Below, in pieces: positions 1 through 64,000 of a stretch of DNA of 64,000 nucleotides (the stretch's first letter is position 1; every line of letters starts with the position of its first letter). The notes under the pieces were generated by a model. It was not told where the DNA came from. It saw only the letters and a program-made list of their open reading frames with translations, and did no database searches. A program made the translations under genes and the position numbers. The DNA lies in assembly GCF_006861795.1 (NCBI RefSeq), contig NZ_VDGH01000006.1, forward strand, positions 1 through 64,000. The letters are read 5' to 3'. This DNA comes from Psychrobacillus lasiicapitis (lineage in GTDB: Bacteria; Bacillota; Bacilli; Bacillales_A; Planococcaceae).

Positions 1-116
1 ATTTCCCATTACGCAAGTAAGTAAGATCCCTCAAAGACGATGAGGTAGATAGGTTCGGGGTGGAAGCGTGGCGACACGTGCAGCTGACGAATACTAATCG
101 ATCGAGGACTTAACCA
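1..116 (+). rRNA. rrl: 23S rRNA, 3' end only
   Basis: The first ~116 bases match the highly conserved 3' end of Firmicute 23S rRNA: the GGTTCGGGGTGGAAGCGTGG stretch, then CAGCTGACGAATACTAATCG and the final GAGGACTTAACC. Only the tail of the gene is inside the window. The exact mature 3' end is approximate. A 60-base spacer separates it from 5S and shows no tRNA. Confidence 0.95.
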
Positions 117-176
117 AATGTATTTATCTGTAGTAAATGTCTGTTTATCCAGTTTTGAGTGAACAAGCACTCATCG

Positions 177-292
<116 letters not shown>

Positions 293-301
293 AAATATAA
301 A

Positions 302-337
302 AGTCGTTACCGATTTATTCGGTAGCGGCTTTTTTGT
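302..337 (+). terminator. rrn operon intrinsic terminator
   Basis: A 12-bp stem (AGTCGTTACCGA with TCGGTAGCGGCT, two G-U pairs) closes on a 5-nt loop and runs into six T residues. It lies 10 nt after 5S. A composite repeat element starts directly behind the T tract. Confidence 0.93.
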
Positions 338-340
338 GCT

Positions 341-790
341 TAGAAAATAATAAAAACTCTATATATGTAGATAACTTATCACAAGTAATATACGTAGGTT
401 ATGTTATTTATAAAATTGAACGTAGTATAGGGACAATATGTCTTAAAGCTTGCCGAAATTGCCGTATTTGACTTCTGCTAGGAGCAGATAACAACCAAAG
501 ATATACGAGCACATGAGGCGTCTATATGAGCGCATGAAACGTCAGTATGAGCATAAACAGTTTTAAGGAGCGCAAGGCGTATGTTTAGGAGCGTATAACA
601 AAGATATACGAGCGCATGAGATACCTATATAATTTTCGCGTTCTGTTGCGAAAATCATAGTGTACACTTCATTCTATTTTCTAACACGCACTATCCCTAT
701 TATGTGTGACATTTCATGTAATGACTTTCATTTTCCACAGCGGGGTAGAAAGTATTCTTTTGCATTGCTTTCATCACCTTTGTTACTTGC
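341..790. repeat. Composite intergenic element, copy 1
   Basis: No protein gene is visible in this ~520-base gap. The left edge (CTTAGAAAATAATAA, then an AT-rich block containing AGATAACTT) resembles the left edges of the copies at 30.46 and 53.60 kb. An inner left motif TATAGGGACAATATGTC near 430 and a right motif CACTATCCCTATTATGTGTG near 693 are roughly inverted relative to each other and match the ends of the other copies. Between them sits a 21-nt-period array. The large GC-rich palindromic modules of copies 2 and 4 are absent. Boundaries are estimates made by eye. Confidence 0.5.
486..625. repeat. 21-nt-period degenerate array, GAGC word
   Basis: The word GAGC, usually within TATACGAGCGCATGAG, begins at 507, 528, 549, 568, 589 and 610. 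The spacings are 21, 21, 19, 21 and 21. Copies are strongly diverged outside the word. There is no reading frame, no constant-repeat/variable-spacer pattern like CRISPR, and no recognised protein site. The function is unknown. Confidence 0.6.
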
Positions 791-873
791 TATTAGACAA
801 ATTACGTATTAAGATGTGCATGTTGTCGTGCAGTTTTTGATAGACATAATAAGGTATAAAAGGAGGCTCTAAT

Positions 874-1551
874 ATGGTTGGAATATTAGCGGTAGATGAT
901 GATATACATACGTTAGAGTTAATTTCTATCTTTTTATCGAATACGGGATATCGGGTAGTGAAAGCTAGAAATGGAAAAGAAGGGTTAGCTTTAATCGAAA
1001 AAGAAATGCCTGACCTTGCAATAGTGGACGTGATGATGCCAGAGATGGATGGTTTGACTTTAACTAAAATTATTCGAGAGCAATATGACTTCCCTGTTTT
1101 ATTACTAACAGCAAAAGGCGGCTTAGAGGATAAAGAAAAAGGCTACTTAGCAGGATCAGATGATTATTTAGTAAAACCATTTGAACCAAAAGAATTGTTA
1201 TTCCGCATCCGTGCAATATTAAGAAGATATGATAAAACAAGTGATGCCAATATACAAGTAGGAAATATGTTGATCAATAGAAAGAGCTTCGAGCTGCAAA
1301 TAGGAGAAGAATTACTCGTTTTACCTTTAAAAGAATTTGAATTACTCTCAAAGCTTGCCTCTAAACCAAACCAAGTATTTACTCGTGATCAATTAATCGA
1401 AGCTGTTTGGGGAATCGACTTTGAAGGGGAAGAACAAACATTAAGTGTACATATCAAACGAATACGGGAACGTCTAGCTAAAACCCAATCAGGTGTACAG
1501 ATTAAAACAGTTCGGGGAATTGGATATAAATTAGAAGGAACGCATACATGA
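874..1551 (+). CDS. OmpR-family response regulator
   Basis: A 225-residue DNA-binding response regulator. The N-terminal receiver domain has the acidic pair at residues 8-10, the phospho-acceptor Asp52 in VDVMMPEMDG, and the conserved Lys in LVKPFEP. The C-terminal winged helix (about 125-222) ends with the typical TVRGIGYKLE. It overlaps the sensor kinase gene by 4 nt (ATGA), so the two are translationally coupled. The start follows AAAGGAGG with good spacing. The likely target is the adjacent MMPL exporter, whose promoter carries OmpR-type direct repeats. Which signal it answers to cannot be read from the sequence. Confidence 0.93.
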   Translation: MVGILAVDDDIHTLELISIFLSNTGYRVVKARNGKEGLALIEKEMPDLAIVDVMMPEMDGLTLTKIIREQYDFPVLLLTAKGGLEDKEKGYLAGSDDYLVKPFEPKELLFRIRAILRRYDKTSDANIQVGNMLINRKSFELQIGEELLVLPLKEFELLSKLASKPNQVFTRDQLIEAVWGIDFEGEEQTLSVHIKRIRERLAKTQSGVQIKTVRGIGYKLEGTHT

Positions 1552-2915
1552 AAACTTTATATAGCAAATTTGTCTGGATGACACTCCTTATTATGTTTGC
1601 CAGTGGGACAATTGGTTTTATGATTGTTAATACCTTTTATCATCAAAATTTAAAAGAGAAAAATGATGAAAAGAACGTCGAAGTAGCCAGTTCCATAGTA
1701 GGGCTTATCGAATCATCAAACCTAGACAGCATAACCCCGCTTCTACAGACAATAGGAGATGCGGGGTACCAAATATATGTCGTAAATGAAGATGGCTTAG
1801 AACAGTTCTATGGCGGCGATTTTAGGGTTCGTGAATTGCCTGATGCTATTGTAAATAACGTTTTACATGGCGAGGTATATCATGGGATGCGAGAGTTTCC
1901 GAAAGAAACGTTTATAACTGGATACTTTTCAAATGAATTAACCAATACGGTTGGGGTTCCATTCACGTACGATCATAAAAAGTATGCACTATTTCAAAGA
2001 CCCAATATAAAATTTCTATTCAATGAAATCCATTTACTATTAGGGGGTCTTGCTGGTGCAATGATCATCATTAGTATTATTGCGATGCTGATCGTTGCTA
2101 AGCGGATGATTGATCCGCTCACTAAGCTTACCGTTGCAACTAATAAAATTGCAAACGAAGACTTTCAAGTGCCGATTCTAGTAAATCAACGAGACGAAAT
2201 TGGTCAATTGGCGGATAGTTTTAGGAATATGGTAAAGCAATTGGAAGCCAGTGACCGTTATAAAAAAGAGTTTATTGCTCGAGTATCTCATGATTTTCAA
2301 ACACCACTATTAAATATACAAGGATATGCTACTTTACTTGAAAATGGAGAGTTAAATGGAAATTACGCAGAAATCATTCGAAAAGAGGCTATGCGTCTAT
2401 CAGGTGTAATGAAGCAATTATTATTGCTCACTTCATTCGATCAAGCAAATACTCGAACAAAAAAAGAACCATATCGACTGGATGAGCAACTAAAACAGAT
2501 TGTTATGAAATTTAGATGGTTATTAGACGAAAAAAACATTTCCATCCAATTGCAATTGAAAAAAGTAGAGGTGCTGGGGGATAAAGAGATGTTAGAGTAC
2601 GCTTGGGAAAATCTTATTTCTAATGCAATCAAATATAATTATTCTCCGGGAGAGATACAAATAGCGATGTCCGAAACTTCGGAGTATGTGCAAGTCATCA
2701 TACAGGATAGTGGTATTGGAAACAAAAATACAGACTATGGACAATGGACAGAACGATTTTATCGAGAGGATCAGGCAAGATCAACACAAGTAGAGGGAAG
2801 CGGGTTAGGTCTTGCTATTGTAAAGGAAGTCATACAATCGCACCATGGTATTCTTGCATTTGAAAATGTGGAACCTCATGGAACAAAGGTCAGTATCCAA
2901 CTAAAGAAGATGTAA
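1548..2915 (+). CDS. Sensor histidine kinase (HAMP, HisKA, HATPase)
   Basis: A 455-residue membrane kinase paired with the preceding regulator. Membrane segment 1 is at about residues 9-28, followed by an extracellular sensor domain of ~130 residues. Segment 2 is at about 163-184, then HAMP. The phospho-acceptor box reads VSHDFQTPLLNIQGYA. The ATP-binding domain shows an N box (ENLISNAIKYN), G1 (DSGIG) and G2 (GSGLGLAI). The SHDFQTPL variant of the H box is frequent in Bacilli kinases associated with transport genes. It phosphorylates the OmpR-type partner; the stimulus is unknown. The extracellular domain shows no family I can name. Confidence 0.92.
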   Translation: MKTLYSKFVWMTLLIMFASGTIGFMIVNTFYHQNLKEKNDEKNVEVASSIVGLIESSNLDSITPLLQTIGDAGYQIYVVNEDGLEQFYGGDFRVRELPDAIVNNVLHGEVYHGMREFPKETFITGYFSNELTNTVGVPFTYDHKKYALFQRPNIKFLFNEIHLLLGGLAGAMIIISIIAMLIVAKRMIDPLTKLTVATNKIANEDFQVPILVNQRDEIGQLADSFRNMVKQLEASDRYKKEFIARVSHDFQTPLLNIQGYATLLENGELNGNYAEIIRKEAMRLSGVMKQLLLLTSFDQANTRTKKEPYRLDEQLKQIVMKFRWLLDEKNISIQLQLKKVEVLGDKEMLEYAWENLISNAIKYNYSPGEIQIAMSETSEYVQVIIQDSGIGNKNTDYGQWTERFYREDQARSTQVEGSGLGLAIVKEVIQSHHGILAFENVEPHGTKVSIQLKKM

Positions 2916-2921
2916 TCATCC

Positions 2922-2954
2922 GTTCATCTTCTGTTCACTTTCGACTTGTATAGT
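2922..2954 (+). promoter_or_regulatory. Candidate response-regulator site and promoter for MMPL gene
   Basis: Two direct repeats in exact 11-bp tandem register, GTTCATCTTCT (2922-2932) and GTTCACTTTCG (2933-2943), sit just upstream of a -10-like TATAGT (2949-2954). No good -35 is present. This layout is typical of OmpR-class activators, which bind tandem half-sites spaced one helical turn apart. The kinase-to-MMPL gap is only 74 nt, so this would give the exporter its own inducible promoter. Inferred, not proven. Confidence 0.5.
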
Positions 2955-2989
2955 TACCCCTGTAAGGAAATCTTAAAGGGGGTAGCAAA

Positions 2990-4954
2990 ATGAAAAACAA
3001 GCGTACTTGGCTTATAACATTAACGAGTTGGTTAGTGATCGTAGGATTACTTTCTTTTCTTGCACCATCCAGTAAAGAAGTTGCAAGTACATCCAAAAAT
3101 GCAGGTCTACCAGAAACAGCTTTATCCATTCAAGCTGATAAAATAGTAAAAGAAAATTTCTCTAGTAGTGAGGGAATACCTCTTTTAATAGTTTTTGAAA
3201 AAGATAAGGGTGCTACAGATGAGGAAATACAAAGCATTCTCACGTTAATGGAAGAAAATTATCCTGGTATACCGAAGTTTTCTCAAATACCTATGGAGCA
3301 TCGTGCTTCATTTGTTTCTGAGGATAAAAAAACATTCTTTATCCCTTTAATTTTGGAAGGGCAATTAGAAAGTAAAGAGATACACGCACAAGTGAAAGAA
3401 ATTAAAAAGAATGTATCCAACATTATCCCGGCAGGTTTTACTATTTATTATACGGGGCCAGCTGGTATAGCAAGTGATACAATTGAGCTGTTTTCACAGG
3501 CTGATATAGTTTTACTTTTAGCAACAGTAGGGATTATTTTTATCCTGTTAATTATTATTTATCGTTCGTTTATCCTTGCAATCATTCCACTGATCGGAGC
3601 TGGAATCGTGTACGGGGTAGTGGATAGATTGATTGGTCTAACTGGTAAATTCACATCCATTACAATTGAAAACCAAGCTCTATCCATTATGATGATTTTA
3701 TTGTTTGCGGTCATTACCGATTATTCGCTGCTTTTGTATGCTCGTTATAAAGAAGAGCAGGATATGAAAATAGCACTTGCTAAAACCCGAGAAACTGTTC
3801 TATTTAGTGGTGGTACAATTTTAGCAGGAGTGGCAACACTTGCATTTGCGATATATGAGCCGTATCGTAATTTCGCTCCGGTATTTGCGATTGCGGTCAT
3901 AATAATGTTGGTCGCAGGGCTTACTTTATTGCCGGCTTTATTTGCAGTTGTAAAAACACCAAAAAAGAAAGAAAAAACAACGAGAATATGGACAAATGTA
4001 GGAAAAGTAAGTACGAAAAAACCATGGAAAGTAGCAATTCCGATTCTCCTTCTACTTGGTATTGGTACATGGCATGCAACAACAATCGTCTATTCATATG
4101 ACTTGTTGGCATCTTTTCCAGAAGAGTTATCTTCGAGAGAAGGTTTTACAAGGCTAGGAAAGGCATTTTCAGAAGGTGAAATAGCACCAACGACCATTCT
4201 AGTTAAATCAAAAGACGAGAAAGTAATAGCGGGTATTCAAGAGAAGTTAGAAGAGAGACCACTTGTAAGTCAATTGCGGCCATCATCTTCAGAAAGTGAT
4301 AAGTACACACAGTTTTCCATTATATTAAATGCAAATCCTTATAGCAAAGCAGCTTTGAATGAAGTGGAAACGATTAGAGATGAACTAAAAGACCAACATG
4401 TTTTAGTAAGTGGAGAGACAGTGAAACAAGTGGATATCCGTAAGATTAATAATCGAGATACATTACTCGTAATGGGATTAATGACAGTATTGATTGGATT
4501 AATGCTTGCATTCCAAACGAGATCGATTCGAGCATCGTTGTTGATGATGTTTTCTATTTTATTGTCATTTGGAGCTGCTTTAGGTTTCTCTACTTGGATT
4601 TTCGATATGTTCTTCGGGTATACGTCTTTTAGTTATCGAATTCCCCTTTACACATTTGTATTTTTAGTAGCACTTGGTGTGGACTATTCGATTATGTTAA
4701 TGAGTAGGTTGAAAGAAGAAAGAAAACAGTATGGCGAACTAGAAGCAATTGCGAAGGCGGTTGAAAAAACAGGCGGGGTTATTTCATCAGCAGGATTAAT
4801 ACTTGCGGCTACATTTGCTGTTTTAATATCACAACCAGTTATGGAGCTTAAACTATTTGGTTTTGCTGTTGCAGTTGGTGTGTTATTAGATACGTTTATC
4901 GTTCGACCATTATTATTACCAGCGTTATTAACGATTACAAAGAGGGGGAAATAA
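2990..4954 (+). CDS. MMPL/RND-family exporter (YdfJ-like)
   Basis: A 654-residue polytopic membrane protein with the MMPL layout. There is a first membrane helix at the N-terminus, a large extracytoplasmic loop, five or six clustered helices ending in LLPALFAVV, then a second loop and a second helix cluster ending LLLPALLTI. The signature ITDYSLLLYARYKEE and its repeat GVDYSIMLMSRLKEE mark the two proton-relay repeats. Length is close to B. subtilis YdfJ. Start: ATG after AAAGGGGG. Substrates of this class are usually lipids or hydrophobic antimicrobials; none can be assigned. The two-component genes immediately upstream probably control it. Confidence 0.9.
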   Translation: MKNKRTWLITLTSWLVIVGLLSFLAPSSKEVASTSKNAGLPETALSIQADKIVKENFSSSEGIPLLIVFEKDKGATDEEIQSILTLMEENYPGIPKFSQIPMEHRASFVSEDKKTFFIPLILEGQLESKEIHAQVKEIKKNVSNIIPAGFTIYYTGPAGIASDTIELFSQADIVLLLATVGIIFILLIIIYRSFILAIIPLIGAGIVYGVVDRLIGLTGKFTSITIENQALSIMMILLFAVITDYSLLLYARYKEEQDMKIALAKTRETVLFSGGTILAGVATLAFAIYEPYRNFAPVFAIAVIIMLVAGLTLLPALFAVVKTPKKKEKTTRIWTNVGKVSTKKPWKVAIPILLLLGIGTWHATTIVYSYDLLASFPEELSSREGFTRLGKAFSEGEIAPTTILVKSKDEKVIAGIQEKLEERPLVSQLRPSSSESDKYTQFSIILNANPYSKAALNEVETIRDELKDQHVLVSGETVKQVDIRKINNRDTLLVMGLMTVLIGLMLAFQTRSIRASLLMMFSILLSFGAALGFSTWIFDMFFGYTSFSYRIPLYTFVFLVALGVDYSIMLMSRLKEERKQYGELEAIAKAVEKTGGVISSAGLILAATFAVLISQPVMELKLFGFAVAVGVLLDTFIVRPLLLPALLTITKRGK

Positions 4955-4956
4955 AG

Positions 4957-5358
4957 ATGCAAGAAAAGTGGAGTTTACGACTAATACGTGCAGGAGCATT
5001 ATTTGGATTACTGGGAGCTTATCTAGGTTCTCATATGGCAGGGGCAGGGTCTTATGCGTTACGACCAATTCATGCACATATTTTACTAGTAGGATGGTTG
5101 TCGTTATTTGTATATGGTTTGTTTTATAAATTGTATAAAATTAAATCTCCTAAACTTGTGGCTGTTCATGGTTGGACTGCAATCATAGGAGCAGTTGGAC
5201 TAACATTAGGTATGTATTTACAGTTCATACAGCCATTTAATATCGATAAGAATTTTGCGCTTATTGCATATATAGTAGGTGGCACGATATTATTAATCAG
5301 TTTTGCGATATTTGTTTTAGTAACTTTCAGAGTAGAAAAAGGTAGAAGTGCAGTGTGA
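4957..5358 (+). CDS. Four-helix membrane protein, oxidase-subunit-I-like
   Basis: 133 residues forming about four membrane helices. It starts 2 nt after the MMPL stop codon and is therefore co-transcribed. The segment RPIHAHILLVGWLSLF contains paired histidines in a membrane context, resembling a heme-ligand helix of heme-copper oxidase subunit I. A third His lies in VAVHGWTAI. Short proteins of this kind are seen in Bacilli, but I know of no assigned function. It could bind heme or simply be a structural homologue. A role with the MMPL exporter is inferred only from position. Confidence 0.75.
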   Translation: MQEKWSLRLIRAGALFGLLGAYLGSHMAGAGSYALRPIHAHILLVGWLSLFVYGLFYKLYKIKSPKLVAVHGWTAIIGAVGLTLGMYLQFIQPFNIDKNFALIAYIVGGTILLISFAIFVLVTFRVEKGRSAV

Positions 5359-5377
5359 CCTGCGCTTCTATTTTTTT
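5343..5377 (+). terminator. Terminator of the RR-HK-MMPL operon
   Basis: TAGAAGTGCAG pairs with CTGCGCTTCTA across a 6-nt loop, followed by seven T. The left arm overlaps the last codons of the small membrane protein. Confidence 0.88.
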
Positions 5378-5421
5378 ATTAAAAACTTAATAGAGCTTTC
5401 TATTCTTTACTCTCCTTCTGA

Positions 5422-5450
5422 CCTTTGTTATATTGTATATATAACAAAGG
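5422..5450. promoter_or_regulatory. Perfect 12-bp inverted repeat upstream of lipoprotein hydrolase
   Basis: CCTTTGTTATAT (5422-5433) is the exact reverse complement of ATATAACAAAGG (5439-5450), with a 5-nt centre. It ends next to the Shine-Dalgarno (GAGGGG) of the hydrolase gene and contains -10-like TATATT and TATATA sequences. It could be a repressor operator or a leader hairpin affecting translation. There is no T tract, so it is not an intrinsic terminator. Confidence 0.55.
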
Positions 5451-5463
5451 CAGAGGGGTTTGT

Positions 5464-6756
5464 ATGAGGAAATTAGCCATTGTTTTTTCTTTAGTAGCAA
5501 TGGTCTTTTTGTTACTTACTGCATGTAGTAAGGAAAAAGAGGAGGCACAAGAGATGAGTTCATTAGAAAGTATAGAAGGTGTATGGGAAGGTTCCATTCA
5601 AATTCCTGATCAACCACTACCAATTATAGTCGAATTTGAAGCCGACAAAGGGATGATTAGTATTCCCGTACAAGGTCTAAATGATTATCCATTAACAAAT
5701 GTAACATTAAATAAGTCTGATTTATTGTTTGATATGAACATCCAAGGACAAAAGTTAACGTTTGATGGTAAAGTCGAACAAGAAAAGATTACGGGGATCT
5801 TTACACAGCAAGGGCAGACCTTTCCTTTTGAATTGAGGGAGGGAAGTAAAGAAGAGGAAGTGGAAGAAGATCGTTTAGTAAAAGTGAAAGTAGAAGGTGG
5901 AACGATGTCTGGCCAACTAGAAGTTCCTAAAGGGGAAGGACCTTTTTCTCTAATGGTCATTATTGCTGGTTCTGGTCCTACTGATCGAAACGGAAACTCC
6001 ATTGCATTACCAGGAAAAAACAATAGCTTGAAAATGCTTGCAGAGGATTTAGCGAAAGAAGGCGTGGCAACTATTCGCTACGATAAGCGAGGAGTTGGGA
6101 AAAATACGAGTTTAGCGGGCAAGGAAGAGGATTTGCGATTCGATCAATACATTGATGATGCTGCTGCATGGGTTCGTTTTGCGAAGGAAGATGCACGCTT
6201 TTCTCATGTAGGAATAATTGGTCATAGTGAAGGCTCTTTAATTGGAATGGTAGCTAGCCAAAAAGCTGATGCGGATGCGTTCATTTCCATTGCTGGTGCT
6301 GGGAGACCTATCGATAAGGTGCTTCTAGAACAACTTCAAGCACAGCTGCCAGCAAACCTATTGAAAGAATCCAATGATATTCTAGAAAAATTAAAGCAAG
6401 GTGAGCAAGTGAAAACAGTGAGCCCGGAATTACAAAGTGTATTTCGTCCATCGGTTCAACCATATATGATATCGTGGCTGCAATATGATCCTGCTGTACA
6501 GCTTCAAAAGTTAAACAAACCGATCCTTATAGTGAATGGTAGTACAGATATACAAGTTCCAGTAAAAGACGCGGAACTTTTACATGAAGCAAAGAAAGAT
6601 TCGGATTTGCTTATTGTAGATAAGATGAATCATGTATTGAAAGAAGCACCTGCAGATCGAGAAGGAAATACCGCTATCTATTCTAATCCCGATCTTCCAT
6701 TAGCGAAAGGTTTAATAGATGGTATAGTCCATTTCTTGCAGGAAGATGTAAAATAA
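5464..6756 (+). CDS. Lipoprotein alpha/beta hydrolase
   Basis: 430 residues. I chose the ATG at 5464 because it follows GAGGGG by 6 nt and opens with a lipoprotein signal peptide (MRKLAIVF then lipobox LLTAC). An upstream in-frame ATG at 5425 lies inside the promoter/inverted repeat. After an N-terminal ~110-residue beta-rich region comes an alpha/beta hydrolase core: the oxyanion region IIAGSGPTDRNG, nucleophile elbow GHSEGS, acid NGSTDIQVP and catalytic His in MNHVLKE. All three triad residues are present, so an anchored extracytoplasmic esterase or peptidase is likely. The substrate is unknown. Confidence 0.88.
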   Translation: MRKLAIVFSLVAMVFLLLTACSKEKEEAQEMSSLESIEGVWEGSIQIPDQPLPIIVEFEADKGMISIPVQGLNDYPLTNVTLNKSDLLFDMNIQGQKLTFDGKVEQEKITGIFTQQGQTFPFELREGSKEEEVEEDRLVKVKVEGGTMSGQLEVPKGEGPFSLMVIIAGSGPTDRNGNSIALPGKNNSLKMLAEDLAKEGVATIRYDKRGVGKNTSLAGKEEDLRFDQYIDDAAAWVRFAKEDARFSHVGIIGHSEGSLIGMVASQKADADAFISIAGAGRPIDKVLLEQLQAQLPANLLKESNDILEKLKQGEQVKTVSPELQSVFRPSVQPYMISWLQYDPAVQLQKLNKPILIVNGSTDIQVPVKDAELLHEAKKDSDLLIVDKMNHVLKEAPADREGNTAIYSNPDLPLAKGLIDGIVHFLQEDVK

Positions 6757-6773
6757 GTGGAGAGTTGAATATA

Positions 6774-6806
6774 AAATGCTGAACTTTTAGAAGTTCAGCA
6801 TTTTTG
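6774..6806 (+). terminator. Intrinsic terminator after lipoprotein hydrolase
   Basis: The ATGCTGAACTT / AAGTTCAGCAT stem with a short loop is followed by TTTTTG. The next gene begins 17 nt downstream. Confidence 0.9.
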
Positions 6807-6822
6807 TGTAGGGGGAAGCAGG

Positions 6823-7722
6823 ATGAGAGAAAATTGTGTTCGACTTAATGGAGGGTTTCATAACGACGTTTTTTACATGGAGGAAAAAGAAAAAGTAGTA
6901 AGGATATCTAATGCTAAAAAAACAAAGCTAATGGTTTTACAGGAAATTGAATGGATGAAATTCCTATATGAACATGAAGTTGCAGTTCCTATGTCGGAAA
7001 TGCCTTTGGAAGAGGAAAATGGGAGGGTAAGGACTTATTTCGAATTTGTTAAAGGCGACATGATGGATGTAACAAATGCATTGCATTGGAATGAAAATAT
7101 ATTTGAACAATGGGGAAGGATTTTGGGAAAGATGCATGCTCTTTCAAAAAAATTTACAGTGAAGGAAATGCACCGACCTTTATGGTCAGTTGAGAATATG
7201 GATGTGTTTGGTATTCGGGCTAACTTGTCCACATGGTTACAGGAACGTTACGATGTACTAATGCAAAGCCTACATACATTTGATAGAGAAGAAAGTACAT
7301 TTGGTTTGATTCATAATGATTTTCATCAGGGGAACCTAATCATTAATAAGGATGGTACTATTTTTACAATTGACTTTGATGACTGCGCATTCAATTGGTA
7401 TGCACAAGATATAGCAGTGGCTTTCTATCATGCATATTGGCAACATAGCTCTTTCAATGCCGATATAAAAGCTTTTCCTCAGATATTTATGAATCATTTT
7501 CTTGTGGGGTATCAAACGGAAAATTCACTTCATGAGGACATAGTTAAACAAATTCCTATATTCCTAAAACTGAGAGAGATCTTTTTGTATCAGCTATTTA
7601 ATAAAACATGGGATAAAAACAATTTGGAAGAATGGCAAAAGTATTCTTTGTTGGATTTGGAAGAAAAGATAAAGAACGAAGCACCCTATGCAGGAATTGT
7701 AGATTTTTCTGTCTATGTGTAA
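6823..7722 (+). CDS. APH-type small-molecule kinase
   Basis: 299 residues of the aminoglycoside phosphotransferase/choline-kinase fold. The catalytic loop reads LIHNDFHQGNLII (Brenner motif HxDxxxxN) and the metal-binding loop FTIDFDDC. The N-terminal lobe has GGFHNDVF in the nucleotide loop position and a conserved Lys in KVVRIS. It phosphorylates a small hydroxylated substrate, but the substrate cannot be assigned; members of this group are often generic kinases rather than resistance enzymes. It is a single-gene unit flanked by terminators. Confidence 0.85.
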   Translation: MRENCVRLNGGFHNDVFYMEEKEKVVRISNAKKTKLMVLQEIEWMKFLYEHEVAVPMSEMPLEEENGRVRTYFEFVKGDMMDVTNALHWNENIFEQWGRILGKMHALSKKFTVKEMHRPLWSVENMDVFGIRANLSTWLQERYDVLMQSLHTFDREESTFGLIHNDFHQGNLIINKDGTIFTIDFDDCAFNWYAQDIAVAFYHAYWQHSSFNADIKAFPQIFMNHFLVGYQTENSLHEDIVKQIPIFLKLREIFLYQLFNKTWDKNNLEEWQKYSLLDLEEKIKNEAPYAGIVDFSVYV

Positions 7723-7735
7723 CTGCAACAATGCA

Positions 7736-7774
7736 AAAAGAGTCTAAATTCAAATATGAATTAGACTCTTTTTC
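7736..7774. terminator. Bidirectional terminator
   Basis: AAAAAGAGTCTAA pairs with TTAGACTCTTTTT, with A and T tracts on either side, so it works on both strands. It separates the convergent kinase (+) and EamA exporter (-) genes. Confidence 0.92.
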
Positions 7775-7783
7775 TTAGCTAAG

Positions 7784-8686
7784 TTATGAAGCAGTTTGTC
7801 GTTTTTTGTTTCTACGAATTCCAGCGAGCGCCGGAATGCACATTCCAACTAGTATAACGATAATCCCTAAAACTTGTAACCACGATAATGCTTCGCTTAA
7901 TACAAGTACTGAAACAATAACGGCTACTGGTAACTCCATCGCACTTAATATAGAAGAAACCGCACCTCCGACTTTAGGAACAGCTATTACGAATAAGTAA
8001 ATAGGAACAATAATACCAAGTAGTCCAAGAGCTAGTCCGTAAAATAGTAATGATTCCGTGAATAATTTCCCGTTCCACATAATTTCAGGACTTTGGAAAA
8101 TAGCAATCATCACAGCTGCGATAAATGAAACAAATAATAGACGAGTCGTTGTGTTCATCCCTTCTACTTGTTTCGTGTTGACGTTCATATTCAAAGAGAA
8201 TGAAACCGCAGCAGCAAATCCGTACATCCAGCCTCTCCAGTCAATTCCAGTTAAATCGACATCAAGAACACCAGCAGCTAAAATCGTTCCGATAAATAAA
8301 ATAATAAGCGAAATAACTTCAGGTCTGGTCGGCAATCTTCTTCTTATAATACAATCGATTAATGTACCAATCCATGTGAATTGAAATAGCATCACGACTG
8401 CTAGAGAAGCAGGCAAGTAAATTAGCGCTTGTCCATAAACGATACCTGTCAAACCTGTAAAGATACCTGCTAATATTATAATTTTACCCCCACCATATAA
8501 ACGTGGCAGCTTTCGTTGTGTTACAAGATAAATAATTAAAGCTAAAAGAAAACCTACAATATATTGACTCGCAACGGCTTCAGAGGCTGTATAGCCATCT
8601 CCAATTGCAAGTTTCACCATTGTTGACAAAGTCCCATATGAGCTGGCCGCAAAAACGACCATCAGTGGGTAAATCCATGATTTCAT
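7784..8686 (-). CDS. EamA/DMT-family transporter
   Basis: 300 residues, about ten membrane helices arranged as two EamA repeats. The second repeat is recognisable by FSLNMNVNTKQVEG and the closing PVAVIVSVLVLSEALSWLQVLGIIVILVGM signature region. The C-terminus is basic (RRNKKRQ), fitting a cytoplasmic tail. It is the second gene of a two-gene minus-strand unit behind a GNAT gene (12-nt gap). The family exports or imports metabolites such as amino acids; the substrate is unknown. Confidence 0.9.
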   Translation of the reverse strand: MKSWIYPLMVVFAASSYGTLSTMVKLAIGDGYTASEAVASQYIVGFLLALIIYLVTQRKLPRLYGGGKIIILAGIFTGLTGIVYGQALIYLPASLAVVMLFQFTWIGTLIDCIIRRRLPTRPEVISLIILFIGTILAAGVLDVDLTGIDWRGWMYGFAAAVSFSLNMNVNTKQVEGMNTTTRLLFVSFIAAVMIAIFQSPEIMWNGKLFTESLLFYGLALGLLGIIVPIYLFVIAVPKVGGAVSSILSAMELPVAVIVSVLVLSEALSWLQVLGIIVILVGMCIPALAGIRRNKKRQTAS

Positions 8687-8698
8687 AAAATTTCTCCT

Positions 8699-9271
8699 TT
8701 AATCGGGTCTTACTGTTTTTACCATATGATAAAAAGGTTCACCGATAATTGTCCAAGGACATACATTATCAAAACTTAATCGATTATACAAGCTAATAGC
8801 GGCATATTTTTCCGTTTCTACATTTAAAGATAGTTTGCCGCCGCCGAAGCTTTTTACTAATTGCTCGGCATGATTTAAAAGCTTTGTACCAATACCTTGA
8901 CCGCGATAAGTAGGGTTCACTACAACCGTATCTACATACCATTCCCCAGGTAACGTTTCGGGGTCTATTTTAACTGTAGTTCCTTTTTTATTAGAAAGAT
9001 ATTCTGCCAAATTTGCATCGAGAGTAGTAGCCTGCTCAGCTGAATAAAATACGAGCACGCCAGCAACTGATCCTTCCATTTCTGCAACATACGTATATAA
9101 ATAAGAATGTCGATTATCTGTACGAGTAAACAAATGCTCCAACTCTTGGACAACTTTCGCTTGCTCTGTCTCCCCCGTTAGTTGCATAGCAATGTCTCCA
9201 ATAGCTTCCATAATTAGCGGAACAGCTTCCAGAGCATCTTCTTTACGTGCGTTTCGAATAGAAATGTTCAT
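8699..9271 (-). CDS. GNAT N-acetyltransferase
   Basis: 190 residues. The acetyl-CoA-binding motif A is VVVNPTYRGQGIGTKLL (R/Q-x-x-G-x-G/A), followed by a motif-B-like IGEPFYHMVK end. It probably transfers an acetyl group to a small molecule or protein amine. It precedes the EamA exporter in the same transcript. Acetylation plus export of one metabolite is possible, but this is an inference from position only. Confidence 0.88.
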   Translation of the reverse strand: MNISIRNARKEDALEAVPLIMEAIGDIAMQLTGETEQAKVVQELEHLFTRTDNRHSYLYTYVAEMEGSVAGVLVFYSAEQATTLDANLAEYLSNKKGTTVKIDPETLPGEWYVDTVVVNPTYRGQGIGTKLLNHAEQLVKSFGGGKLSLNVETEKYAAISLYNRLSFDNVCPWTIIGEPFYHMVKTVRPD

Positions 9272-9325
9272 TGTTCATCCACCTTCCCAATGAAACATTA
9301 TAACAGAACAAAAGGAGAAGTGCCT

Positions 9326-9388
9326 ATGATAGAGGAGATGTCGCATGTCTTGTTAGTCTTTAAGCATGCGGAAATCAACTTTGTTTAG
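9326..9388 (+). CDS. Possible 20-residue leader ORF
   Basis: An ATG preceded by AAAAGGAGAAG with 6-nt spacing opens a 20-codon frame (MIEEMSHVLLVFKHAEINFV). Its sequence includes a CGCATG/CATGCG stem. It lies between the divergent GNAT gene and the yxlE-like gene. The Shine-Dalgarno is convincing but the peptide matches nothing I recognise; chance is quite possible. Confidence 0.2.
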   Translation: MIEEMSHVLLVFKHAEINFV

Positions 9389-9475
9389 ATATTTTAGTAA
9401 AAGTAAAAAATTTTGAAACTTTTTTGTTCTATATATAGTAGAATAGAAGAAAGAAAACAAAGGGAGGAAATTAGG

Positions 9476-9673
9476 ATGGATTTAGAATCAATTCCGTGGA
9501 TGCTTATATTGCCGTTCATAATTATTCAATTAATATTAATGCTTGTTGCCATTATCGACTTAACCAGGGTAAGTAGCACGAATGGGCCAAAATGGTTGTG
9601 GGCACTGGTCATTATTTTAGGAAATTTAATCGGACCAATTATCTATTTCATTGTAGGGAGACGAAATGAATGA
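9476..9673 (+). CDS. yxlE: YxlE-like PLDc_N membrane protein
   Basis: 65 residues with two membrane helices of the PLDc_N type (ending GPIIYFIVGRR). ATG 9476 was chosen because AAAGGGAGGAAAT precedes it; a longer frame from 9413 has no Shine-Dalgarno. The gene overlaps the ABC ATPase gene by 4 nt. The order small PLDc_N protein, ABC ATPase, ABC permease is that of yxlE-yxlF-yxlG in the B. subtilis sigY operon. No sigY, yxlC or yxlD is adjacent here. YxlE there is a membrane partner affecting SigY activity; its role in this truncated arrangement is uncertain. Confidence 0.8.
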   Translation: MDLESIPWMLILPFIIIQLILMLVAIIDLTRVSSTNGPKWLWALVIILGNLIGPIIYFIVGRRNE

Positions 9674-10575
9674 AAACATTATTGCATATGCAAGGCTTAA
9701 CCAAACAGTATGGAAAAGAAAAAGCGGTGGACAGTTTAACATTTTCATTACTGAAAAACACTTCAACCGCACTGATTGGACCAAATGGAGCAGGGAAAAC
9801 AACAACTTTATCCATGCTTGCAGGGCTATTAAAACAAACGAGCGGAACCATTGTATTTGATGGGGAAGTAACGGAAGATATTCGAAAAGTAATTGGATTC
9901 TTACCGCAGTATCCAAAGTTTTATTCTTGGCTAACGGCACTTGAATTTACGGAAATGGCAGCAAAGTTAAGCGGTGTTGATCCTAAAATAGCAAAACAGG
10001 AAGCGGTAAAAACACTTGAGTTTGTAGGTCTTGCAGATGTAAAAAACAAAAAAACAGGTACATTTTCCGGGGGCATGAAACAACGACTAGGCCTTGCTCA
10101 AGCGATAGTGCACAAACCAGCATTATTACTATTAGATGAACCGGTATCTGCATTAGATCCAATAGGTAGAAGAGAAATAATGAATTTACTAAAAGAACTA
10201 CAAGAAACAACGACCATTTTATATTCGACTCATATTTTAAATGATGCAGAGGAAATGACCGATCAATTAGTGTTTTTACGAAAAGGAAAATTAGTGGAGC
10301 AGGGATCTATGCAGCAAGTGCGAGAAAAATATGCAAATCCTATGTACAAGATTTACTTCATTTCTACTGAGGAAGCAGCGAAGTTTGTAGAAATTTCCCC
10401 TTGGCCAGCTAGACAGGAAAATTCTATTGCTTTTATCCATTTAGAAGAGGAAAAACCAGTCATGAACGAAGTACTGCGTGTACTTGCGGATAGCCATTTA
10501 AGTTTGTTAAAAGTAGAGCGAGCAACAGCTAGTTTGGAAGAAATCTTTTTACAGGTGGTGAATAAGGGTGAATAA
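9670..10575 (+). CDS. yxlF: ABC transporter ATP-binding protein (YxlF-like)
   Basis: 301 residues with a complete nucleotide-binding domain: Walker A GPNGAGKTT, Q-loop FLPQYPKF, signature FSGGMKQR, Walker B LLLLDEP and switch His in STHILNDA. A ~90-residue C-terminal extension is typical of DrrA/CcmA-type exporter ATPases. It overlaps yxlE by 4 nt and the permease by 8 nt, so the three are one translationally coupled unit. Together they probably form a type-V (ABC-2) exporter of unknown substrate. Confidence 0.88.
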   Translation: MKTLLHMQGLTKQYGKEKAVDSLTFSLLKNTSTALIGPNGAGKTTTLSMLAGLLKQTSGTIVFDGEVTEDIRKVIGFLPQYPKFYSWLTALEFTEMAAKLSGVDPKIAKQEAVKTLEFVGLADVKNKKTGTFSGGMKQRLGLAQAIVHKPALLLLDEPVSALDPIGRREIMNLLKELQETTTILYSTHILNDAEEMTDQLVFLRKGKLVEQGSMQQVREKYANPMYKIYFISTEEAAKFVEISPWPARQENSIAFIHLEEEKPVMNEVLRVLADSHLSLLKVERATASLEEIFLQVVNKGE

Positions 10576-11350
10576 TTTTTCAGTATTATTTCAAAAAGAG
10601 TGGCGAGAAAATGTACGTAATTTTAAAATTCTTTGGATTCCCCTTGTGTTTTTGTTGTTTGGTATTACGGAGCCTTTAACCAATTACTATTTACCACAAA
10701 TACTGAACGCAGTAGGAAATATGCCGGAAGGAACCGTTTTTCCATTTCCCGAGTTCACCCCAGAGCAAATCGTCATGGCTACGGTCAGTCAGTACCAGTT
10801 TATCGGGATGCTAGTGATCACGCTTGGATTTGCAGGAATTATTTCAAGAGAACGGAAGAACGGAAACGCTACATTTTTATATGTTCGCCCGATTTCGTAT
10901 GCAAGCTATGTGTATAGTAAGTTCAGTATGATGTGCATACTAGTAATTGGTAGTATCATACTTGGATTACTAGCAAATTTATATTATACAAATGTGCTTT
11001 TTGGATCGGTGGATATAGGGGCGTTTATAGGCTTTCTTGGGACGTATATTGTTTGGCTGTTATTTGTGGTTAGCGTTGTTTTGTTCTCAAGTGCGGCATT
11101 TTCGACTGCAATTGCTTCCGTTGTATCTCTTGCACTCGTTTTATTTTTTCAATTTATTGATGCTTTGCTTGGAGCGTACTGGACAATTTCTCCTTGGAAA
11201 ATACCTATGTATGCAGGATATGTATTAAGTGGAAGTGTTGATAAAACACCATTTACATGGAGTTTAGTCATTACATTATTATTAATTGTTTTATTAATAT
11301 TCGGGGCAGTTTATTTCGCTAAAAGAAATATTTCTAAAACCAAAATTTAA
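10568..11350 (+). CDS. yxlG: ABC-2 permease (YxlG-like)
   Basis: 260 residues, six predicted membrane helices, ABC-2 type. It begins with a cytoplasmic FQKEWRENVRNFK segment common to these permeases. The start is GTG at 10568, inside the ATPase gene. It is the membrane partner of the preceding ATPase. The conserved region GFAGIISRERKNGNATFLYVRPIS between helices 2 and 3 is characteristic of the family. Confidence 0.86.
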   Translation: MNNFSVLFQKEWRENVRNFKILWIPLVFLLFGITEPLTNYYLPQILNAVGNMPEGTVFPFPEFTPEQIVMATVSQYQFIGMLVITLGFAGIISRERKNGNATFLYVRPISYASYVYSKFSMMCILVIGSIILGLLANLYYTNVLFGSVDIGAFIGFLGTYIVWLLFVVSVVLFSSAAFSTAIASVVSLALVLFFQFIDALLGAYWTISPWKIPMYAGYVLSGSVDKTPFTWSLVITLLLIVLLIFGAVYFAKRNISKTKI

Positions 11351-11374
11351 AAAACTAGCTTGAGGTGAAAAAAG

Positions 11375-12079
11375 ATGCCAACTCACAATTCTGATCGATT
11401 TGTTACAGCATATAATCGAATAGATCAACTAATGAAAGATGTTATCGGAACACAGGAGCATATGGCATTTTTTCGACTGATTGATTATGCGAAAAAAAAG
11501 AATGCAGTAATAAGAAAATATGAAGCAGATTTGCGAGAATATGGTGATCTGCGGAATGCAATCATTCACAATCGTACGACCATGGAGTTTGCGATTGCCG
11601 AACCTCATGAAGATGTGGTCCTAAAAATGGAGGAAATAGAAACAGCTTTGAGGACTCCTGTAACCGTCGGTAGCATGTTTCGAACGAATGTAACGATGTT
11701 TCAACAAACAGATTCCTTGAGTTATGCTTTAAGAGTAATTAAAGATAAAAAGTATAATCAATTTCCAGTGTATGATGGTACGAAGTTTAAAGGGTTGATC
11801 ACACCAGTCGGCATTACTATGTGGATGGCTAGCGTGGTAGAGTCGAAAGAATTTTCTAGATCACGAACGACTCTAGGAGAAATTCTGGCACATGAAAATG
11901 ACAGAGAAAATCATCAATTCGTCGCGAAGCAGGAATCTGTTTATGAAGCATTGGAGATTTTCAAGGAAGCAGTAACGAGAGGACGTCGTTTAGAAGCACT
12001 GCTAATCACAGAAGATGGCAAGCCAAATAACAAACTGATTGGAATTGTGACACCGATGAGTTTGATGAAAATTAAATAA
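11375..12079 (+). CDS. HEPN-like N-terminus fused to two CBS domains
   Basis: 234 residues. The N-terminal ~85 residues look alpha-helical and contain LREYGDLRNAIIHNR. RNAIIH fits the R-polar-x3-H catalytic pattern of HEPN ribonucleases. Residues ~95-230 form a CBS pair: VGSMFRTNVTMFQQTDSLSYALRVI and QFPVYDGTKFKGLITP, then a second with ESVYEALEIF and LIGIVTPMSLM. CBS pairs usually sense adenine nucleotides, so a nucleotide-gated RNA-binding or RNase role is conceivable. That is inference; the family's function is unknown to me. It starts 24 nt after the permease and may belong to that operon. Confidence 0.7.
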   Translation: MPTHNSDRFVTAYNRIDQLMKDVIGTQEHMAFFRLIDYAKKKNAVIRKYEADLREYGDLRNAIIHNRTTMEFAIAEPHEDVVLKMEEIETALRTPVTVGSMFRTNVTMFQQTDSLSYALRVIKDKKYNQFPVYDGTKFKGLITPVGITMWMASVVESKEFSRSRTTLGEILAHENDRENHQFVAKQESVYEALEIFKEAVTRGRRLEALLITEDGKPNNKLIGIVTPMSLMKIK

Positions 12080-12169
12080 GTGAGAAAAACTTTTACAAAA
12101 TTCGTCTTTTCTCTTCCTTTTTCGAGTAAAATGGTAGTGTTACACATTAAAGGAAAAGGAGGACTAATT

Positions 12170-12421
12170 TTGGAACAGTATGAAAATATACAACAAAAGC
12201 CGGTTGGCGATATGTCGGTAGGCGAGTGGCTTATTACGATGCTTATTATGATTATTCCAATCGTTAACATCGTCATGCTCTTTATCTGGGGATTTGGAAG
12301 TCCTGACAAACGTCGTAACTATGCTCGTGCATCACTTATTTGGATGGCTATTAGTATTGGACTTATTATAATTTTTTATGGTGCTATTTTTGCTTTAATA
12401 ATCTCTACGAATTCATTTTAA
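12170..12421 (+). CDS. Small two-helix membrane protein
   Basis: 83 residues from TTG 12170, preceded by AAAAGGAGGACTAATT. A longer frame from 12080 lacks a ribosome site. It has two membrane helices (about 24-44 and 57-78) separated by a basic loop SPDKRRNYARAS, the layout of a small family common in Bacilli. No function is known to me. A strong terminator follows. Confidence 0.75.
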   Translation: MEQYENIQQKPVGDMSVGEWLITMLIMIIPIVNIVMLFIWGFGSPDKRRNYARASLIWMAISIGLIIIFYGAIFALIISTNSF

Positions 12422-12455
12422 GTGTATTTCCCGGGAAATAACATAAATCGACATG

Positions 12456-12495
12456 AAAAAGTATCCTTGTAGTTCTATACAGGGATACTTTTTTT
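12456..12495 (+). terminator. Intrinsic terminator
   Basis: AAAAAGTATCCT pairs with AGGGATACTTTTT over a 12-nt loop and runs into seven T. It ends the unit of the small membrane protein. Confidence 0.88.
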
Positions 12496-12531
12496 GTATT
12501 TGTTATAATTATATATAAGGAGTGAGTAGAA

Positions 12532-13155
12532 ATGAAAATTGCTTTGTTTGGTGCTACTGGACGTGTTGGAAAAGACATTCTTTTATTACTATTGAAAAAC
12601 AATATAGAAGTAACAGTACTTGTAAGAGATCCCGAAAAAGTGCAACTTCATGAGGGGTTGACCGTCCTACAAGGGGACGCAAGAAACCGAGCGGATATAG
12701 AGCGAGCATTAGAAAATGCAGATGTGGTGATAAGTGCCCTTGGGACCGACCAGACGACAGTATTAACAGAGTCTATCACACATATTATTGCAACGATGAA
12801 AAATCGGAATATCCGTCGTATCGTAACGATTGGAACAGCAGGAATATTGGACAGTAGGACTGAGCCGGGGCTACTACGATACGAATCATCTGAATCAAAA
12901 CAAAGATCAAAAGTGGCCGCAAAAGAACATCACCGTGTATTTCAAATATTAAGTACATCCATGTTAGATTGGACGATTGTTTGTCCAACGTATTTGCCTA
13001 GCGGTGATGTGACCAATGATTATATAATCGAAAGAGATAGGTTACCAGTAGGAGCGGTACGAACGACAACAGGAGATACAGCTCTATTTGCATATAATGA
13101 ATTAATGGAGAATAAACATATTGGTTATAGAGTAGGAATTATGAGTCCCGAATAA
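12532..13155 (+). CDS. NAD(P)-binding atypical SDR (NmrA-like)
   Basis: 207 residues. The dinucleotide loop is at the N-terminus (ALFGATGRVGKDIL, GxxGxxG). VLQGDARN and VVISALGTD are the usual second and third strand motifs, and no classical YxxxK catalytic pair is visible. This is the pattern of NAD(P)-binding flavin reductase-like or NmrA-type sensors. It may reduce a small metabolite or act as a redox sensor. The phosphoesterase gene follows after 15 nt. Confidence 0.82.
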   Translation: MKIALFGATGRVGKDILLLLLKNNIEVTVLVRDPEKVQLHEGLTVLQGDARNRADIERALENADVVISALGTDQTTVLTESITHIIATMKNRNIRRIVTIGTAGILDSRTEPGLLRYESSESKQRSKVAAKEHHRVFQILSTSMLDWTIVCPTYLPSGDVTNDYIIERDRLPVGAVRTTTGDTALFAYNELMENKHIGYRVGIMSPE

Positions 13156-13170
13156 TTTAGGAGAAATTAA

Positions 13171-13968
13171 ATGAAAAAATGGGTAGTAGGATTAATTGTA
13201 ATAGCAATTGCTTTATATATAGGGAATTATGGGATTAAAACAACAAATATTACAGTAGAATCAGATAAAATTCCAACAGCATTTAATGAATTAAAGATTG
13301 TACAAATTTCTGATTTACATGATGCAACATTCGGAGAAAACCAAGAAAAGCTTGCCAAAAAAGTGCGAAATGCATCACCAGATCTTATTTTCCTGACAGG
13401 AGATTTAATAGATAGTAATCGATATGACTTAGAAAATAGTTTAGACGTAGTCAAGCAAATTATTTCGCTTGCGCCTATTTATTATGTGACAGGTAATCAT
13501 GAAATTGCGACAAATGATGTAGATCATATTAAAGCTTCATTGGCTGATTTAGGTGTAAACGTATTATCAAATGAAGAGATAACCATAGAAAAAGATGGAG
13601 AGCAGTTGCGCATTGTAGGAATTGAAGATCCATTGAATGGAGTATTGGTTGGGGATGCATTGAGCAAGTTTGATAAGACCGATGCATACACATTAGTACT
13701 ATCGCATCGTCCGGAAACCTTTCAGGATTATGTAGATAATGGAGTAGACCTCGTATTTTCAGGACATGCACATGGAGGGCAATTTCGCATACCTGGCCTA
13801 GGTGGGTTAGCTGCACCTGGACAAGGTTTATTTCCGAAGTATACAGCAGGTGTTTATGAAGAGCAGGATACAAAAATGATTGTTAGTAGGGGACTAGGAA
13901 ACAGTGTTTTTCCGGTGAGGGTGTTTAATACACCAGAAATTGTTGTTGTCACATTAAAAGCTACATAA
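13171..13968 (+). CDS. Membrane-anchored metallophosphoesterase (YkuE-like)
   Basis: 265 residues with an N-terminal membrane anchor (residues ~5-20). It carries the calcineurin-like metal motifs in order: ISDLHD, LTGDLID, VTGNHE, LSHRPE and FSGHAHGGQ. These predict a di-metal phosphoesterase facing outside the membrane. The close relative YkuE of B. subtilis is a Tat-exported cell-wall-associated protein; here no twin-arginine is visible near the N-terminus. It is probably co-transcribed with the preceding SDR gene. Confidence 0.88.
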   Translation: MKKWVVGLIVIAIALYIGNYGIKTTNITVESDKIPTAFNELKIVQISDLHDATFGENQEKLAKKVRNASPDLIFLTGDLIDSNRYDLENSLDVVKQIISLAPIYYVTGNHEIATNDVDHIKASLADLGVNVLSNEEITIEKDGEQLRIVGIEDPLNGVLVGDALSKFDKTDAYTLVLSHRPETFQDYVDNGVDLVFSGHAHGGQFRIPGLGGLAAPGQGLFPKYTAGVYEEQDTKMIVSRGLGNSVFPVRVFNTPEIVVVTLKAT

Positions 13969-13970
13969 TA

Positions 13971-13996
13971 AACCCCCTGCAGTTTTGTAGGGGGCT
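13971..13996 (-). terminator. Terminator of csbD-like gene (minus)
   Basis: A CCCCCT-based stem with a short loop; read on the minus strand, the stem is followed by TTTATT. It sits directly behind the csbD-like gene and between convergent genes. Confidence 0.65.
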
Positions 13997-14001
13997 AGTA
14001 G

Positions 14002-14190
14002 CTACTTATTATCTTTTCTATCCAATCGTTCTTTAAATTCTCCAAATTCTTGTTGAGCTTCGCCTTTGACTTTATCAAGCTTACCTTCAGCTTGTAACCT
14101 CTTGTCATCGGTAGCATTTCCAATTTGATCTTTTGTTTCACCTTTGACTTTGTTTACAGTACCTTTGAATTTGTCTGATAATCCACTCAT
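14002..14190 (-). CDS. csbD: CsbD-family stress protein
   Basis: 62 residues, hydrophilic and helical, with the repeated pattern FKGTVNKVKGETKDQIGNAT that defines CsbD-like proteins. The family is induced by general stress; its molecular role is not established. A near-perfect SigB promoter lies 36 nt upstream, so the gene is very probably part of the SigB regulon. The start follows CGAGGAGG. Confidence 0.93.
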   Translation of the reverse strand: MSGLSDKFKGTVNKVKGETKDQIGNATDDKRLQAEGKLDKVKGEAQQEFGEFKERLDRKDNK

Positions 14191-14226
14191 GTGTATTCCT
14201 CCTCGAATTATGGTTCTATTAGGTAT

Positions 14227-14251
14227 ATACCCAAGTGGAATAAAGTGAAAC
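14227..14251 (-). promoter_or_regulatory. SigB promoter of csbD-like gene
   Basis: On the minus strand GTTTCA (14246-14251) and GGGTAT (14227-14232) are separated by 13 nt. This matches the B. subtilis SigB consensus (GTTTAA, 12-14 nt, GGGTAT) except at one -35 base. The predicted start gives a ~30-nt leader with a good Shine-Dalgarno. Confidence 0.85.
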
Positions 14252-14259
14252 TATACAAC

Positions 14260-15006
14260 TTATTCTACAATCACAAATTGCTTTAACATTGCATAGAATC
14301 TTGCTCCATGACCTTCTGCAGCTTCTAGAAAATACTTTTCTGTAATAACAAAGCTTCCACCGTTTTTATTGTCAACTACATATACGTTAGTAACGGGACT
14401 ATCCCACTCTGTGCCGCCATCGATCGCGTGCAGTTTATAGCCTTCTACCGGATCAGTTACAGATTCTGTTGCTGTCACTTTGGAATATTCCGAAGCAAGT
14501 TCCGTTTCTTTTGAAGCAACTATCTCTTCTGGAGTAAGGTCTTTAAATTGTTCAATTTTCATTGAAACTTCTGGATATCTCTCTTCTAAAGGCTCTTTTG
14601 TCGTAATAATATCGGCATTTTCGTCTTTAATAAGTTTATAGCGTTCTTCATCGATGTAAATCACGTATTCTGCGTCTTTGCCTTCTTGGAGAACAACATC
14701 TGTTGGTTCTTCTGTACCTTCAATACTTTGTATAATCTCTTTTTCTGGTTCGAACATATCTTTTATTTGTTTAATGAACGCCATTCCGGTGTCCGTTTGT
14801 GTGCTAAACAATATCATTACCCCAGCTGCAGCAGCAATAATGATTGGAATAACTTTGGATTTCTTTTTCATTTTTTTCTCCCGTCTGCTTTTTTCTTGAA
14901 AAAGTTCTTGATCTAAATGGCTCCAAATATCGTCTTTTAACTGATCTATCGAATCCTCTGTATGTTCGAGTATCTCTTTTTTAATTCGCTCATCCATATG
15001 GTCCAT
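14260..15006 (-). CDS. Membrane anti-sigma-factor-like protein
   Basis: 248 residues. A cytoplasmic N-terminus of ~50 residues rich in acidic and helical sequence (ILEHTEDSIDQLKDDIWSHL) precedes one membrane helix (VIPIIIAAAAGVMILF). The remaining ~180 residues are extracytoplasmic and include a DUF4367-like segment (GYKLHAIDGGTEWDSPVTNVYVV). It starts 2 nt after the ECF sigma stop codon, the standard place for a cognate anti-sigma. There is no zinc-binding HxxxCxxC. It probably holds the sigma factor at the membrane until an envelope signal releases it. Confidence 0.8.
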   Translation of the reverse strand: MDHMDERIKKEILEHTEDSIDQLKDDIWSHLDQELFQEKSRREKKMKKKSKVIPIIIAAAAGVMILFSTQTDTGMAFIKQIKDMFEPEKEIIQSIEGTEEPTDVVLQEGKDAEYVIYIDEERYKLIKDENADIITTKEPLEERYPEVSMKIEQFKDLTPEEIVASKETELASEYSKVTATESVTDPVEGYKLHAIDGGTEWDSPVTNVYVVDNKNGGSFVITEKYFLEAAEGHGARFYAMLKQFVIVE

Positions 15007-15008
15007 TC

Positions 15009-15536
15009 TTAGTTTCCCTCCATTTCCATCAGGCTGAGTTGCTCTCTTAACAAGTTTCTCCCGTTAAAGAGCCTTGACTTTACGGTATTTTGATTCAGAT
15101 TCAGAATATCTGCAATTTCTTTTTCAGAAAAACCTTTTATATATTTCAGTAATAGTGGTATCCGGTACAAGTCAGCTAAATGCTGGATAATTCCATACAA
15201 ATCGCTAACCCCTTCTTCCGAATGCTCTGTTAGCTTCGGGTTTCCCTCCATTAATGAAGTATCGGTGGGTACTACCTTTTTTTCTTTTGATAAAAGTCGG
15301 TTACATTCATTGACTAAAATTCTATAAAACCAAGCACCAAAGGAAAGTGTAGAATCGTATGAAGATATATTGCGGTATACACGAATAAAAGCTTCCTGCA
15401 CAGCGTCTTTTGCAAGCTCGTCGTTACGAGTAATCGCTTTTGCTGTTCGTATTGCATAACCTGCATATTCATCGTAAAGATGGCGAAATGCATCTCTATT
15501 TCCTTTTTTAATCTCTTCTAAAATATCTTCATGCAT
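15009..15536 (-). CDS. ECF RNA polymerase sigma factor
   Basis: 175 residues. Region 2 reads DAVQEAFIRVYRNISSYD and region 4 FSEKEIADILNLNQNTVKSRLFNGRNLL, with a helix-turn-helix. Linker length and size are normal for the ECF group. It is cotranscribed with the downstream membrane protein. On its own upstream strand (15560-15595) there is AAACTTTT followed ~14 nt later by GTATAT, loosely like an ECF autoregulatory promoter; this is weak evidence. The target regulon cannot be named. Confidence 0.93.
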   Translation of the reverse strand: MHEDILEEIKKGNRDAFRHLYDEYAGYAIRTAKAITRNDELAKDAVQEAFIRVYRNISSYDSTLSFGAWFYRILVNECNRLLSKEKKVVPTDTSLMEGNPKLTEHSEEGVSDLYGIIQHLADLYRIPLLLKYIKGFSEKEIADILNLNQNTVKSRLFNGRNLLREQLSLMEMEGN

Positions 15537-15597
15537 GTAACTTGTTCACTCCTTTCACTTATATATACCCTTCAAGGGAGCTAAAAGTTTAGTGGAA

Positions 15598-15628
15598 ATA
15601 AAAAAAGCTTAAAGTAAATACTTTAAGC
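15598..15628 (-). terminator. Terminator of des-desK-desR
   Basis: On the minus strand GCTTAAAGTATTTACTTTAAGC folds into a hairpin followed by seven T, 12 nt behind desR. Confidence 0.9.
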
Positions 15629-15640
15629 AGTGGAAAACGA

Positions 15641-16240
15641 CTATTTAAACCAACCTTTTTCTTTAAATCTAGCGATCGCTTCAATTCGATTACCGACATC
15701 TAACTTATCCAAAATCACGGAAATATAGTTGCGAACAGTACCCGTAGTAATATAAAGTTCTTTTGCAATTTCTTTTGTGTTTTTACCGTTTGCGATAAGC
15801 TCCAGCACTTGACTTTCGCGCTCTGTAAGAGGGTTTTCGCCTTCATAAGCAATATCGACCAGCTCCGGTGCATAGATACGACGGCCATCCATAATAATAC
15901 GGATAGAATTCGCAAGTTCTTCACTCGGACTATCTTTTAGTAAATAACCACTTACTCCAGCTTTTCGTGCACGTTCAAAATAGCCAGATCTTGCAAAAGT
16001 GGTTAGAATAATGACCTTACAATTGCTTTCTTTAAGTTGCTCCGCAGCATCTAGTCCACTTTTGACTGGCATTTCAATGTCCATAATACAAATATCAGGC
16101 TGCAGTTCTTCGATTAACTTCAAGGCTTCTTCTCCATTACTCGCTTTTCCGACAACTTCCATATCCTCTTCCAAATCTAAAAGTGAACCTAGAGCTCCAA
16201 GTACCATTCGTTGATCTTCCGCAATGACAATTCGTATCAT
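15641..16240 (-). CDS. desR: Response regulator DesR
   Basis: 199 residues, NarL/FixJ type. Its receiver has VIAEDQ and the phospho-acceptor in CIMDIEMPVKSG. The C-terminal LuxR-type HTH reads NPLTERESQVLELIANGKNTKEIAKEL. Together with the adjacent DesK-like kinase and the Des desaturase it reproduces the B. subtilis des-desK-desR locus. DesR-P binds palindromes upstream of des when the membrane rigidifies in the cold. It overlaps desK by 4 nt. The same length as B. subtilis DesR supports orthology. Confidence 0.93.
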   Translation of the reverse strand: MIRIVIAEDQRMVLGALGSLLDLEEDMEVVGKASNGEEALKLIEELQPDICIMDIEMPVKSGLDAAEQLKESNCKVIILTTFARSGYFERARKAGVSGYLLKDSPSEELANSIRIIMDGRRIYAPELVDIAYEGENPLTERESQVLELIANGKNTKEIAKELYITTGTVRNYISVILDKLDVGNRIEAIARFKEKGWFK

Positions 16241-17373
16241 GTTTGTTCCTCCTGTCCTATTTGTTGAATCACAATGGGCACTCGTATATTCAGCGTAGTA
16301 CCGTTTTTGGTGTGGATGTCAAAACTGCCATTCACAAACTCTAATCTTTCTTTTATACCGCGAAGGCCATGTCCTTTTGCCCAGTCCTTTTTCATATCGA
16401 GTCCTACACCGTTATCGTGCACTTTGAGTAATGTGTCTTTTTTGGATTGTTTAATCGAGATTGAACATGAAGTAGCATTGCTATGTTTCACAACATTTGT
16501 GACCGCTTCTTTTAAGCACATGCTAAGTACATTTTCGACAAGTAATGGGGTATTTCTTAGTTCTAATGTTCCGCTTACATTACAGGAAATCTCCGCAGCG
16601 AGAAGTATTTGCTTCACTCGAAAAAGTTCATCTTCGAGTTTATTTCCTCGCATATTTGCGACTAGATCCCGTACTTCTTTTAAAACAGAGCGAGCTGTTT
16701 GGTTAATATCATTAATTTCGTTTTTGGCTGCCTGTGGATTTTTTTCGATAAGCCGACTTGCCAAATCACTTTTTAACCCGATGAGTGATAGCTTTTGTCC
16801 GAGTGTATCATGTAAGTCTCTCGCTATTCGCTCTCTTTCTTTTATAATGGTAAATTGAGCAATTCGTTTCTGGGCATCCTCTAGCTGTCCTTCTAACAGT
16901 TCTCGCTTATTTCGGTTATACGTGTTAAAAGGTAATAAAATTACTCCTATTAAACAAGCAATTAGAAAAGGAAGATGGGAAAGAAAAAGCTCTGTTTGCA
17001 TGAAAAAACCAATAATAACGGCTACGATGATCGCGACTATATGGACACTGTAGATGATAAAAAAACTAACTTTATGCTGTATATGACCGATGAAGAAAGA
17101 TAAAAAGATAGAAAAGTAAATATAACCAAAAAGTAAGGTCATCGTTACACTAATTGCTATTTCCACAGCTACACATACATATAAAAGCCATCCGGTAGAA
17201 GTAAATGATAAACGGTAAGATATAAAAAATAAGATCGTTAAAGCTAATCCGATGACAATTTCTATTGGTGTACTTGACTTAAAAATAAAGAAGAAAGGAA
17301 AAATACAAAAAACAATCCAGGCATAAATACTTAACCAAGGATACTTAGGGAAAATCTGATACCATTTTGGCAA
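16237..17373 (-). CDS. desK: Membrane-fluidity sensor kinase DesK
   Basis: 378 residues from TTG 17373, chosen because AGTGAGGTG precedes it by 6 nt; the upstream ATG at 17397 has no ribosome site. Four or five N-terminal membrane helices are followed by a coiled segment and the HisKA_3 box RIARDLHDTLGQKLSLIGLK, nearly identical to DesK, then a HATPase ending with GHGLRGIKERLE. DesK measures bilayer thickness and switches between phosphatase and kinase states. The desaturase gene is upstream with a terminator between, as in B. subtilis, so desKR probably also has its own promoter. Confidence 0.93.
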   Translation of the reverse strand: MPKWYQIFPKYPWLSIYAWIVFCIFPFFFIFKSSTPIEIVIGLALTILFFISYRLSFTSTGWLLYVCVAVEIAISVTMTLLFGYIYFSIFLSFFIGHIQHKVSFFIIYSVHIVAIIVAVIIGFFMQTELFLSHLPFLIACLIGVILLPFNTYNRNKRELLEGQLEDAQKRIAQFTIIKERERIARDLHDTLGQKLSLIGLKSDLASRLIEKNPQAAKNEINDINQTARSVLKEVRDLVANMRGNKLEDELFRVKQILLAAEISCNVSGTLELRNTPLLVENVLSMCLKEAVTNVVKHSNATSCSISIKQSKKDTLLKVHDNGVGLDMKKDWAKGHGLRGIKERLEFVNGSFDIHTKNGTTLNIRVPIVIQQIGQEEQT

Positions 17374-17405
17374 TGAATGCACCTCACTTTTCTTCATTAT
17401 AAAGG

Positions 17406-17439
17406 AAAAACCATTCCTCGATACAATGGAATGGTTTTT
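17406..17439 (-). terminator. Terminator between des and desK
   Basis: AAAAACCATTCC pairs perfectly with GGAATGGTTTTT over a 10-nt loop. It limits read-through from des into desKR, matching the known separation of the two transcripts. Confidence 0.9.
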
Positions 17440-17448
17440 GCTAAAGGT

Positions 17449-18501
17449 TTATTTTCCTTCGGATGTTGCATTTTTGGCACGTAGCATAGTGGAATGCTTC
17501 TGTTGTTTGAGTAAGTGTTTAATCTCTTTAAAGCCTACAAAGTTTTTGTTAGCTTCATCAAACAAGCGGAACCGAATAGATTGTAAGCTAGTCCGAAGAT
17601 TGATCGTTGTTGCTTTCTGTAAAGGTGGAGTTGATTCATGAGCTTTTTCCAAGTTATAGTTAGGTACTCTTGGACTTAAATGATGCACATGGTGAAAACC
17701 GATATTACCAGTTACCCATTGTAAAACTTTTGGTAACTTGTAATAAGAGCTTCCCTCAACAGCAGCTTTTACATAATCCCACTCTGCTTCATCTTCAAAA
17801 TACGAATCTTCAAACTGGTGCTGTACATAGAACAACCAAATACCTAGTGAACCAGCAACGAAAAGAATCGTTCCTTGAATAATTGCAAATGCTTGCCAAC
17901 CTATTAACCAAACCATAAGAGAATAAATAACAATAACTGAAATGTTAATCAGATACGTGTTATTACGCTCTTTAGGTCGAGCATCTTTTCGATTAAAACG
18001 ATTGCTTACTAAAAATAGTAATGCAGGTCCTAGACCGAACATAACAATTGGATTTCGATACAGTCTGTAAGAAAGTCGTTTCATAGGGGAAGCCTCGACA
18101 TATTCTTCTACAGTCATCATCCATATATCACCGACACCGCGTTTATCTAAGTTTCCGCTTGTTGCGTGATGGATATTATGTTCACGTTTCCACTTTTCAT
18201 AAGCAAATAACGTAATAATTCCTGTTATTGTACCAGTAATATTATTGGCTTTTTTATTTTTAAAGAAAGAGCCATGCGTACAATCATGAAAAATAATGAA
18301 GATACGAACAACAAATCCCCCGGCAATTACGGACAAAGCAACTGTCAGCCAAACAGAAATATCTAAACTCATATAGGCTAAGAACCAGACGATAAAAAAT
18401 GGTGGAATTGTATTAATAAGTTGAATAATACTCTTTTTCAACTCAGAGTTTTCAAACGGTTTTACATTTTTGCGTAATTCAAGTGTTTTTTCTCTGCTCA
18501 C
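17449..18501 (-). CDS. des: Acyl-lipid desaturase Des
   Basis: 350 residues, GTG start after AGGAGGAATACTA. The three histidine boxes of membrane fatty-acid desaturases are intact: HDCTHGS, HNIHH and HHVHH. Four membrane helices lie between the boxes. It introduces a cis double bond into acyl chains of existing phospholipids (Delta-5 in B. subtilis), restoring fluidity after cold shock, with electrons supplied by ferredoxin or flavodoxin. A palindromic DesR-like site lies upstream. Confidence 0.95.
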   Translation of the reverse strand: MSREKTLELRKNVKPFENSELKKSIIQLINTIPPFFIVWFLAYMSLDISVWLTVALSVIAGGFVVRIFIIFHDCTHGSFFKNKKANNITGTITGIITLFAYEKWKREHNIHHATSGNLDKRGVGDIWMMTVEEYVEASPMKRLSYRLYRNPIVMFGLGPALLFLVSNRFNRKDARPKERNNTYLINISVIVIYSLMVWLIGWQAFAIIQGTILFVAGSLGIWLFYVQHQFEDSYFEDEAEWDYVKAAVEGSSYYKLPKVLQWVTGNIGFHHVHHLSPRVPNYNLEKAHESTPPLQKATTINLRTSLQSIRFRLFDEANKNFVGFKEIKHLLKQQKHSTMLRAKNATSEGK

Positions 18502-18559
18502 TAGTATTCCTCCTATAAGAGAATCATTACCCTAACTATAAAGGTATGCTGTTATTAGG

Positions 18560-18601
18560 AGTAGACATAAACGTCAAGTCTTAAGTATGACAAGTGTCAT
18601 A
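18560..18601 (-). promoter_or_regulatory. Candidate DesR operator of des
   Basis: A perfect palindrome TATGACA-CT-TGTCATA (18586-18601), then a related, weaker copy TTGACGTTTATGTC some 12 nt nearer the gene. Two adjacent sites about 60-100 nt upstream of the start codon fit the tandem DesR sites reported at the B. subtilis des promoter. The sequence match to DesR was judged from context, not tested. Confidence 0.6.
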
Positions 18602-18694
18602 TAGGAATAAAGAAAGGCAGTCGATATAGGAACAATGCCATACTCAATAGTCGCCATTGTAGCGAAAATCGATGAACATTTAATCGACAATAAT

Positions 18695-18726
18695 CAAAAA
18701 AAGCTGGCCGAATCTATCGGCCAGCT
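18695..18726 (-). terminator. Terminator of proline symporter gene
   Basis: On the minus strand the AGCTGGCCGA / TCGGCCAGCT stem is followed by seven T. Confidence 0.92.
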
Positions 18727-18738
18727 AGTAATCCATTC

Positions 18739-20226
18739 TTATTTTTGTTCTTCTTTTAACAAACGTAAAGTTTCATCAAACTCTTTCTCAATCTCAGGAT
18801 TTGGTTTGTATGTCATTAAGCTGACAACAATTGTTACGATTAACGATAACACAAAACCAGGAACGATTTCGTATAATGTGCCTGAAAGAGCATCGATTGA
18901 GCCCCAAACTACAACAACTACTGCACCAACAACCATGCCCCATAGTGCGCCGGTTGAAGTGATTTTTCTCCAGTAAAGAGAAAGTAAAATAACTGGTCCA
19001 AATGATGCACCAAAACCTGCCCAAGCGAAGGATACAAGTTTTAAGATTGTTTCGTTTTCGCCCCATGCAAGAATAGCTGCAACAATAGAAACAAAAAGTA
19101 CAGCGAGACGTCCGTAATTTACATACGTTCGATCCGATGCATTCGTCTTAATGATTGCTTTGTATAAATCTTCTATCAATGCAGAAGAAGTAACGATTAA
19201 CTGTGAGGAAATCGTGCTCATAACAGCTGCTAAAACAGCTGCTAGTATAAGACCTGCGATAAATGGATGGAAAATAATTTGACCAAGTGCGATGAATACT
19301 GCCTCTGGACTCGTTAAAGTCAACTCCGGATTTTGTTGATAGTAGGCAACCCCAACTAATGCAGTAGCAATTGCTCCTACTAAACTTAAAATCATCCATC
19401 CAATACCGATCCGACGAGCTTGCTTCGTTTCTTTGACAGATTTTATCGCCATGAAACGAACAATAATATGAGGTTGACCAAAGTAACCAAGACCCCATGC
19501 TAATGTAGAGATAATTCCTAATACAGTTGTTCCTGCAAAAAGACTTAAGTGCGTTGGGTTAACTGCTTTAATAGATTCTACCGTTTCCCCAAGACCACCT
19601 GTCAAAAATAATCCGAAGACAGGTACGCAGATGAGTGCTAAGAACATAAGTAAACCTTGTAGGAAATCTGTATAACTTACCGCCAAAAACCCGCCAAAAA
19701 GTGTGTATGCTACTACAACGGCGGAAACAATTAGTAGACCAGTATGATAATCAAGACCAAAAGAGCTTTCAAAGAAAACTCCTCCTGCTACCATTCCCGA
19801 AGATACATAAAACGTAAAGAATAATAAAATAATTAGACCGGATGCAACACGTAGTAATCGCGACGATTGCTTTAAACGGCTTTCTAAATAGCTTGGAATC
19901 GTAATGGAATCATTTGAGACTTGTGTATATACACGAAGTCTTGGTGCAACATATAACCAGTTTAAGTAGGCACCGATTGTTAGACCGATAGCAATCCAAG
20001 CTTCTCCCATCCCTGTTAAGTAAATTGCCCCTGGCAACCCCATTAATAACCAACCAGACATATCTGCAGCACCTGCACTTAACGCAGTAACAGCAGGTCC
20101 AAGCGAACGTCCTCCGAGCATATAATCTGTTAAATTGGCTGTTTTTCTATAAGAATACCAGCCAATAACTAGCATTGCGACCATATAAATAATTATGGCT
20201 GTAAGTTGATAAGTTTCTGATGACAT
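18739..20226 (-). CDS. Sodium/proline symporter (PutP/OpuE)
   Basis: 495 residues from ATG 20226, which follows GGGAGGAGG; a longer frame to 20316 starts without a ribosome site. It is an SSS-family carrier with ~13 membrane helices. The early region SAGAADMSGWLLMGLPGAIY and the Na+-site segment SNDSITIPSYLESR are characteristic of PutP. Length matches both PutP (catabolic) and OpuE (osmoprotective) of B. subtilis. No proline dehydrogenase gene is nearby, which favours OpuE slightly but does not decide. Confidence 0.92.
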   Translation of the reverse strand: MSSETYQLTAIIIYMVAMLVIGWYSYRKTANLTDYMLGGRSLGPAVTALSAGAADMSGWLLMGLPGAIYLTGMGEAWIAIGLTIGAYLNWLYVAPRLRVYTQVSNDSITIPSYLESRLKQSSRLLRVASGLIILLFFTFYVSSGMVAGGVFFESSFGLDYHTGLLIVSAVVVAYTLFGGFLAVSYTDFLQGLLMFLALICVPVFGLFLTGGLGETVESIKAVNPTHLSLFAGTTVLGIISTLAWGLGYFGQPHIIVRFMAIKSVKETKQARRIGIGWMILSLVGAIATALVGVAYYQQNPELTLTSPEAVFIALGQIIFHPFIAGLILAAVLAAVMSTISSQLIVTSSALIEDLYKAIIKTNASDRTYVNYGRLAVLFVSIVAAILAWGENETILKLVSFAWAGFGASFGPVILLSLYWRKITSTGALWGMVVGAVVVVVWGSIDALSGTLYEIVPGFVLSLIVTIVVSLMTYKPNPEIEKEFDETLRLLKEEQK

Positions 20227-20358
20227 AAACATCCTCCTCCCACAAACATAATACCATGTCAAGCAATAAGGTGCACTGAAATTTATGATAATTCCACATT
20301 TTACAAGCGCTTTCATCTGTTAAAATAAACATATTGAATATCGAAGGGAGACTTTGCA

Positions 20359-21525
20359 TTGAAATTTTTTCATACAGCAGACTGGCACTTAGGAAAACTA
20401 GTGCAAGGTGTATACATGACGGAAGAACAACAATTTGTGTTAAAACAATTCATAGAAGCTATTGATCAAGAAAAGCCGGATGCTGTTATTATCGCTGGTG
20501 ATTTATATGACCGCGCTGTTCCACCTACAGAAGCAGTAAATTTACTAGATGAAATGCTCGCAGAAATCGTCTTAAAACGGCATACCCCTGTACTCAGTAT
20601 TGCAGGAAATCATGATAGCCCTGGGCGATTGAACTTTGGAAGTAAACTGATGAAAGAAACAGGTTTACATATAGTAGGTCAACTAACAAAAGAACTAAAA
20701 CCAGTCATATTAGAAGATGCATACGGTGAAGTTTGCTTTCATTTAATCCCATATACTGATCCTTCTCAAGTACGTTATATTTTAGAGGATGAGTCTGTTA
20801 CAAGTCATCAAACTGCAATGAAAGCAATTATAGAGGAAATAGAAAAACAAGCAGATCCTACTAAAAGACATGTTTTTGTAGGGCATGCATTCGTAATACC
20901 TCATGGGCAGGAAGAAGATAATACGAGTGAATCAGAGCGCCCACTTGCAATAGGGGGAGCAGAATATGTAGATGCAGCCCTCTTTAAAAACTTTCATTAT
21001 ACGGCTCTTGGGCATCTTCACCAGGCACATTTTGTTTTAAACGAGACGATTCAATATGCGGGGTCTCCTTTAAAATACTCCATTTCAGAAGAGCATCATA
21101 AAAAAGGTTTCTTCCTAGTTGAACTAGATGAAGCAGGAAATGTAACGATAGAAAAGAGATTATTAACACCGAATCGTGATATGAGGACAGTAGAAGGGTA
21201 TATGCAAGATATATTAAAGCAACCAGTAAGTGAAGACTTTGTTTTTGTAAAACTGCTTGATGAGACGCCTATTTTATCGCCAATGGAACAAATCCGTACA
21301 GTCTATCCGAATGCGATGCATGTGGAAAGAAAAGTATTTCGCTCGCAAATTACTGTTACGGACAGTGAAACGGTGCCACGAAGAAAAATGGATGACTTTA
21401 CACTGTTTCAAGCATTTTATGAAGAACTAAGCGGAAAAATGCCTACCGAGGAAACAGAAGAACTATTTAAAGAGGTGCTTGGCCAAACGATTCGGGAAGA
21501 ACATGAGGGAGGAGAAAAAGCGTGA
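20359..21525 (+). CDS. sbcD: Exonuclease SbcD
   Basis: 388 residues; TTG start at 20359 after AAGGGAG. Mre11-type nuclease subunit with HTADWHLGK, IAGDLYDRA, IAGNHDSPGR, GHAF and ALGHLHQAH in the expected order, followed by a capping domain. With SbcC it forms an ATP-dependent double-strand exonuclease and hairpin endonuclease that removes palindromic structures and protein-blocked ends. The 4-nt overlap with sbcC shows coupling. Confidence 0.97.
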   Translation: MKFFHTADWHLGKLVQGVYMTEEQQFVLKQFIEAIDQEKPDAVIIAGDLYDRAVPPTEAVNLLDEMLAEIVLKRHTPVLSIAGNHDSPGRLNFGSKLMKETGLHIVGQLTKELKPVILEDAYGEVCFHLIPYTDPSQVRYILEDESVTSHQTAMKAIIEEIEKQADPTKRHVFVGHAFVIPHGQEEDNTSESERPLAIGGAEYVDAALFKNFHYTALGHLHQAHFVLNETIQYAGSPLKYSISEEHHKKGFFLVELDEAGNVTIEKRLLTPNRDMRTVEGYMQDILKQPVSEDFVFVKLLDETPILSPMEQIRTVYPNAMHVERKVFRSQITVTDSETVPRRKMDDFTLFQAFYEELSGKMPTEETEELFKEVLGQTIREEHEGGEKA

Positions 21526-24500
21526 AGCCACTTCAACTGAAAATGACCGCTTTTGGTCCATATAAGTTTTCCGAGACGATTGATTTTACAGAGTTAAAAG
21601 ACAATCGCCTATTTGTTATTTCCGGTGCAACTGGAGCTGGTAAAACGACTATTTTTGATGGAATTTGTTTTGCGTTATATGGGGCTGGAAGCGGTGAAGA
21701 TAGACGGGACACGAAAATAATGCGGAGTGATTTTGCTACAGACGATACACATACTGCTGTCGAGCTGATATTTGAAATACATAACCAAAAGTATCGCATT
21801 TTACGACAGCTTTCACATGTGAAAAAAGGTAATAAAAGTGCAACTGGCGAACGCTATGAATTTTTCGAATTACAGGAAGCAGGAGAGGTACCAGTAGTTG
21901 AGAGACAAATCGTATCGGAAATTAATAAAAAAGTAGAAGAAATAATAGGACTAACACTTGACCAATTCAGCCAAATTGTGATGCTTCCTCAAGGTGAATT
22001 TAGAAAACTTCTCACTTCTCCAACGGAAAACAAAGAAGCTATTTTACGTAAAATATTCAAAACAGAGCCGTATAAGATGATCAGTGAGAAGTTGAAAGAC
22101 AAAAAACTTATTGCAGAAGCGGAGCTAAAAAAAGAAGAGTTAACACGAAATGGATATACCGAGCAAATTTTAGCTTCCTTTCCAGTGCGTGAATCGAGTG
22201 TGTTCGAATTGATTGAGTCTAGTAGCTTTAACACGTATCAATTAGTCGATGCTTTGAAAGAAGAAACGAACTTTTACACAGAAAAGATTCAGCTAGATGA
22301 ATTCACTTATAATGAGGCGTACACACAACATGCAACCAAACAAGTTGCCTATTATGAAGCAAAAGCGACTAACGAAAGATTCCAAGAGTTAGAAACAAAA
22401 GAACAGCAACTCGAAAGTTTAAAAGAACAAACCGAAGTTTACGCTCACAAACAAAGTCAGTTAGAAGCAGCTGAACGTGCGAGTACGATAGAAACAATCG
22501 AAACTTATTATTCGGATCTACAAAAGGAAGTACAAAACAAAGAAACGTTGCTTGAACTAGCACAAGAAGAAATGACTAGAGCAGAAGAAATCCTTGAGAA
22601 AGTAAATATTCTCTATAACGAGGAGGTAAGTAAAAAAGGAGTACGAGAGAAAAGCGTTGAAGCTGTAATTCAGTTAAACGGATTAGTACCTTTATTTGAG
22701 GAACTGGAAACGAAGAAAAGAGAAATGCTTTTGCTGGAAAAAAGTACAGCATCGGTAAAAAGTCAATTAGATGAGAAATCCATGCTTTTCCACAAAGAAA
22801 AAGAAGCTGCTACAGAGCAAAAAAGCGTGATTGACAAGCTAGAAGACCTTGTGGAGCCGCTTGATACAAAAGTCCAACAACTTAGCCTATTACAGGAGCA
22901 GCATACCGTAATACAAGAATACTTGGCGATAGAAAAAGAATTACAGGCACTCATGGAAAAAGAAATAGAACAGCAGAATCTTTTCCGAGATATGAAAGAA
23001 GCATATGACGCAGAAGAACGAAAGTGGATGAACAACCAAGCGAGCATTTTAGCATCCAAACTCCTTCCAGGTGAACCTTGCCCCGTTTGCGGCAGTAAGG
23101 AGCATAATACAACTAGCGTGGATTCGCATGAAGAGTCTATGAACGAAGAAGCATTACGACTTCTAAAAGAAGGGTTAACGCAACAAGAAACGAAATGGTT
23201 AACCATACGTGCAAATAAAGAAGCGGTAAAAAATCAGCTGCAAAATTTACAAGAGCGAATAGAGCAGCTCCAAGTTAATATGGGACAAGCAGAGCAAGTG
23301 ACAGGGAAACTAAAACAGTTACAAACAGATGTATCTGCACTTCGAATAGAAAAAAATAAACTCTCTTTATTAAAACAACCTTATAAAGATTTGTTAGCCA
23401 AAGTAGGGAATCTGGAACAAGAAAAAAATCAGTTGGAGATGAATTATCAACAACAAAAAGGGCTATTAGAACAAGCAAAGGCTGTATATGAATCGAAAAA
23501 AATAGCAATCCCGGCACATGTCTCTAGTTTACAGGAGCTCCAAGTTCAATTGCTGGAGGCCAAAAGACAAAAAGAAGCATTAGAACATGCATGGGAGGAA
23601 ACACAAAATAGACTGAAGTCAGCTCAAGGTGCTTGTACAAAAGCAGTTTTAACGCTTGAACATGCTGATGCAGCTGAAAAAGAAACAAAAGAAAAACTTG
23701 ATAAAGCGTTTGAGAACTTCCAAGAAGCATTAGGAAAAGCATCTTTTGAATCGGTTGAGGCATATAAAGCAGCTCAGCTAGCCGAAAAAGAACGAATGGT
23801 GCTAAAAGAGCAATGCATGGCGTATAAACAAACGGTCCATACGTTAACAGAACAAGTAACAGAAGGAAGACAGCAGCTAGCTACGAAAGTGAAAGTTGAG
23901 CTTGCACCATTAGAAGTAGAACTTGTTCAGTTAAAAGAAACATACGAACAAGCTCTAAATGCTCTAAATAGCACAAAAGAATATGAAAAAGCAGGACGTA
24001 TATTAGAGGGAAAAATTGTTGCTACAAGCGAACGAATTGCGGGATTGGAGCAGCAAGTGCATCGAATAGTCGATTTGTACGACATGTTACGCGGACAAAA
24101 TCATTTCAAGATTTCATTTGAACGATATGTGCAAATTGAATATTTAGAGCAAATCGTTGCTGCTGCAAATGAGCGATTAAAGCATATGTCGAATGGTCAA
24201 TTCCAATTGCTTCGAAGTGAACGACAAGAAACACATGGCAAACAAAGTGGACTTGGATTGGATGTGTATGATGCCTATACAGGTCAAACGAGGGATGTCA
24301 AAACACTCTCGGGTGGCGAGAAGTTTAATACGTCGCTATGTCTAGCGCTTGGAATGGCTGATGTGATACAGAGCTTCCAAGGAAGTATTCGAATTGATAC
24401 GATGTTTATCGATGAAGGATTTGGTTCACTTGATGAGGAATCATTGAACAAAGCGATTGACACATTGGTTGACTTACAAAAGTCAGGACGCATGATCGGT

Positions 24501-24602
24501 GTTATTTCCCATGTTGCAGAGCTTAAAGCATCCATACCAGCTATATTAGAGGTAGAGAAAGCAAAAGAAGGATATAGTAAAACAAAATTTGTTATTAAAT
24601 AG
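21522..24602 (+). CDS. sbcC: Exonuclease SbcC
   Basis: 1026 residues, Rad50-type SMC-like ATPase. Walker A GATGAGKTT is near residue 40. Two long coiled coils flank a zinc hook with CPVCGS near residue 527. The C-terminal lobe contains signature LSGGEKF, Walker B TMFIDEG and FGSLD. Size is within the usual 1000-1130 range. Partner of SbcD. SbcCD cleaves hairpins, which is of interest here because this chromosome carries long palindromic repeats. Confidence 0.97.
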   Translation: MKPLQLKMTAFGPYKFSETIDFTELKDNRLFVISGATGAGKTTIFDGICFALYGAGSGEDRRDTKIMRSDFATDDTHTAVELIFEIHNQKYRILRQLSHVKKGNKSATGERYEFFELQEAGEVPVVERQIVSEINKKVEEIIGLTLDQFSQIVMLPQGEFRKLLTSPTENKEAILRKIFKTEPYKMISEKLKDKKLIAEAELKKEELTRNGYTEQILASFPVRESSVFELIESSSFNTYQLVDALKEETNFYTEKIQLDEFTYNEAYTQHATKQVAYYEAKATNERFQELETKEQQLESLKEQTEVYAHKQSQLEAAERASTIETIETYYSDLQKEVQNKETLLELAQEEMTRAEEILEKVNILYNEEVSKKGVREKSVEAVIQLNGLVPLFEELETKKREMLLLEKSTASVKSQLDEKSMLFHKEKEAATEQKSVIDKLEDLVEPLDTKVQQLSLLQEQHTVIQEYLAIEKELQALMEKEIEQQNLFRDMKEAYDAEERKWMNNQASILASKLLPGEPCPVCGSKEHNTTSVDSHEESMNEEALRLLKEGLTQQETKWLTIRANKEAVKNQLQNLQERIEQLQVNMGQAEQVTGKLKQLQTDVSALRIEKNKLSLLKQPYKDLLAKVGNLEQEKNQLEMNYQQQKGLLEQAKAVYESKKIAIPAHVSSLQELQVQLLEAKRQKEALEHAWEETQNRLKSAQGACTKAVLTLEHADAAEKETKEKLDKAFENFQEALGKASFESVEAYKAAQLAEKERMVLKEQCMAYKQTVHTLTEQVTEGRQQLATKVKVELAPLEVELVQLKETYEQALNALNSTKEYEKAGRILEGKIVATSERIAGLEQQVHRIVDLYDMLRGQNHFKISFERYVQIEYLEQIVAAANERLKHMSNGQFQLLRSERQETHGKQSGLGLDVYDAYTGQTRDVKTLSGGEKFNTSLCLALGMADVIQSFQGSIRIDTMFIDEGFGSLDEESLNKAIDTLVDLQKSGRMIGVISHVAELKASIPAILEVEKAKEGYSKTKFVIK

Positions 24603-24637
24603 AAAAAGGTGAGTCTGATTGCTAGACTCACCTTTTT
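24603..24637. terminator. Bidirectional terminator
   Basis: AAAAAGGTGAGTCT pairs with AGACTCACCTTTTT over a short loop. It separates convergent sbcC and the M48 peptidase gene. Confidence 0.93.
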
Positions 24638-24638
24638 G

Positions 24639-25970
24639 TTAATTATTATTAATGATATTTAAAAAATCTTCTTCGCTACTCACACCGAGCATGTCTAAGG
24701 CTGAATAGCCTTGCGGGTCCTTGGTTGTTGGATTGGCTCCATGCTCATATAAAAGGGAAGCCATCTCCAAGTTTTCAGCTTCCAAAGCAGCTGTTAACGC
24801 ATTAGTATAATCATCGGCTGTATTTGGATTAGCTCCTCTAACTAATAATAGTTCTGCCATTGCTATATTGTCGCCGTAAATTGCATAGTGAAGAGCAGTG
24901 GTGTTCTCTGAATCCACCTCTTCTAAATCAGCTCCGCTAGATAGGAGATTTCTAACCGTGCTGTCATCTCCATTTGAAACAGCTTCCATGAGCGGGGTTA
25001 ATGTTAATGAATAATCGCTACTTAAATAATCCTCTTCTGCAGATAATTCATTTTCCGGAGTAAATTCATCAAATAAGCTTCCAGAAAACAAACTTGCATA
25101 CGTTAAAGAACCAGCTGTAATTAGGGCAATGACTGCAATATAACAAACAAAGAAAATACCAAAGAGAGCCCCAATGCCCAAGGCAATTTTAGTGGAGTTA
25201 GAGTAGTAGGTAGGTGTGCCTTCTACTCGCATAAAATTCCCAACAGCTTGCACTCGTTTAGGTAACAGCGGATGGCTAGACAATACTTCACTTAACCATA
25301 CGGCAACATTCGATTCCGTATGAATTTGTTCCAGAAAAGCATCCTCGTTTACTTCTGTATATAATTGTTTTCCTACACCAAGGATTGTAATTGCTCGCTT
25401 GGCAGCTTCCCCGTTTTGTATATAGTAAGCCGCTTCCCGGTCACAGGTATATTCACAAGATCGACTATATGCCTGGGAAAGAAATGGTATAAATTGAGCA
25501 GGCATGATTAAAATATTCTTCCACACATGTCTTCTTTTTACATGGGAAAGCTCATGAGCAATGATAAAATCAAGTTCTGCTTCTCCTCGTTCTCTAGCAA
25601 GCTCAAATACTTCTGAATAAATGACAACCATATTTCTTCCTAGAAATCTTGTAGCAAATGCATTAAATGCACCTTCCGAATGAATAACGAAGACATCGGG
25701 TACTTTTGTTAGACCCATCTCAGTAGATAAAGAGACCACTCGTTCATAGATGTCTGGAAACTGCTTTTCACTAATACGTACTCCATTTCCTCGAATGGAT
25801 CCAAGCATAATCATGTTGGCATAAAGTAAAAATGCAAATAAAACTAGTAAAATAGCAATTCCAAATAAAGATAAGATAGCAAGTATGTATAATAGGATAC
25901 TGAAAATTAGACTAATAACGAAATAGGGCATCTCTCTATTAGACATTAATTCTCTTGGCGACAATTTCAT
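24639..25970 (-). CDS. M48 zinc peptidase fused to ankyrin repeats
   Basis: 443 residues. The N-terminus carries two membrane helices. The HtpX/Ste24-type peptidase domain follows, with FIIAHELSHVKRRH (HExxH) and the third zinc ligand in YTCDREAAYY. A further helix pair is at ~265-290. The C-terminal ~110 residues are three ankyrin repeats (ALHYAIYGDNIAMAELLLVRG, then ALTAALEAENLEMASLLYEHG). The catalytic residues are intact. Fusion of a membrane metallopeptidase to ankyrin repeats is unusual; the repeats could recruit substrates or partners. Standard HtpX is ~290 residues and lacks them. Confidence 0.85.
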   Translation of the reverse strand: MKLSPRELMSNREMPYFVISLIFSILLYILAILSLFGIAILLVLFAFLLYANMIMLGSIRGNGVRISEKQFPDIYERVVSLSTEMGLTKVPDVFVIHSEGAFNAFATRFLGRNMVVIYSEVFELARERGEAELDFIIAHELSHVKRRHVWKNILIMPAQFIPFLSQAYSRSCEYTCDREAAYYIQNGEAAKRAITILGVGKQLYTEVNEDAFLEQIHTESNVAVWLSEVLSSHPLLPKRVQAVGNFMRVEGTPTYYSNSTKIALGIGALFGIFFVCYIAVIALITAGSLTYASLFSGSLFDEFTPENELSAEEDYLSSDYSLTLTPLMEAVSNGDDSTVRNLLSSGADLEEVDSENTTALHYAIYGDNIAMAELLLVRGANPNTADDYTNALTAALEAENLEMASLLYEHGANPTTKDPQGYSALDMLGVSSEEDFLNIINNN

Positions 25971-26120
25971 TACCTCCCCTTAAAAATATTTATAAACTTA
26001 CCAAATAATGCTTATTTTGTCAAATTGAAATATTCTTTAAATAGACGTCAGCTTGTATTTTACGTGACTTTCACATATTCCCGACTTACGACATATTATT
26101 TTGAGAAGAGGTGGTGAAAA

Positions 26121-26942
26121 ATGCGCGATGAAAAAGGGAACGGACTTTTTGATCCCTACGAAACCGAGCAACAGGAATGGAAAAAGCAACAAGTAAAAGA
26201 GCGTAGTAAACAACTATTAACGATTATTTCACCTATTCTAATTCTTTTAATTTGGGAAATATGCTCTCGCACGGGAATTTTGGATATTCGATTTTTCCCA
26301 CCGCCGTCTGCCATTGTATCTACATTTTTTGAACTGGCAACGAACGGACTTTTATGGACACATGTTTCCGTATCTTTGTATAGAATTGCAGCAGGATTTT
26401 TACTCGGCGTTATACCAGGGATAGTCATTGGTCTACTGATGGGATTGTATGCACCAATTAGACATTTTATATCCCCGATTGTAATGGCGCTTATGCCAAT
26501 ACCTACGCTAGCACTACTCCCTATCATTATTATTTTCTTTGGAATAGGAGACTTCTCCAAAATAGTAACGATTGCAGGAAGCGTATTTTTCCCAGTTGTT
26601 ATTAATACCGTTGCAGGTGTTCTCAATATAGAAAAAGTGCATTTAGACGTTGCAAAAAATTACGGGGCAAGTCCAAAAGATTTTTTCTTCAAAATAGCAT
26701 TTCCGGGTGCACTACCTGTCATGCTAGAAGGCATTCAAATGGGGCAGGCAATTGCACTGCTTACAATCGTTGCTGCGGAAATGATGGGAGCCACGTCAGG
26801 AATCGGGTATTTAATATGGACCTCTTACAAAGCATTTATGTTAAAAGAAATGTTCGTTGGTTTAATACTCATTTCCTTCTTTGGATTTCTATTTTCCCTT
26901 CTCCTACGTGGGCTGCAAAAGAAAATTGTCCCATGGAGGTGA
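26121..26942 (+). CDS. ABC importer permease (SsuC/TauC-like)
   Basis: 273 residues, six membrane helices in the BPD_transp_1 fold. The EAA loop reads VAKNYGASPKDFFFKIAFPGALPVMLEGI. It is the first gene of a permease, ATPase, binding-protein operon. The importer class includes sulfonate, taurine, nitrate and thiamine-precursor systems. No monooxygenase (ssuD), thiamine gene or riboswitch lies nearby, so the substrate is open. Confidence 0.88.
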   Translation: MRDEKGNGLFDPYETEQQEWKKQQVKERSKQLLTIISPILILLIWEICSRTGILDIRFFPPPSAIVSTFFELATNGLLWTHVSVSLYRIAAGFLLGVIPGIVIGLLMGLYAPIRHFISPIVMALMPIPTLALLPIIIIFFGIGDFSKIVTIAGSVFFPVVINTVAGVLNIEKVHLDVAKNYGASPKDFFFKIAFPGALPVMLEGIQMGQAIALLTIVAAEMMGATSGIGYLIWTSYKAFMLKEMFVGLILISFFGFLFSLLLRGLQKKIVPWR

Positions 26943-26946
26943 ATAG

Positions 26947-27726
26947 GTGAGTAATGAAGTGAAAATTTCTATTGAAGATTTAACGAAGGTATTTTACAAG
27001 AAAAATAATAGTGTAACAGCGTTTAAAAATGTATCACTCGAAGTAAAAGAAGGAGAATTTGTTTGTTTAGTAGGGCCTAGTGGATGTGGAAAGACGACTC
27101 TATTACGCATACTTGCAGGTTTGGAGCATCCAAGTTCTGGTCAATTTTCGATTTCGGCCGATTCTGACTTTCGCCCTTTGCAATCGATGGTCTTCCAAGA
27201 AAAAGGGGTTATACCATGGTTGACAGTCGAAGAAAATGTGGCATTTGGGCTTAACATGCGTCATTTACCGAAGGAATTTATCCGTAAGCAAACGGATATC
27301 TATTTGAAAAAGGTGGGTTTAAGAAACTTTTCTAAGCTTTATCCGAATGAGCTATCAGGGGGAATGAAGCAAAGGATAAGTATTGCGAGAGCTTTTGCAA
27401 ACGACCCTGAAATTTTACTGATGGATGAACCATTTGCAGCACTCGATGAACAAAACAAGTTCATTTTACAAGAAGAATTACTTTCTATTTGGTCCGAAAC
27501 GAAAAAAACAGTGTTATTTATTACGCATAGCATCGATGAAGCGTTACTGCTAAGCGACCGAATTGTATTAATGAGCGCGCACCCGGGAAAAATTGTCCAT
27601 GAAATTAAAGTCCCCATACCAAGACCGAGAACGATGGAGCAAGTGCGAGCAAATGCTGAGATGGCGGAGCAATTTATTACTATTTGGAATCATTTACAAC
27701 AAGAAGTACAAAGGTCTAGAGGATAA
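26947..27726 (+). CDS. ABC importer ATPase (SsuB/TauB-like)
   Basis: 259 residues, GTG start 5 nt after the permease stop. Walker [11 protein letters not shown]-loop [16 protein letters not shown], signature LSGGMKQR, Walker [14 protein letters not shown] and switch His FITHSIDEA are all present. The [10 protein letters not shown] and MSAHPGKIV segments are typical of the nitrate/sulfonate/taurine subfamily. It energises the adjacent permease. Confidence 0.92.
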
Positions 27727-27738
27727 GGGAGGAAGCTT

Positions 27739-28824
27739 GTGAAAAAGCGTTGGTTCATGCTATTTGCATCTATAGTGCTTTTACTAGGTGCATGTAGTTC
27801 CAAAGAAAAAGAGAGCGAAGATGCATTCGACGATGAGGTAAATACAAATAACCCTTCAGGAGATTTGGCTCCACTTGATAAGAAAGTGAAAGTGCGGATC
27901 GCTGAAGATGGTGCAGCGTCTGGAGCAGGGTTTTATATAGCAAAAGAAAAAGGATATTTTGAAGACTATAATATTGAAGTAGAATTTGCCCAGTTTGCAA
28001 ATAGTGATGAGATGCTTCCAGCGCTTGCATCTGGCGAAGTAGATATAGCGGGTGGCGTATCCACTGCATCATTCTTTAATGCGATTGCACAGGGAATTGA
28101 CGTGAAAATAATTGCCGATAAAGGACATAATGTACCGGGAAAATCGTACTTTACGTTTGTAATAGGCAATCATATGAAAGATGTTATAAAAGAATACGAA
28201 GATTTCAAAGGGAAACGTATTGCTATCTCTTCGAAAAATTCAATCGATGAATATATTTACTTAGAAATGTTAAAACATGCTGGTTTAACACAAAATGATG
28301 TAGAGCTAGTGTTACTAGGGGATTTTGGTAGTATGCTAGGTGCAATAGATAATGGCTCGATTGACGCCGCACTACAAATTGAACCGCTTATCACACAAGG
28401 CATTGAAAATGACTTACACCTTCGTTTTGGAGACGCAACAGACTATGCTCCTGAATCACAAATTGCCCTCGTACTCGGATCGCCTCAGTTTATGAACGAG
28501 GAGAAAAATGTCTCATTACGCTTTATGGCCGCTTACCTTAAAGGGGTACGTGACTATAACGATGCCTTCATTAAAGATGAAGGAAAAAAAGAAATAATTG
28601 ATATTATGACGAAGCATACTGCTTTGAAAGATCCAGCATTATGGGAAAAAGTATTTGTAACGGGTCTGGACCCAGATGGTAAAATGTTTTTAGATGATGT
28701 CATAAAGCAGTATGATGCATATAAAGCAAATGGCGCAATAAGTGGGGACGTTAATTTTGATAAAGCAGTTGATACGTCTATCACAGAAAAAGCAGTAGAA
28801 ATATTAGGAGCATATGAACGATAA
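27739..28824 (+). CDS. Substrate-binding lipoprotein (SsuA/NMT1 family)
   Basis: 361 residues, GTG start after GGGAGG. Lipoprotein signal with lipobox LLGACS. The mature protein has the periplasmic-binding type II fold: VRIAEDGAASGAGFYIAKEKGYFEDYNIEVEF is the classical N-terminal NMT1/SsuA block. It delivers the ligand to the ABC permease. A long acidic, Ser-rich linker follows the lipid anchor. Aliphatic sulfonates, taurine or pyrimidine-like compounds are possible ligands; nothing in the sequence decides. Confidence 0.88.
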   Translation: MKKRWFMLFASIVLLLGACSSKEKESEDAFDDEVNTNNPSGDLAPLDKKVKVRIAEDGAASGAGFYIAKEKGYFEDYNIEVEFAQFANSDEMLPALASGEVDIAGGVSTASFFNAIAQGIDVKIIADKGHNVPGKSYFTFVIGNHMKDVIKEYEDFKGKRIAISSKNSIDEYIYLEMLKHAGLTQNDVELVLLGDFGSMLGAIDNGSIDAALQIEPLITQGIENDLHLRFGDATDYAPESQIALVLGSPQFMNEEKNVSLRFMAAYLKGVRDYNDAFIKDEGKKEIIDIMTKHTALKDPALWEKVFVTGLDPDGKMFLDDVIKQYDAYKANGAISGDVNFDKAVDTSITEKAVEILGAYER

Positions 28825-28850
28825 AGCGTCCGGTAAAGGGCGCTTTTTTC
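28824..28850 (+). terminator. Terminator of ABC importer operon
   Basis: The AAGCGTC / GGCGCTT stem is followed by six T, overlapping the end of the binding-protein gene. Confidence 0.85.
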
Positions 28851-28920
28851 TTACATTATGCTTTCCATGAAAATATGTAATACAATGTGGTAAAAAGGAC
28901 ATTTGGGTGAGGTGCGTAAA

Positions 28921-29367
28921 ATGGTGAGTATTTTAGTAGATGCAGATGGATGTCCAGTTGTAGATTTGACAATCGCGGTAGCAAAAAAGTTTAATTTAAA
29001 AGTTACGTTATTATGTGACACTGCCCACTATATGCAAAGAGATGGAGCAGAAACGGTGATGGTTTCTAAAGGTGCTGACGCGGTGGACTTTGTTTTAGTG
29101 AACCGAGTAAAAAAAGGTGATATTGTTGTAACACAGGATTACGGGCTTGCGGCCATGGTATTAGCAAAACAAGGCTTTGCAATCGATCAAAATGGACGTT
29201 GGTATACACATGAAAATATTGACCAGCTATTAGATAGTCGCCATATATCAAAAAAAATTAGGCAAGCTGGTGGAAGACTAAAAGGACCAAGGAAACGTCA
29301 AAAAGAAGACAATGAAAAATTTGAAAGAAGCTTTACAGAACTTTGTAAAGTAGCAGTGAAAGACTGA
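28921..29367 (+). CDS. yqxD: YaiI/YqxD family protein (UPF0178)
   Basis: 148 residues from ATG 28921, preceded by GGTGAGGTG; an upstream frame start at 28903 overlaps that site. It begins SILVDADGCPVVD and contains GDIVVTQDYGLAAM, the PIN-like acidic motifs of this family, and ends KGPRKR. The role is uncharacterised; the PIN-like fold suggests a nuclease. Confidence 0.92.
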   Translation: MVSILVDADGCPVVDLTIAVAKKFNLKVTLLCDTAHYMQRDGAETVMVSKGADAVDFVLVNRVKKGDIVVTQDYGLAAMVLAKQGFAIDQNGRWYTHENIDQLLDSRHISKKIRQAGGRLKGPRKRQKEDNEKFERSFTELCKVAVKD

Positions 29368-29456
29368 CTGTTGCGAATTCAATTGTAATAGTTAACAACC
29401 AACGCTAATTTTGTTATACTGTACGGTGGACAAAATTAGAAAAGGTGGAGTAAAAA

Positions 29457-30413
29457 ATGGAAACAAATGCATACAGAGTATTACTTTACTATAAATATGT
29501 CCCGATTGAAGATCCAGTAACATTCGCACAAGAACATCTTGCTGCTTGTAAAGAAATTGGGTTAAAAGGGCGTATTTTAGTATCAGATGAAGGAATTAAC
29601 GGCACTTGCTCGGGCACAATTGAACAAACCGACGCATATATCAACATGATGAAAGCAGACGTTCGTTTTGCAGACATGGTGTATAAAATAGATGAAGCAG
29701 AAGGACACGCATTTAAAAAAATGCATGTTCGTCCTAAACGAGAAATCGTTCATTTAGGATTAGCAGACGATATCAATCCAAATGAATTAACTGGGAAATA
29801 CCTTTCTCCAAAAGAGTTTTTTGAACAAATGCAAGCAGAAGATACAATAGTAATCGATGCTCGAAATGACTATGAATTTGACCTAGGACACTTCCGCGGG
29901 GCGATTCGTCCAGATATTCGCAATTTCCGCGATCTTCCAGACTGGATGCTAGAGAACAGAGAAATGTTCGAAGGCAAAAAAGTTTTAACATATTGTACAG
30001 GTGGAATTCGTTGTGAAAAGTTCTCGGGTTGGTTAGTGCGAGAAGGCTTCGAAGACGTTGCGCAACTACATGGTGGGATTGCAACATACGCAAAAGACCC
30101 AGAAGTTCGCGGTCAATTATGGGATGGTCAAATGTACGTATTTGACGAGCGTATCGCTGTTCCGATCAACCAAGTAGAACATGTTGTTGTAGGGAAAGAT
30201 CATTTTACAGGAGAACCATGTGAACGCTATGTAAACTGTGCAAACCCTGAATGTAATGATAAGATTCTTTGCTCGGAAGAAAACGAACACAAATACCTAC
30301 GTAGCTGCTCACACGAGTGCCGTGTACACCCACGTAACCGCTACAAAGTAGAACATAACCTTTCCGAAGAAGAAGTAGCACAAAGACTAGCAGTTATTGA
30401 AGCAACAGTATAA
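29457..30413 (+). CDS. trhO: tRNA uridine(34) hydroxylase TrhO
   Basis: 318 residues. The N-terminal acylphosphatase-like domain is followed by a rhodanese domain with the active-site loop [11 protein letters not shown], then a Cys-rich zinc-type tail ([12 protein letters not shown] and [11 protein letters not shown]). This is the architecture of YbfQ/YceA proteins, which hydroxylate U34 of tRNA to ho5U using oxygen. The length is typical. Single-gene unit with its own promoter and terminator. Confidence 0.95.
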
Positions 30414-30423
30414 AATCTCAAAG

Positions 30424-30458
30424 TCTCGCCTTGCCCAAAAGCAATGCGGGATTTTTTT
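30424..30458 (+). terminator. Terminator of trhO
   Basis: TCTCGCCTTGC pairs, with one mismatch, with GCAATGCGGGA and is followed by seven T. A composite repeat starts immediately behind it. Confidence 0.8.
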
Positions 30459-30520
30459 ATTAGTTAGGAAATAATAAGCTCTATGGCTTGCCGATCAGTA
30501 TAGGGAAACTACTTCGCATA

Positions 30521-30691
30521 AAGAAATTTTATTAGGTAACCGCTAGGATTTTCGCTTCAGGAGGACGCTTTCCGCGGGGCGGGCGGTGAGCCTCCTCGGT
30601 CGCTGTCGCTCCACTGCGGGGTCTCACCTGTCCCGCTTGATTCCCGCAGGAGTCGCCTCCTTCCGCTTCAATCAATGGAGACTTCTTGCTA
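30521..30691. repeat. GC-rich palindromic module I (copy 2)
   Basis: 171 bases identical to 53716-53886, although flanking parts of the same element have diverged. Within it, GGAGGACGCTTTCCGCGGGG and CCCGCAGGAGTCGCCTCC are mutually complementary in blocks, with GGTGAG/CTCACC nested inside. A long imperfect hairpin is therefore expected on either strand. I recognise this sequence type as a widespread dispersed repeat in Bacillaceae genomes; its role is unknown. Confidence 0.85.
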
Positions 30692-30810
30692 ATTTAGCTA
30701 GGCAGTTATCAGAGCTATAAATGGATTCTGTTTCACTGGTTATTTATGATCGATTTACTAAAGAAATCATCCACAGTTTTCGACCATGCAATTCCAATAA
30801 GTGGCCAAGT

Positions 30811-30925
30811 GCGACCAAACAGTTGTCGAAAGCAGCTAGTTGTAGTCTGAAAGCAACCAAACGAATGTTAAGAGCAACTAGTTGCATTCTAACAGCAACC
30901 TAATTAACCTTGAGAGCAACCAATT
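30811..30925. repeat. 21-nt-period degenerate array, GCAACCAA word
   Basis: The units begin at 30811, 30832, 30853, 30874, 30895 and 30916, exactly 21 nt apart. Unit starts are GCGACCAA, GCAGCTAG, GCAACCAA, GCAACTAG, GCAACCTA and GCAACCAA. The remaining 13 positions vary but usually end in a purine run (GAAA, AAGA, GAGA). An overlapping 60-codon frame (30721-30903) simply reads the 7-codon period and is not taken as a gene. Confidence 0.85.
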
Positions 30926-31183
30926 TTCCTAAAACAAGTTAACTGGGATTGAGAAGGCAGTAATAATAGGGCATTAATTAGGATTACTTTTCAAAAAGCT
31001 TCCGCTTGCTAGGCTTTGTCGTGCTCGTCCTGAGTTTTGTCATGTTCAAGTTTGACTTTGTCGCGTTCATAGCATGTTATGTAGTGTTACACCATTTATG
31101 GTATTAAATAGTTGGATAACCTCTGAAGAAGTTTGATTTGTTAAACAGTAACGCCAGTTAGATAGCGTTATCTTTAATGGATT

Positions 31184-31314
31184 GTAGCGGAGGGGCGGCG
31201 ACTCCTACGGGATGAGTGAGTAGATGAGACATCGCAGGCGAACGCGCTAGCGTCGGCGATGGCTCATCGCTCACCCCGTGGAAAGCGTCCGCCCTGCAGC
31301 GGAAATCTTAGCGG
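31184..31314. repeat. GC-rich palindromic module II (copy 2)
   Basis: The outer arms (GTAGCGGAGGGGCGGCGACTC and GGAAAGCGTCCGCCC..GCGGA) pair, and the outer parts match 54271-54396. The inner part here, GATGAGTGAG ... CTCATCGCTCACC, is a different hairpin from that of the 54-kb copy. Confidence 0.75.
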
Positions 31315-31562
31315 AATCTTCATTCCATTCCCTACCGCACAGTTTCCCCATTATGTGCGACATCCTAATATTATTGCTTATGTTCATTTGTCCTATCAGG
31401 CAGACATAGGCGCTTTCGCTTTTATTCTTACTTAAGGGATTTTCACTAGTGTCTTGCACCAGTAATAATGTCTTTTGTTTTCAATAATTTAAAGGGAAAC
31501 TGCTTACATATATTGAATAATAGTAAGGAATTCGTTTTTAAAAATGGAATGGGGGAACTTAC

Positions 31563-32006
31563 ATGGCAATCGAAGTGAAAAAGATTTCTGATTTAAATGA
31601 AGTAGACGTATCCAGACTAATTCAAGAAAGCGAAAAAGAAGGCTATCGTTTCGTATCGAGACTTGCTTCTGAATATGAAGATGGTACGAATCGATTTAGC
31701 GAACAAGGAGAAGCGCTTTTTGGTGCATGGGATGGGGAAGAACTTGTTGCAATTGGAGGATTAAATCGAAATACGAAGAGTAAGGATGCTTCAGCTGCAA
31801 GGCTACAAAGAGCCTATACATTACCATCCTATCGTAGAAAGGGAATTGGAAGTGAACTTTTTAATGCGCTTTTCGTCCATGCTAGAGGTCAGTTCAATGA
31901 AATTACAACGAAAACGGAATCAGCAAAAGCGGATGCATTTTACCGTGCCAATGGATTCCAATTTGACGAACGTTCACCTGATATAACACATGTGTATAGC
32001 TTATAG
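31563..32006 (+). CDS. GNAT N-acetyltransferase
   Basis: 147 residues with acetyl-CoA motif YTLPSYRRKGIGSELF. ATG after GGGGGAACTTAC. It starts 142 nt past the composite element and ends 19 nt before dsdA, so it is probably co-transcribed with the D-serine deaminase. The substrate is unknown; acetylation of a D-amino acid would fit the context but is speculative. Confidence 0.87.
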   Translation: MAIEVKKISDLNEVDVSRLIQESEKEGYRFVSRLASEYEDGTNRFSEQGEALFGAWDGEELVAIGGLNRNTKSKDASAARLQRAYTLPSYRRKGIGSELFNALFVHARGQFNEITTKTESAKADAFYRANGFQFDERSPDITHVYSL

Positions 32007-32025
32007 TAGAAAGGGTTAGACAACG

Positions 32026-33330
32026 ATGAATAGACAGAATTTAATCGAGCAATTTCCTTTAATTGAAAAAATGAAAAAAGCAGAAGAAGTGATTTGGTTT
32101 AATCCGAATTTAACCAAAACAGAAGATGCCTTGAAAAATCTATCTGTCACGAGCGAAATGGTACAGGATGCAAGCGATCGCCTAGATCGGTTTGCATCCT
32201 ACTTACAAATTGCCTTTCCGGAAACAGCGAAATCAAATGGCATTATTGAATCCCCACTTGTAGAAATTCCAGCAATGGCTACTGCGATGAAAGAGTTATT
32301 TCAAACAGATTTCAACGGAGAGATTTTATTGAAATGCGATAGTAATCTACCGATTTCCGGTTCTATTAAAGCACGTGGTGGTATTTACGAAGTGTTGAAA
32401 ACTGCGGAGACACTTGCCATTCGGGAAGGTTTATTAAAGGAAACTGACGACTATGCTATTCTTGCAAACAAAGAAATGCGAGAATTTTTCGCAAGATATT
32501 CTATTGCAGTTGGTTCAACGGGTAACCTTGGCCTAAGTATTGGAATAATGAGTGCAAAAATCGGTTTCCACGTGACCGTCCATATGTCGAGCGACGCGAA
32601 GCAATGGAAAAAGGATATGCTTCGTGAAAAAGGGGTAGAGGTGATCGAGTATGATTCCGACTACAGTATCGCTGTGGAAGAAGGTAGAAAACAAGCGGAA
32701 AAAGATCCGACATGCTTTTTTATAGATGACGAAAATTCTACTGACTTATTTATGGGCTATGCAGTTGCAGCAAGCAGATTAAAGAAACAATTAGAGCAGC
32801 AAGGGAAAAAGGTAGATGAAGATCATCCTTTGTTTGTCTATCTACCTTGTGGCGTTGGTGGTGGACCTGGTGGGGTGGCGTTCGGCTTAAAACTTTTGTT
32901 CGGTGACTATGTGCATTGCTACTTTGCTGAACCGACTCACTCCCCGTGTATGCTACTTGGAATGATGACTGGATTGCATGAAGATATAGCGGTAGATGAA
33001 ATCGGCTTAGATAACAAAACCGATGCAGATGGTCTAGCGGTTGGTCGTCCTTCTGGATTTGTCGGCAAAACAATGGAACAGCTAATAAGCGGAAGCTATA
33101 CGATCAGTGATGAGAAGATGTATACACTGCTCGCACTACTTGCGGATACAGAACAAGTTTTTTTAGAGCCATCTGCACTTGCTGGAACGACAGGACCAAT
33201 TCATCTTGCAAGTAGTGGAGTTGCTCTGAACAATGCGACACATATTGCCTGGGCAACTGGTGGGGGAATGGTTCCAGAGCATGTGAAAGAAGTGTACTAC
33301 GCGAAAGGAAAACTATTACTTAATCATTAA
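32026..33330 (+). CDS. dsdA: D-serine ammonia-lyase
   Basis: 434 residues. The PLP lysine lies in [17 protein letters not shown], the DsdA signature. The phosphate-binding glycine loop [11 protein letters not shown] and the second Gly-rich loop [18 protein letters not shown] are also intact. It converts D-serine to pyruvate and ammonia, detoxifying or using the D-amino acid. It follows a GNAT gene by 19 nt. Length agrees with E. coli DsdA (~440). Confidence 0.95.
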
Positions 33331-33353
33331 ATGTTCTTACTTTCTCTTCTAAA

Positions 33354-33399
33354 GGAAGGGGTGACTTTGAGGTAGAGTTGCCTTTAAGCCATCCCTTCC
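33354..33399. terminator. Hairpin between dsdA and ImmA-like gene
   Basis: GGAAGGGGTG pairs with CATCCCTTCC. There is no clean T tract on either strand, so it is a weaker, possibly bidirectional terminator between convergent genes. Confidence 0.55.
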
Positions 33400-33404
33400 A
33401 TTTA

Positions 33405-33863
33405 TTAAATTTCTTTTTCTATCCTCTTAATGTTAAGTGGCTCAAAGGTAATCCTGTATTCTCTGTGTAATTTAAAGAGACCATATTTTTCAATATAATA
33501 ATCGATTACGTTTTTTAAATACTCGGGAGTTACTTCAAGGTTTGTACACACTTCTTCCAGTGTTGTTTGTCCTTTTTCGTAGCAATCAATTAGCTGATCC
33601 AAAGAAACAATCTTTTCATAACCCCATCTTCGAGCAATTTGTTCTATTTTTATACTTCTCATATCACTTAAATCTGTAATGTCTCCATAGGTCGTCTCAT
33701 AATGACCAAGCTCTTCTGCTAAAATACAATGCTTTTCATATTTATCTTTGAATTTATCAATTTCAATGACGTTATCATAATATAAACCTGGGAGACCTTT
33801 TGGTAAGGCTTTTTCAATGATTTTAATATGTGGGTACTCCATTTTTAGTCGATCATACGTCAT
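33405..33863 (-). CDS. ImmA/IrrE-like protein, phage immunity peptidase (XkdA-like)
   Basis: 152 residues. The motif region is ILAEELGHYETTYGDI. The first zinc His of HExxH is replaced by Glu (EELGH), as in many phage XkdA/ImmA homologues, while later acidic residues remain. The family cleaves or controls the cognate cI-like repressor, which is encoded just upstream on the same strand (gap 13 nt). It is the first of seven PBSX-type genes here. Whether it is catalytically active is uncertain. Confidence 0.82.
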   Translation of the reverse strand: MTYDRLKMEYPHIKIIEKALPKGLPGLYYDNVIEIDKFKDKYEKHCILAEELGHYETTYGDITDLSDMRSIKIEQIARRWGYEKIVSLDQLIDCYEKGQTTLEEVCTNLEVTPEYLKNVIDYYIEKYGLFKLHREYRITFEPLNIKRIEKEI

Positions 33864-33876
33864 ATATACACCTCAT

Positions 33877-34218
33877 TTATCCGCGTTGCGATTTAATAAA
33901 CTCAATATATTTCTTAATGTCTTCCATTTCTTCCTCCGTGACATCTTCATCAATATGCGCTGCAATTGTTACGATTTTCTGGCTATCCAAGATTTTTTCT
34001 GAGTCTTCTCCTAAGAAGTACTGACCAGGAACTTGAAAAAAATCTGCCAGTAATCGCACATATTCTAACTTAGGATCGGCTTCGCCGTTTTCCCAACGAC
34101 TTATAGAGCTTTTACTAATTTTGCTATCAAATTTTGAATTTAAAGAATCAGCTAATTGTTCGATAGTGAGTTTTCTGTTCAGTCTTAGCTCTTTTAATAA
34201 TGTTCCGAAGTTCTTCAC
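33877..34218 (-). CDS. xre: Xre/cI-like phage repressor
   Basis: 113 residues. The N-terminal HTH reads LTIEQLADSLNSKFDSKISKSSISRWENG, followed by an oligomerisation tail. It is divergent from xtrA, with palindromic operator candidates in the intergenic region. By analogy with PBSX Xre it should repress the rightward promoter and its own. The start at 34218 follows AAGGAG. Removal by the ImmA-like protein after DNA damage would switch on the right-hand genes. Confidence 0.9.
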   Translation of the reverse strand: MKNFGTLLKELRLNRKLTIEQLADSLNSKFDSKISKSSISRWENGEADPKLEYVRLLADFFQVPGQYFLGEDSEKILDSQKIVTIAAHIDEDVTEEEMEDIKKYIEFIKSQRG

Positions 34219-34246
34219 AGCTGTAATCTCCTTACATATTATCTAT

Positions 34247-34262
34247 AGTCAGAATTCTAACT
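34247..34262. promoter_or_regulatory. Palindrome in the leftward (xre) promoter
   Basis: AGTCAGAATTCTAACT is palindromic at 7 of 8 positions per arm. On the minus strand it lies between TTGAGT and TAATAT, i.e. within the spacer of a plausible xre promoter. It may be an autoregulatory operator, though its half-site differs from the GTTCC type. Confidence 0.45.
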
Positions 34263-34298
34263 CAATAATTCCATAAATGCAACAAAGTAAAATAATTA

Positions 34299-34314
34299 GT
34301 TCCGTTTTAGGAAC
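34299..34314. promoter_or_regulatory. Xre operator candidate O1
   Basis: GTTCC-N6-GGAAC palindrome that ends 7 nt before the -35 of the rightward promoter. It shares its half-site with a second palindrome at 34388-34403. Confidence 0.65.
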
Positions 34315-34321
34315 TTTTCTG

Positions 34322-34350
34322 TTGACAGAGGTTTCTATTAGTTATATGAT
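34322..34350 (+). promoter_or_regulatory. Rightward SigA promoter of phage-like module
   Basis: TTGACA (34322-34327), 17 nt, TATGAT (34345-34350): a near-consensus SigA promoter reading into xtrA. It lies between two GTTCC...GGAAC palindromes, so a repressor bound to either could block it. Confidence 0.85.
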
Positions 34351-34387
34351 AGATTCATTCCTAAATAAGAACTAACGTTCTATTATT

Positions 34388-34403
34388 GTTCCGTTTACGG
34401 AAC
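34388..34403. promoter_or_regulatory. Xre operator candidate O2
   Basis: GTTCCGT-TT-ACGGAAC, a perfect 7-bp-arm palindrome ~30 nt downstream of the expected start of the rightward transcript and just before the xtrA ribosome site. Confidence 0.7.
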
Positions 34404-34421
34404 TGATGAGGTGAGATATGT

Positions 34422-34619
34422 ATGAGAATGAAAGACGTAGAAGTAGATTCAAATGGCAATATCAATCTCAACATAAAAGAAATTCCGAATCCATGCATAG
34501 TAGTGATTAGTAAAAATACTGCAAAAATGACAGAGTTGCCAGCATTCGCTGATACGACGATTAAAACACATCAAGGAAAAGTTGTGCGTGTAAAATGGAA
34601 CGAGGGAGAGGATTTTTAA
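34422..34619 (+). CDS. xtrA: XtrA/YqaO-family phage protein
   Basis: 65 residues ending TIKTHQGKVVRVKWNEGEDF, the conserved tail of the XtrA/YqaO family of PBSX and skin-type elements. ATG after TGAGGTGAG. In PBSX xtrA lies just upstream of xpf, as here. Its function is unknown. A strong terminator directly follows. Confidence 0.82.
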   Translation: MRMKDVEVDSNGNINLNIKEIPNPCIVVISKNTAKMTELPAFADTTIKTHQGKVVRVKWNEGEDF

Positions 34620-34659
34620 TTATTGGATAAACAATCATAATAGTCCCACCAGTCATCTG

Positions 34660-34714
34660 GAGGACAACAAACGATTTCAGCATCTTGCTGGTCTTTTGTT
34701 GTCCTCTTTTTTTA
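34660..34714 (+). terminator. Strong terminator/attenuator between xtrA and xpf
   Basis: GAGGACAACAAA pairs perfectly with TTTGTTGTCCTC (12 bp), followed by seven T. Upstream ACCAG (34648-34652) can pair either with CTGG at 34657-34660, disturbing the stem base, or with CTGGT (34688-34692) inside the loop. Competing folds are therefore possible. It stands between the repressed promoter and xpf. Confidence 0.88.
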
Positions 34715-34744
34715 GGATTTTTTATAAAAAAGGAGGAGTTTCCT

Positions 34745-35221
34745 ATGTTAAATTGGGCGGATAAATTGATAAAAGAATATACCTACCATAGAAAAGAGCT
34801 GGAGCATCTAAAGGAACGATTGGATCCAATGAATCCTAAAGACAATGCAGATATCAAAATCATTAATAGCATGATAGATGACATGTCTTATGCATTGGAA
34901 TGGATGAAAAAAGGAAGAAGACCAGGAAATCTTCATGGAACAGATAAAAGGTCTATATATCAACGTCGTGCGTTATTAGACATGGATTTATTTCCAACGA
35001 TTGAATTGGACACCGAGCAAACTAGCCTAAGCGAAGAACAAAAACAGAAGATTATATCGATTTTAATAGAGCTTTCACATAGAGAGAGACAATGCTATTT
35101 AATGCATATGGCGTATGGGATGAGTCTGACAGAGATTGCAGAGGAGCTAAATCTTAAGAAGAGAACCATTCAACAATACATTGATCGTGCCAAAGAAAAA
35201 GTCAAAGTACTCGTTTCTTGA
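34745..35221 (+). CDS. xpf: Sigma-like positive control factor Xpf
   Basis: 158 residues from ATG 34745 after AAAGGAGGAG; an upstream frame start overlaps the terminator. The C-terminus is a sigma-70 region-4 HTH (IELSHRERQCYLMHMAYGMSLTEIAEEL then KKRTIQQYIDRAKEK). The N-terminal half is helical. It resembles PBSX Xpf, which turns on late phage transcription. Here the next genes are the lysis genes themselves, so it probably acts directly on them. Confidence 0.87.
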   Translation: MLNWADKLIKEYTYHRKELEHLKERLDPMNPKDNADIKIINSMIDDMSYALEWMKKGRRPGNLHGTDKRSIYQRRALLDMDLFPTIELDTEQTSLSEEQKQKIISILIELSHRERQCYLMHMAYGMSLTEIAEELNLKKRTIQQYIDRAKEKVKVLVS

Positions 35222-35240
35222 CGTACGGTTGACGTATAAA
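35218..35240 (+). promoter_or_regulatory. Tandem TTGACGTA repeat before lysis genes
   Basis: TTGACGTA occurs at 35218-35225 and again at 35229-35236, exactly 11 bp (one helical turn) apart, overlapping the xpf stop codon and 59 nt before xhlA. No SigA -10 follows at normal distance. A candidate Xpf-dependent promoter element. Confidence 0.45.
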
Positions 35241-35294
35241 CCCACCTAGTAGTGAAGAGAGTTATTGAAAACTTAAGATAGATGGAGGTGCAAA

Positions 35295-35588
35295 ATGGAG
35301 GCGTTTATCGGTATTGGTTGCACCGTTTTAGGTTTATTAATAGGACTACTGTCATTTGGTCGTAACCGCGACAAAGATGTAAAAGCAGATGCCGCAAAAA
35401 CGGCAGTTATGGAAACGAAGCTAGATGCTATTACGAATGGTGTGGAATCGATTCGAATCGATTTGAAGGCGATTGAAAAGCAAATGGACTTACTAGCCGA
35501 ACGTGTGGCACGAGTAGAGGAGAGCTCCATGCAGGCTCATAAAAGAATTGATAATCTCAAAATTATTCAGGAGGCTCAGCAAGTATGA
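35295..35588 (+). CDS. xhlA: XhlA-type lysis protein
   Basis: 97 residues: an N-terminal membrane helix (IGCTVLGLLIGLLSF), then a soluble coiled coil (ETKLDAITNGVESIRIDLKAIEKQMDLLAERVARVEE). This matches the hemolysin XhlA family of PBSX-type prophages, in which XhlA works with holin XhlB and an amidase in host lysis. ATG after GGAGGTG. It overlaps the holin gene by 4 nt. Confidence 0.87.
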   Translation: MEAFIGIGCTVLGLLIGLLSFGRNRDKDVKADAAKTAVMETKLDAITNGVESIRIDLKAIEKQMDLLAERVARVEESSMQAHKRIDNLKIIQEAQQV

Positions 35589-35854
35589 AGATTAACTGGA
35601 AAGTTCGTTTTAAAAATAAGATTTGGATTACAGGGTTCGTCGCTCAACTATTGATATTAACTGAATTACTTTTAATAGGAGCTCATGCTGCAGGGTTAAC
35701 AGATTTTCATGTAACAGAGGAGATGAAAGACTGGATATTTGCTTTTGTAAATGTAGTTTTCGGATTATTTGCGACACTGGGGATTATTCAAGACCCTACG
35801 ACAAGTAATTTTGCCGATAGCAATAGAGCAATGAAGTATATCAAACCAAAATAA
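35585..35854 (+). CDS. xhlB: Holin, phi-LC3/XhlB family
   Basis: 89 residues with two membrane helices. INWKVRFKNKIWITGFVAQLLIL and GLFATLGIIQDPTTSNFADSNRAM are hallmark segments of the phi-LC3 holin family. It would form membrane lesions that release the amidase. It is coupled to xhlA by ATGA overlap. Confidence 0.92.
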   Translation: MKINWKVRFKNKIWITGFVAQLLILTELLLIGAHAAGLTDFHVTEEMKDWIFAFVNVVFGLFATLGIIQDPTTSNFADSNRAMKYIKPK

Positions 35855-35959
35855 GCTGACTCTAGACAGTTTTTTTTAAGGTGGTGATTGCTGTGTAATA
35901 TTTAAATTAGTGGACAAGCATTCTCTTCTAGCATTCAAAACTAATATGAGGTGATAATG

Positions 35960-36649
35960 ATGGTAAAAGTATTCATTGATGCAGGACATGGTGGAACAGA
36001 TCCAGGCGCAACAGGAAATGGCTTGCTGGAGAAAAATCTAACATTGCAAATTGCTACTAGAGTCAAAGATATACTGATTGCTGAGTACAATAATGTAAGT
36101 GTATTAATGAGTCGCACCGGTGATCAATCTTTAACATTAGCACAACGTACAAATGCAGCGAATGCTTGGGGAGCGGATTTCCTTCTGTCGGTTCATATTA
36201 ATGCAGGTGGTGGGACTGGCTACGAGGACTATGTTTACCCAGGGGTAGGGGCACCTACTACAACTTATCAAAATACGATCCATGCAGAAATATTAAAGCT
36301 TGTGAGTTTTAATGATCGCGGTAAAAAACAAGAAAACTTCCACATGTTACGTGAGTCAAATATGCCAGCCATTTTAACGGAGAATGGTTTTATAGATAAT
36401 GTAAATGATGCGACAAAATTGAAAACGTCCTCTTTTATTGAATCACTTGCCCGAGGTCATGTAAATGGAATCGTCAAAAGCTTTAATCTTCCAAAGAAAA
36501 GCACCGCAGTTTATCATACTGTAGTGAGTGGCGACACTGTGTATTCCTTAAGTCAGAGGTATGGTAGCACTGCCCAGCAAATTAAGGACTGGAATGGGCT
36601 GGATGCCAACTACACCATCTATATTGGACAAGTATTGAGAGTGAAATAA
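35960..36649 (+). CDS. N-acetylmuramoyl-L-alanine amidase with LysM domain
   Basis: 229 residues from ATG 35960 (MVKVFIDAGHGG), the codon best spaced from GAGGTG; 35951 (GTG) and 35957 are alternatives. Residues 1-175 form an Amidase_3 domain with zinc ligands in DAGHGGTDPGA, the SVHINA segment and LTENGFIDN. A single C-terminal LysM (HTVVSGDTVYSLSQRYG) binds the wall. No signal peptide, as expected for a holin-dependent endolysin. It cleaves the amide between muramic acid and the stem peptide. Confidence 0.92.
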   Translation: MVKVFIDAGHGGTDPGATGNGLLEKNLTLQIATRVKDILIAEYNNVSVLMSRTGDQSLTLAQRTNAANAWGADFLLSVHINAGGGTGYEDYVYPGVGAPTTTYQNTIHAEILKLVSFNDRGKKQENFHMLRESNMPAILTENGFIDNVNDATKLKTSSFIESLARGHVNGIVKSFNLPKKSTAVYHTVVSGDTVYSLSQRYGSTAQQIKDWNGLDANYTIYIGQVLRVK

Positions 36650-36658
36650 AGAACGACT

Positions 36659-36692
36659 AGCCTTGCTCACATACGTGGGCAGGGCTTTTTTG
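36659..36692 (+). terminator. Terminator of the lysis cassette
   Basis: AGCCTTGCTCAC pairs with GTGGGCAGGGCT over ATAC and continues into six T. Composite element copy 3 starts immediately after. Confidence 0.9.
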
Positions 36693-36935
36693 TGCTTTAG
36701 GCAATTGGGATAATATATCTTAAGGAAGCGCTATTAGCTTTAGCTTGATTGTCCGTTTTCGAAGAAGATCGCCCACCTTTGGTGAGAGATTGTCCAACAA
36801 TTAGAAGAGATCGTCCAAGTTACAATTAAGCGGCGTTGAAGCTCTGCTCTCCCTCTGAGGCAAAAATCTCAGCGGATACTTTATTCAACGTACCATGACA
36901 CATTATTCCCATTATGTACGTAGCACCGCCTAACA
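36693..36935. repeat. Composite intergenic element, copy 3 (short)
   Basis: A non-coding gap of ~360 bases. The left edge TTTAGGCAATTGGG and GGGATAATATATCTTAAG resemble copy 1 (GGGACAATATGTCTTAA). The right part AAATCTCAGCGGA ... CATTATTCCCATTATGTACG matches the right end of copy 2 (AAATCTTAGCGGA ... TTTCCCCATTATGTGCG). Between them lies a 21-nt-period array. Module I and most of module II are missing. Confidence 0.5.
36747..36818. repeat. 21-nt-period degenerate array, GATYGTCC word
   Basis: GATTGTCC (36747), GATCGCCC (36767), GATTGTCC (36788) and GATCGTCC (36809): spacings 20, 21 and 21. Each word except the first is preceded by a purine run (GAAGAA, GGTGAGA, AGAAGA). Confidence 0.75.
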
Positions 36936-37013
36936 TGATGTTTTGTTCTGTCATATATATAACAAATGTGTTACAATAGAAGTAGAACAAAAGTAAATAG
37001 AGGAGGTAGTACC

Positions 37014-37403
37014 ATGTTCATAGAAATACAAACCAATTCATCCGTTCCAATCTATTTACAACTAGCTCAGCAACTTATTGAAGGAATTGCAAGAGGCGAG
37101 TTAAAGCCAGGCGACTCATTGCCATCAGTTCGTGCATTTGCCGCAGATTTAGGTATGAATATGCATACAGTGAATAAAGCCTATCATTACTTAGAGGAAA
37201 AAGAGTTTATCCAAATCGTCGCAAAATCAGGCGTTATTATACAACCAAATGGAATACCAAAAGCTACAGCACAAGAACAACAAAAATTAGCAGAACAAAT
37301 ACGCCCATTAATAGCGGAAGGGTTAGTGTTAAAGCTGTCAGAGGAAGAAATGGTCGTCATGGTAAGGCAACTCGTGCAGAACATTAAGGAGGGGACATCA
37401 TGA
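37014..37403 (+). CDS. GntR-family regulator, YtrA type
   Basis: 129 residues from ATG 37014 (GAGGAGGTAG precedes). The winged helix contains GELKPGDSLPSVRAFAADLGMNMHTVNKAYHYL. The short C-terminal helix pair without an effector domain is typical of the YtrA subfamily, whose genes usually sit first in the operon they repress. The DUF1648 membrane protein gene overlaps its end by 4 nt, so it is the probable target together with this gene. Confidence 0.9.
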   Translation: MFIEIQTNSSVPIYLQLAQQLIEGIARGELKPGDSLPSVRAFAADLGMNMHTVNKAYHYLEEKEFIQIVAKSGVIIQPNGIPKATAQEQQKLAEQIRPLIAEGLVLKLSEEEMVVMVRQLVQNIKEGTS

Positions 37404-38506
37404 TTGTTTTTTTGTTTGGCTTCATTTTACTTTTTATCACGATACTACAAGCATTCACACCGAAATTGCTAAAACAAACAGAAGCATTTGGAGTATATAT
37501 ACCAGAACAATATACAAAAGAAACAACTATCGTAGCATATAAAAAAAGGTACACTTCGGTTGTCTTAACGGTAGGAATTATTGTGCTTGCAGCTTATCTA
37601 ATTTGGGCTTTAACTCAATCTCCGACAGAAGAAGTGCTATCGATTATTAGTATTGGCGTTCAATTTTGCATACTCTTTATTGGGTTAGGTTATTATTTCG
37701 TGATGCATGTCCGTGTGAAAAGGCTTAAAGAAGTGCAAGGATGGACGACGGGGAAAAAGGAAGTGCGTGTAGTAGACTTGCAATTTCAAGAGAAGCTTCA
37801 GCTAATACCACGAATTGTATTTATTATTCCAATGATAATTACGGTAGGCTTAATCATTTACACATTTATGAAATACGCTCAAATGCCAGATATGATTCCT
37901 ACTCATTGGGGTCCTTCTGGGCAACCAGATGCATTTAGCGAGAAAACCTATTTCAGTGCTATCTCCATGCCACTTATTTTACTTGTCATGCAAGGAATGT
38001 TCCTTTTAATGAGTGAAGGGATGAGGTTTGCAGGAGCAAAGATCAATCCAGCCAATAAAAAAACGTCTGTGTCACAGCAACTAGCATTCCGAAAATATAG
38101 CAGCTGGTTCGCATTATTTATGACAATAACAATGACTTTAATGATGGGTTATTTTCATTTACAAACGATCCACCCAGAGGTAGGATCTGCCTGGGTTATG
38201 TTCGCACTTCCACTTACTTTTTTAGTGCTAACTTTTGTCGGAGTCGGTATTTATGTAGTGAAGGTTGGACAGAGTGGCTCACGATTAAAGGTAGAAGGGG
38301 ACAGCCCGAGTCTCGAAGATAAAATCGCAGTCGATGACGATAAATATTGGAAAGGTGGAATCATTTACATCAATAAAGATGATCCTAGCATTCTAGTTGA
38401 AAAGCGGTTTGGTGTTGGATGGACACTTAATTTTGGGAGACCAATAAGTTGGATTGTTTTATTTGGACCGCTTATTTTAATTATAGTTATCGCATTTAGT
38501 TTATAG
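37400..38506 (+). CDS. DUF1648/DUF5808 membrane protein
   Basis: 368 residues, about eight membrane helices. The DUF1648 motif reads MPDMIPTHWGPSGQPDAFSEK, and the end carries the DUF5808-like segment YWKGGIIYINKDDPSILVEKRFGVGWTLNFGRP. Such proteins are commonly encoded behind YtrA-type GntR regulators and may sense or resist envelope-active peptides (SdpI-related). The function here is inferred from that association only. Confidence 0.85.
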   Translation: MIVFLFGFILLFITILQAFTPKLLKQTEAFGVYIPEQYTKETTIVAYKKRYTSVVLTVGIIVLAAYLIWALTQSPTEEVLSIISIGVQFCILFIGLGYYFVMHVRVKRLKEVQGWTTGKKEVRVVDLQFQEKLQLIPRIVFIIPMIITVGLIIYTFMKYAQMPDMIPTHWGPSGQPDAFSEKTYFSAISMPLILLVMQGMFLLMSEGMRFAGAKINPANKKTSVSQQLAFRKYSSWFALFMTITMTLMMGYFHLQTIHPEVGSAWVMFALPLTFLVLTFVGVGIYVVKVGQSGSRLKVEGDSPSLEDKIAVDDDKYWKGGIIYINKDDPSILVEKRFGVGWTLNFGRPISWIVLFGPLILIIVIAFSL

Positions 38507-38566
38507 CGGTATATAGATTCATAATTTAGGTGTAAGAAAAATTTGCGACATAAAGGAGCGATTTAT

Positions 38567-38887
38567 ATGTTAGTAGTGACAACGGAAAAAATAGAAGGAT
38601 ATAAAATTGTCGAAGTTAAAGGGCCTGCATATGGTCTAATTGTAAGAAGTAGAGGGCTTGGCGGGGATATTATGGCAGGACTTAAAGGTTTAGTTGGTGG
38701 GGAGATCAAGCAATATACCGCGATGCTAGAGGATTCAAGAAAAGAAGCGATGGACCGTATGATAAAAAATGCACATCTTATGAATGCGAACGCTATCGTT
38801 ATGATGCGATATGATTCAGGCGAGATTGGTAATAATATGAGTGAGATTGTGGCATACGGAACAGCAGTTGTTGTAGAGAAACTATGA
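38567..38887 (+). CDS. YbjQ/UPF0145 family protein
   Basis: 106 residues from ATG 38567 (AAAGGAGCG upstream). LVVTTEKIEGYKIVEVKG and the run RGLGGDIMAGLKGLVGGEIKQYTAM ... ANAIVMMRYD define the YbjQ family, a pentameric fold of unknown role sometimes called heavy-metal-binding. It overlaps the next gene by 4 nt. Confidence 0.92.
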   Translation: MLVVTTEKIEGYKIVEVKGPAYGLIVRSRGLGGDIMAGLKGLVGGEIKQYTAMLEDSRKEAMDRMIKNAHLMNANAIVMMRYDSGEIGNNMSEIVAYGTAVVVEKL

Positions 38888-39117
38888 CAGCAATCATCGT
38901 TATAGTAGGTATATATTTATTGCAAATTATAGCCGTTGTAGCTTTTATTTTGCTTGGGTACTTTATTTACGACAAACGGTTTAGACGCAATCATGGAACA
39001 AAAGTGGCAGAAGGCTTTGAGCGAACAGAAGAGGTCAATCTTGACCCTGTTACAGGTGAAAAAACGAGAGTATATTATAATCCCACAACAGGTGAGCGTT
39101 TTTATAAGAAAGAATGA
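38884..39117 (+). CDS. Small single-helix membrane protein
   Basis: 77 residues: an N-terminal membrane helix (~residues 3-28) and a hydrophilic tail EEVNLDPVTGEKTRVYYNPTTGERFYKKE with two PTTGE/PVTGE motifs. It is coupled to the YbjQ gene (ATGA). I do not recognise a named family. Confidence 0.8.
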   Translation: MTAIIVIVGIYLLQIIAVVAFILLGYFIYDKRFRRNHGTKVAEGFERTEEVNLDPVTGEKTRVYYNPTTGERFYKKE

Positions 39118-39143
39118 AAAATAGCGTCTCCAAAAGAAACGCT

Positions 39144-39359
39144 TCAGCTATGCATCTGTACAAATAAATAAAAGTTAAACACAGCCGGCAACAACAAGGC
39201 CAATGATAAAAAAATAATTGCAGCTATCTTAGATTGCTTTGTAATCCGCTCATCACCTTTACGCAAATTTTCAATGAAGGTTAAGAGGAAATAAAAGCAT
39301 AAAATCCAACACACAGTAGAAATAATACCAAGCCAGTTGCCTGTAAATAATGGTGTCAT
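39144..39359 (-). CDS. Two-helix hypothetical membrane protein
   Basis: 71 residues from ATG 39359 (GGTGAAG nearby); GTG codons 9-12 nt upstream are alternative starts. Two membrane helices flank a charged loop ENLRKGDERITKQSK. It sits between convergent and tandem genes without obvious partners. No family recognised. The hydrophobic pattern and basic loop argue that it is real. Confidence 0.6.
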   Translation of the reverse strand: MTPLFTGNWLGIISTVCWILCFYFLLTFIENLRKGDERITKQSKIAAIIFLSLALLLPAVFNFYLFVQMHS

Positions 39360-39387
39360 TATCTTCACCACACTTTCTAACCATAGT

Positions 39388-39422
39388 AAAAAGCAGCTAA
39401 CCTAACTAAAGGTAGCTGCTTA
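39388..39422 (-). terminator. Terminator of ppiB
   Basis: AGCAGCTACC pairs with GGTTAGCTGCT on the minus strand, followed by TTTTT. Confidence 0.88.
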
Positions 39423-39428
39423 TTTTAA

Positions 39429-39869
39429 TTATTCAGCGTCAAAAACTTCTACTTTTTCCATTTTAGCACCGTTTTTCATAGCTGTTGCTACTTCAAGGCC
39501 GCTAGTCACTTTACCGAAAACAGTGTGAACACCGTTTAAGTGTGGTTGTGGTTCATGCACGATAAAGAACTGGCTTGAGCCTGTATCTTTTCCAGCGTGA
39601 GCCATAGATAGGCTACCTGCTTCATGTTTGTGTGGATTGCCAGCAGTTTCACATTTAATCGTTTTACCGCTACCGCCCATACCTGTACCAGTTGGATCTC
39701 CGCCTTGACTTACAAAACCAGGAATAACACGGTGGAAAATAACTCCGTTATAAAATCCGCTGTTTGCTAGCTCTTCAAAGTTTGCAACTGTGTTTGGTGC
39801 TTCATTTGGGAATAAATCAAATTCGATTTTTTCACCAGTATCCATTAAAAAATAACCCTTTTTCGCCAT
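39429..39869 (-). CDS. ppiB: Peptidyl-prolyl cis-trans isomerase (cyclophilin)
   Basis: 146 residues, the bacterial cytoplasmic cyclophilin size. The catalytic Arg lies in [21 protein letters not shown]. Substrate-groove residues are in SSQFFIV and [12 protein letters not shown]. It speeds proline isomerisation in protein folding. Monocistronic with its own terminator. Confidence 0.97.
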
Positions 39870-40033
39870 TCAAAACACTCCTTTTTTCAAAATAAATCCT
39901 TCATCAGTATAGCACGAGCACAAAGCATTTTCCAAACCCAGCTCCTCTATAAGAAATCAACATGTATAGCATTTCTTCTTAAAAAAGTGGCTGGAATTAT
40001 TACTAAAATTAATTAAAGGCTTTGTTTAAAGAG

Positions 40034-40064
40034 AAAAACCGGCACCAATAAACATGGCGCCGGA
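40034..40064 (-). terminator. Terminator of nucleoside operon
   Basis: On the minus strand CCGGCGCC pairs with GGTGCCGG and is followed by TTTTTC. It lies ~30 nt behind the permease gene. Confidence 0.85.
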
Positions 40065-40094
40065 TGTAAAGAGTTGGATTTTAATTTTCAACGA

Positions 40095-41351
40095 TCAAGC
40101 AATTTTATTTATATCTTTCATAGCATCACGATCATGTTTGTATTTAAAACTAACGGCAAAAATAATTGCAAGAACGATTGTATAGGCTCCAAAGATTAAC
40201 CAAATATTTTGCCAATCTTTTATACCATCAACAGTGAAGTAATCCACAATTTTACCACTAATGATTGCACCCAAATAGGTGCCCAATCCATTTACCATTG
40301 TCATGAATAAGCCTTGTGCGCTTCCGCGAATGCTACTATCTACTTCTTTCTCTACAAAAATGGATCCTGATATATTAAAGAAGTCGAAGGCAGCACCGTA
40401 AACAATCATCGATAATAGTAATAAGCTGAATCCTAAGCCGGATGGTTCACCAAAAGCGAAGAGAACAAAGCGTAATGTCCATGCAACCATACTTAATAGG
40501 ATAACCGTCTTAATTCCAAATCTGCGTAAGAAAAATGGAATGGCTAGAATAAATACTACCTCTGAAATTTGTCCAATGGATAATAATATAGCCGGGTACT
40601 TAACCGCAAGACTATCTTTAAAGCTAGGATTTAATGCAAAGTCATGTATAAATGGATCAGCGAAAGTGGTGTTAATTTGCAAGGCTGCACCTAGCAGCAT
40701 AGCAAAAAGGAAAAACACTGCCATTTTCTTTTGTTTAAAAAGTACGAGCGCATCGAGTCCTAAACGACTGACCAGAGATGCATTCTTTTTGGCAGTTGAT
40801 GTTGGACAATCAGGTAGTGCAAGTGAAAACAGCGCAAGTAAAAGAGCTGCTCCCGATCCAATGTATAGCTGCATATTGCTTAACTCAAATCCAAAAAGAC
40901 TTATTGTCCATAAAGCAAGGATAAAGCTAACAGTTCCATATACGCGAACGGAAGGGAATGTTTTTGTTGTATCATGTCCTTCTTTTTCAAGACCAAAATA
41001 TGAAATGGTATATCCTAAAGAAATGGTCGGCATGTAGACCATTGCGTTAAAAAGCATTACCCAAAACAAAAGAGTAGGATCTGAAACTTTCGCAGCAATA
41101 AATAAACAAATAGCCCCTAAAAAGTGGAGAATTCCATATAATTTATTTGCCTTTACAAAGCGGTCGGCAATAATCCCTATAAGACTTGGCATAATGAGAG
41201 AAGCGAGCCCGATGGAGCTATAAACGAGTCCAACCTCTGAGCCGGTAAAATGCAAAGTATTGAACATATAAGATCCAAGTGTAACGAGCCAAGAACCCCA
41301 AACGAAAAACTGTAGAAAAATCATTATTTTAAGGCGCGATTTAATTGTCAT
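40095..41351 (-). CDS. Nucleoside:H+ symporter-type MFS permease
   Basis: 418 residues, twelve membrane helices. The opening RLKIMIFLQFFVWGSWLVTLGSYM is typical of the NHS family (NupG/XapB). It is the second gene of an operon with a nucleoside hydrolase, under a guanine riboswitch. It therefore probably imports purine nucleosides such as guanosine or inosine. A full set of helices and the normal length indicate a functional gene. Confidence 0.9.
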   Translation of the reverse strand: MTIKSRLKIMIFLQFFVWGSWLVTLGSYMFNTLHFTGSEVGLVYSSIGLASLIMPSLIGIIADRFVKANKLYGILHFLGAICLFIAAKVSDPTLLFWVMLFNAMVYMPTISLGYTISYFGLEKEGHDTTKTFPSVRVYGTVSFILALWTISLFGFELSNMQLYIGSGAALLLALFSLALPDCPTSTAKKNASLVSRLGLDALVLFKQKKMAVFFLFAMLLGAALQINTTFADPFIHDFALNPSFKDSLAVKYPAILLSIGQISEVVFILAIPFFLRRFGIKTVILLSMVAWTLRFVLFAFGEPSGLGFSLLLLSMIVYGAAFDFFNISGSIFVEKEVDSSIRGSAQGLFMTMVNGLGTYLGAIISGKIVDYFTVDGIKDWQNIWLIFGAYTIVLAIIFAVSFKYKHDRDAMKDINKIA

Positions 41352-41410
41352 TTCTTCCTCCTGCTTTACCTACGGCGCCTATCTTATTATAAGTTCACCG
41401 GATATTTAAT

Positions 41411-42349
41411 TTAGTTTACTTTTTTTGCTAACTGAGTAATATAATCGAAGAAAGCATCGCGATTAACGTCATAAACCACATTTACAGGACGACCGTTAGC
41501 TGTTTCTTCTGTACGGCCTTGACTAGGTCCATTTGTATGAACGATACTATTAACTCTTTTCACTTTTACAAGATTAGGATTACCGACAAACGCTGTAGTC
41601 AAAACATCCCACAAGAAGTATGTTGAATTAGTTGTAAAATGAACTAATGGCGGGCACATCGCATAACATTGACCAAGAAAATCAACGCCTAAATATTTAC
41701 GTTCAGATGCCCAACGTTTTCTTATATCTTCTGTAAGTGGTACTTGGCTTGTGCTTTCAAGAGCCACTAAATCAATTTCTATGCCGCTATCCCATACACG
41801 ACCTGCTGCCTCGGGATCCCAGAACACATTCCATTCTGCTGTACCATCATGTTCGGGCTCTTCCACATTTCCTGTTTCACGAAATGTTCCGCCCATCCAA
41901 ACGAGTCGTTCAATTTTTTCTTCAATTGAAGGATCTTCATCTAATGCGCGAGCAAGATCAGTAAGTGGGCCAGTGAATAGAAGGGTTGTTTTTTCGGTCG
42001 ATGCATGGATGGCATCTATTATATGAAGATGTGCTGTTTTCTCTGCTACAGGTGTGTCAATCTTACCGGATTCATTTAAAATCGGTAGAGCATCTACGAA
42101 GAAAGCATGCAAACGCCAATCTTTTGGAAATGGATTTTTCCCGCGAGAATTTGATTCAGCCACATCAAGCCTACCGTTTCCAAAGCGATCAATGATTTTA
42201 CGGCTTGCAAACATTGCAGGTTCTAAATAACAATCGGCTGGAATGACAGATACACCAGTCAGCTCAACGTTGTCCATTTGCATTAATAAAAACAACGAAA
42301 CAAGATCATCGACGCCTCCATCATGATTAAAGTAAATATTTTTTTTCAT
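41411..42349 (-). CDS. Nucleoside hydrolase (IUNH family)
   Basis: 312 residues. The calcium-binding N-terminus reads FNHDGGVDDLVSLFLL. This departs from the usual DTDPGxDD: the first Asp is Asn, a variant found in a subgroup of the family. LLFTGPLTDLARAL and EWNVFWDPEAAG are also family blocks. It should hydrolyse the N-glycosidic bond of a ribonucleoside to base and ribose. The upstream guanine riboswitch points to purine nucleosides. Confidence 0.88.
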   Translation of the reverse strand: MKKNIYFNHDGGVDDLVSLFLLMQMDNVELTGVSVIPADCYLEPAMFASRKIIDRFGNGRLDVAESNSRGKNPFPKDWRLHAFFVDALPILNESGKIDTPVAEKTAHLHIIDAIHASTEKTTLLFTGPLTDLARALDEDPSIEEKIERLVWMGGTFRETGNVEEPEHDGTAEWNVFWDPEAAGRVWDSGIEIDLVALESTSQVPLTEDIRKRWASERKYLGVDFLGQCYAMCPPLVHFTTNSTYFLWDVLTTAFVGNPNLVKVKRVNSIVHTNGPSQGRTEETANGRPVNVVYDVNRDAFFDYITQLAKKVN

Positions 42350-42456
42350 TATCTATCGATCCTCTCCTATTAAATTTTGCTTTATAAAATGCCTGGTATA
42401 TCGTTTCGTGTTTTATGATGACAATCAAGAAAAGAATTATTTCCTAAACGAAAAAA

Positions 42457-42612
42457 AACGCTCCGATTTCTACCGGAGCGTTGACTAGGTATATGTAAAT
42501 ATGAAAAAAGGATTGAATCCTTCCTCCATCTTACAATTAACTCGTAGTCAAGCCCTTTACGGTGGCTTGGTAGAAACTTTTGGGCCATATCCCCAACATT
42601 ATACGACATAAT
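42457..42612 (-). promoter_or_regulatory. Guanine-class purine riboswitch with terminator
   Basis: On the minus strand the aptamer (42536-42612) shows CGTATAATG, GGATATGGCCC, AGTTTCTACC and GACTACGA, the conserved core of purine riboswitches. The base that sets specificity (position 74 in xpt numbering) is C in GACTACG, so guanine or hypoxanthine is the ligand. P1 can extend with AATTA/TAATT. The expression platform is a perfect terminator hairpin CGCTCCG...CGGAGCG plus eight T (42457-42483). Purine excess would shut the nucleoside operon off. Confidence 0.95.
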
Positions 42613-42628
42613 TCGACATTGTTTTTTT

Positions 42629-42657
42629 ATAATAACTATTACATATGGTTTAGTCAA
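42629..42657 (-). promoter_or_regulatory. SigA promoter of nucleoside operon
   Basis: On the minus strand TTGACT, 17 nt, TATTAT; transcription would start ~10 nt before the riboswitch aptamer. Confidence 0.75.
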
Positions 42658-42741
42658 TAAAAAATCTGTTCCAATTTTATACAAATAAAAACTATTAATA
42701 GAATAATAATTGGTAGAAAGCGATCTAGCGATTTTTTTTTA

Positions 42742-42810
42742 GTGAATAAAAAAATCCGAACTATCCTACGAAACTCTAATTTATTGTTTCGGAATAGTTC
42801 GGATTTTATA
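42742..42810 (-). terminator. Probable metQ terminator
   Basis: AATCCGAACTAT pairs with ATAGTTCGGATT, with a further imperfect CGAAAC/GTTTCG extension. An A tract precedes and T residues follow, so it may work in both directions. It lies ~100 nt behind metQ. Confidence 0.7.
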
Positions 42811-42910
42811 TTTACATAGCTTGATAAATTGATAATCATTCGGTTTTTGTAATAGGTAAATTATTTACGCCTTTTCCTCTTACATACCTAATACTATTAC
42901 CAACATTTCA

Positions 42911-43735
42911 TTACCATGAAGGAATGATAGATTTATCAAATCTTTCTTCGATAAATTGTTTCACTTCTTCCGAACGGTACAAATCGATAAATTGTTGAAT
43001 CACTTCTTCATCTTTTGATTCAGTTCGAACGGCGATAATGTTCACGAAAGGAGAATCTTTTGACTCAATAAAAATAGAGTCATCAGCTGGAGATAAACCA
43101 GCATCTATTACGAAGTTTGTATTGATGGCTGCCGCATCCACCTCATTTAATTGACGGGGGATTTGTGCTGCATCAAGTTCAACAAATTGGAAATTCTTCG
43201 TATTATCTACAATGTCATGGATGGTAGCGTTAGTATCTAGGCCTTCTTTGAGCTTAATCATACCTGCACTTTCAAATAGCATCAGTGCACGCCCGCCTTG
43301 AGTCGGATCATTTGGTAATCCAATTTTCGCACCATCTGTCAGTTCGTTAACATCTTTTACTTGATTGGAGTAAATACCCATTGGGAAAGTGACCGTTTTA
43401 CCTACATCAACAAGATCCAAATTACGGTCTTTTTTCATTTGTTCAAAGAAAGGAATCGTTTGGAAGATATTCATATCAATCTCTTTCTCAGCTAAAGCAA
43501 CATTCGGCATTACGTAGTCAGAAAAAACTTGTAGATCAATTTTTAGGCCATCTTTTTCAGCCAGCTCTTTCACTTTTTCAACGATTTCTTCGTGTGGACC
43601 TGCAGTTACCCCAACGGTTAGAACACCGTCACTTAATAAGCCTGCATTTGCTTCCTCCGATTTTTCTTTACCACCGCAAGCAGCGAGTAATGTTAATACT
43701 AAAATGAGTAGCCCTGTAAATAAATACTTTTTCAT
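42911..43735 (-). CDS. metQ: Methionine-binding lipoprotein MetQ
   Basis: 274 residues. Signal peptide with lipobox LLAACGG. The NlpA/MetQ core begins LTVGVTAGPHEEIVEKVKELAEKDG and contains YVMPNVALAEKEIDMNIFQT. It captures D- or L-methionine for a MetNP-type ABC importer. The SAM riboswitch in its leader confirms the methionine link. metN and metP (ATPase and permease) are not adjacent, so this is an orphan binding protein that must pair with a transporter encoded elsewhere. Confidence 0.95.
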   Translation of the reverse strand: MKKYLFTGLLILVLTLLAACGGKEKSEEANAGLLSDGVLTVGVTAGPHEEIVEKVKELAEKDGLKIDLQVFSDYVMPNVALAEKEIDMNIFQTIPFFEQMKKDRNLDLVDVGKTVTFPMGIYSNQVKDVNELTDGAKIGLPNDPTQGGRALMLFESAGMIKLKEGLDTNATIHDIVDNTKNFQFVELDAAQIPRQLNEVDAAAINTNFVIDAGLSPADDSIFIESKDSPFVNIIAVRTESKDEEVIQQFIDLYRSEEVKQFIEERFDKSIIPSW

Positions 43736-43780
43736 GATTTTTCTCCTGTCTGTTGTTTTCTTGGTTGTAGCAGAAATAAT

Positions 43781-43952
43781 AAAAACCTCTCATAAATGAG
43801 AGGTTCATTAGCATTTTGAAAATACGCAGAAGTCCTCTCTCATTTTTCAAAACGATATCGTTTTGCAGGATTTAGCACCTTTCCATACATAAACATATGG
43901 TTGGTTGCCGAGCTTCAACGGGCCAGTCCCTCTGCTACTCTTCATGAGAGAT
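43781..43952 (-). promoter_or_regulatory. SAM-I (S-box) riboswitch of metQ
   Basis: On the minus strand the aptamer (43833-43952) contains CTCTCATGAAGAGTAGCAGA, GGGACTGGCCCG, TGAAGCTCGGCAACC and GGTGCTAAATCCTGC, the S-box core in correct order. P1 closes with ATGAGAGAGG. The terminator AACCTCTCAT/ATGAGAGGTT with a T run is at 43781-43805 and uses the same GAGAG sequence family, allowing the usual switch. SAM binding terminates metQ transcription. Confidence 0.96.
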
Positions 43953-43983
43953 AAAAATTATTTCATTTTTCTTAATGTTAATT

Positions 43984-44012
43984 ACTATACTTCACCAGAG
44001 TAAATTCGTCAA
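43984..44012 (-). promoter_or_regulatory. SigA promoter of metQ
   Basis: On the minus strand TTGACG (44007-44012), 17 nt, TATAGT (43984-43989), placing the start just before the S-box. Confidence 0.8.
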
Positions 44013-44100
44013 TACGAATTCGAAATAAACAAATTATTGTTTTGTATATCAGTGTATGTATAGTATGAAAATGATAAGATACAAAAAGAGGTGAATTATT

Positions 44101-44298
44101 ATGAACGGACAAAATAGAAAAGACATTAAACCGGGCTTAGAAGTATATATCGTCTTGAAAAAAGACCAACGAACGGGTCAAAAAACAAGAGGTATAGTGA
44201 AAGACTTACTAACCAATTCATCCTTCCATCCACATGGTATAAAAGTTCGGTTAACGGATGGACAAGTAGGACGTGTATGTGAAATTATCGAAAAATAA
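44101..44298 (+). CDS. ywbE: YwbE-family protein
   Basis: 65 residues: KPGLEVYIVLKKDQRTGQKTRGIV and FHPHGIKVRLTDGQVGRV are the defining blocks of the YwbE family (DUF2196), a small conserved protein of unknown function. ATG after AAAGAGGTG. It ends 14 nt before the M20 amidohydrolase and may be co-transcribed with it. Confidence 0.92.
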   Translation: MNGQNRKDIKPGLEVYIVLKKDQRTGQKTRGIVKDLLTNSSFHPHGIKVRLTDGQVGRVCEIIEK

Positions 44299-44312
44299 GG
44301 AGCGCAAAACAG

Positions 44313-45416
44313 ATGAACGTAGAATCACAAGTATTGCAATGGTTTGATCATTTTCACAAATATCCAGAAGTGAGCTGGAAGGAATACGAAACGACGAATA
44401 AGCTTGCAGAAATACTAGATGTGTTACAAGTGTCTTATCGCCGTTTCGATGATGTGACGGGGTTACTGGCTGAAATAGGGGAAGGCGATGAAGTGATCGC
44501 GGTTCGTGCGGATATCGACGCACTTTGGCAAGAAGTAGATGGCGAATTTCGTGCCAATCATTCATGCGGACATGATGCGAATATTTCGATGGTTTTAGGA
44601 GCTTTATTATTACTGAAAGACGAAAAACTAAGTAAGCGTATCCGCTTTATATTCCAGCCGGCAGAGGAAAAAGGAAATGGTGCCAATGCGATGATTGACA
44701 GAGGCGCATTAGAAGGCGTTACACATCTATTTGGCGTGCACTTACGACCAATTGAAGAGCTTCCTTTTGGAAAAGTTTCTCCAGCAATCCATCACGGAGC
44801 AGCGATGTTTTTAGAAGGAAAAATTACTGGAATTGATGCGCATGGTGCACGTCCACATCAAGGAAAAAATGCTATTGATGTGACAGTGGCGATTCATCAG
44901 GCACTAAAAAACCTTTATTTTTCACCATTTGAAGCTTATTCTGCGAAACTAACGAAAATCCAAGCCGGTGGGGAAAATGCCAATATTATCCCTGGGACTG
45001 CAACGTTTTCCATTGATGTTCGTGCCCAAAAGAATGCTGTTTTATCTCAAATGAAAGACCAAATAGAGAAAGATTTACTCGCAATTAAACAATTATTTGA
45101 TATAGAAATAGAGTGGAAATGGGAGGACGTCACGCCAGGCGCGGAAGTTTCCAAAGAAGCAGCTGCTATGACGAGAGAAGGAATTATCGGAGCAGTTGGT
45201 ATGGATAACCTTGCAGAAGAAGTGATTACTTCTGGAAGTGATGATTTTCATTTTTATACGGTTAGACATCCTGAAGTGAATGCTGCCATGATTGGCATTG
45301 GAGCAGATCTCACCCCAGGGTTGCATCATCCGAATATGACGTTTAACTATGAGGCACTTGCAATTGGTGCAAAAGTAATAGCGAAAACGCTTTCAAATAG
45401 TTCTAAAAAGCATTGA
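44313..45416 (+). CDS. M20-family amidohydrolase
   Basis: 367 residues, aminoacylase-type zinc hydrolase. Metal residues lie in ADIDALW, NHSCGHDANISM, PAEEKGNGA and GVHLRP. A dimerisation domain with GIDAHGARPHQGKNAIDV and GGENANIIP follows. The family removes acyl groups from amino acids or splits dipeptides. It is followed by an NhaC-like carrier, a regulator and an enolase-superfamily epimerase, suggesting uptake and breakdown of an acylated or D-amino-acid-containing peptide. The substrate is not determined. Confidence 0.88.
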   Translation: MNVESQVLQWFDHFHKYPEVSWKEYETTNKLAEILDVLQVSYRRFDDVTGLLAEIGEGDEVIAVRADIDALWQEVDGEFRANHSCGHDANISMVLGALLLLKDEKLSKRIRFIFQPAEEKGNGANAMIDRGALEGVTHLFGVHLRPIEELPFGKVSPAIHHGAAMFLEGKITGIDAHGARPHQGKNAIDVTVAIHQALKNLYFSPFEAYSAKLTKIQAGGENANIIPGTATFSIDVRAQKNAVLSQMKDQIEKDLLAIKQLFDIEIEWKWEDVTPGAEVSKEAAAMTREGIIGAVGMDNLAEEVITSGSDDFHFYTVRHPEVNAAMIGIGADLTPGLHHPNMTFNYEALAIGAKVIAKTLSNSSKKH

Positions 45417-45507
45417 CGACTCATCGATTTGTCTATATTATTTCATATTAGCGACTATTAAACGTCAATTAGGAATTGTCGCAATAGTTCATAAAGGGGA
45501 AAATAAT

Positions 45508-46947
45508 ATGGGAGAAAAAGATAAAGTGTCTACTAAAAAGGAAATGTCTTTAGGATGGGCGGTTATTCCTTTACTAGTGATGATAGCTAGTATGTATGTA
45601 GCGGTAGTTCGATTAGAACAGGGGCCGCATATTCCTTTGATTATAGGGACATCTGTAGCTGCATTGGTTGCTTGGAAGCATGGGTTTAGATGGAATGATA
45701 TCGAAGAAATGATGTACAAGGGGATTAAACTAGCTTTACCAGCTGTAGTCATTATCATGCTAGTAGGTTTAACGATTGGTTCCTGGATTGGTGGCGGGGT
45801 AGTCGCTACAATGATCTATTATGGACTAAAAATAATAACACCAGCATTGTTTTTAGTAACGATTTGCGTCATTTGTATGATTGTTTCACTAGCTATCGGC
45901 AGTTCCTGGTCCACTATGGGAACTATTGGTGTTGCAGGGATGGGTATTGGACTTAGCATGGGGATTCCGGCACCTATTATTGCGGGAGCAGTTATTTCAG
46001 GAGCTTATTTTGGTGATAAGATGTCGCCACTTTCGGATACAACAAATCTAGCAGCAGGATTGACCAATACTAATCTATTTGTACATATTCGACATATGCT
46101 ATATACGACAGTACCAGGAATTCTTATCTCGTTGGGTGTATATGGCTTTTTAGGTATGAAGTATAAGAACAGCAATATTGATCAAGAGAGCATTCAGCAG
46201 ACGATCTCCATGCTAGAAAAAAGTTTTGTCATTTCTCCTTGGTTATTACTCATACCAGTAGCTGTAATTGTTCTAGTTGCATTAAAGGTACCAGCAATAC
46301 CAGCTTTAGTTATAGGGATAATATTAGGATCTTTCTCACAAGTGCTTGTGCAAGGGGGAAGCCTTTCAGAAGCAGTTGGGGCCCTCCAAAGTGGTTTCGT
46401 TATTGAAACAGGAAATGTAATGGTTGATGATTTATTCAATCGCGGTGGTCTAGATTCTATGATGTATACGGTTTCAATGACACTTGTTGCGATGACATTT
46501 GGAGGAATACTAGAATATTCTGGTATGCTTCAATCAATTATGAATCAAATTCTAAAGTTAGCAAAATCAGCAGGAACACTAGTAGCATCTACAATTCTAG
46601 CTTGTTTTACAACTAATGCGACTTGTTCTGAACAATACATTTCGATTGTCGTGCCAGCTCGCATGTTTGCAAATGCTTATACAAAGATGGGGTTACATTC
46701 CAAAAACCTTTCGAGGTCTTTAGAGGATGGAGGTACATTAACGTCTGTATTTATCCCTTGGAATACTTGTGGTGTGTTCATATTAGGAACGTTAGGGGTT
46801 GGGGCATTTGAGTACGCTCCATACGCTATACTAAATTATGTTGTTCCTTTGTTGTCTATTGGATATGCAATAACTGGATTCACCATTCAGAAGTTAACGA
46901 AATCAGAAATGGTCGCTTTGCAGCAAAAAGAAGTGATGAAAGCATAA
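45508..46947 (+). CDS. NhaC-family Na+/H+ antiporter-like carrier
   Basis: 479 residues, about twelve membrane helices. Conserved stretches SLAIGSSWSTMGTIGVAGMGIG, GAYFGDKMSPLSDTTNLAAG and TLTSVFIPWNTCGV are NhaC-family signatures. Several members exchange organic substrates for sodium or protons (for example malate/lactate MleN). Its position between a peptidase-like hydrolase and an epimerase makes an amino-acid or peptide exchanger as plausible as a pure Na+/H+ antiporter. It has its own promoter region with an AACGTCAATT motif shared with the regulator's promoter region. Confidence 0.85.
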   Translation: MGEKDKVSTKKEMSLGWAVIPLLVMIASMYVAVVRLEQGPHIPLIIGTSVAALVAWKHGFRWNDIEEMMYKGIKLALPAVVIIMLVGLTIGSWIGGGVVATMIYYGLKIITPALFLVTICVICMIVSLAIGSSWSTMGTIGVAGMGIGLSMGIPAPIIAGAVISGAYFGDKMSPLSDTTNLAAGLTNTNLFVHIRHMLYTTVPGILISLGVYGFLGMKYKNSNIDQESIQQTISMLEKSFVISPWLLLIPVAVIVLVALKVPAIPALVIGIILGSFSQVLVQGGSLSEAVGALQSGFVIETGNVMVDDLFNRGGLDSMMYTVSMTLVAMTFGGILEYSGMLQSIMNQILKLAKSAGTLVASTILACFTTNATCSEQYISIVVPARMFANAYTKMGLHSKNLSRSLEDGGTLTSVFIPWNTCGVFILGTLGVGAFEYAPYAILNYVVPLLSIGYAITGFTIQKLTKSEMVALQQKEVMKA

Positions 46948-46951
46948 GTGG

Positions 46952-46987
46952 AAAAGGAAAGTTCAATGAAACTGAACTTTCCTTTTC
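46952..46987. terminator. Bidirectional terminator
   Basis: AAAAGGAAAGTTC pairs with GAACTTTCCTTTT. It separates the convergent carrier and regulator genes and overlaps the last bases before the regulator stop. Confidence 0.92.
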
Positions 46988-48223
46988 TTAATAAGTAGGG
47001 AAATTGAATTCATAAATTGCCCGTGGGCGTCCTTGCTGATACGTCATTTCTTCTCCAACTACTCGGGCATACCCATGATCTACTAGCTTTTTTAATAATC
47101 GTTCTGTGGTACGCCTACTTACTTGTAAATAGACTTCCAAATCATATGCGGTGAATTCAACGGAGCTATGCGAGCGGCTAAATTGCATGATTTTCGATAA
47201 GTTTGCTGGACTTAACTTTGTATTTTTGGCTATTTGTACGAGTTTTGGGTTATTTGTTTTTAGTTGTACTTGCTGTTGACGATTAGGATAGGGACCAAGT
47301 AATTCTTTATGGTCGTTTATTAAATAAGCGGAGTTCTCAGTTACATACGGCAAAGCATCTTTTGCGTTTTGTGTTGCTTCTATGACTGTTTTTCCGTAGC
47401 CAAACGCTATTTTGATAGGGAATGAAACAAGTTCAAACCAATGCTCAATTATATTGCTTTCCAGGGCTATTTGCACATTACCCTGAGTAGAAATAAACGT
47501 ATATAAATAGTCATCTGTAGGAACATAATTCGCTTGAATTGTGCCAGCTATCTTCTTTAATATTTCTTCTGAAATTACTTGGTTTGCTTGAATGTATCCA
47601 ATAGCAACTTTTGCGGATCTACTTTTTGCTAAAAGTGCCAAAGATTTCGCATCTTCCAATCCTTTTAAGATGTTGCTTTTCGAATCTAACATTCGGATGA
47701 CAGGGACTTTCTTGTCTTGTAGAGTATGAAAAACAGCGTGGATACTCGTAATTGCCAAAGAAGTTATTCCGCCGTTGTATAAACTTGCATGAAAATTTGC
47801 AACTTCTTCTAATTCGTAAGTTGGATCAATTTTTAACAGATGTGGATATTGTTCCGATAACCCAATATCTTCTAATACATTTTGTATTAATAGCGGTTCG
47901 ATTAAATCAATCGAAAGCTGTTCGACAGGAATATGTTGAGAAAAATAAACGGATAATAGGGTTGTAGTGATAACCGTTTCATCCTGTTTTAAGTAATGAG
48001 CCGGTATAGGTAAACTTTCAATTGCATCTTTTGCAAATATGTATGGAAGAGAACCAGAGAAAAAGACGACATCACAAGGTTTAATATTTTTCACAATTTC
48101 GGTTGCATCCACTGGCGATTGATAGATATAATAATCCAAACGAGTAGAAACTAACTCATGTTCAAATTCTTTTAATCGGTCGATAAAGTTAGCAGAGCCT
48201 AGCACTGCGATTCGGATATCCAT
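46988..48223 (-). CDS. Transcriptional regulator with cyclase-like domain and C-terminal HTH
   Basis: 411 residues. The N-terminal ~200 residues show an alternating alpha/beta pattern (IRIAVLGSANFIDRL). The middle (KVAIGYIQAN ... IKIAFGYGKTVIEATQNAKDAL) resembles a degenerate GGDEF or GTP-cyclohydrolase-III-like nucleotide-binding fold. The last ~80 residues hold a winged helix (YDLEVYLQVSRRTTERLLKKLVDHGYARVV). No catalytic GGDEF signature is visible, so it probably senses a ligand. It is divergent from the epimerase gene, which it likely controls together with the NhaC-like gene. Confidence 0.75.
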   Translation of the reverse strand: MDIRIAVLGSANFIDRLKEFEHELVSTRLDYYIYQSPVDATEIVKNIKPCDVVFFSGSLPYIFAKDAIESLPIPAHYLKQDETVITTTLLSVYFSQHIPVEQLSIDLIEPLLIQNVLEDIGLSEQYPHLLKIDPTYELEEVANFHASLYNGGITSLAITSIHAVFHTLQDKKVPVIRMLDSKSNILKGLEDAKSLALLAKSRSAKVAIGYIQANQVISEEILKKIAGTIQANYVPTDDYLYTFISTQGNVQIALESNIIEHWFELVSFPIKIAFGYGKTVIEATQNAKDALPYVTENSAYLINDHKELLGPYPNRQQQVQLKTNNPKLVQIAKNTKLSPANLSKIMQFSRSHSSVEFTAYDLEVYLQVSRRTTERLLKKLVDHGYARVVGEEMTYQQGRPRAIYEFNFPTY

Positions 48224-48248
48224 ATGTAACCCCCTTTTTTTTGAAACA

Positions 48249-48275
48249 TTAACGTCTATTTAACGACAACTATAA
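48249..48275. promoter_or_regulatory. Candidate operator between regulator and epimerase genes
   Basis: TTAACGTCTATTTAACGACAAC contains AACGTCTATT, which recurs as AACGTCAATT at 45461-45470 before the NhaC-like gene; both are followed within ~15 nt by a GTCG/CGAC element. A shared site for the local regulator is a reasonable hypothesis. Confidence 0.35.
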
Positions 48276-48314
48276 CGAAAAAATAAAAACTTGTAAAGAA
48301 AGCAGGAAGATAAA

Positions 48315-49430
48315 ATGAAAATCAAAGAACTAGAAATATTTGCTATAAGATTACCACTGATAGACCCATTTATCATTAGCTATCATACATACGATGATAT
48401 GCCTTCGATAATCGTAAAACTTACAACGGAGGATGGTTTGATAGGATACGGCGAAGCAGTTGCAGACGAGCATGTGACAGGTGAAACATGGGAAGCAACA
48501 TATGCCTTGCTAAAAAACACATTAGCACCATTACTAATTGGCGAAAATCCGATGGAATTCGAACGCCTACATGAAAAAATGAACAAAGCAGTATATCAAG
48601 CACCTGCTGCAAAAGCGGCACTCGATATAGCTTGCTATGACGTAGTAGGAAAAAAATTAGGCGTTCCAGTCTATCAATTACTCGGTGGTCGCTATCACGA
48701 GAAGTTTCCAATCACACATGTTTTAAGCATCGGCACACCTGAAGCCATGGCTGCAGAAGCAGAAAGTCGTATGAAGGAAGGTTATTCATCATTTAAGATG
48801 AAAGTCGGAACTGAGGTACAAGCAGATGTGAAACGTATTCAGGCGGTACGAGAAAAAGTAGGAAAAGACATCGCAATTCGTGTCGATGTGAACCAAGGCT
48901 GGAAAAACAGTGCAAATACAATTACAGCAATGCGCCAATTAGAACATTTGGGGCTTGATTGGCTAGAGCAACCAGTAGTAGCGGATGATTTCAATGGTAT
49001 GGTCGAAGTAAAGGCGAAAACAAGCACCCCCCTTATGATGGACGAAGGTTTAAAAGGTTTTCGCGATATGCGCGAGTTAATCGAGAAGCAAGCAGCACAT
49101 AAAGTGAATATTAAACTGATGAAATGTGGAGGCATTTACCCAGCGATGAAGCTTGCCCATATGGCAGAAATGGCAGGAATCGAATGTCAGATCGGCTCCA
49201 TGGTCGAGTCTTCAATTGGATCTGCAGCAGGGTTCCATGTAGCGTTTTCGAAAAAAGCATTTACGAGTGTTGAGTTAACAGGCCCTTTGAAATTCTCAAA
49301 GGATATTGGAAATCTACATTATGACGTGCCTTTTATTCAGCTAAACGAACGTCCGGGTCTTGGAGTAGATGTAGATGAGTCAGTACTGCATGATTTAACT
49401 GTATATCAAACGAAAGTAAGTGGTGTTTAG
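48315..49430 (+). CDS. Enolase-superfamily dipeptide epimerase-like enzyme
   Basis: 371 residues, MLE subgroup. Catalytic residues are all visible: KxK in YSSFKMKVG, metal ligands in RVDVNQGW, WLEQPVV and MMDEGL, and the second Lys in NIKLMKCGG. Overall similarity to YkfB (L-Ala-D/L-Glu epimerase) of B. subtilis is good, but substrate specificity in this superfamily is set by loop residues I cannot read reliably. Mandelate-racemase or N-succinylamino-acid racemase activity is an alternative. It is coupled with a GNAT gene behind it. Confidence 0.88.
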   Translation: MKIKELEIFAIRLPLIDPFIISYHTYDDMPSIIVKLTTEDGLIGYGEAVADEHVTGETWEATYALLKNTLAPLLIGENPMEFERLHEKMNKAVYQAPAAKAALDIACYDVVGKKLGVPVYQLLGGRYHEKFPITHVLSIGTPEAMAAEAESRMKEGYSSFKMKVGTEVQADVKRIQAVREKVGKDIAIRVDVNQGWKNSANTITAMRQLEHLGLDWLEQPVVADDFNGMVEVKAKTSTPLMMDEGLKGFRDMRELIEKQAAHKVNIKLMKCGGIYPAMKLAHMAEMAGIECQIGSMVESSIGSAAGFHVAFSKKAFTSVELTGPLKFSKDIGNLHYDVPFIQLNERPGLGVDVDESVLHDLTVYQTKVSGV

Positions 49431-49431
49431 G

Positions 49432-50121
49432 ATGAAAGAATGGACAGGCAAACTTGGAGAAAAAGATTATGTAGTACGTATGTTGAAAGAAGATAGTGTG
49501 GAAGATATTCTACACCTCCAGGACCTTGTTTTGGAAACGCTAATAAACAATGACTTTTTATCGCCGGTAACGAAGGAAGAATACGAAGATTTCGTTTCGA
49601 AGAGCCTAATGGTAGGTGTATTCGTAGAGGATAAGTTAATAGCATTTCGCGCACTGGCGATACCTGAAATAGACGAACATCATCTTGGATACGATATTGG
49701 ACTTCAAACAGAGCAATTAGATCAGGTTGTTTATCAAGAAATTACAAATGTGCACCCCGACTACCGAGGATATGGTTTACAGAAAAAACTTGGAGCTATC
49801 GTAATGGAACTATTAGATGCATCTCCATATACACATGTATGCGCAACAGTCGCACCATTTAATATTGCGAGCTTAAAAGATAAACTGAGCCAAGGTATGG
49901 TCATCGGCGCATTGAAAAACAAGTACGCAGATATGTTGCGCTATGTTTTTTACAAAAAACTCCATGAAGAACGTAAAATTGGTGGCGAAGTGTTAGATAT
50001 TCTTATGGCCGATACAGAAAAACAGCAACAGCTACTAGCAGATGGTTGGATCGGAACAAGTATCGTGCAAAAAGACGGAGAATGGTATGTGACTTACGAG
50101 AAAAAAGGGACATATATGTAA
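49432..50121 (+). CDS. GNAT-like acetyltransferase
   Basis: 229 residues from ATG 49432, one base after the epimerase stop. NVHPDYRGYGLQKKLGAIVMELL is the acetyl-CoA motif. The C-terminal ~60 residues are an extension absent from small GNATs. In this operon it may acylate or de-toxify an amino acid produced by the hydrolase and epimerase; this is only suggested by context. Confidence 0.83.
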   Translation: MKEWTGKLGEKDYVVRMLKEDSVEDILHLQDLVLETLINNDFLSPVTKEEYEDFVSKSLMVGVFVEDKLIAFRALAIPEIDEHHLGYDIGLQTEQLDQVVYQEITNVHPDYRGYGLQKKLGAIVMELLDASPYTHVCATVAPFNIASLKDKLSQGMVIGALKNKYADMLRYVFYKKLHEERKIGGEVLDILMADTEKQQQLLADGWIGTSIVQKDGEWYVTYEKKGTYM

Positions 50122-50135
50122 AAAGATGGATAAGG

Positions 50136-50190
50136 GCAACCAAATAGGCGTAAAAGCAACCAAATTGTGCTCAGGAGCAACTAATTCCAA
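50136..50190. repeat. 21-nt-period short array, GCAAC word
   Basis: GCAACCAAAT (50136), GCAACCAAAT (50156) and GCAACTAATT (50177): spacings 20 and 21. It uses the same word as the array at 30.8 kb but stands outside any composite element, in the 3' UTR between the GNAT gene and its terminator. Confidence 0.7.
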
Positions 50191-50237
50191 AACACAACTT
50201 TAGTAAATATCAACATTATATAGATTATTTCATATCG

Positions 50238-50278
50238 AAATGAGCTTGGAAAATGTATTCTAAGCTCATTTTATTTTT
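50238..50278 (+). terminator. Terminator of epimerase-GNAT operon
   Basis: AAATGAGCTT pairs with AAGCTCATTT, followed by TTATTTTT. It lies ~120 nt after the last gene, so the transcript has a long 3' UTR. Confidence 0.82.
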
Positions 50279-50426
50279 GGACATTTTTTAGTAAATTCAT
50301 TAATGTAAGCACGTCATGGGTATTTATTAGACGAAAGCTAAACATTTTGGTTATTGACTTTGTATAGCAGTTTTATATATATTAGAAATTGTCTGTATTT
50401 TCAACTGTTAGGAGGGAGTCATTGTA

Positions 50427-52523
50427 ATGAGGGATATATTTGAAGAAGAATTACAAAGGTTGAAAGAAACAACGTCTATTTTGGATAAGCAATTAGTCGA
50501 ACTAGAGAATGTTCCAGTATATTATGGGGAAGATTTTAGCGAACAAATTCTCGAAAGTATGAGGGAGTCTAGAAGGCAAAATCTACGTATTGCTGTACAA
50601 CAACCATATTTTGGTCGGTTAGATTTTCAAGAGGATGGTCAGTTAGAGCCAGAGCCTATTTATATTGGAAAAGTCGGTGCTTCTAATGAGGAAACGACAA
50701 AGCCGATTGTTATGGACTGGCGTGCACCCATCGCTAGTATGTTTTATTCATTTACTGGCGGTGAAGAAGCGGCTTTTTATCATTCACCAGATGGTTTAAT
50801 AGAAGGTTATGTTCATTTAAAAAGGAATATTGCCATTCGTCAAAGAGAATTAGAACGTGTAGTGGATACATATGTAAAAGGAAGGGAAGATGTATCTCCT
50901 ACGGATGATTTTCTCCTATATAAATTAGCTGAAAATAAGGATAATAAGTTAAAAGACATCGTTTCTACCATACAATCTGAGCAAAATAATATTATTCGTG
51001 CAGAGAAGAACATGCCACTATTGATACAAGGGGTTGCAGGAAGCGGAAAAACAACAATCGCTTTACACCGCCTTGCTTTTTTAATTTATGAATATCGTGA
51101 ACAGCTACAAGCAGATAGAATGGTAGTATTTGCACCAAACAGTTTGTTTTTAGACTATATTTCTGGTGTGCTTCCTGAACTGGGTGTAGGTAATATTAAG
51201 CAAACCACATTTCAAGACTGGGCGCTGCGTACATTAGACAATGCGGTGAAATTACAAAAAACGGACGAAAAACTGAAGGAAGCTTTTGAAATCAATCGTA
51301 ATGATACTAAGGTTATGCTTGGGAAATATAAAGGAACACTTGAATTTAAGTCATTCATTGAAGAAAGTATCCTTCAATTGGTAAGAAATCTAGTACCAGA
51401 AGAAGATCTCGTCGTATGGGACGATGCTGTTATAAAAGCGGAAGAGATACAGAAATGGATGACAGTTGAATATAAGCATTATCCACTAATAAAACGTAGA
51501 GAACGTTTAGTTGGTCGGATAAAACGATGGATTGAAATAGAATTGAAGAAGTTCGAAGGAACAGATGAGAAAAAAGCATTGAAAAAAGAAGCTACTAAAA
51601 GATTAAATGCTTATATGAAATTTTGGCCTAAAATAACCCCGCTATCATTTTACAGTTCGTTGATGAAACAAAAAGAAATATTAGAAGTCTTGCCTGCAGA
51701 ACTTGTTCAAGAAACAGTAAAAAATTGCCGCGATAAACAACTATATGTAGAAGATCTAACACCCCTTATCTATATTCACCATCAATTAACAGGAATAGAG
51801 AGTAGTCAAAAATTTCATCATGTAGTGATAGATGAGGCACAAGACTTTTCACCATTTCAAATTTATATATTAAAAGAGGTCACTCTGGGTAATTCTTTTA
51901 CGATTTTAGGTGACTTATCCCAAGCTATCTACAATTTTCAAGGAATTGAGGACTGGAACGACTTTAAAGAAGTATTTCAAGAAACGGGTTATTTTGAACT
52001 GACGAGAAGTTATCGCTCTACGAAAGAAATTATTGAGTTTGCAAATGATATTATTAAAACTGCTGAAATTCCAGTAGGCCTTGCAATACCTGTTTTTCGT
52101 AGCGGTAATGAAGTAAAGATTATTTCTACGAATAACCAATTTGCCGAAATCATGAAGACGTTACAACATATGCTGAATGAAAATGTGAAAACGATCGCTA
52201 TAATAGGCAGGACAGATGACGAGTGCCGTGATATGTATGAAAAGTTAACAGCAGCAGGAATTTCTGTCAATGCTATTGAAGCCAATCAAATGAAATATGA
52301 GGGTGGTATTTCTGTAGTACCAATATATTTAGCAAAAGGGCTGGAATTTGATGCAGTGTTACTTGTAGATGTAGATGAAAGTCATTATAAGGATACAAAG
52401 CTGGATGCAAAATTATTATATGTTGGATGTACGAGAGCTCTCCATGATTTGAGGATTTTCTATTCCGGAGAAGCATCCCCTTTACTTCCAGCAAGTTCAA
52501 ATGAGAATAAAAACAGTATATAA
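50427..52523 (+). CDS. helD: RNA-polymerase-recycling helicase HelD
   Basis: 698 residues. The N-terminal antiparallel coiled coil (residues ~3-60) is followed by the HelD-specific YIGKVGASNE and VMDWRAPIASMFYSF blocks. The UvrD-like motor has Walker A GVAGSGKTTIALHRL, Walker B VVIDEAQDFSPFQ and LTRSYRSTKEI. HelD uses ATP to remove stalled RNA polymerase from DNA. It is shorter than B. subtilis HelD (~774), so it may belong to a shorter subclass. Monocistronic. Confidence 0.9.
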   Translation: MRDIFEEELQRLKETTSILDKQLVELENVPVYYGEDFSEQILESMRESRRQNLRIAVQQPYFGRLDFQEDGQLEPEPIYIGKVGASNEETTKPIVMDWRAPIASMFYSFTGGEEAAFYHSPDGLIEGYVHLKRNIAIRQRELERVVDTYVKGREDVSPTDDFLLYKLAENKDNKLKDIVSTIQSEQNNIIRAEKNMPLLIQGVAGSGKTTIALHRLAFLIYEYREQLQADRMVVFAPNSLFLDYISGVLPELGVGNIKQTTFQDWALRTLDNAVKLQKTDEKLKEAFEINRNDTKVMLGKYKGTLEFKSFIEESILQLVRNLVPEEDLVVWDDAVIKAEEIQKWMTVEYKHYPLIKRRERLVGRIKRWIEIELKKFEGTDEKKALKKEATKRLNAYMKFWPKITPLSFYSSLMKQKEILEVLPAELVQETVKNCRDKQLYVEDLTPLIYIHHQLTGIESSQKFHHVVIDEAQDFSPFQIYILKEVTLGNSFTILGDLSQAIYNFQGIEDWNDFKEVFQETGYFELTRSYRSTKEIIEFANDIIKTAEIPVGLAIPVFRSGNEVKIISTNNQFAEIMKTLQHMLNENVKTIAIIGRTDDECRDMYEKLTAAGISVNAIEANQMKYEGGISVVPIYLAKGLEFDAVLLVDVDESHYKDTKLDAKLLYVGCTRALHDLRIFYSGEASPLLPASSNENKNSI

Positions 52524-52529
52524 AAAGAA

Positions 52530-52562
52530 AACACCTAGTGCGCAAATTACTAGGTGCTTTCC
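52530..52562. terminator. Hairpin between helD and rlmA-like genes
   Basis: ACACCTAGT pairs with ACTAGGTGC and GCTTTCC follows. The T tract is weak on the plus strand; on the minus strand the stem is followed by TTTTC. It serves convergent genes. Confidence 0.7.
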
Positions 52563-52564
52563 GT

Positions 52565-53446
52565 TCAACTAAGTTTTTTCCCAATCAAAATCTCCAGGTC
52601 CACCGTTATTTCTGCGGATTCACTTTTTAAAAAGTCCTTTAACTTTTCTTCGGAAGCTGTCCAAGTTAAAGGAGTCATGCGAACTAATGCATGGATGAGC
52701 GGATTGTCCAATTTTACCGTATATTGTATACGTGAAGTACTCACCATTTGGAAATTTTCTTTAAATAAATGCACTGTATCTGCATTAGAGTATGCTTGCT
52801 TTTCGGGTTCATTATAGACAATCTCTCTTAATTCTTTTAAATAATTTGTTTGAGGAACGATCTTAATCACTAAGCCATCGTCTTTCAATAGTCGATTAAA
52901 CTCCACATAATTAGACGGGGAAAGGATATTCAAAATAATATCAAATTGTTCCTCTTGAAATGGCATTTTCGCTAGATCTGCTACTAACCACACTTTATTC
53001 GAATAGTTCTTAGCAGCTGCTAAGATACCTTCTTTGGAAATATCAATGCCTACTCCGGTTACAGGAATCTCTAAATCCAAACTAACCGTATCGCATATGG
53101 AAGATAGATGTGAGCCTTCTCCACAACCGGTATCTAGAATAAATGCGGGATTTTTTTGTTCTTTAATAATTTGAGCAATTGCGCTGCTTAGTGGTTCAAA
53201 AAAACGGCCTTCCGAAATCAGCTTTCTGCGAGCCTCGAATAAATCATTCCCGTATTTCGTTTTAATCGGATGGCTAAGCATATTAATATATCCTTGTTTA
53301 CTAAAATCATATGTATGATTGTTTGCGCAAACTAAACTTTGCAATTCGTATACGCTCATGATTGAGTCGCAAATGGGACACTTGAAAATGGATTCCAGCC
53401 CACTTACATACTGTGCGCTTTTCATTCTATTGGTCATTTTAGACAA
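52565..53446 (-). CDS. rlmA: 23S rRNA (guanine-N1)-methyltransferase, RlmA type
   Basis: 293 residues. N-terminal zinc finger: CPICDS and C..NNH in SLVCANNHTYDFSKQGYINML, the RlmA hallmark. SAM-binding motif FILDTGCGEGSHLSSI, then VADLAKMPFQEEQFDIILNILSP. In Gram-positives the RlmA(II) type methylates G748 of 23S rRNA. The isoform cannot be settled by eye, so the position is an inference. Confidence 0.85.
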   Translation of the reverse strand: MSKMTNRMKSAQYVSGLESIFKCPICDSIMSVYELQSLVCANNHTYDFSKQGYINMLSHPIKTKYGNDLFEARRKLISEGRFFEPLSSAIAQIIKEQKNPAFILDTGCGEGSHLSSICDTVSLDLEIPVTGVGIDISKEGILAAAKNYSNKVWLVADLAKMPFQEEQFDIILNILSPSNYVEFNRLLKDDGLVIKIVPQTNYLKELREIVYNEPEKQAYSNADTVHLFKENFQMVSTSRIQYTVKLDNPLIHALVRMTPLTWTASEEKLKDFLKSESAEITVDLEILIGKKLS

Positions 53447-53565
53447 AATAACACCTCTTGTTTTCTATAGAAAATGAACAAATGACCCTGTGGGTGTTTG
53501 TTATAAACAGTGTAGCAAGGCTATTTTTTAATTGCAAATAATGGTCTGAAGAATCATGTATAGAG

Positions 53566-53604
53566 AAAAAGGTTGTCTCGATAGAAACTGGGGACAACCT
53601 TTTC
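53566..53604. terminator. Orphan terminator-like hairpin at the edge of copy 4
   Basis: AAAAAGGTTGTC pairs with GACAACCTTTTC. No plus-strand gene ends here: helD stops 1 kb upstream behind another hairpin. It directly precedes the left edge of composite element copy 4, just as terminators precede copies 1-3. Confidence 0.6.
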
Positions 53605-53715
53605 TCGCTGCTTAGGAAACATAAATTTCAATATATATGGATAACTATTTACATGAAAAATAAGTAAGTTAAGCCAATTCTTATAATCGAGCGCAGTTTA
53701 GGGAAACTGCGCAGT

Positions 53716-53886
53716 AAGAAATTTTATTAGGTAACCGCTAGGATTTTCGCTTCAGGAGGACGCTTTCCGCGGGGCGGGCGGTGAGCCTCCTCGGTCGCTG
53801 TCGCTCCACTGCGGGGTCTCACCTGTCCCGCTTGATTCCCGCAGGAGTCGCCTCCTTCCGCTTCAATCAATGGAGACTTCTTGCTA
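53716..53886. repeat. GC-rich palindromic module I (copy 4)
   Basis: 171 bases identical to 30521-30691, 23 kb away, while the neighbouring sequence of the element differs at many positions. Confidence 0.85.
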
Positions 53887-54005
53887 TTTAGCTCGGCAGT
53901 TATCAGAGCTATAAATGGATTCTGATTCACTGGTTATTTATGATCGACTTACTAAAGAAAATCAACCACAGTTTTTGACCATGCAAATCCAATAAGTGAC
54001 TATGG

Positions 54006-54060
54006 GCGACCAAACAGTTGTCGAAAGTAACCAGTTGTAGTCTGAGAGGAACCAATTTTC
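54006..54060. repeat. 21-nt-period array, copy-4 version
   Basis: GCGACCAA (54006), GTAACCAG (54027) and GGAACCAA (54048), exactly 21 nt apart. Compared with copy 2, three internal units are missing, i.e. a deletion of a multiple of the unit length. Confidence 0.75.
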
Positions 54061-54270
54061 CTAAAACAAGTTAACTCGAATTGAGACGGCAATAATAGAG
54101 CATTAACTAGGATTTTTTTCTTAAAATTTTCCACTTGCTCGGCTTGTCGCGTTCCCAGTGTGTATTGTAGCGTTGTACCATTTATTGGCGTTTAATAGCT
54201 AGAAAACTTTTAAAGAAGTTTCATTTGTTAAACAGTGACGCCTATTAGATAGCGTTATCCATCATGGATT

Positions 54271-54396
54271 GTAGCGGAAGGGCGTCGACTCCAGCCGGAA
54301 AAGCTTGAGGTGAAGACCCTGGACTGAGCGTAGCGAAGGAAGCGGCTGAAGCCAAGCCGGCGGAAAGCGTACGTCCTGCAGCGGAAATCTTAGCGG
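54271..54396. repeat. GC-rich palindromic module II (copy 4)
   Basis: The outer arms match 31184-31314, but the inner part is a different sequence (GACCCTGGACTGAGCGTAGC ... GCGGCTGAAGC). Confidence 0.72.
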
Positions 54397-54691
54397 ACTC
54401 TTCCTTCAATTCACTACCGCGCAGTTTCCTTATTATGTGTGACATCCCACTAACACTAATTATTTCTATTTACTATTGGGGCAGAGATAGGTGCTTGCAC
54501 ATTTGCTTTTTAAAGGCAAATGAACAGTTTGCTAGATTTAGTTGTAAAACCCTTCTTTCAGTAAAAAGTATGAGGTGCACTCAAGACGTATGACTGAATG
54601 CAAAATGAGAAATTTGAATTATAGTGAGAATAATAAGAATTCTAGCGAAGAGAACTTAGGATCCGGGTGAACCTCGCGTCGGAAGGAATGC

Positions 54692-55951
54692 ATGAAAATG
54701 AAAAGTCTATATAAAGATTCACGATTTCGTTTAATAATTTTTGCTAATATTGCTTCGTCAATTGGATCTGGCATTACGATGATTACGATACCATGGATGC
54801 TCGTATCAAGTGAAAATGGCAATGCAGTATTTGGCTACGTTACATTATGTATGACGATTATTAGTTTCTTAATCACCCCGTTAGTCGGGAATCTAATCGA
54901 TAAAATGTCACGAAAGAAATTGCTTTTAACGAGCAATATAGCAAGCTTTGTGATGTTGCTATTTTTCTCAGTTATTGGATTTGTCGGCCTGTCTTATGAG
55001 GTATGGCATTATATAATCATTTATATTATTGGCAGTTTGTATTACACTATTTTTTTCCCGACAATGTTTGCTTTAAATCAGGAAATTTTTCATAAAGACC
55101 AATATAAAATACTGAATGGAACAATGGAAGTGCAAGGGCAGCTATCCAGTGTCATAGCAGGAGCGTTGGCTAGTATTTTATTGTCAAAGTGGGATTTGCA
55201 CTATATTTTGCTCCTTAATGTATTTGCCTATGTGGCAGCAATTTATTTGTATGTAAAAATTCCATATGTACGGCTTAAAAATAGTGAGACGAAGGGCACC
55301 TCCAAATCTAAAGGTGCAGAAGGCTTAATATATATGTGGAAACGTCCTGCTATGTTCTTGTTTTTATTCTTTTCCATTATGCCATTCATCGGTGTAATGA
55401 TTACGAATTACTTGTTTCCTGTGTATTTAGCGGATGTTCTAAAAGCTTCCGGGAGCTTTTATGGGATTCAAAGTATGGTTTATGGGGTAGGAGCAGTAAT
55501 TGCGGGAATAATCGTTCCTATTATTGCTAAGAAACTAGGGGATGAAAAGACAATTGTATATAGCGTTATTACATATACGATTGCTATTTCGTTGATTGTT
55601 ATCGCAAATATTCCTTTTTACTTATCGCTTATGTTTTTTATAGCTCTAGGGAACAGCGGAGCGCGTGTTGCTCGAAATTCTTTCTTAATGGACCGAATAC
55701 CAAATGAAATAATAGGTAGAGTAGATAGCTTATTTCGATCGGTTGGGCTTCTACTAAGAATCGTTTTACTCGCCCTTTTTACAGGTATGGTATCAGCAGG
55801 TCTCATTATTTATTGTTTCTTTATACTTAGCGGAATACTAATCATCGCTTCTATTTTCGTGACTTTTTCTTGGAGAAATGGCATCGAGGTAAATGAAAAA
55901 ACTATTAATCTTAAGATAAAAAATAAACAATTAGCAAAAGCTAAAACTTGA
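54692..55951 (+). CDS. MFS efflux transporter
   Basis: 419 residues, twelve membrane helices, MFS of the macrolide/multidrug (MefA/YfmO-like) type. NLIDKMSRKKLLL is the A-like motif in loop 2-3; the opening is FANIASSIGSGITMITIPWML. ATG 54692 follows GGAAGG by 5 nt; ATG 54698 is possible. A GC-rich leader (GGATCCGGGTGAACCTCGCG) immediately precedes the Shine-Dalgarno and could fold. The substrate is unknown. Confidence 0.87.
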   Translation: MKMKSLYKDSRFRLIIFANIASSIGSGITMITIPWMLVSSENGNAVFGYVTLCMTIISFLITPLVGNLIDKMSRKKLLLTSNIASFVMLLFFSVIGFVGLSYEVWHYIIIYIIGSLYYTIFFPTMFALNQEIFHKDQYKILNGTMEVQGQLSSVIAGALASILLSKWDLHYILLLNVFAYVAAIYLYVKIPYVRLKNSETKGTSKSKGAEGLIYMWKRPAMFLFLFFSIMPFIGVMITNYLFPVYLADVLKASGSFYGIQSMVYGVGAVIAGIIVPIIAKKLGDEKTIVYSVITYTIAISLIVIANIPFYLSLMFFIALGNSGARVARNSFLMDRIPNEIIGRVDSLFRSVGLLLRIVLLALFTGMVSAGLIIYCFFILSGILIIASIFVTFSWRNGIEVNEKTINLKIKNKQLAKAKT

Positions 55952-55975
55952 ATACGCCATCGGAATGTGTATAAT
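55948..55975 (+). promoter_or_regulatory. SigA promoter of guanidine exporter operon
   Basis: TTGAAT (55948-55953), 16 nt, TATAAT (55970-55975). It overlaps the stop codon of the MFS gene and starts transcription just before the guanidine aptamer. Confidence 0.7.
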
Positions 55976-55998
55976 GTAAATTAATTGCATACGTAAAA

Positions 55999-56123
55999 AG
56001 TTTTCTAGGGTTCCGCAACGAGTAAGTTGGTCCGTGACCGAGAGAAAACGCTCAGCTTATGCTGTGTCACGGAAGGATAAAAGCCTGGGAGAAACTGTTT
56101 TTACAGTTCTCCTAGGCTTTTTT
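55999..56123 (+). promoter_or_regulatory. Guanidine-I (ykkC) riboswitch
   Basis: The core blocks are in order: TTTTCTAGGGTTCCG, GGTCCGTGACCGAGAGAAAAC, GTCACGGAAGGATAAAAGCC and TGGGAGA. AAAAGCCTGGGAGAACTG-type sequence then forms a terminator with CAGTTCTCCTAGGCTTTTTT (56079-56123). Guanidinium binding prevents termination and turns on the SMR pair downstream. This is the canonical ykkC-ykkD arrangement. Confidence 0.96.
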
Positions 56124-56147
56124 ATTTTATAATTTGGAGGGATTTTT

Positions 56148-56489
56148 GTGAACAAAGAATGGTTGAAAGTGTATATTGCTGCTTTTTTTGAAGTGTTTTG
56201 GGTGATTGGCTTGAAGCATGCAGATGATTTCTGGACTTGGTCAGGGACCGTTATTTCGATTGTTGTTAGCTTTTATTTAATGATAGCCGCGGGTCGTAAT
56301 CTTCCTGTCGGGACTGTTTATGCAATTTTTGTCGGAATGGGGACAGCGGGAACAGTTATTTCGGAAATTCTTTTCTTTGGAGAAGCCTTTAAACTAAGTA
56401 AAATATTGTTGATTGTTATTTTATTGGCTGGTGTCGTTGGATTGAAATTAGTTACAAAAGACAAAGTGCAAGAAGGAGATGAATCGTAA
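56148..56489 (+). CDS. ykkC: SMR guanidinium exporter subunit (YkkC-like)
   Basis: 113 residues, GTG start after TTTGGAGGG. Four membrane helices; the key membrane Glu lies in [16 protein letters not shown], and [23 protein letters not shown] is the SMR signature. It pairs with the next gene (1-nt overlap) as a heteromeric SMR exporter. The upstream guanidine-I riboswitch identifies guanidinium as the relevant substrate. Confidence 0.93.
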
Positions 56490-56803
56490 TGGCATGGATA
56501 TCGTTAATAGTAGCAGGGATTTTAGAAATGTTTGGAGTTGCGATGATTACCAAATTGCATAAGGACCGTAACTGGCAATCCTTTGTTCTTCTGTTTCTTG
56601 GATTTGGGGGTAGCTTCTTGTTTCTAGCATATGCGATGAAAACTCTTCCTATGGGAACGGCATATGCCATTTGGACAGGAATTGGGGCATCTGGTGGTGC
56701 AATTTTAGGGATGATTTTATACGGGGAACCAAAGGATTGGAAAAGGCTTGTTTTTATTGCGATGGTATTAGGAGCAGCAATCGGATTGAAGCTAGTCTCT
56801 TGA
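56489..56803 (+). CDS. ykkD: SMR guanidinium exporter subunit (YkkD-like)
   Basis: 104 residues, four membrane helices. Membrane Glu in VAGILEMFGVAMI, signature AMKTLPMGTAYAIWTGIGASGG. Start codon ATG overlaps the stop of ykkC by one base. It completes the exporter. Length and motifs are normal. Confidence 0.93.
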   Translation: MAWISLIVAGILEMFGVAMITKLHKDRNWQSFVLLFLGFGGSFLFLAYAMKTLPMGTAYAIWTGIGASGGAILGMILYGEPKDWKRLVFIAMVLGAAIGLKLVS

Positions 56804-56820
56804 GATTAATGATCAAATTC

Positions 56821-56860
56821 AAAGATAATCTGCTGATAAAAAGCGGATTATCTTATTTTT
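56821..56860 (+). terminator. Terminator of ykkCD
   Basis: AGATAATC pairs with GGATTATCT; TTATTTTTTT follows. The 3' part overlaps the end of a minus-strand small ORF. Confidence 0.8.
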
Positions 56861-57017
56861 TTCTATTCATCAAGTAAAATGCGGTGCCAGCAATAAACAA
56901 AGCAGTACTTAACGCCATTGCTATGCCATTCCATTCTCCGTTGAATAAGGTAATGTTAGTTAGCGTAATAAACTGCATTAAGATAATGATGATGTATAAT
57001 CCCGTTATTGTGTTTAT
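56853..57017 (-). CDS. 54-residue two-helix membrane protein, apparent ATA start
   Basis: On the minus strand GAAGGAG lies 8 nt before ATA (57017-57015), which would start a 54-residue protein: NTITGLYIIIILMQFITLTN (helix 1), FNGEWNGIAMALSTALFIAG (helix 2), end YLMNRKK. The only ATG in frame (56978) would cut away helix 1. The ATA overlaps the previous gene's stop (ATAA), the same geometry as a normal ATGA coupling. It may be a gene whose ATG has mutated, or one with a rare initiation codon. Confidence 0.45.
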   Translation of the reverse strand: MNTITGLYIIIILMQFITLTNITLFNGEWNGIAMALSTALFIAGTAFYLMNRKK

Positions 57018-57484
57018 AAAAGTTTCTCCTTCGAAATATATTTACTTCTTCTTTCTAATAATTGATAGTCTTTCGTTTTAGAGATTGGGATGTCATGTTT
57101 GTGAGCGAATGTAAGTAATTCATGAAAAATTCTATTAGATGAAAAAAGAACAAGACGTAGATTTAACCCCTTTTTTGTATGAATGAGAGCCCCTGGCGTA
57201 GCCCAACTATAACGTTTGAAAGCAATTTTCTTCAAGTGAGAAGGATGGAACACTCTTTTATAAATACAAATAGACATAAAGGAAACTTCATACATCAAAT
57301 ACTCATCAAGAAAGATAAATGTATAATTAATAGAAAATGTAATAATAATGAAGAGACCAAGTAAAATAGAAAAGTAGAATAAGCCACCATAAGAATGAGT
57401 TGCGTAGCTATTTGCTATTTGAATAACGGGTATGAACAATAATGTACCTAAATATCCTTTTTGGGATTTAGCATGGAAAGTTAT
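57014..57484 (-). CDS. 156-residue membrane protein, apparent ATA start
   Basis: On the minus strand GAGGTG lies 7 nt before ATA (57484-57482), followed by TFHAKSQKGYLGTLLFIPVI. Starting instead at TTG 57439 would remove half of the first membrane helix and leaves no ribosome site. Two membrane helices are followed by a ~90-residue basic soluble part (ICIYKRVFHPSHLKKIAFKRYSW) reminiscent of membrane-bound PH-like proteins. No family firmly recognised. A frameshifted ORF precedes it and an ATA-start ORF follows. Confidence 0.5.
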   Translation of the reverse strand: MTFHAKSQKGYLGTLLFIPVIQIANSYATHSYGGLFYFSILLGLFIIITFSINYTFIFLDEYLMYEVSFMSICIYKRVFHPSHLKKIAFKRYSWATPGALIHTKKGLNLRLVLFSSNRIFHELLTFAHKHDIPISKTKDYQLLERRSKYISKEKLL

Positions 57485-57497
57485 TTGATTTCACCTC

Positions 57498-57790
57498 TTA
57501 TAGTAAATAGTCTTTAATCAATAAAAGGAAAGTCATGTAAATGATGAAAAGACCTAGAGACAGGTCGATAGAAAAGTTTAGTGGATCTTGATTCTTGCAT
57601 TCATATGCATTAATTTACGGAATGAGTAGCTATCAAAAGTAATACTAGGCTAGTAGTAAAGGATGAAATGAAAATAGGGATGAATAATAAAATGACGACT
57701 ATTATTTTCAAAACAGGGTGGTTATCTATTTGAACGAACAAACGATCAACATTTTTTACAATGATGTAGTGGATATATATGTTAATAGTA
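57498..57790 (-). pseudogene. Frameshifted small membrane-protein gene
   Basis: On the minus strand one frame gives VDRLFVQIDNHPVLKIIVVI and a helix rich in Leu/Ile up to IATHSVN and a stop (57610). A second frame, open from just before that point, gives INAYECKNQDPLNFSIDLSL, GLFIIYMTFLLLIKDYLL and a stop at 57498. The two parts together look like one ~100-residue three-helix protein broken by a frameshift near 57610. No start codon with ribosome site is visible. The broken ORF's stop overlaps the next gene's ribosome site. Confidence 0.55.
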
Positions 57791-57925
57791 TATCATTTAT
57801 GGAAACCAATACTGTAATATGTTTCTGAAAATTCCTTCCGTCTTCTTATGTATATTTTTCCTGAAACCGTTCAATCTTCCATCCGTATAATAGTTAAGTA
57901 GAAAAAAAGAAAGAGAGATGATTGT

Positions 57926-59590
57926 ATGACGTTTGTTTTTATTATTTCAGCAGTTGCAGCAATTATTACTGCATTATTAGTCGTACCACTGACAGCTAAG
58001 AGAAAAGACATGATGTCTTCTTTAATTGGTTTAGCCGTTTTAACATTTATCGTATTAGCGATTATCTATTATTTAACAAATATAGACCGTAATTGGATAG
58101 CTTTATGGCCGTTGCTTGTGCTAGCCACTTTAGCTGGAACTATTTTGTCAAAAGGAGCGGAACAAAAAGCAAAAGGCGTTCTTTTTTTAGGGAGTTTAGT
58201 GCTAGCCATCTATATGCTGTCTGCGTTTCTTTGGAATGCGGATGAAAAATTTGAAGTGGCTAAAATGGATGGGCAAGTAGAAATTGAAGCGTTTGATGAA
58301 ACGAAAACACCTGCTAGTGTGCCGCCTCAATTTGCACGGAATAAGATGAAAAAAGCATTTGGGCAAGTTCCTAATACTAGCTATTATGAATTAGGCAATT
58401 TACAAATTCAAAAAGTGAATGAAGAATACGTTTATATTGCACCAGTAGAGTTTTCAGGGTTTTTCAAATGGTGGAATGGTGATGTGACACCGGGTTATTT
58501 TACGATGAGTGCGACAGATTCATCAGATAATCCTGAATTTATCGAAGCGGATATGGCATACACACCATCTTCCTATTTCCATAAAAACTTGGAAAGGCAT
58601 ATGCGTATGAAGCATCCAAATAAAATATTTTACGGGGATGTGCAATTGGAAATAGATGAAGAGGGAAAACCATATTATATTCGTTCTTATGGGAAATTTA
58701 TCTCCGCTCGTAACGGTTTTGACGTAGAGGGAATCGTTGCTGTCGACCCCGCTACAGGTCAAACAGATGCTTATGCGCTAGCAGATGTCCCGGCATTTAT
58801 AGATGGAGCGGTATCACCGGAAACGGTAAGTTTGCAAAATAGCTATTATGGGAAATATATACATGGTTTTATGAATAGCTTATTCGGTAAGAAAGATGTG
58901 AAGCTACCTTCCGATGAAGGAACAGAAGCAAATGTTAGTCCGATTTTCGGGGAAGATGGTCAAATGTATTATTTCACGGACTTTACAAGTCCAAAAGAAG
59001 GCGTTGATTCGATGCTCGGTTATTCATTAACAGATGGTCGAACTGGTAAAGCTACTTATTATACCGGCAATCTAGAAGATTCGTATATGGATTCCCAAGG
59101 GGCATTACAAATTATTGAAAAGAAATTTATCGAGAAAAAATGGCAAGGCGAAATGCCAGTGCTGTACAATTTTTATGGAGAGGCTAGCTGGTTAACGCCT
59201 GTACTTGATTCTAATGGGTTTTTACAAAACTACTTCATCGTATCAGCGGCAAATCCAGAAATATCTGTATACGGAAACACACCGAACGAAGCATTGAAAC
59301 TATATAAAACGGCTATTCAACGCGGAGGAAGTTCAGTGGACGGCAGCTCAAAAGCGGAAGAAAAATCGGTAAATGGTACAGTTGCGCGCGTGTTCAAGGA
59401 ACGTATTGGGGACTTCACGCAAGTTTCGTTCTTGCTTACAAATAAAGAAAATTATATAGTATCCTCCGAAATAGCTCCATTTGCGGTTTATATGGAAGAA
59501 GGAGATATTGTAGAAGTAACATATCTGGACACTGGAGAACTATTCTTACCTGTTAAAGAGGTAACGATTAGAGGACTTGAGAAAGAGTAA
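57926..59590 (+). CDS. Large membrane-anchored protein of unknown function
   Basis: 554 residues: three or four N-terminal membrane helices (to residue ~105), then a ~440-residue predominantly extracytoplasmic region. Noticeable blocks are SYYELGNLQIQKVNEEYVYIAPVEFSGF, PGYFTMSATDSS and DGQMYYFTDFTSPKEGVDSMLGYSL. The C-terminal ~70 residues look like a small beta-barrel (VNGTVARVFKERIGDFTQVSF). No catalytic motif is visible. I do not recognise a named family. ATG after GAGAGATGA; a strong terminator follows, so it is monocistronic. Confidence 0.8.
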   Translation: MTFVFIISAVAAIITALLVVPLTAKRKDMMSSLIGLAVLTFIVLAIIYYLTNIDRNWIALWPLLVLATLAGTILSKGAEQKAKGVLFLGSLVLAIYMLSAFLWNADEKFEVAKMDGQVEIEAFDETKTPASVPPQFARNKMKKAFGQVPNTSYYELGNLQIQKVNEEYVYIAPVEFSGFFKWWNGDVTPGYFTMSATDSSDNPEFIEADMAYTPSSYFHKNLERHMRMKHPNKIFYGDVQLEIDEEGKPYYIRSYGKFISARNGFDVEGIVAVDPATGQTDAYALADVPAFIDGAVSPETVSLQNSYYGKYIHGFMNSLFGKKDVKLPSDEGTEANVSPIFGEDGQMYYFTDFTSPKEGVDSMLGYSLTDGRTGKATYYTGNLEDSYMDSQGALQIIEKKFIEKKWQGEMPVLYNFYGEASWLTPVLDSNGFLQNYFIVSAANPEISVYGNTPNEALKLYKTAIQRGGSSVDGSSKAEEKSVNGTVARVFKERIGDFTQVSFLLTNKENYIVSSEIAPFAVYMEEGDIVEVTYLDTGELFLPVKEVTIRGLEKE

Positions 59591-59595
59591 ATTAG

Positions 59596-59638
59596 AATGT
59601 CGACAAACCCTAATTCATTGGGATTGTCGACATTTTTT
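59596..59638 (+). terminator. Intrinsic terminator
   Basis: AATGTCGACA pairs with TGTCGACATT over an ~19-nt loop, followed by TTTTTT. Confidence 0.88.
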
Positions 59639-59702
59639 AGTGTAAGTATTAAGATGTTTTCATTTTCAAGCCTTTAACAGGCACAACGTTTCGACAACTT
59701 GG

Positions 59703-59881
59703 TTGAAAATCACTGCTTAGATGGTATAATAAAAACATAGCAAGGATATATTAAAAAGACTGCTCGGTGCGGTCAACACCAAACAGTCATATAATAAAAT
59801 AGCATCGCTTCAAAGGCGATCAGCAAACAGAAAGAGTAAATCACCCTATTGCTTGTGGCTCAGGGGCGGTTTACTTTTTTT
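59703..59881 (+). ncRNA. Putative antisense antitoxin RNA
   Basis: A promoter TTGAAA (59703), 16 nt, TATAAT (59725-59730, with TGG extension) reads toward the toxin gene. A terminator-like hairpin (GTAAATCACCC with GGGGCGGTTTAC, then TTTTTTT) ends at ~59881, inside the last toxin codons. The predicted ~140-nt RNA has no plausible ORF with ribosome site. It would base-pair with the 3' part of the toxin mRNA, as RatA does with txpA. Prediction only. Confidence 0.6.
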
Positions 59882-59957
59882 CTTTCGAAAAAGTAAGAAT
59901 GGAAACAATTAAGCCGGCGAACGCAACAGCGAACATTAAGGCTTCGAAAGTTGACAT
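59871..59957 (-). CDS. Type I toxin, putative holin-like peptide (TxpA/BsrG-like)
   Basis: A 28-residue peptide, MSTFEALMFAVAFAGLIVSI then LTFSKEKK: one membrane helix and a basic tail, the pattern of the holin-like toxin family (Hol_Tox, related to BsrG/TxpA). A perfect AGGAGGTG lies 7 nt before the ATG. The leader is long (~95 nt) from a TGG-TATAAT promoter at 60058-60063, and a terminator-like ATCGC/GCGAT hairpin lies near 59810. It would insert in the membrane when its antisense RNA is lost. Confidence 0.8.
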   Translation of the reverse strand: MSTFEALMFAVAFAGLIVSILTFSKEKK

Positions 59958-60133
59958 TGGCAACACCTCCTCTCCCTATTCTTGTAAATAACAAAAATAG
60001 TAGATAGGAAAAAAGAGATGCTGACCGCCCATGAGCACCCTATTCTATTACTTTTCTATTATACCATGTATCCTTATTTTATTTGTTAGAATTTTAAAAA
60101 TATAAAAACGAGCAAGAAAACAGGAGTGATCCC

Positions 60134-60973
60134 TTGAAAATCCATTACTTAACAATAGGCGAAGTGGCGAAGCTCAGTAATATATCTATTCAAACTTTAC
60201 GTTTTTATGATCGTATCGATTTATTTAAACCAATAAAAATTGACCCGAAAAATCAGTATAGGTATTACCAAAATACCCAATTATATTATTTAGACATTAT
60301 TAAATCGCTAAAATATCTTGGTCTATCCTTAGAAGAAGTTAAATCTGTACTAACATTGAGTCCCGAGGAACTAGTGAATTATTTGGCAGATCAAGAAAAT
60401 AAAATCGAAGAGGAATTTCGAAGGCTGATCGAAACAAAAGAAGTGTTAAAACGAAAGAAGGAACAAATACAATCATTTGTAGTGGAATCCGATAAAATGC
60501 ATGTCTGTGTAAAGGAAATACCTGCCCAAAAAATAGTAAAGATAAAAACATCCGATATAAGTATAAATGACATCCCAAACAGAGAATATGGACTTATTAG
60601 TAAGGTGCTAGAAGATATGGGAAGTGTATTCGACACGCTATATGGTGGTGCATTTGCTTTGGGTAAATATGAATCGCTGGAAGATATCCATTACGACTAC
60701 TTATTTACATATGCTGTCACAGACAAGGAAATCCATATTAACTCGGAAGATGTAGAAATAAGCACTATACCAGCAGGACAATATCTCAGTATTACTTTTG
60801 CATTTACAGATGACGCATACGAAATTTGTTATCAAAAATTAATGGACTATATGGAGCAGCATCAGATAAAAATAGAACCAATCGTATATGACGTTTGGAT
60901 GCCAATAAATTTCACTGCTTCGAATAAAGATGAATTTTTAGTGGAATTAAAAATACAAATTCAAGCTACTTGA
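60134..60973 (+). CDS. MerR-family regulator with effector-binding domain (BltR/BmrR-like)
   Basis: 279 residues, TTG start after AGGAGTGAT. N-terminal HTH: YLTIGEVAKLSNISIQTLRFYDRIDLF, then the coiled-coil dimerisation helix. The C-terminal ~150 residues form a GyrI-like drug-binding domain (VCVKEIPAQKIVKIKTSD ... IHINSEDVEISTIPAGQYLSI). Such proteins twist poorly spaced promoters into an active form when bound to hydrophobic cations. The MFS drug pump gene directly downstream is the probable target. Confidence 0.92.
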   Translation: MKIHYLTIGEVAKLSNISIQTLRFYDRIDLFKPIKIDPKNQYRYYQNTQLYYLDIIKSLKYLGLSLEEVKSVLTLSPEELVNYLADQENKIEEEFRRLIETKEVLKRKKEQIQSFVVESDKMHVCVKEIPAQKIVKIKTSDISINDIPNREYGLISKVLEDMGSVFDTLYGGAFALGKYESLEDIHYDYLFTYAVTDKEIHINSEDVEISTIPAGQYLSITFAFTDDAYEICYQKLMDYMEQHQIKIEPIVYDVWMPINFTASNKDEFLVELKIQIQAT

Positions 60974-61001
60974 CCCTATAGTAACTATAGGGTTTATTTT
61001 T
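60973..61001 (+). terminator. Terminator between merR and MFS genes
   Basis: ACCCTATA pairs with TATAGGGT over GTAAC, then TTATTTTT. It separates regulator and pump, so the pump probably has its own or a read-through promoter. Confidence 0.78.
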
Positions 61002-61043
61002 GTAGGTAGAAAGTATTTTTATTAGATTGTTAGGAGCTTGAAA

Positions 61044-62222
61044 ATGGTTATGCAAAAAAGTAGTTTAAATAAGACAATATATTTAGTGCTTATTAATTTG
61101 TTTATTGTGTTTTTAGGGATAGGATTAGTGATTCCTGTAATGCCTACACTCATGAGGGAGATGCATTTAGAAGGGTCTACAATGGGTTACTTAGTGGCAG
61201 CATTTGCGTTCACCCAACTATTAGTGTCTCCTATAGCAGGAAAATGGGTCGATACATTTGGTCGCAAGAAAATGATTGTGATCGGGATGCTTCTTTTTGC
61301 ACTATCCGAGATGCTTTTCGGATTTGGGAAAGATGTAACGGTATTGTATATATCGAGAATGTTGGGCGGTGTTAGTGCTGCTTTCATGATGCCGGCAGTG
61401 ACCGCTTTTGTTGCTGATATTACATCCTTAAAAGAACGTCCTAAAGCAATGGGATATGTTGCAGCGGCCATTAGCACAGGTTTTATCATTGGACCTGGAA
61501 TTGGTGGTTTTTTAGCTGAACATGGTACGAGACTTCCTTTCTTTTTCGCAGCAGCTTTAGGATTTTTAGGATCTGTTTTTTCGTTAGTAATATTGAAAGA
61601 ACCTAAACGACCAGAAATAGAAGAGAAGAAAACAGAAAAGCAAGTAGCAAAATCAGGATTCCGCAAATTACTGGAGCCGATTTATCTTATTCCGATGCTG
61701 ATCATTCTTGTATCTAGCTTTGGTCTTGCTGCTTTTGAAACAGTCTATTCTCTGTTCGTCGATCATAAATTTGCCTTTACGCCAAAAGATATTGCTTTAA
61801 TCATTACGGTGAGTGGTATTCTTGGTGTTATTGCGCAAGTTTTATCGTTTGACCGGATCGTAGATAAAATAGGAGAGATTAGACTAATCCAGATTTGTAT
61901 GGGTGTATCAGCAATATTCATATTTGCAATGATTAAAGTGTCGTCATACTGGTCTATATTAGTGGTGACTTTTGTTATTTTCCTAATGTTTGATTTGATA
62001 CGTCCTGCATTGACAACGTATTTGTCTAAAATAGCTGGCGATGCACAAGGTTTCGTAGGAGGATTAAATTCTACATTTACGAGTATAGGAAATATTATAG
62101 GCCCTGGAATTGCCGGTATACTCTTTGACGTAAATATTGATTATCCGTACGTATTATCGATGTATGTGCTTGCACTTAGCTTTGTTATTTCGTTGTTTTG
62201 GAAAGAGCGACGAGCTAACTAA
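61044..62222 (+). CDS. Multidrug MFS transporter (Bmr/Blt/NorA-like)
   Basis: 392 residues from ATG 61044 (TTAGGAG, 7 nt); a TTG at 61038 is too close to the ribosome site. Twelve helices. Motif A GKWVDTFGRKKMIVIG, motif C region GFIIGPGIGGFLAEHG, opening VFLGIGLVIPVMPTLM. These match the Bmr/Blt/NorA group that expels quinolones and hydrophobic cations. The upstream MerR-type regulator fits the known Bmr-BmrR and Blt-BltR logic. Confidence 0.92.
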   Translation: MVMQKSSLNKTIYLVLINLFIVFLGIGLVIPVMPTLMREMHLEGSTMGYLVAAFAFTQLLVSPIAGKWVDTFGRKKMIVIGMLLFALSEMLFGFGKDVTVLYISRMLGGVSAAFMMPAVTAFVADITSLKERPKAMGYVAAAISTGFIIGPGIGGFLAEHGTRLPFFFAAALGFLGSVFSLVILKEPKRPEIEEKKTEKQVAKSGFRKLLEPIYLIPMLIILVSSFGLAAFETVYSLFVDHKFAFTPKDIALIITVSGILGVIAQVLSFDRIVDKIGEIRLIQICMGVSAIFIFAMIKVSSYWSILVVTFVIFLMFDLIRPALTTYLSKIAGDAQGFVGGLNSTFTSIGNIIGPGIAGILFDVNIDYPYVLSMYVLALSFVISLFWKERRAN

Positions 62223-62225
62223 AAT

Positions 62226-62264
62226 AAAAGAGCTATCCACTTGAAAAATAGTGGATAGCTTTTT
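62226..62264 (+). terminator. Terminator of MFS gene
   Basis: AAAAGAGCTATCCAC pairs with GTGGATAGCTTTTT; symmetrical enough to serve the convergent hydrolase gene too. Confidence 0.9.
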
Positions 62265-62281
62265 GTTTTAGGAGGAAAAGT

Positions 62282-62335
62282 ATCTTGCGATTCGGAGTGT
62301 GCATCTTGCGATTCGGAGTGTGCATCTTGCGATTC
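62282..62335. repeat. 21-nt tandem repeat, ATCTTGCGATTCGG word
   Basis: A 21-nt unit starts at 62282, 62303 and 62324 (2.6 copies), identical within the shown units. It again follows a terminator and a TTTTAGGAGGAAAAG stretch resembling the left edge of the composite elements. It lies between convergent genes. Confidence 0.9.
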
Positions 62336-62361
62336 TACCCTAATAGCTCAACACCTAATAA

Positions 62362-63114
62362 TCAAAGTGCGCTTACTTGATATTTATGAAAAAAACGATT
62401 GAGTAAATGATTATATTCATGTTTCTTTTCTAAAATTGGCAAATGTCCACAGTTGCCGAGAATGACCAACTCGGCTCTTGGCATAAACCATTTCGTTTGA
62501 AGGACACTAAACAAAGGATTTACCTCGTCATATTGCCCGCCGATAATTAAAGTTGGCACTCTGACAAATGGTAGGATGGGAAGATAGTTAGATTTGATAG
62601 CTGAAAAAGAGGATGCGAGATAGGGTACTTTTTTAATAAGAAACATTTTTTTAGCTGCATCGATTAAGTTAGTTTCTTTACGATATAAACACTTTTCCGC
62701 GGTATAGGTTGTATATTCGTCGCTTGTAGATGAATGTAAATTCCTTGCGCCTTTCATAACTGTCAGTTGTCCTAAACAAGTGGGAGCGTACGAAAATGTA
62801 TTGGACAAAACCATTGACTGCACGATTTTATTGTTCTGACAGTAAATTTCTTGTACGACGAGTCCGCCCATTGAAAGTCCACAAAAATGGGCTTTTTCGA
62901 TACCTAAAGAAGCAAGAAGGGATAAAATGTCATGTGCGAAAACGGATATTGAAATATTATCAAACTCTTCGGATTCGCCATGTCCACGAAGGTCAGGTAT
63001 GATCAAACGATAATTAGAGGATAGTTCGTATTGGTTTTCCCAGGATTCTTTTTTACTACCTAATCCATGAATTAATATTACAGGTTCACCTTGACCGATA
63101 TCTAAATAATGGAT
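62362..63114 (-). CDS. Alpha/beta hydrolase, apparent ATC start
   Basis: 250 residues if translation begins at ATC (63114-63112), which stands 8 nt behind a perfect AAAGGAGG. The frame then reads HYLDIGQGEPVILIHGLGSK, a canonical hydrolase N-terminus with the oxyanion HG. The nucleophile is in FCGLSMGGLV, the acid in GGQYDEVNP and the His in LGNCGHLPIL. No ATG, GTG or TTG exists in frame between the upstream stop and TTG 63006; starting there would remove the oxyanion strand. Either a rare start codon or a recently damaged gene. Confidence 0.7.
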   Translation of the reverse strand: MHYLDIGQGEPVILIHGLGSKKESWENQYELSSNYRLIIPDLRGHGESEEFDNISISVFAHDILSLLASLGIEKAHFCGLSMGGLVVQEIYCQNNKIVQSMVLSNTFSYAPTCLGQLTVMKGARNLHSSTSDEYTTYTAEKCLYRKETNLIDAAKKMFLIKKVPYLASSFSAIKSNYLPILPFVRVPTLIIGGQYDEVNPLFSVLQTKWFMPRAELVILGNCGHLPILEKKHEYNHLLNRFFHKYQVSAL

Positions 63115-63307
63115 GGTATTAACCTCCTTTACTATGTTTATTATTGTCTAGTGTTCCCGTGCAACTTCCCATTATTCCTATTTTATTCAAGGAGTAGAAG
63201 AAGGCTACATTTCTTCTATATGAACAAGGGAAGTCATTTTGTCTTTTCATGAAAATCCGATACAATAGGAGATAAGAACATTTAGTGGTGAAACGGAGGA
63301 CTTCATT

Positions 63308-64000
63308 GTGCCGGAAGCAGCAACTTTACAAAAAGAAGCAATGGACATGCTAAAACAGACAAGCAGAACTTTTTACATACCGATCACATTTTTGGAACCA
63401 AAACTGAAAAAAGCGGTTGCCTCTGCTTATTTAGTGATGCGTGCAATAGATGAAATAGAGGATCATGAGGCATTAGGTTCGCAGGAGAAACAAGCACTAT
63501 TGCGTGCAACAAGTAAAATGTTAGCAACAGAATTTAATACAAAAGAGTACGAACAGTTAGTAGAACCTTTTCAAGATATATTGCCAGAGGTTTCTTTAAG
63601 ACTTGGCGATTGGCTTGCAATTTGTCCGGCAGATTTAGTGGATAAAGTAAAAGAGTCTTCAAGCGAGATGGCAGAAGGTATGGCTAAATGGGTAGAAAAG
63701 AATTGGCAAGTAAAAACAAAAGAAGATCTGGATGAGTATACATATTACGTTGCTGGTTTAGTTGGGGTGATGCTATCTGACTTATGGAAGTGGAATGCAG
63801 ATATCGATACAGACCGAGAGCTAGCGATTGCATACGGACGAGGCTTGCAAGCAGTGAATATTCTGCGCAATAAAGACGAGGATAAAGAACGAGGGGTCCA
63901 ATTCTTCCCTGAAGGTTGGACGCGAGAGGACATGTTTCACTATGCAGAAGGTAATTTAGCAAAAGCTGACGAATATATGAAATCCATTAATCGTCGAAGC
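63308..64000 (+). CDS. Phytoene/squalene synthase family protein, truncated by window end
   Basis: 231 codons visible from GTG 63308, preceded by GGAGG with 8-nt spacing; the gene runs off the window. The first Asp-rich motif is in YLVMRAIDEIEDHEA (DExxD) and the second region in QAVNILRNKDEDKERGVQFFPEGW, replacing the usual NxxRDxxED. SSRTFY-like TSRTFYIPI opens the domain. It probably acts on farnesyl or geranylgeranyl diphosphate. B. subtilis YisP, a relative, is a farnesyl-diphosphate phosphatase, so synthase activity should not be assumed. Confidence 0.85.
   Translation, partial: MPEAATLQKEAMDMLKQTSRTFYIPITFLEPKLKKAVASAYLVMRAIDEIEDHEALGSQEKQALLRATSKMLATEFNTKEYEQLVEPFQDILPEVSLRLGDWLAICPADLVDKVKESSSEMAEGMAKWVEKNWQVKTKEDLDEYTYYVAGLVGVMLSDLWKWNADIDTDRELAIAYGRGLQAVNILRNKDEDKERGVQFFPEGWTREDMFHYAEGNLAKADEYMKSINRRS

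Follow-up and report, generated by a model that had tools for sequence, protein, structure and literature searches.

The stretch of DNA analysed in this work (hereafter the window; 64,000 nucleotides) opens with the end of the 23S rRNA followed by the 5S rRNA (positions 1-292), and carries a purine riboswitch at 42525-42626, a SAM riboswitch at 43837-43950 and a guanidine-I riboswitch at 55994-56093, all three reaching the Rfam gathering scores. Its noncoding DNA holds short arrays of repeated words and two copies of a longer repeated element, located as follows.

502 to 628, forward strand: array of the word GAGCRYAWRA, six units with steps of 21, 21, 19, 21 and 21 nt, past the end of the rRNA operon
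30511 to 31400, forward strand: noncoding repeated element of ~0.9 kb whose ends form long imperfect inverted repeats (query 17-187 against 662-849), hosting two arrays
30809 to 30923, forward strand: array of the word RAGCRACYAA (family 1), six units, every step 21 nt, within the ~0.9-kb element
31015 to 31080, forward strand: array of the word TTTGTCGYGTTC (family 3), period 21, within the same copy of the element
36747 to 36818, forward strand: array of the word GATYGTCC, four units with steps of 20, 21 and 21 nt
50134 to 50184, forward strand: family-1 array, three units with steps of 20 and 21 nt
53706 to 54471, forward strand: second copy of the ~0.9-kb element
54004 to 54055, forward strand: family-1 array, three units with steps of 21 and 21 nt, in the second copy of the element
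62282 to 62335, forward strand: array of 2.6 identical copies of the 21-nt ATCTTGCGATTCGGAGTGTGC, past a terminator-like hairpin

All six loci at which the initial annotation had described arrays do hold them, stepping mostly by 21 nt and occasionally by 19-20 (in the 486-625 locus, GAGC starts at 507, 528, 549, 568, 589 and 610), and the TTTGTCGYGTTC array at 31015-31080 is a seventh one in the window, absent from those six loci. The claim that the words vary from locus to locus stands for three of the loci, but those at 30811, 50136 and 54006 share GCRACCAA (RAGCAACCAA), and the arrays at 30811 and 54006 are not independent, because both sit in copies of one ~0.9-kb element. This element has 150 matching pieces in the genome to which the window belongs (G000), some of them being end parts alone. 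In the 62282 array the whole units are identical, spacers included. A 74-nt piece is also seen after four of the array loci (639-712, 31290-31363, 36851-36924 and 54372-54445), with 62-77% identity to the first copy.

The period was assessed on 34 intergenic stretches of the window, with 30 shuffles and lags from 8 to 45. Exact runs of at least 7 number 34 at lag 21, where shuffles average 1.6 (sd 1.6, maximum 6), and 16 at lag 42, against 1.1, whilst none of the other 36 lags exceeds 5 runs. A scan blind to the words found 13 noncoding arrays in the 314-kb contig, ten of period 21 and one each of 42, 22 and 29, and no favoured period among arrays in the called genes of that contig. In relatives, word-blind counts put 16 of 39 noncoding clusters of the genus sample at period 21 (seven of the 16 belong to a single ~1-kb array of G017) and three at 42, 11 of 19 clusters of the family sample at 21, and, in the class sample, one of seven at 21 and one at 42, both in one stretch. 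The stretches of G006 and G008, picked for known matches, were left out of these counts. After dinucleotide shuffling, no triple appeared at lag 21. No 21-nt array was found in the stretches of G002, G014 and G018 (40, 4 and 40 kb), nor in 50 kb of E. coli K-12. Of the two outcomes named at the outset as refuting the observation, a lack of lag-21 excess over shuffled intergenic DNA and the reduction of all words to one sequence, neither was encountered in the window, in the 314-kb contig or in stretches of relatives.

Several families of unlike sequence share this period within one genome. Pairs of RAGCAACCAA (family 1) occur 84 times in G000, those of TTTAGTTGGAA (family 2) 78 times and those of TTTGTCGYGTTC (family 3) 15 times, with a control of 0 in each case; arrays of GAGCRYAWRA, GATYGTCC and GTTGCGCA were also met by the word-blind scan of the contig, and ATCTTGCGATTC was found again at two more places (contig C12). 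The possibility raised at the outset, that all words would align to a single sequence, is not borne out by the 33 array words retained from 35 hand-picked ones (two were discarded for low conservation within their arrays): compared pairwise, they match on average at 5.15 of 11 positions, as against 4.87 (sd of means 0.05) after shuffling of letters, with a few genuine clusters, since five of the 528 pairs match at nine or more positions where shuffling gives a mean of 0.3.

The anatomy of the unit is best seen in a cleaned family-1 set of 104 arrays chosen for having at least three units, of which 29 are from G000, 64 from Psychrobacillus-titled records and 11 from Bacillus sp. FJAT-22090. As many as 340 of their 411 steps are of 21 nt, 55 of 20, 10 of 19 and six of 22, so that 395 are of 20 or 21 nt, the size to which all 35 family-2 steps conform (34 of them at 21), as do, at 21, 10 of the 13 noncoding arrays of the contig. 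Distances between family-1 words tell the same: 277 at 21, 38 at 20, 13 at 42 and two at 30-33; all 16 distances of 12 nt are in non-Psychrobacillus records, at least five of them in one unrelated record. The units of families 1 and 2 are direct and non-palindromic, and next to the conserved core lie positions that carry almost no information, 13-18 in family 1 (0.01-0.13 bits in the 104 arrays) and 16-21 in family 2 (0.06-0.31 bits). The purine run noted ahead of the word holds in family 1. Four or more units are present in 92 of the 104 arrays, in a set preselected for at least three, and the window arrays at 50134, 54004 and 62282 have 3, 3 and 2.6. Some open frame is found in 77 of 112 family-1 arrays and in 71 of 112 shuffles, i.e., the arrays are noncoding, and a coding role was rejected on this ground. 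(These 112 arrays are 117 minus five containing N, and include some of the 13 arrays from unrelated genomes that the 104-array set excludes.) Family-1 arrays are frequently preceded by a near-palindromic leader resembling CCAATAAATGG and followed by a near-palindromic trailer resembling CAAGTTTACTTG (e.g., 30795-30807 and 30933-30945 of the window; L402, L407), and family-3 arrays have the same leader.

Among the matches listed for the family-1 pattern in named genomes, 53 of 80 are in Psychrobacillus, and 12 of the 19 genomes examined in the genus contain pairs of TTTAGTTGGAA, though words differ between species. Other words of the same period were met in stretches of the genus and family: CGCAACACTT in G001, GAGCAAGTAA in G008, ATAATCGCCA in G027 and TTCGCTCAACG in G035. 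With regard to a mobile phage origin, viral_contigs yielded two stretches for the family-1 pair pattern and three for that of family 2. Some period-21 arrays are long, from ~0.6 to more than 1.1 kb (L298 11256-11879 and 18853-20000, in G027; L080 13058-14119, in G017), and two of these stay open as apparent ORFs, at risk of being wrongly annotated as proteins built of 7-residue repeats.

Words even differ at one and the same locus. At 36747, upstream of a GntR-type gene, G016 also has GATYGTCC, G001 and G012 have RATTGTMGTAAA, family 1 occupies the place in G009 and G011, and no array was seen in the remaining 13 of 19 genomes. At contig position 177217 a family-3 array in G000 corresponds to a family-1 array in G016, and the word at 117176 takes a different form in G016, TTAGTTGTAA, with different spacers. 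The number of units changes as well. The 50136 locus has three units in G000 and five in G016, with none seen in the other eight of ten orthologous loci. The 62282 locus has 2.6 units in G000, one in G016, two in G009 (with a near-identical spacer) and about three degenerate ones in G011; of the 15 genomes compared, the remaining 11 showed no unit there. The array at 118358-118455 is wholly lost in G016 and present in G009. The initial observation of a constant period with changing words is therefore confirmed both within the genome and between species, and for this reason slippage from one ancestor is insufficient as an explanation.

Cores and spacers do not always evolve alike. In two family-2 arrays compared between G000 and G009, the 9-nt core is changed at one of 90 positions and the spacers at 14 of 80 (Fisher p = 1.6e-4; for the whole 11-nt word, 6 of 110, p = 0.015), and the arrays are gap-free, whilst their flanks differ at 97 of 494 sites and have 15 gapped positions. 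Six aligned array stretches of G000 and its close relative G016, on the other hand, show no constraint on the words (20 of 269 changed, with 14 of 195 in spacers and 152 of 2279 in flanks). Judging from these alignments, therefore, there is genuine evidence for selection in two arrays, but it does not extend to arrays in general.

The interpretation we prefer, holding it with about as much doubt as confidence, is that the arrays belong to a described class of bacterial tandem repeats of constant size (20-21 nt) and variable sequence, and act as rows of putative protein sites two helical turns apart. Each array would offer successive sites to a DNA-binding protein of defined sequence specificity, whose copies would stack along the same face of the helix every two turns (2 x 10.5 bp), and unlike words would correspond to unlike binders or binder specificities. 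A fixed step, a kept core and a free spacer fit such stacking, and a protein that reads spacing, one of the possibilities initially put forward, continues to be the best reading, given the 340 steps of 21 and the core kept while the spacer drifts in the two orthologous TTTAGTTGGAA arrays. What the sequences themselves show is a 21-nt unit step, a conserved core with about six near-informationless positions per unit, several families per genome, a noncoding position, entire units gained or lost, one array gained or lost as a whole, and unlike words at one locus across species. Also in favour of the reading, tests of RNA folding, curvature and coding (detailed below and above) do not account for the step, and by crude ORF calls the genes flanking 31 family-1 arrays are convergent in 10 cases, co-directional in 19 and divergent in two. 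More tentatively, the bound row might serve as a roadblock, an insulator or a nucleoid anchor close to the ends of transcription units, and arrays might multiply through recombination at their words and by being carried within the ~0.9-kb element. Against the reading as rows of sites, a multitude of unrelated words would call for many different binders, three-turn steps of 31-32 nt would be equally in phase yet are nearly absent, the six G000/G016 stretches appear free of word constraint, G016 differs in word form and spacers at 117176, and single units show a slight excess of pairing. In addition, 15 arrays of one contig are no closer to predicted terminators than random noncoding places (three of 15 within 20 nt, vs 19%); a rule tying arrays to terminators thus agrees with the family-2 count (seven of 11 within 15 nt) but not with this contig sample, and eight of 26 family-1 arrays are within 30 nt of a predicted terminator (contig control 21%).

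Somewhat doubtful, but deserving consideration, is the interpretation of the arrays as selfish or merely tolerated dispersed minisatellites that travel with mobile noncoding elements and through unequal exchange, and have no function for the host. Two window arrays do lie inside an element with many matching pieces in the genome, whole units differ between G000 and G016 at 50136 (3 vs 5) and 62282 (2.6 vs 1), the array at 118358-118455 is gone from G016, word constraint is absent between these two genomes, and at least 12 of the 83 family-1 pair strings listed for G000 have, by their spacers, an evident partner among the 91 listed for G016. What such repeats leave unexplained is why unrelated words should have a common period, and the contrast between core and spacer in family 2.

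Action at the level of RNA, with the arrays as transcribed repeats (e.g., protein sponges or 3′ end elements), seems quite unlikely. RNA is among the proposals made for similar repeats (PMC8161180), seven of 11 family-2 arrays lie within 15 nt past a predicted intrinsic terminator (a count with no matched control), and in seven of 11 the gene just upstream is on the strand of the array; family 1, however, has no preference for gene strand (9 +/+ vs 10 -/-). Nor does folding support the RNA structure unit once envisaged, as 40 of the 112 family-1 arrays fold like their tail-swapped controls (z -0.01±0.15 and -0.08±0.16 for the two strands), although single units (340 distinct) are slightly more stable than tail swaps (-1.738 vs -1.593 kcal/mol, sd 0.035). 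That weak excess of pairing within units speaks for RNA, and two column pairs are above expectation, 14-19 (z 4.7) and 13-18 (z 3.1), but do not nest into a helix. The spacing constraint matches B-DNA (21.0) better than A-form RNA (22).

That arrays are built by copying in fixed steps of 21 nt, irrespective of the local word, has a similarly small probability. Such copying would account for one period common to unrelated words and for the identical whole units at 62282, as expected of young duplications; G009, however, has the same spacer there and G016 one unit, so that loss in G016 fits equally well as duplication in G000. Kept cores with free spacers are left unexplained, and a general copying bias is not seen in genes, since the runs at lags 21 and 42 in called ORFs come mainly from two long, misread arrays of one other genus (G027), open by chance. 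Phased curvature, with the period alone relevant, agrees with a period of two turns but is very improbable, and was rejected for family 1, where the curvature predicted for the 112 arrays from wedge parameters is 4.6 degrees per turn, below both the column-permuted (6.9) and the shuffled (5.0) controls.

Returning to rows of protein sites two turns apart, it is tempting, albeit unlikely, to imagine that bacteria of this family keep them in set positions close to where transcription units end, so that the place and the 21-bp step would matter and the words would be swapped as a set of fast-evolving DNA-binding proteins turns over. If true, such word-swapping rows would be a bacterial counterpart of satellite turnover in which geometry is conserved.

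As for known systems, plasmid iterons are protein-bound direct repeats spanning about two helical turns, unlike which the present arrays occupy dozens of chromosomal loci and use several words. CRISPR repeats are longer and accompanied by cas genes, and the 21-nt step by itself argues against them. The STAR elements of Staphylococcus, as defined in PMC3532100, resemble the arrays in that they are direct repeats dispersed between genes, built on a short conserved word with spacers particular to each locus, and expand and contract; yet STAR has a single word, GC-rich and 14 bp long, whose copies lie 40 bp or more apart, and the arrays, with 21-nt units and many words, do not conform to its consensus T(G/A/T)TGTTG(G/T)GGCCC(C/A) and spacing. 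BIME/REP sequences, from the description in PMC2817692, are likewise extragenic, numerous and regularly spaced, and bind proteins as is proposed for the arrays, but REPs are palindromes of alternating orientation, whereas the arrays are non-palindromic and of one orientation.

The closest likeness is to the repeats of constant size (20-21 or 52 nt) and variable sequence reported in Bacillus, with several families per species (Subirana & Messeguer, IJMS 2021, PMC8161180, which cites an earlier 2020 J Bacteriol paper of the same authors). These too are noncoding units of 20-21 nt with a short conserved sequence inside and several unrelated families per genome, so that the initial opinion that no named element has this property was wrong in kind. 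That paper remarks on the two helical turns, proposes proteins polymerising on DNA or RNA, and leaves the function open; its search demands at least four repeats, which the 2.6- and 3-unit arrays found here would escape, and its available text mentions neither Psychrobacillus, Planococc-, Sporosarcina nor 'terminator'. Word replacement at the same locus and rates of core versus spacer are given here and were not met in that text. Repeats of constant size and free sequence have been in print since 2020-21, and short, well-defined cores (e.g., TAGTTGGAA every 21 bp), together with relatives having or lacking an array at one locus, make the protein hypothesis directly testable. The kind is already known, and what this work adds to it is the anatomy of a core plus a free spacer, the keeping of core and register across species in two TTTAGTTGGAA arrays, and the differences in word at one locus between species.
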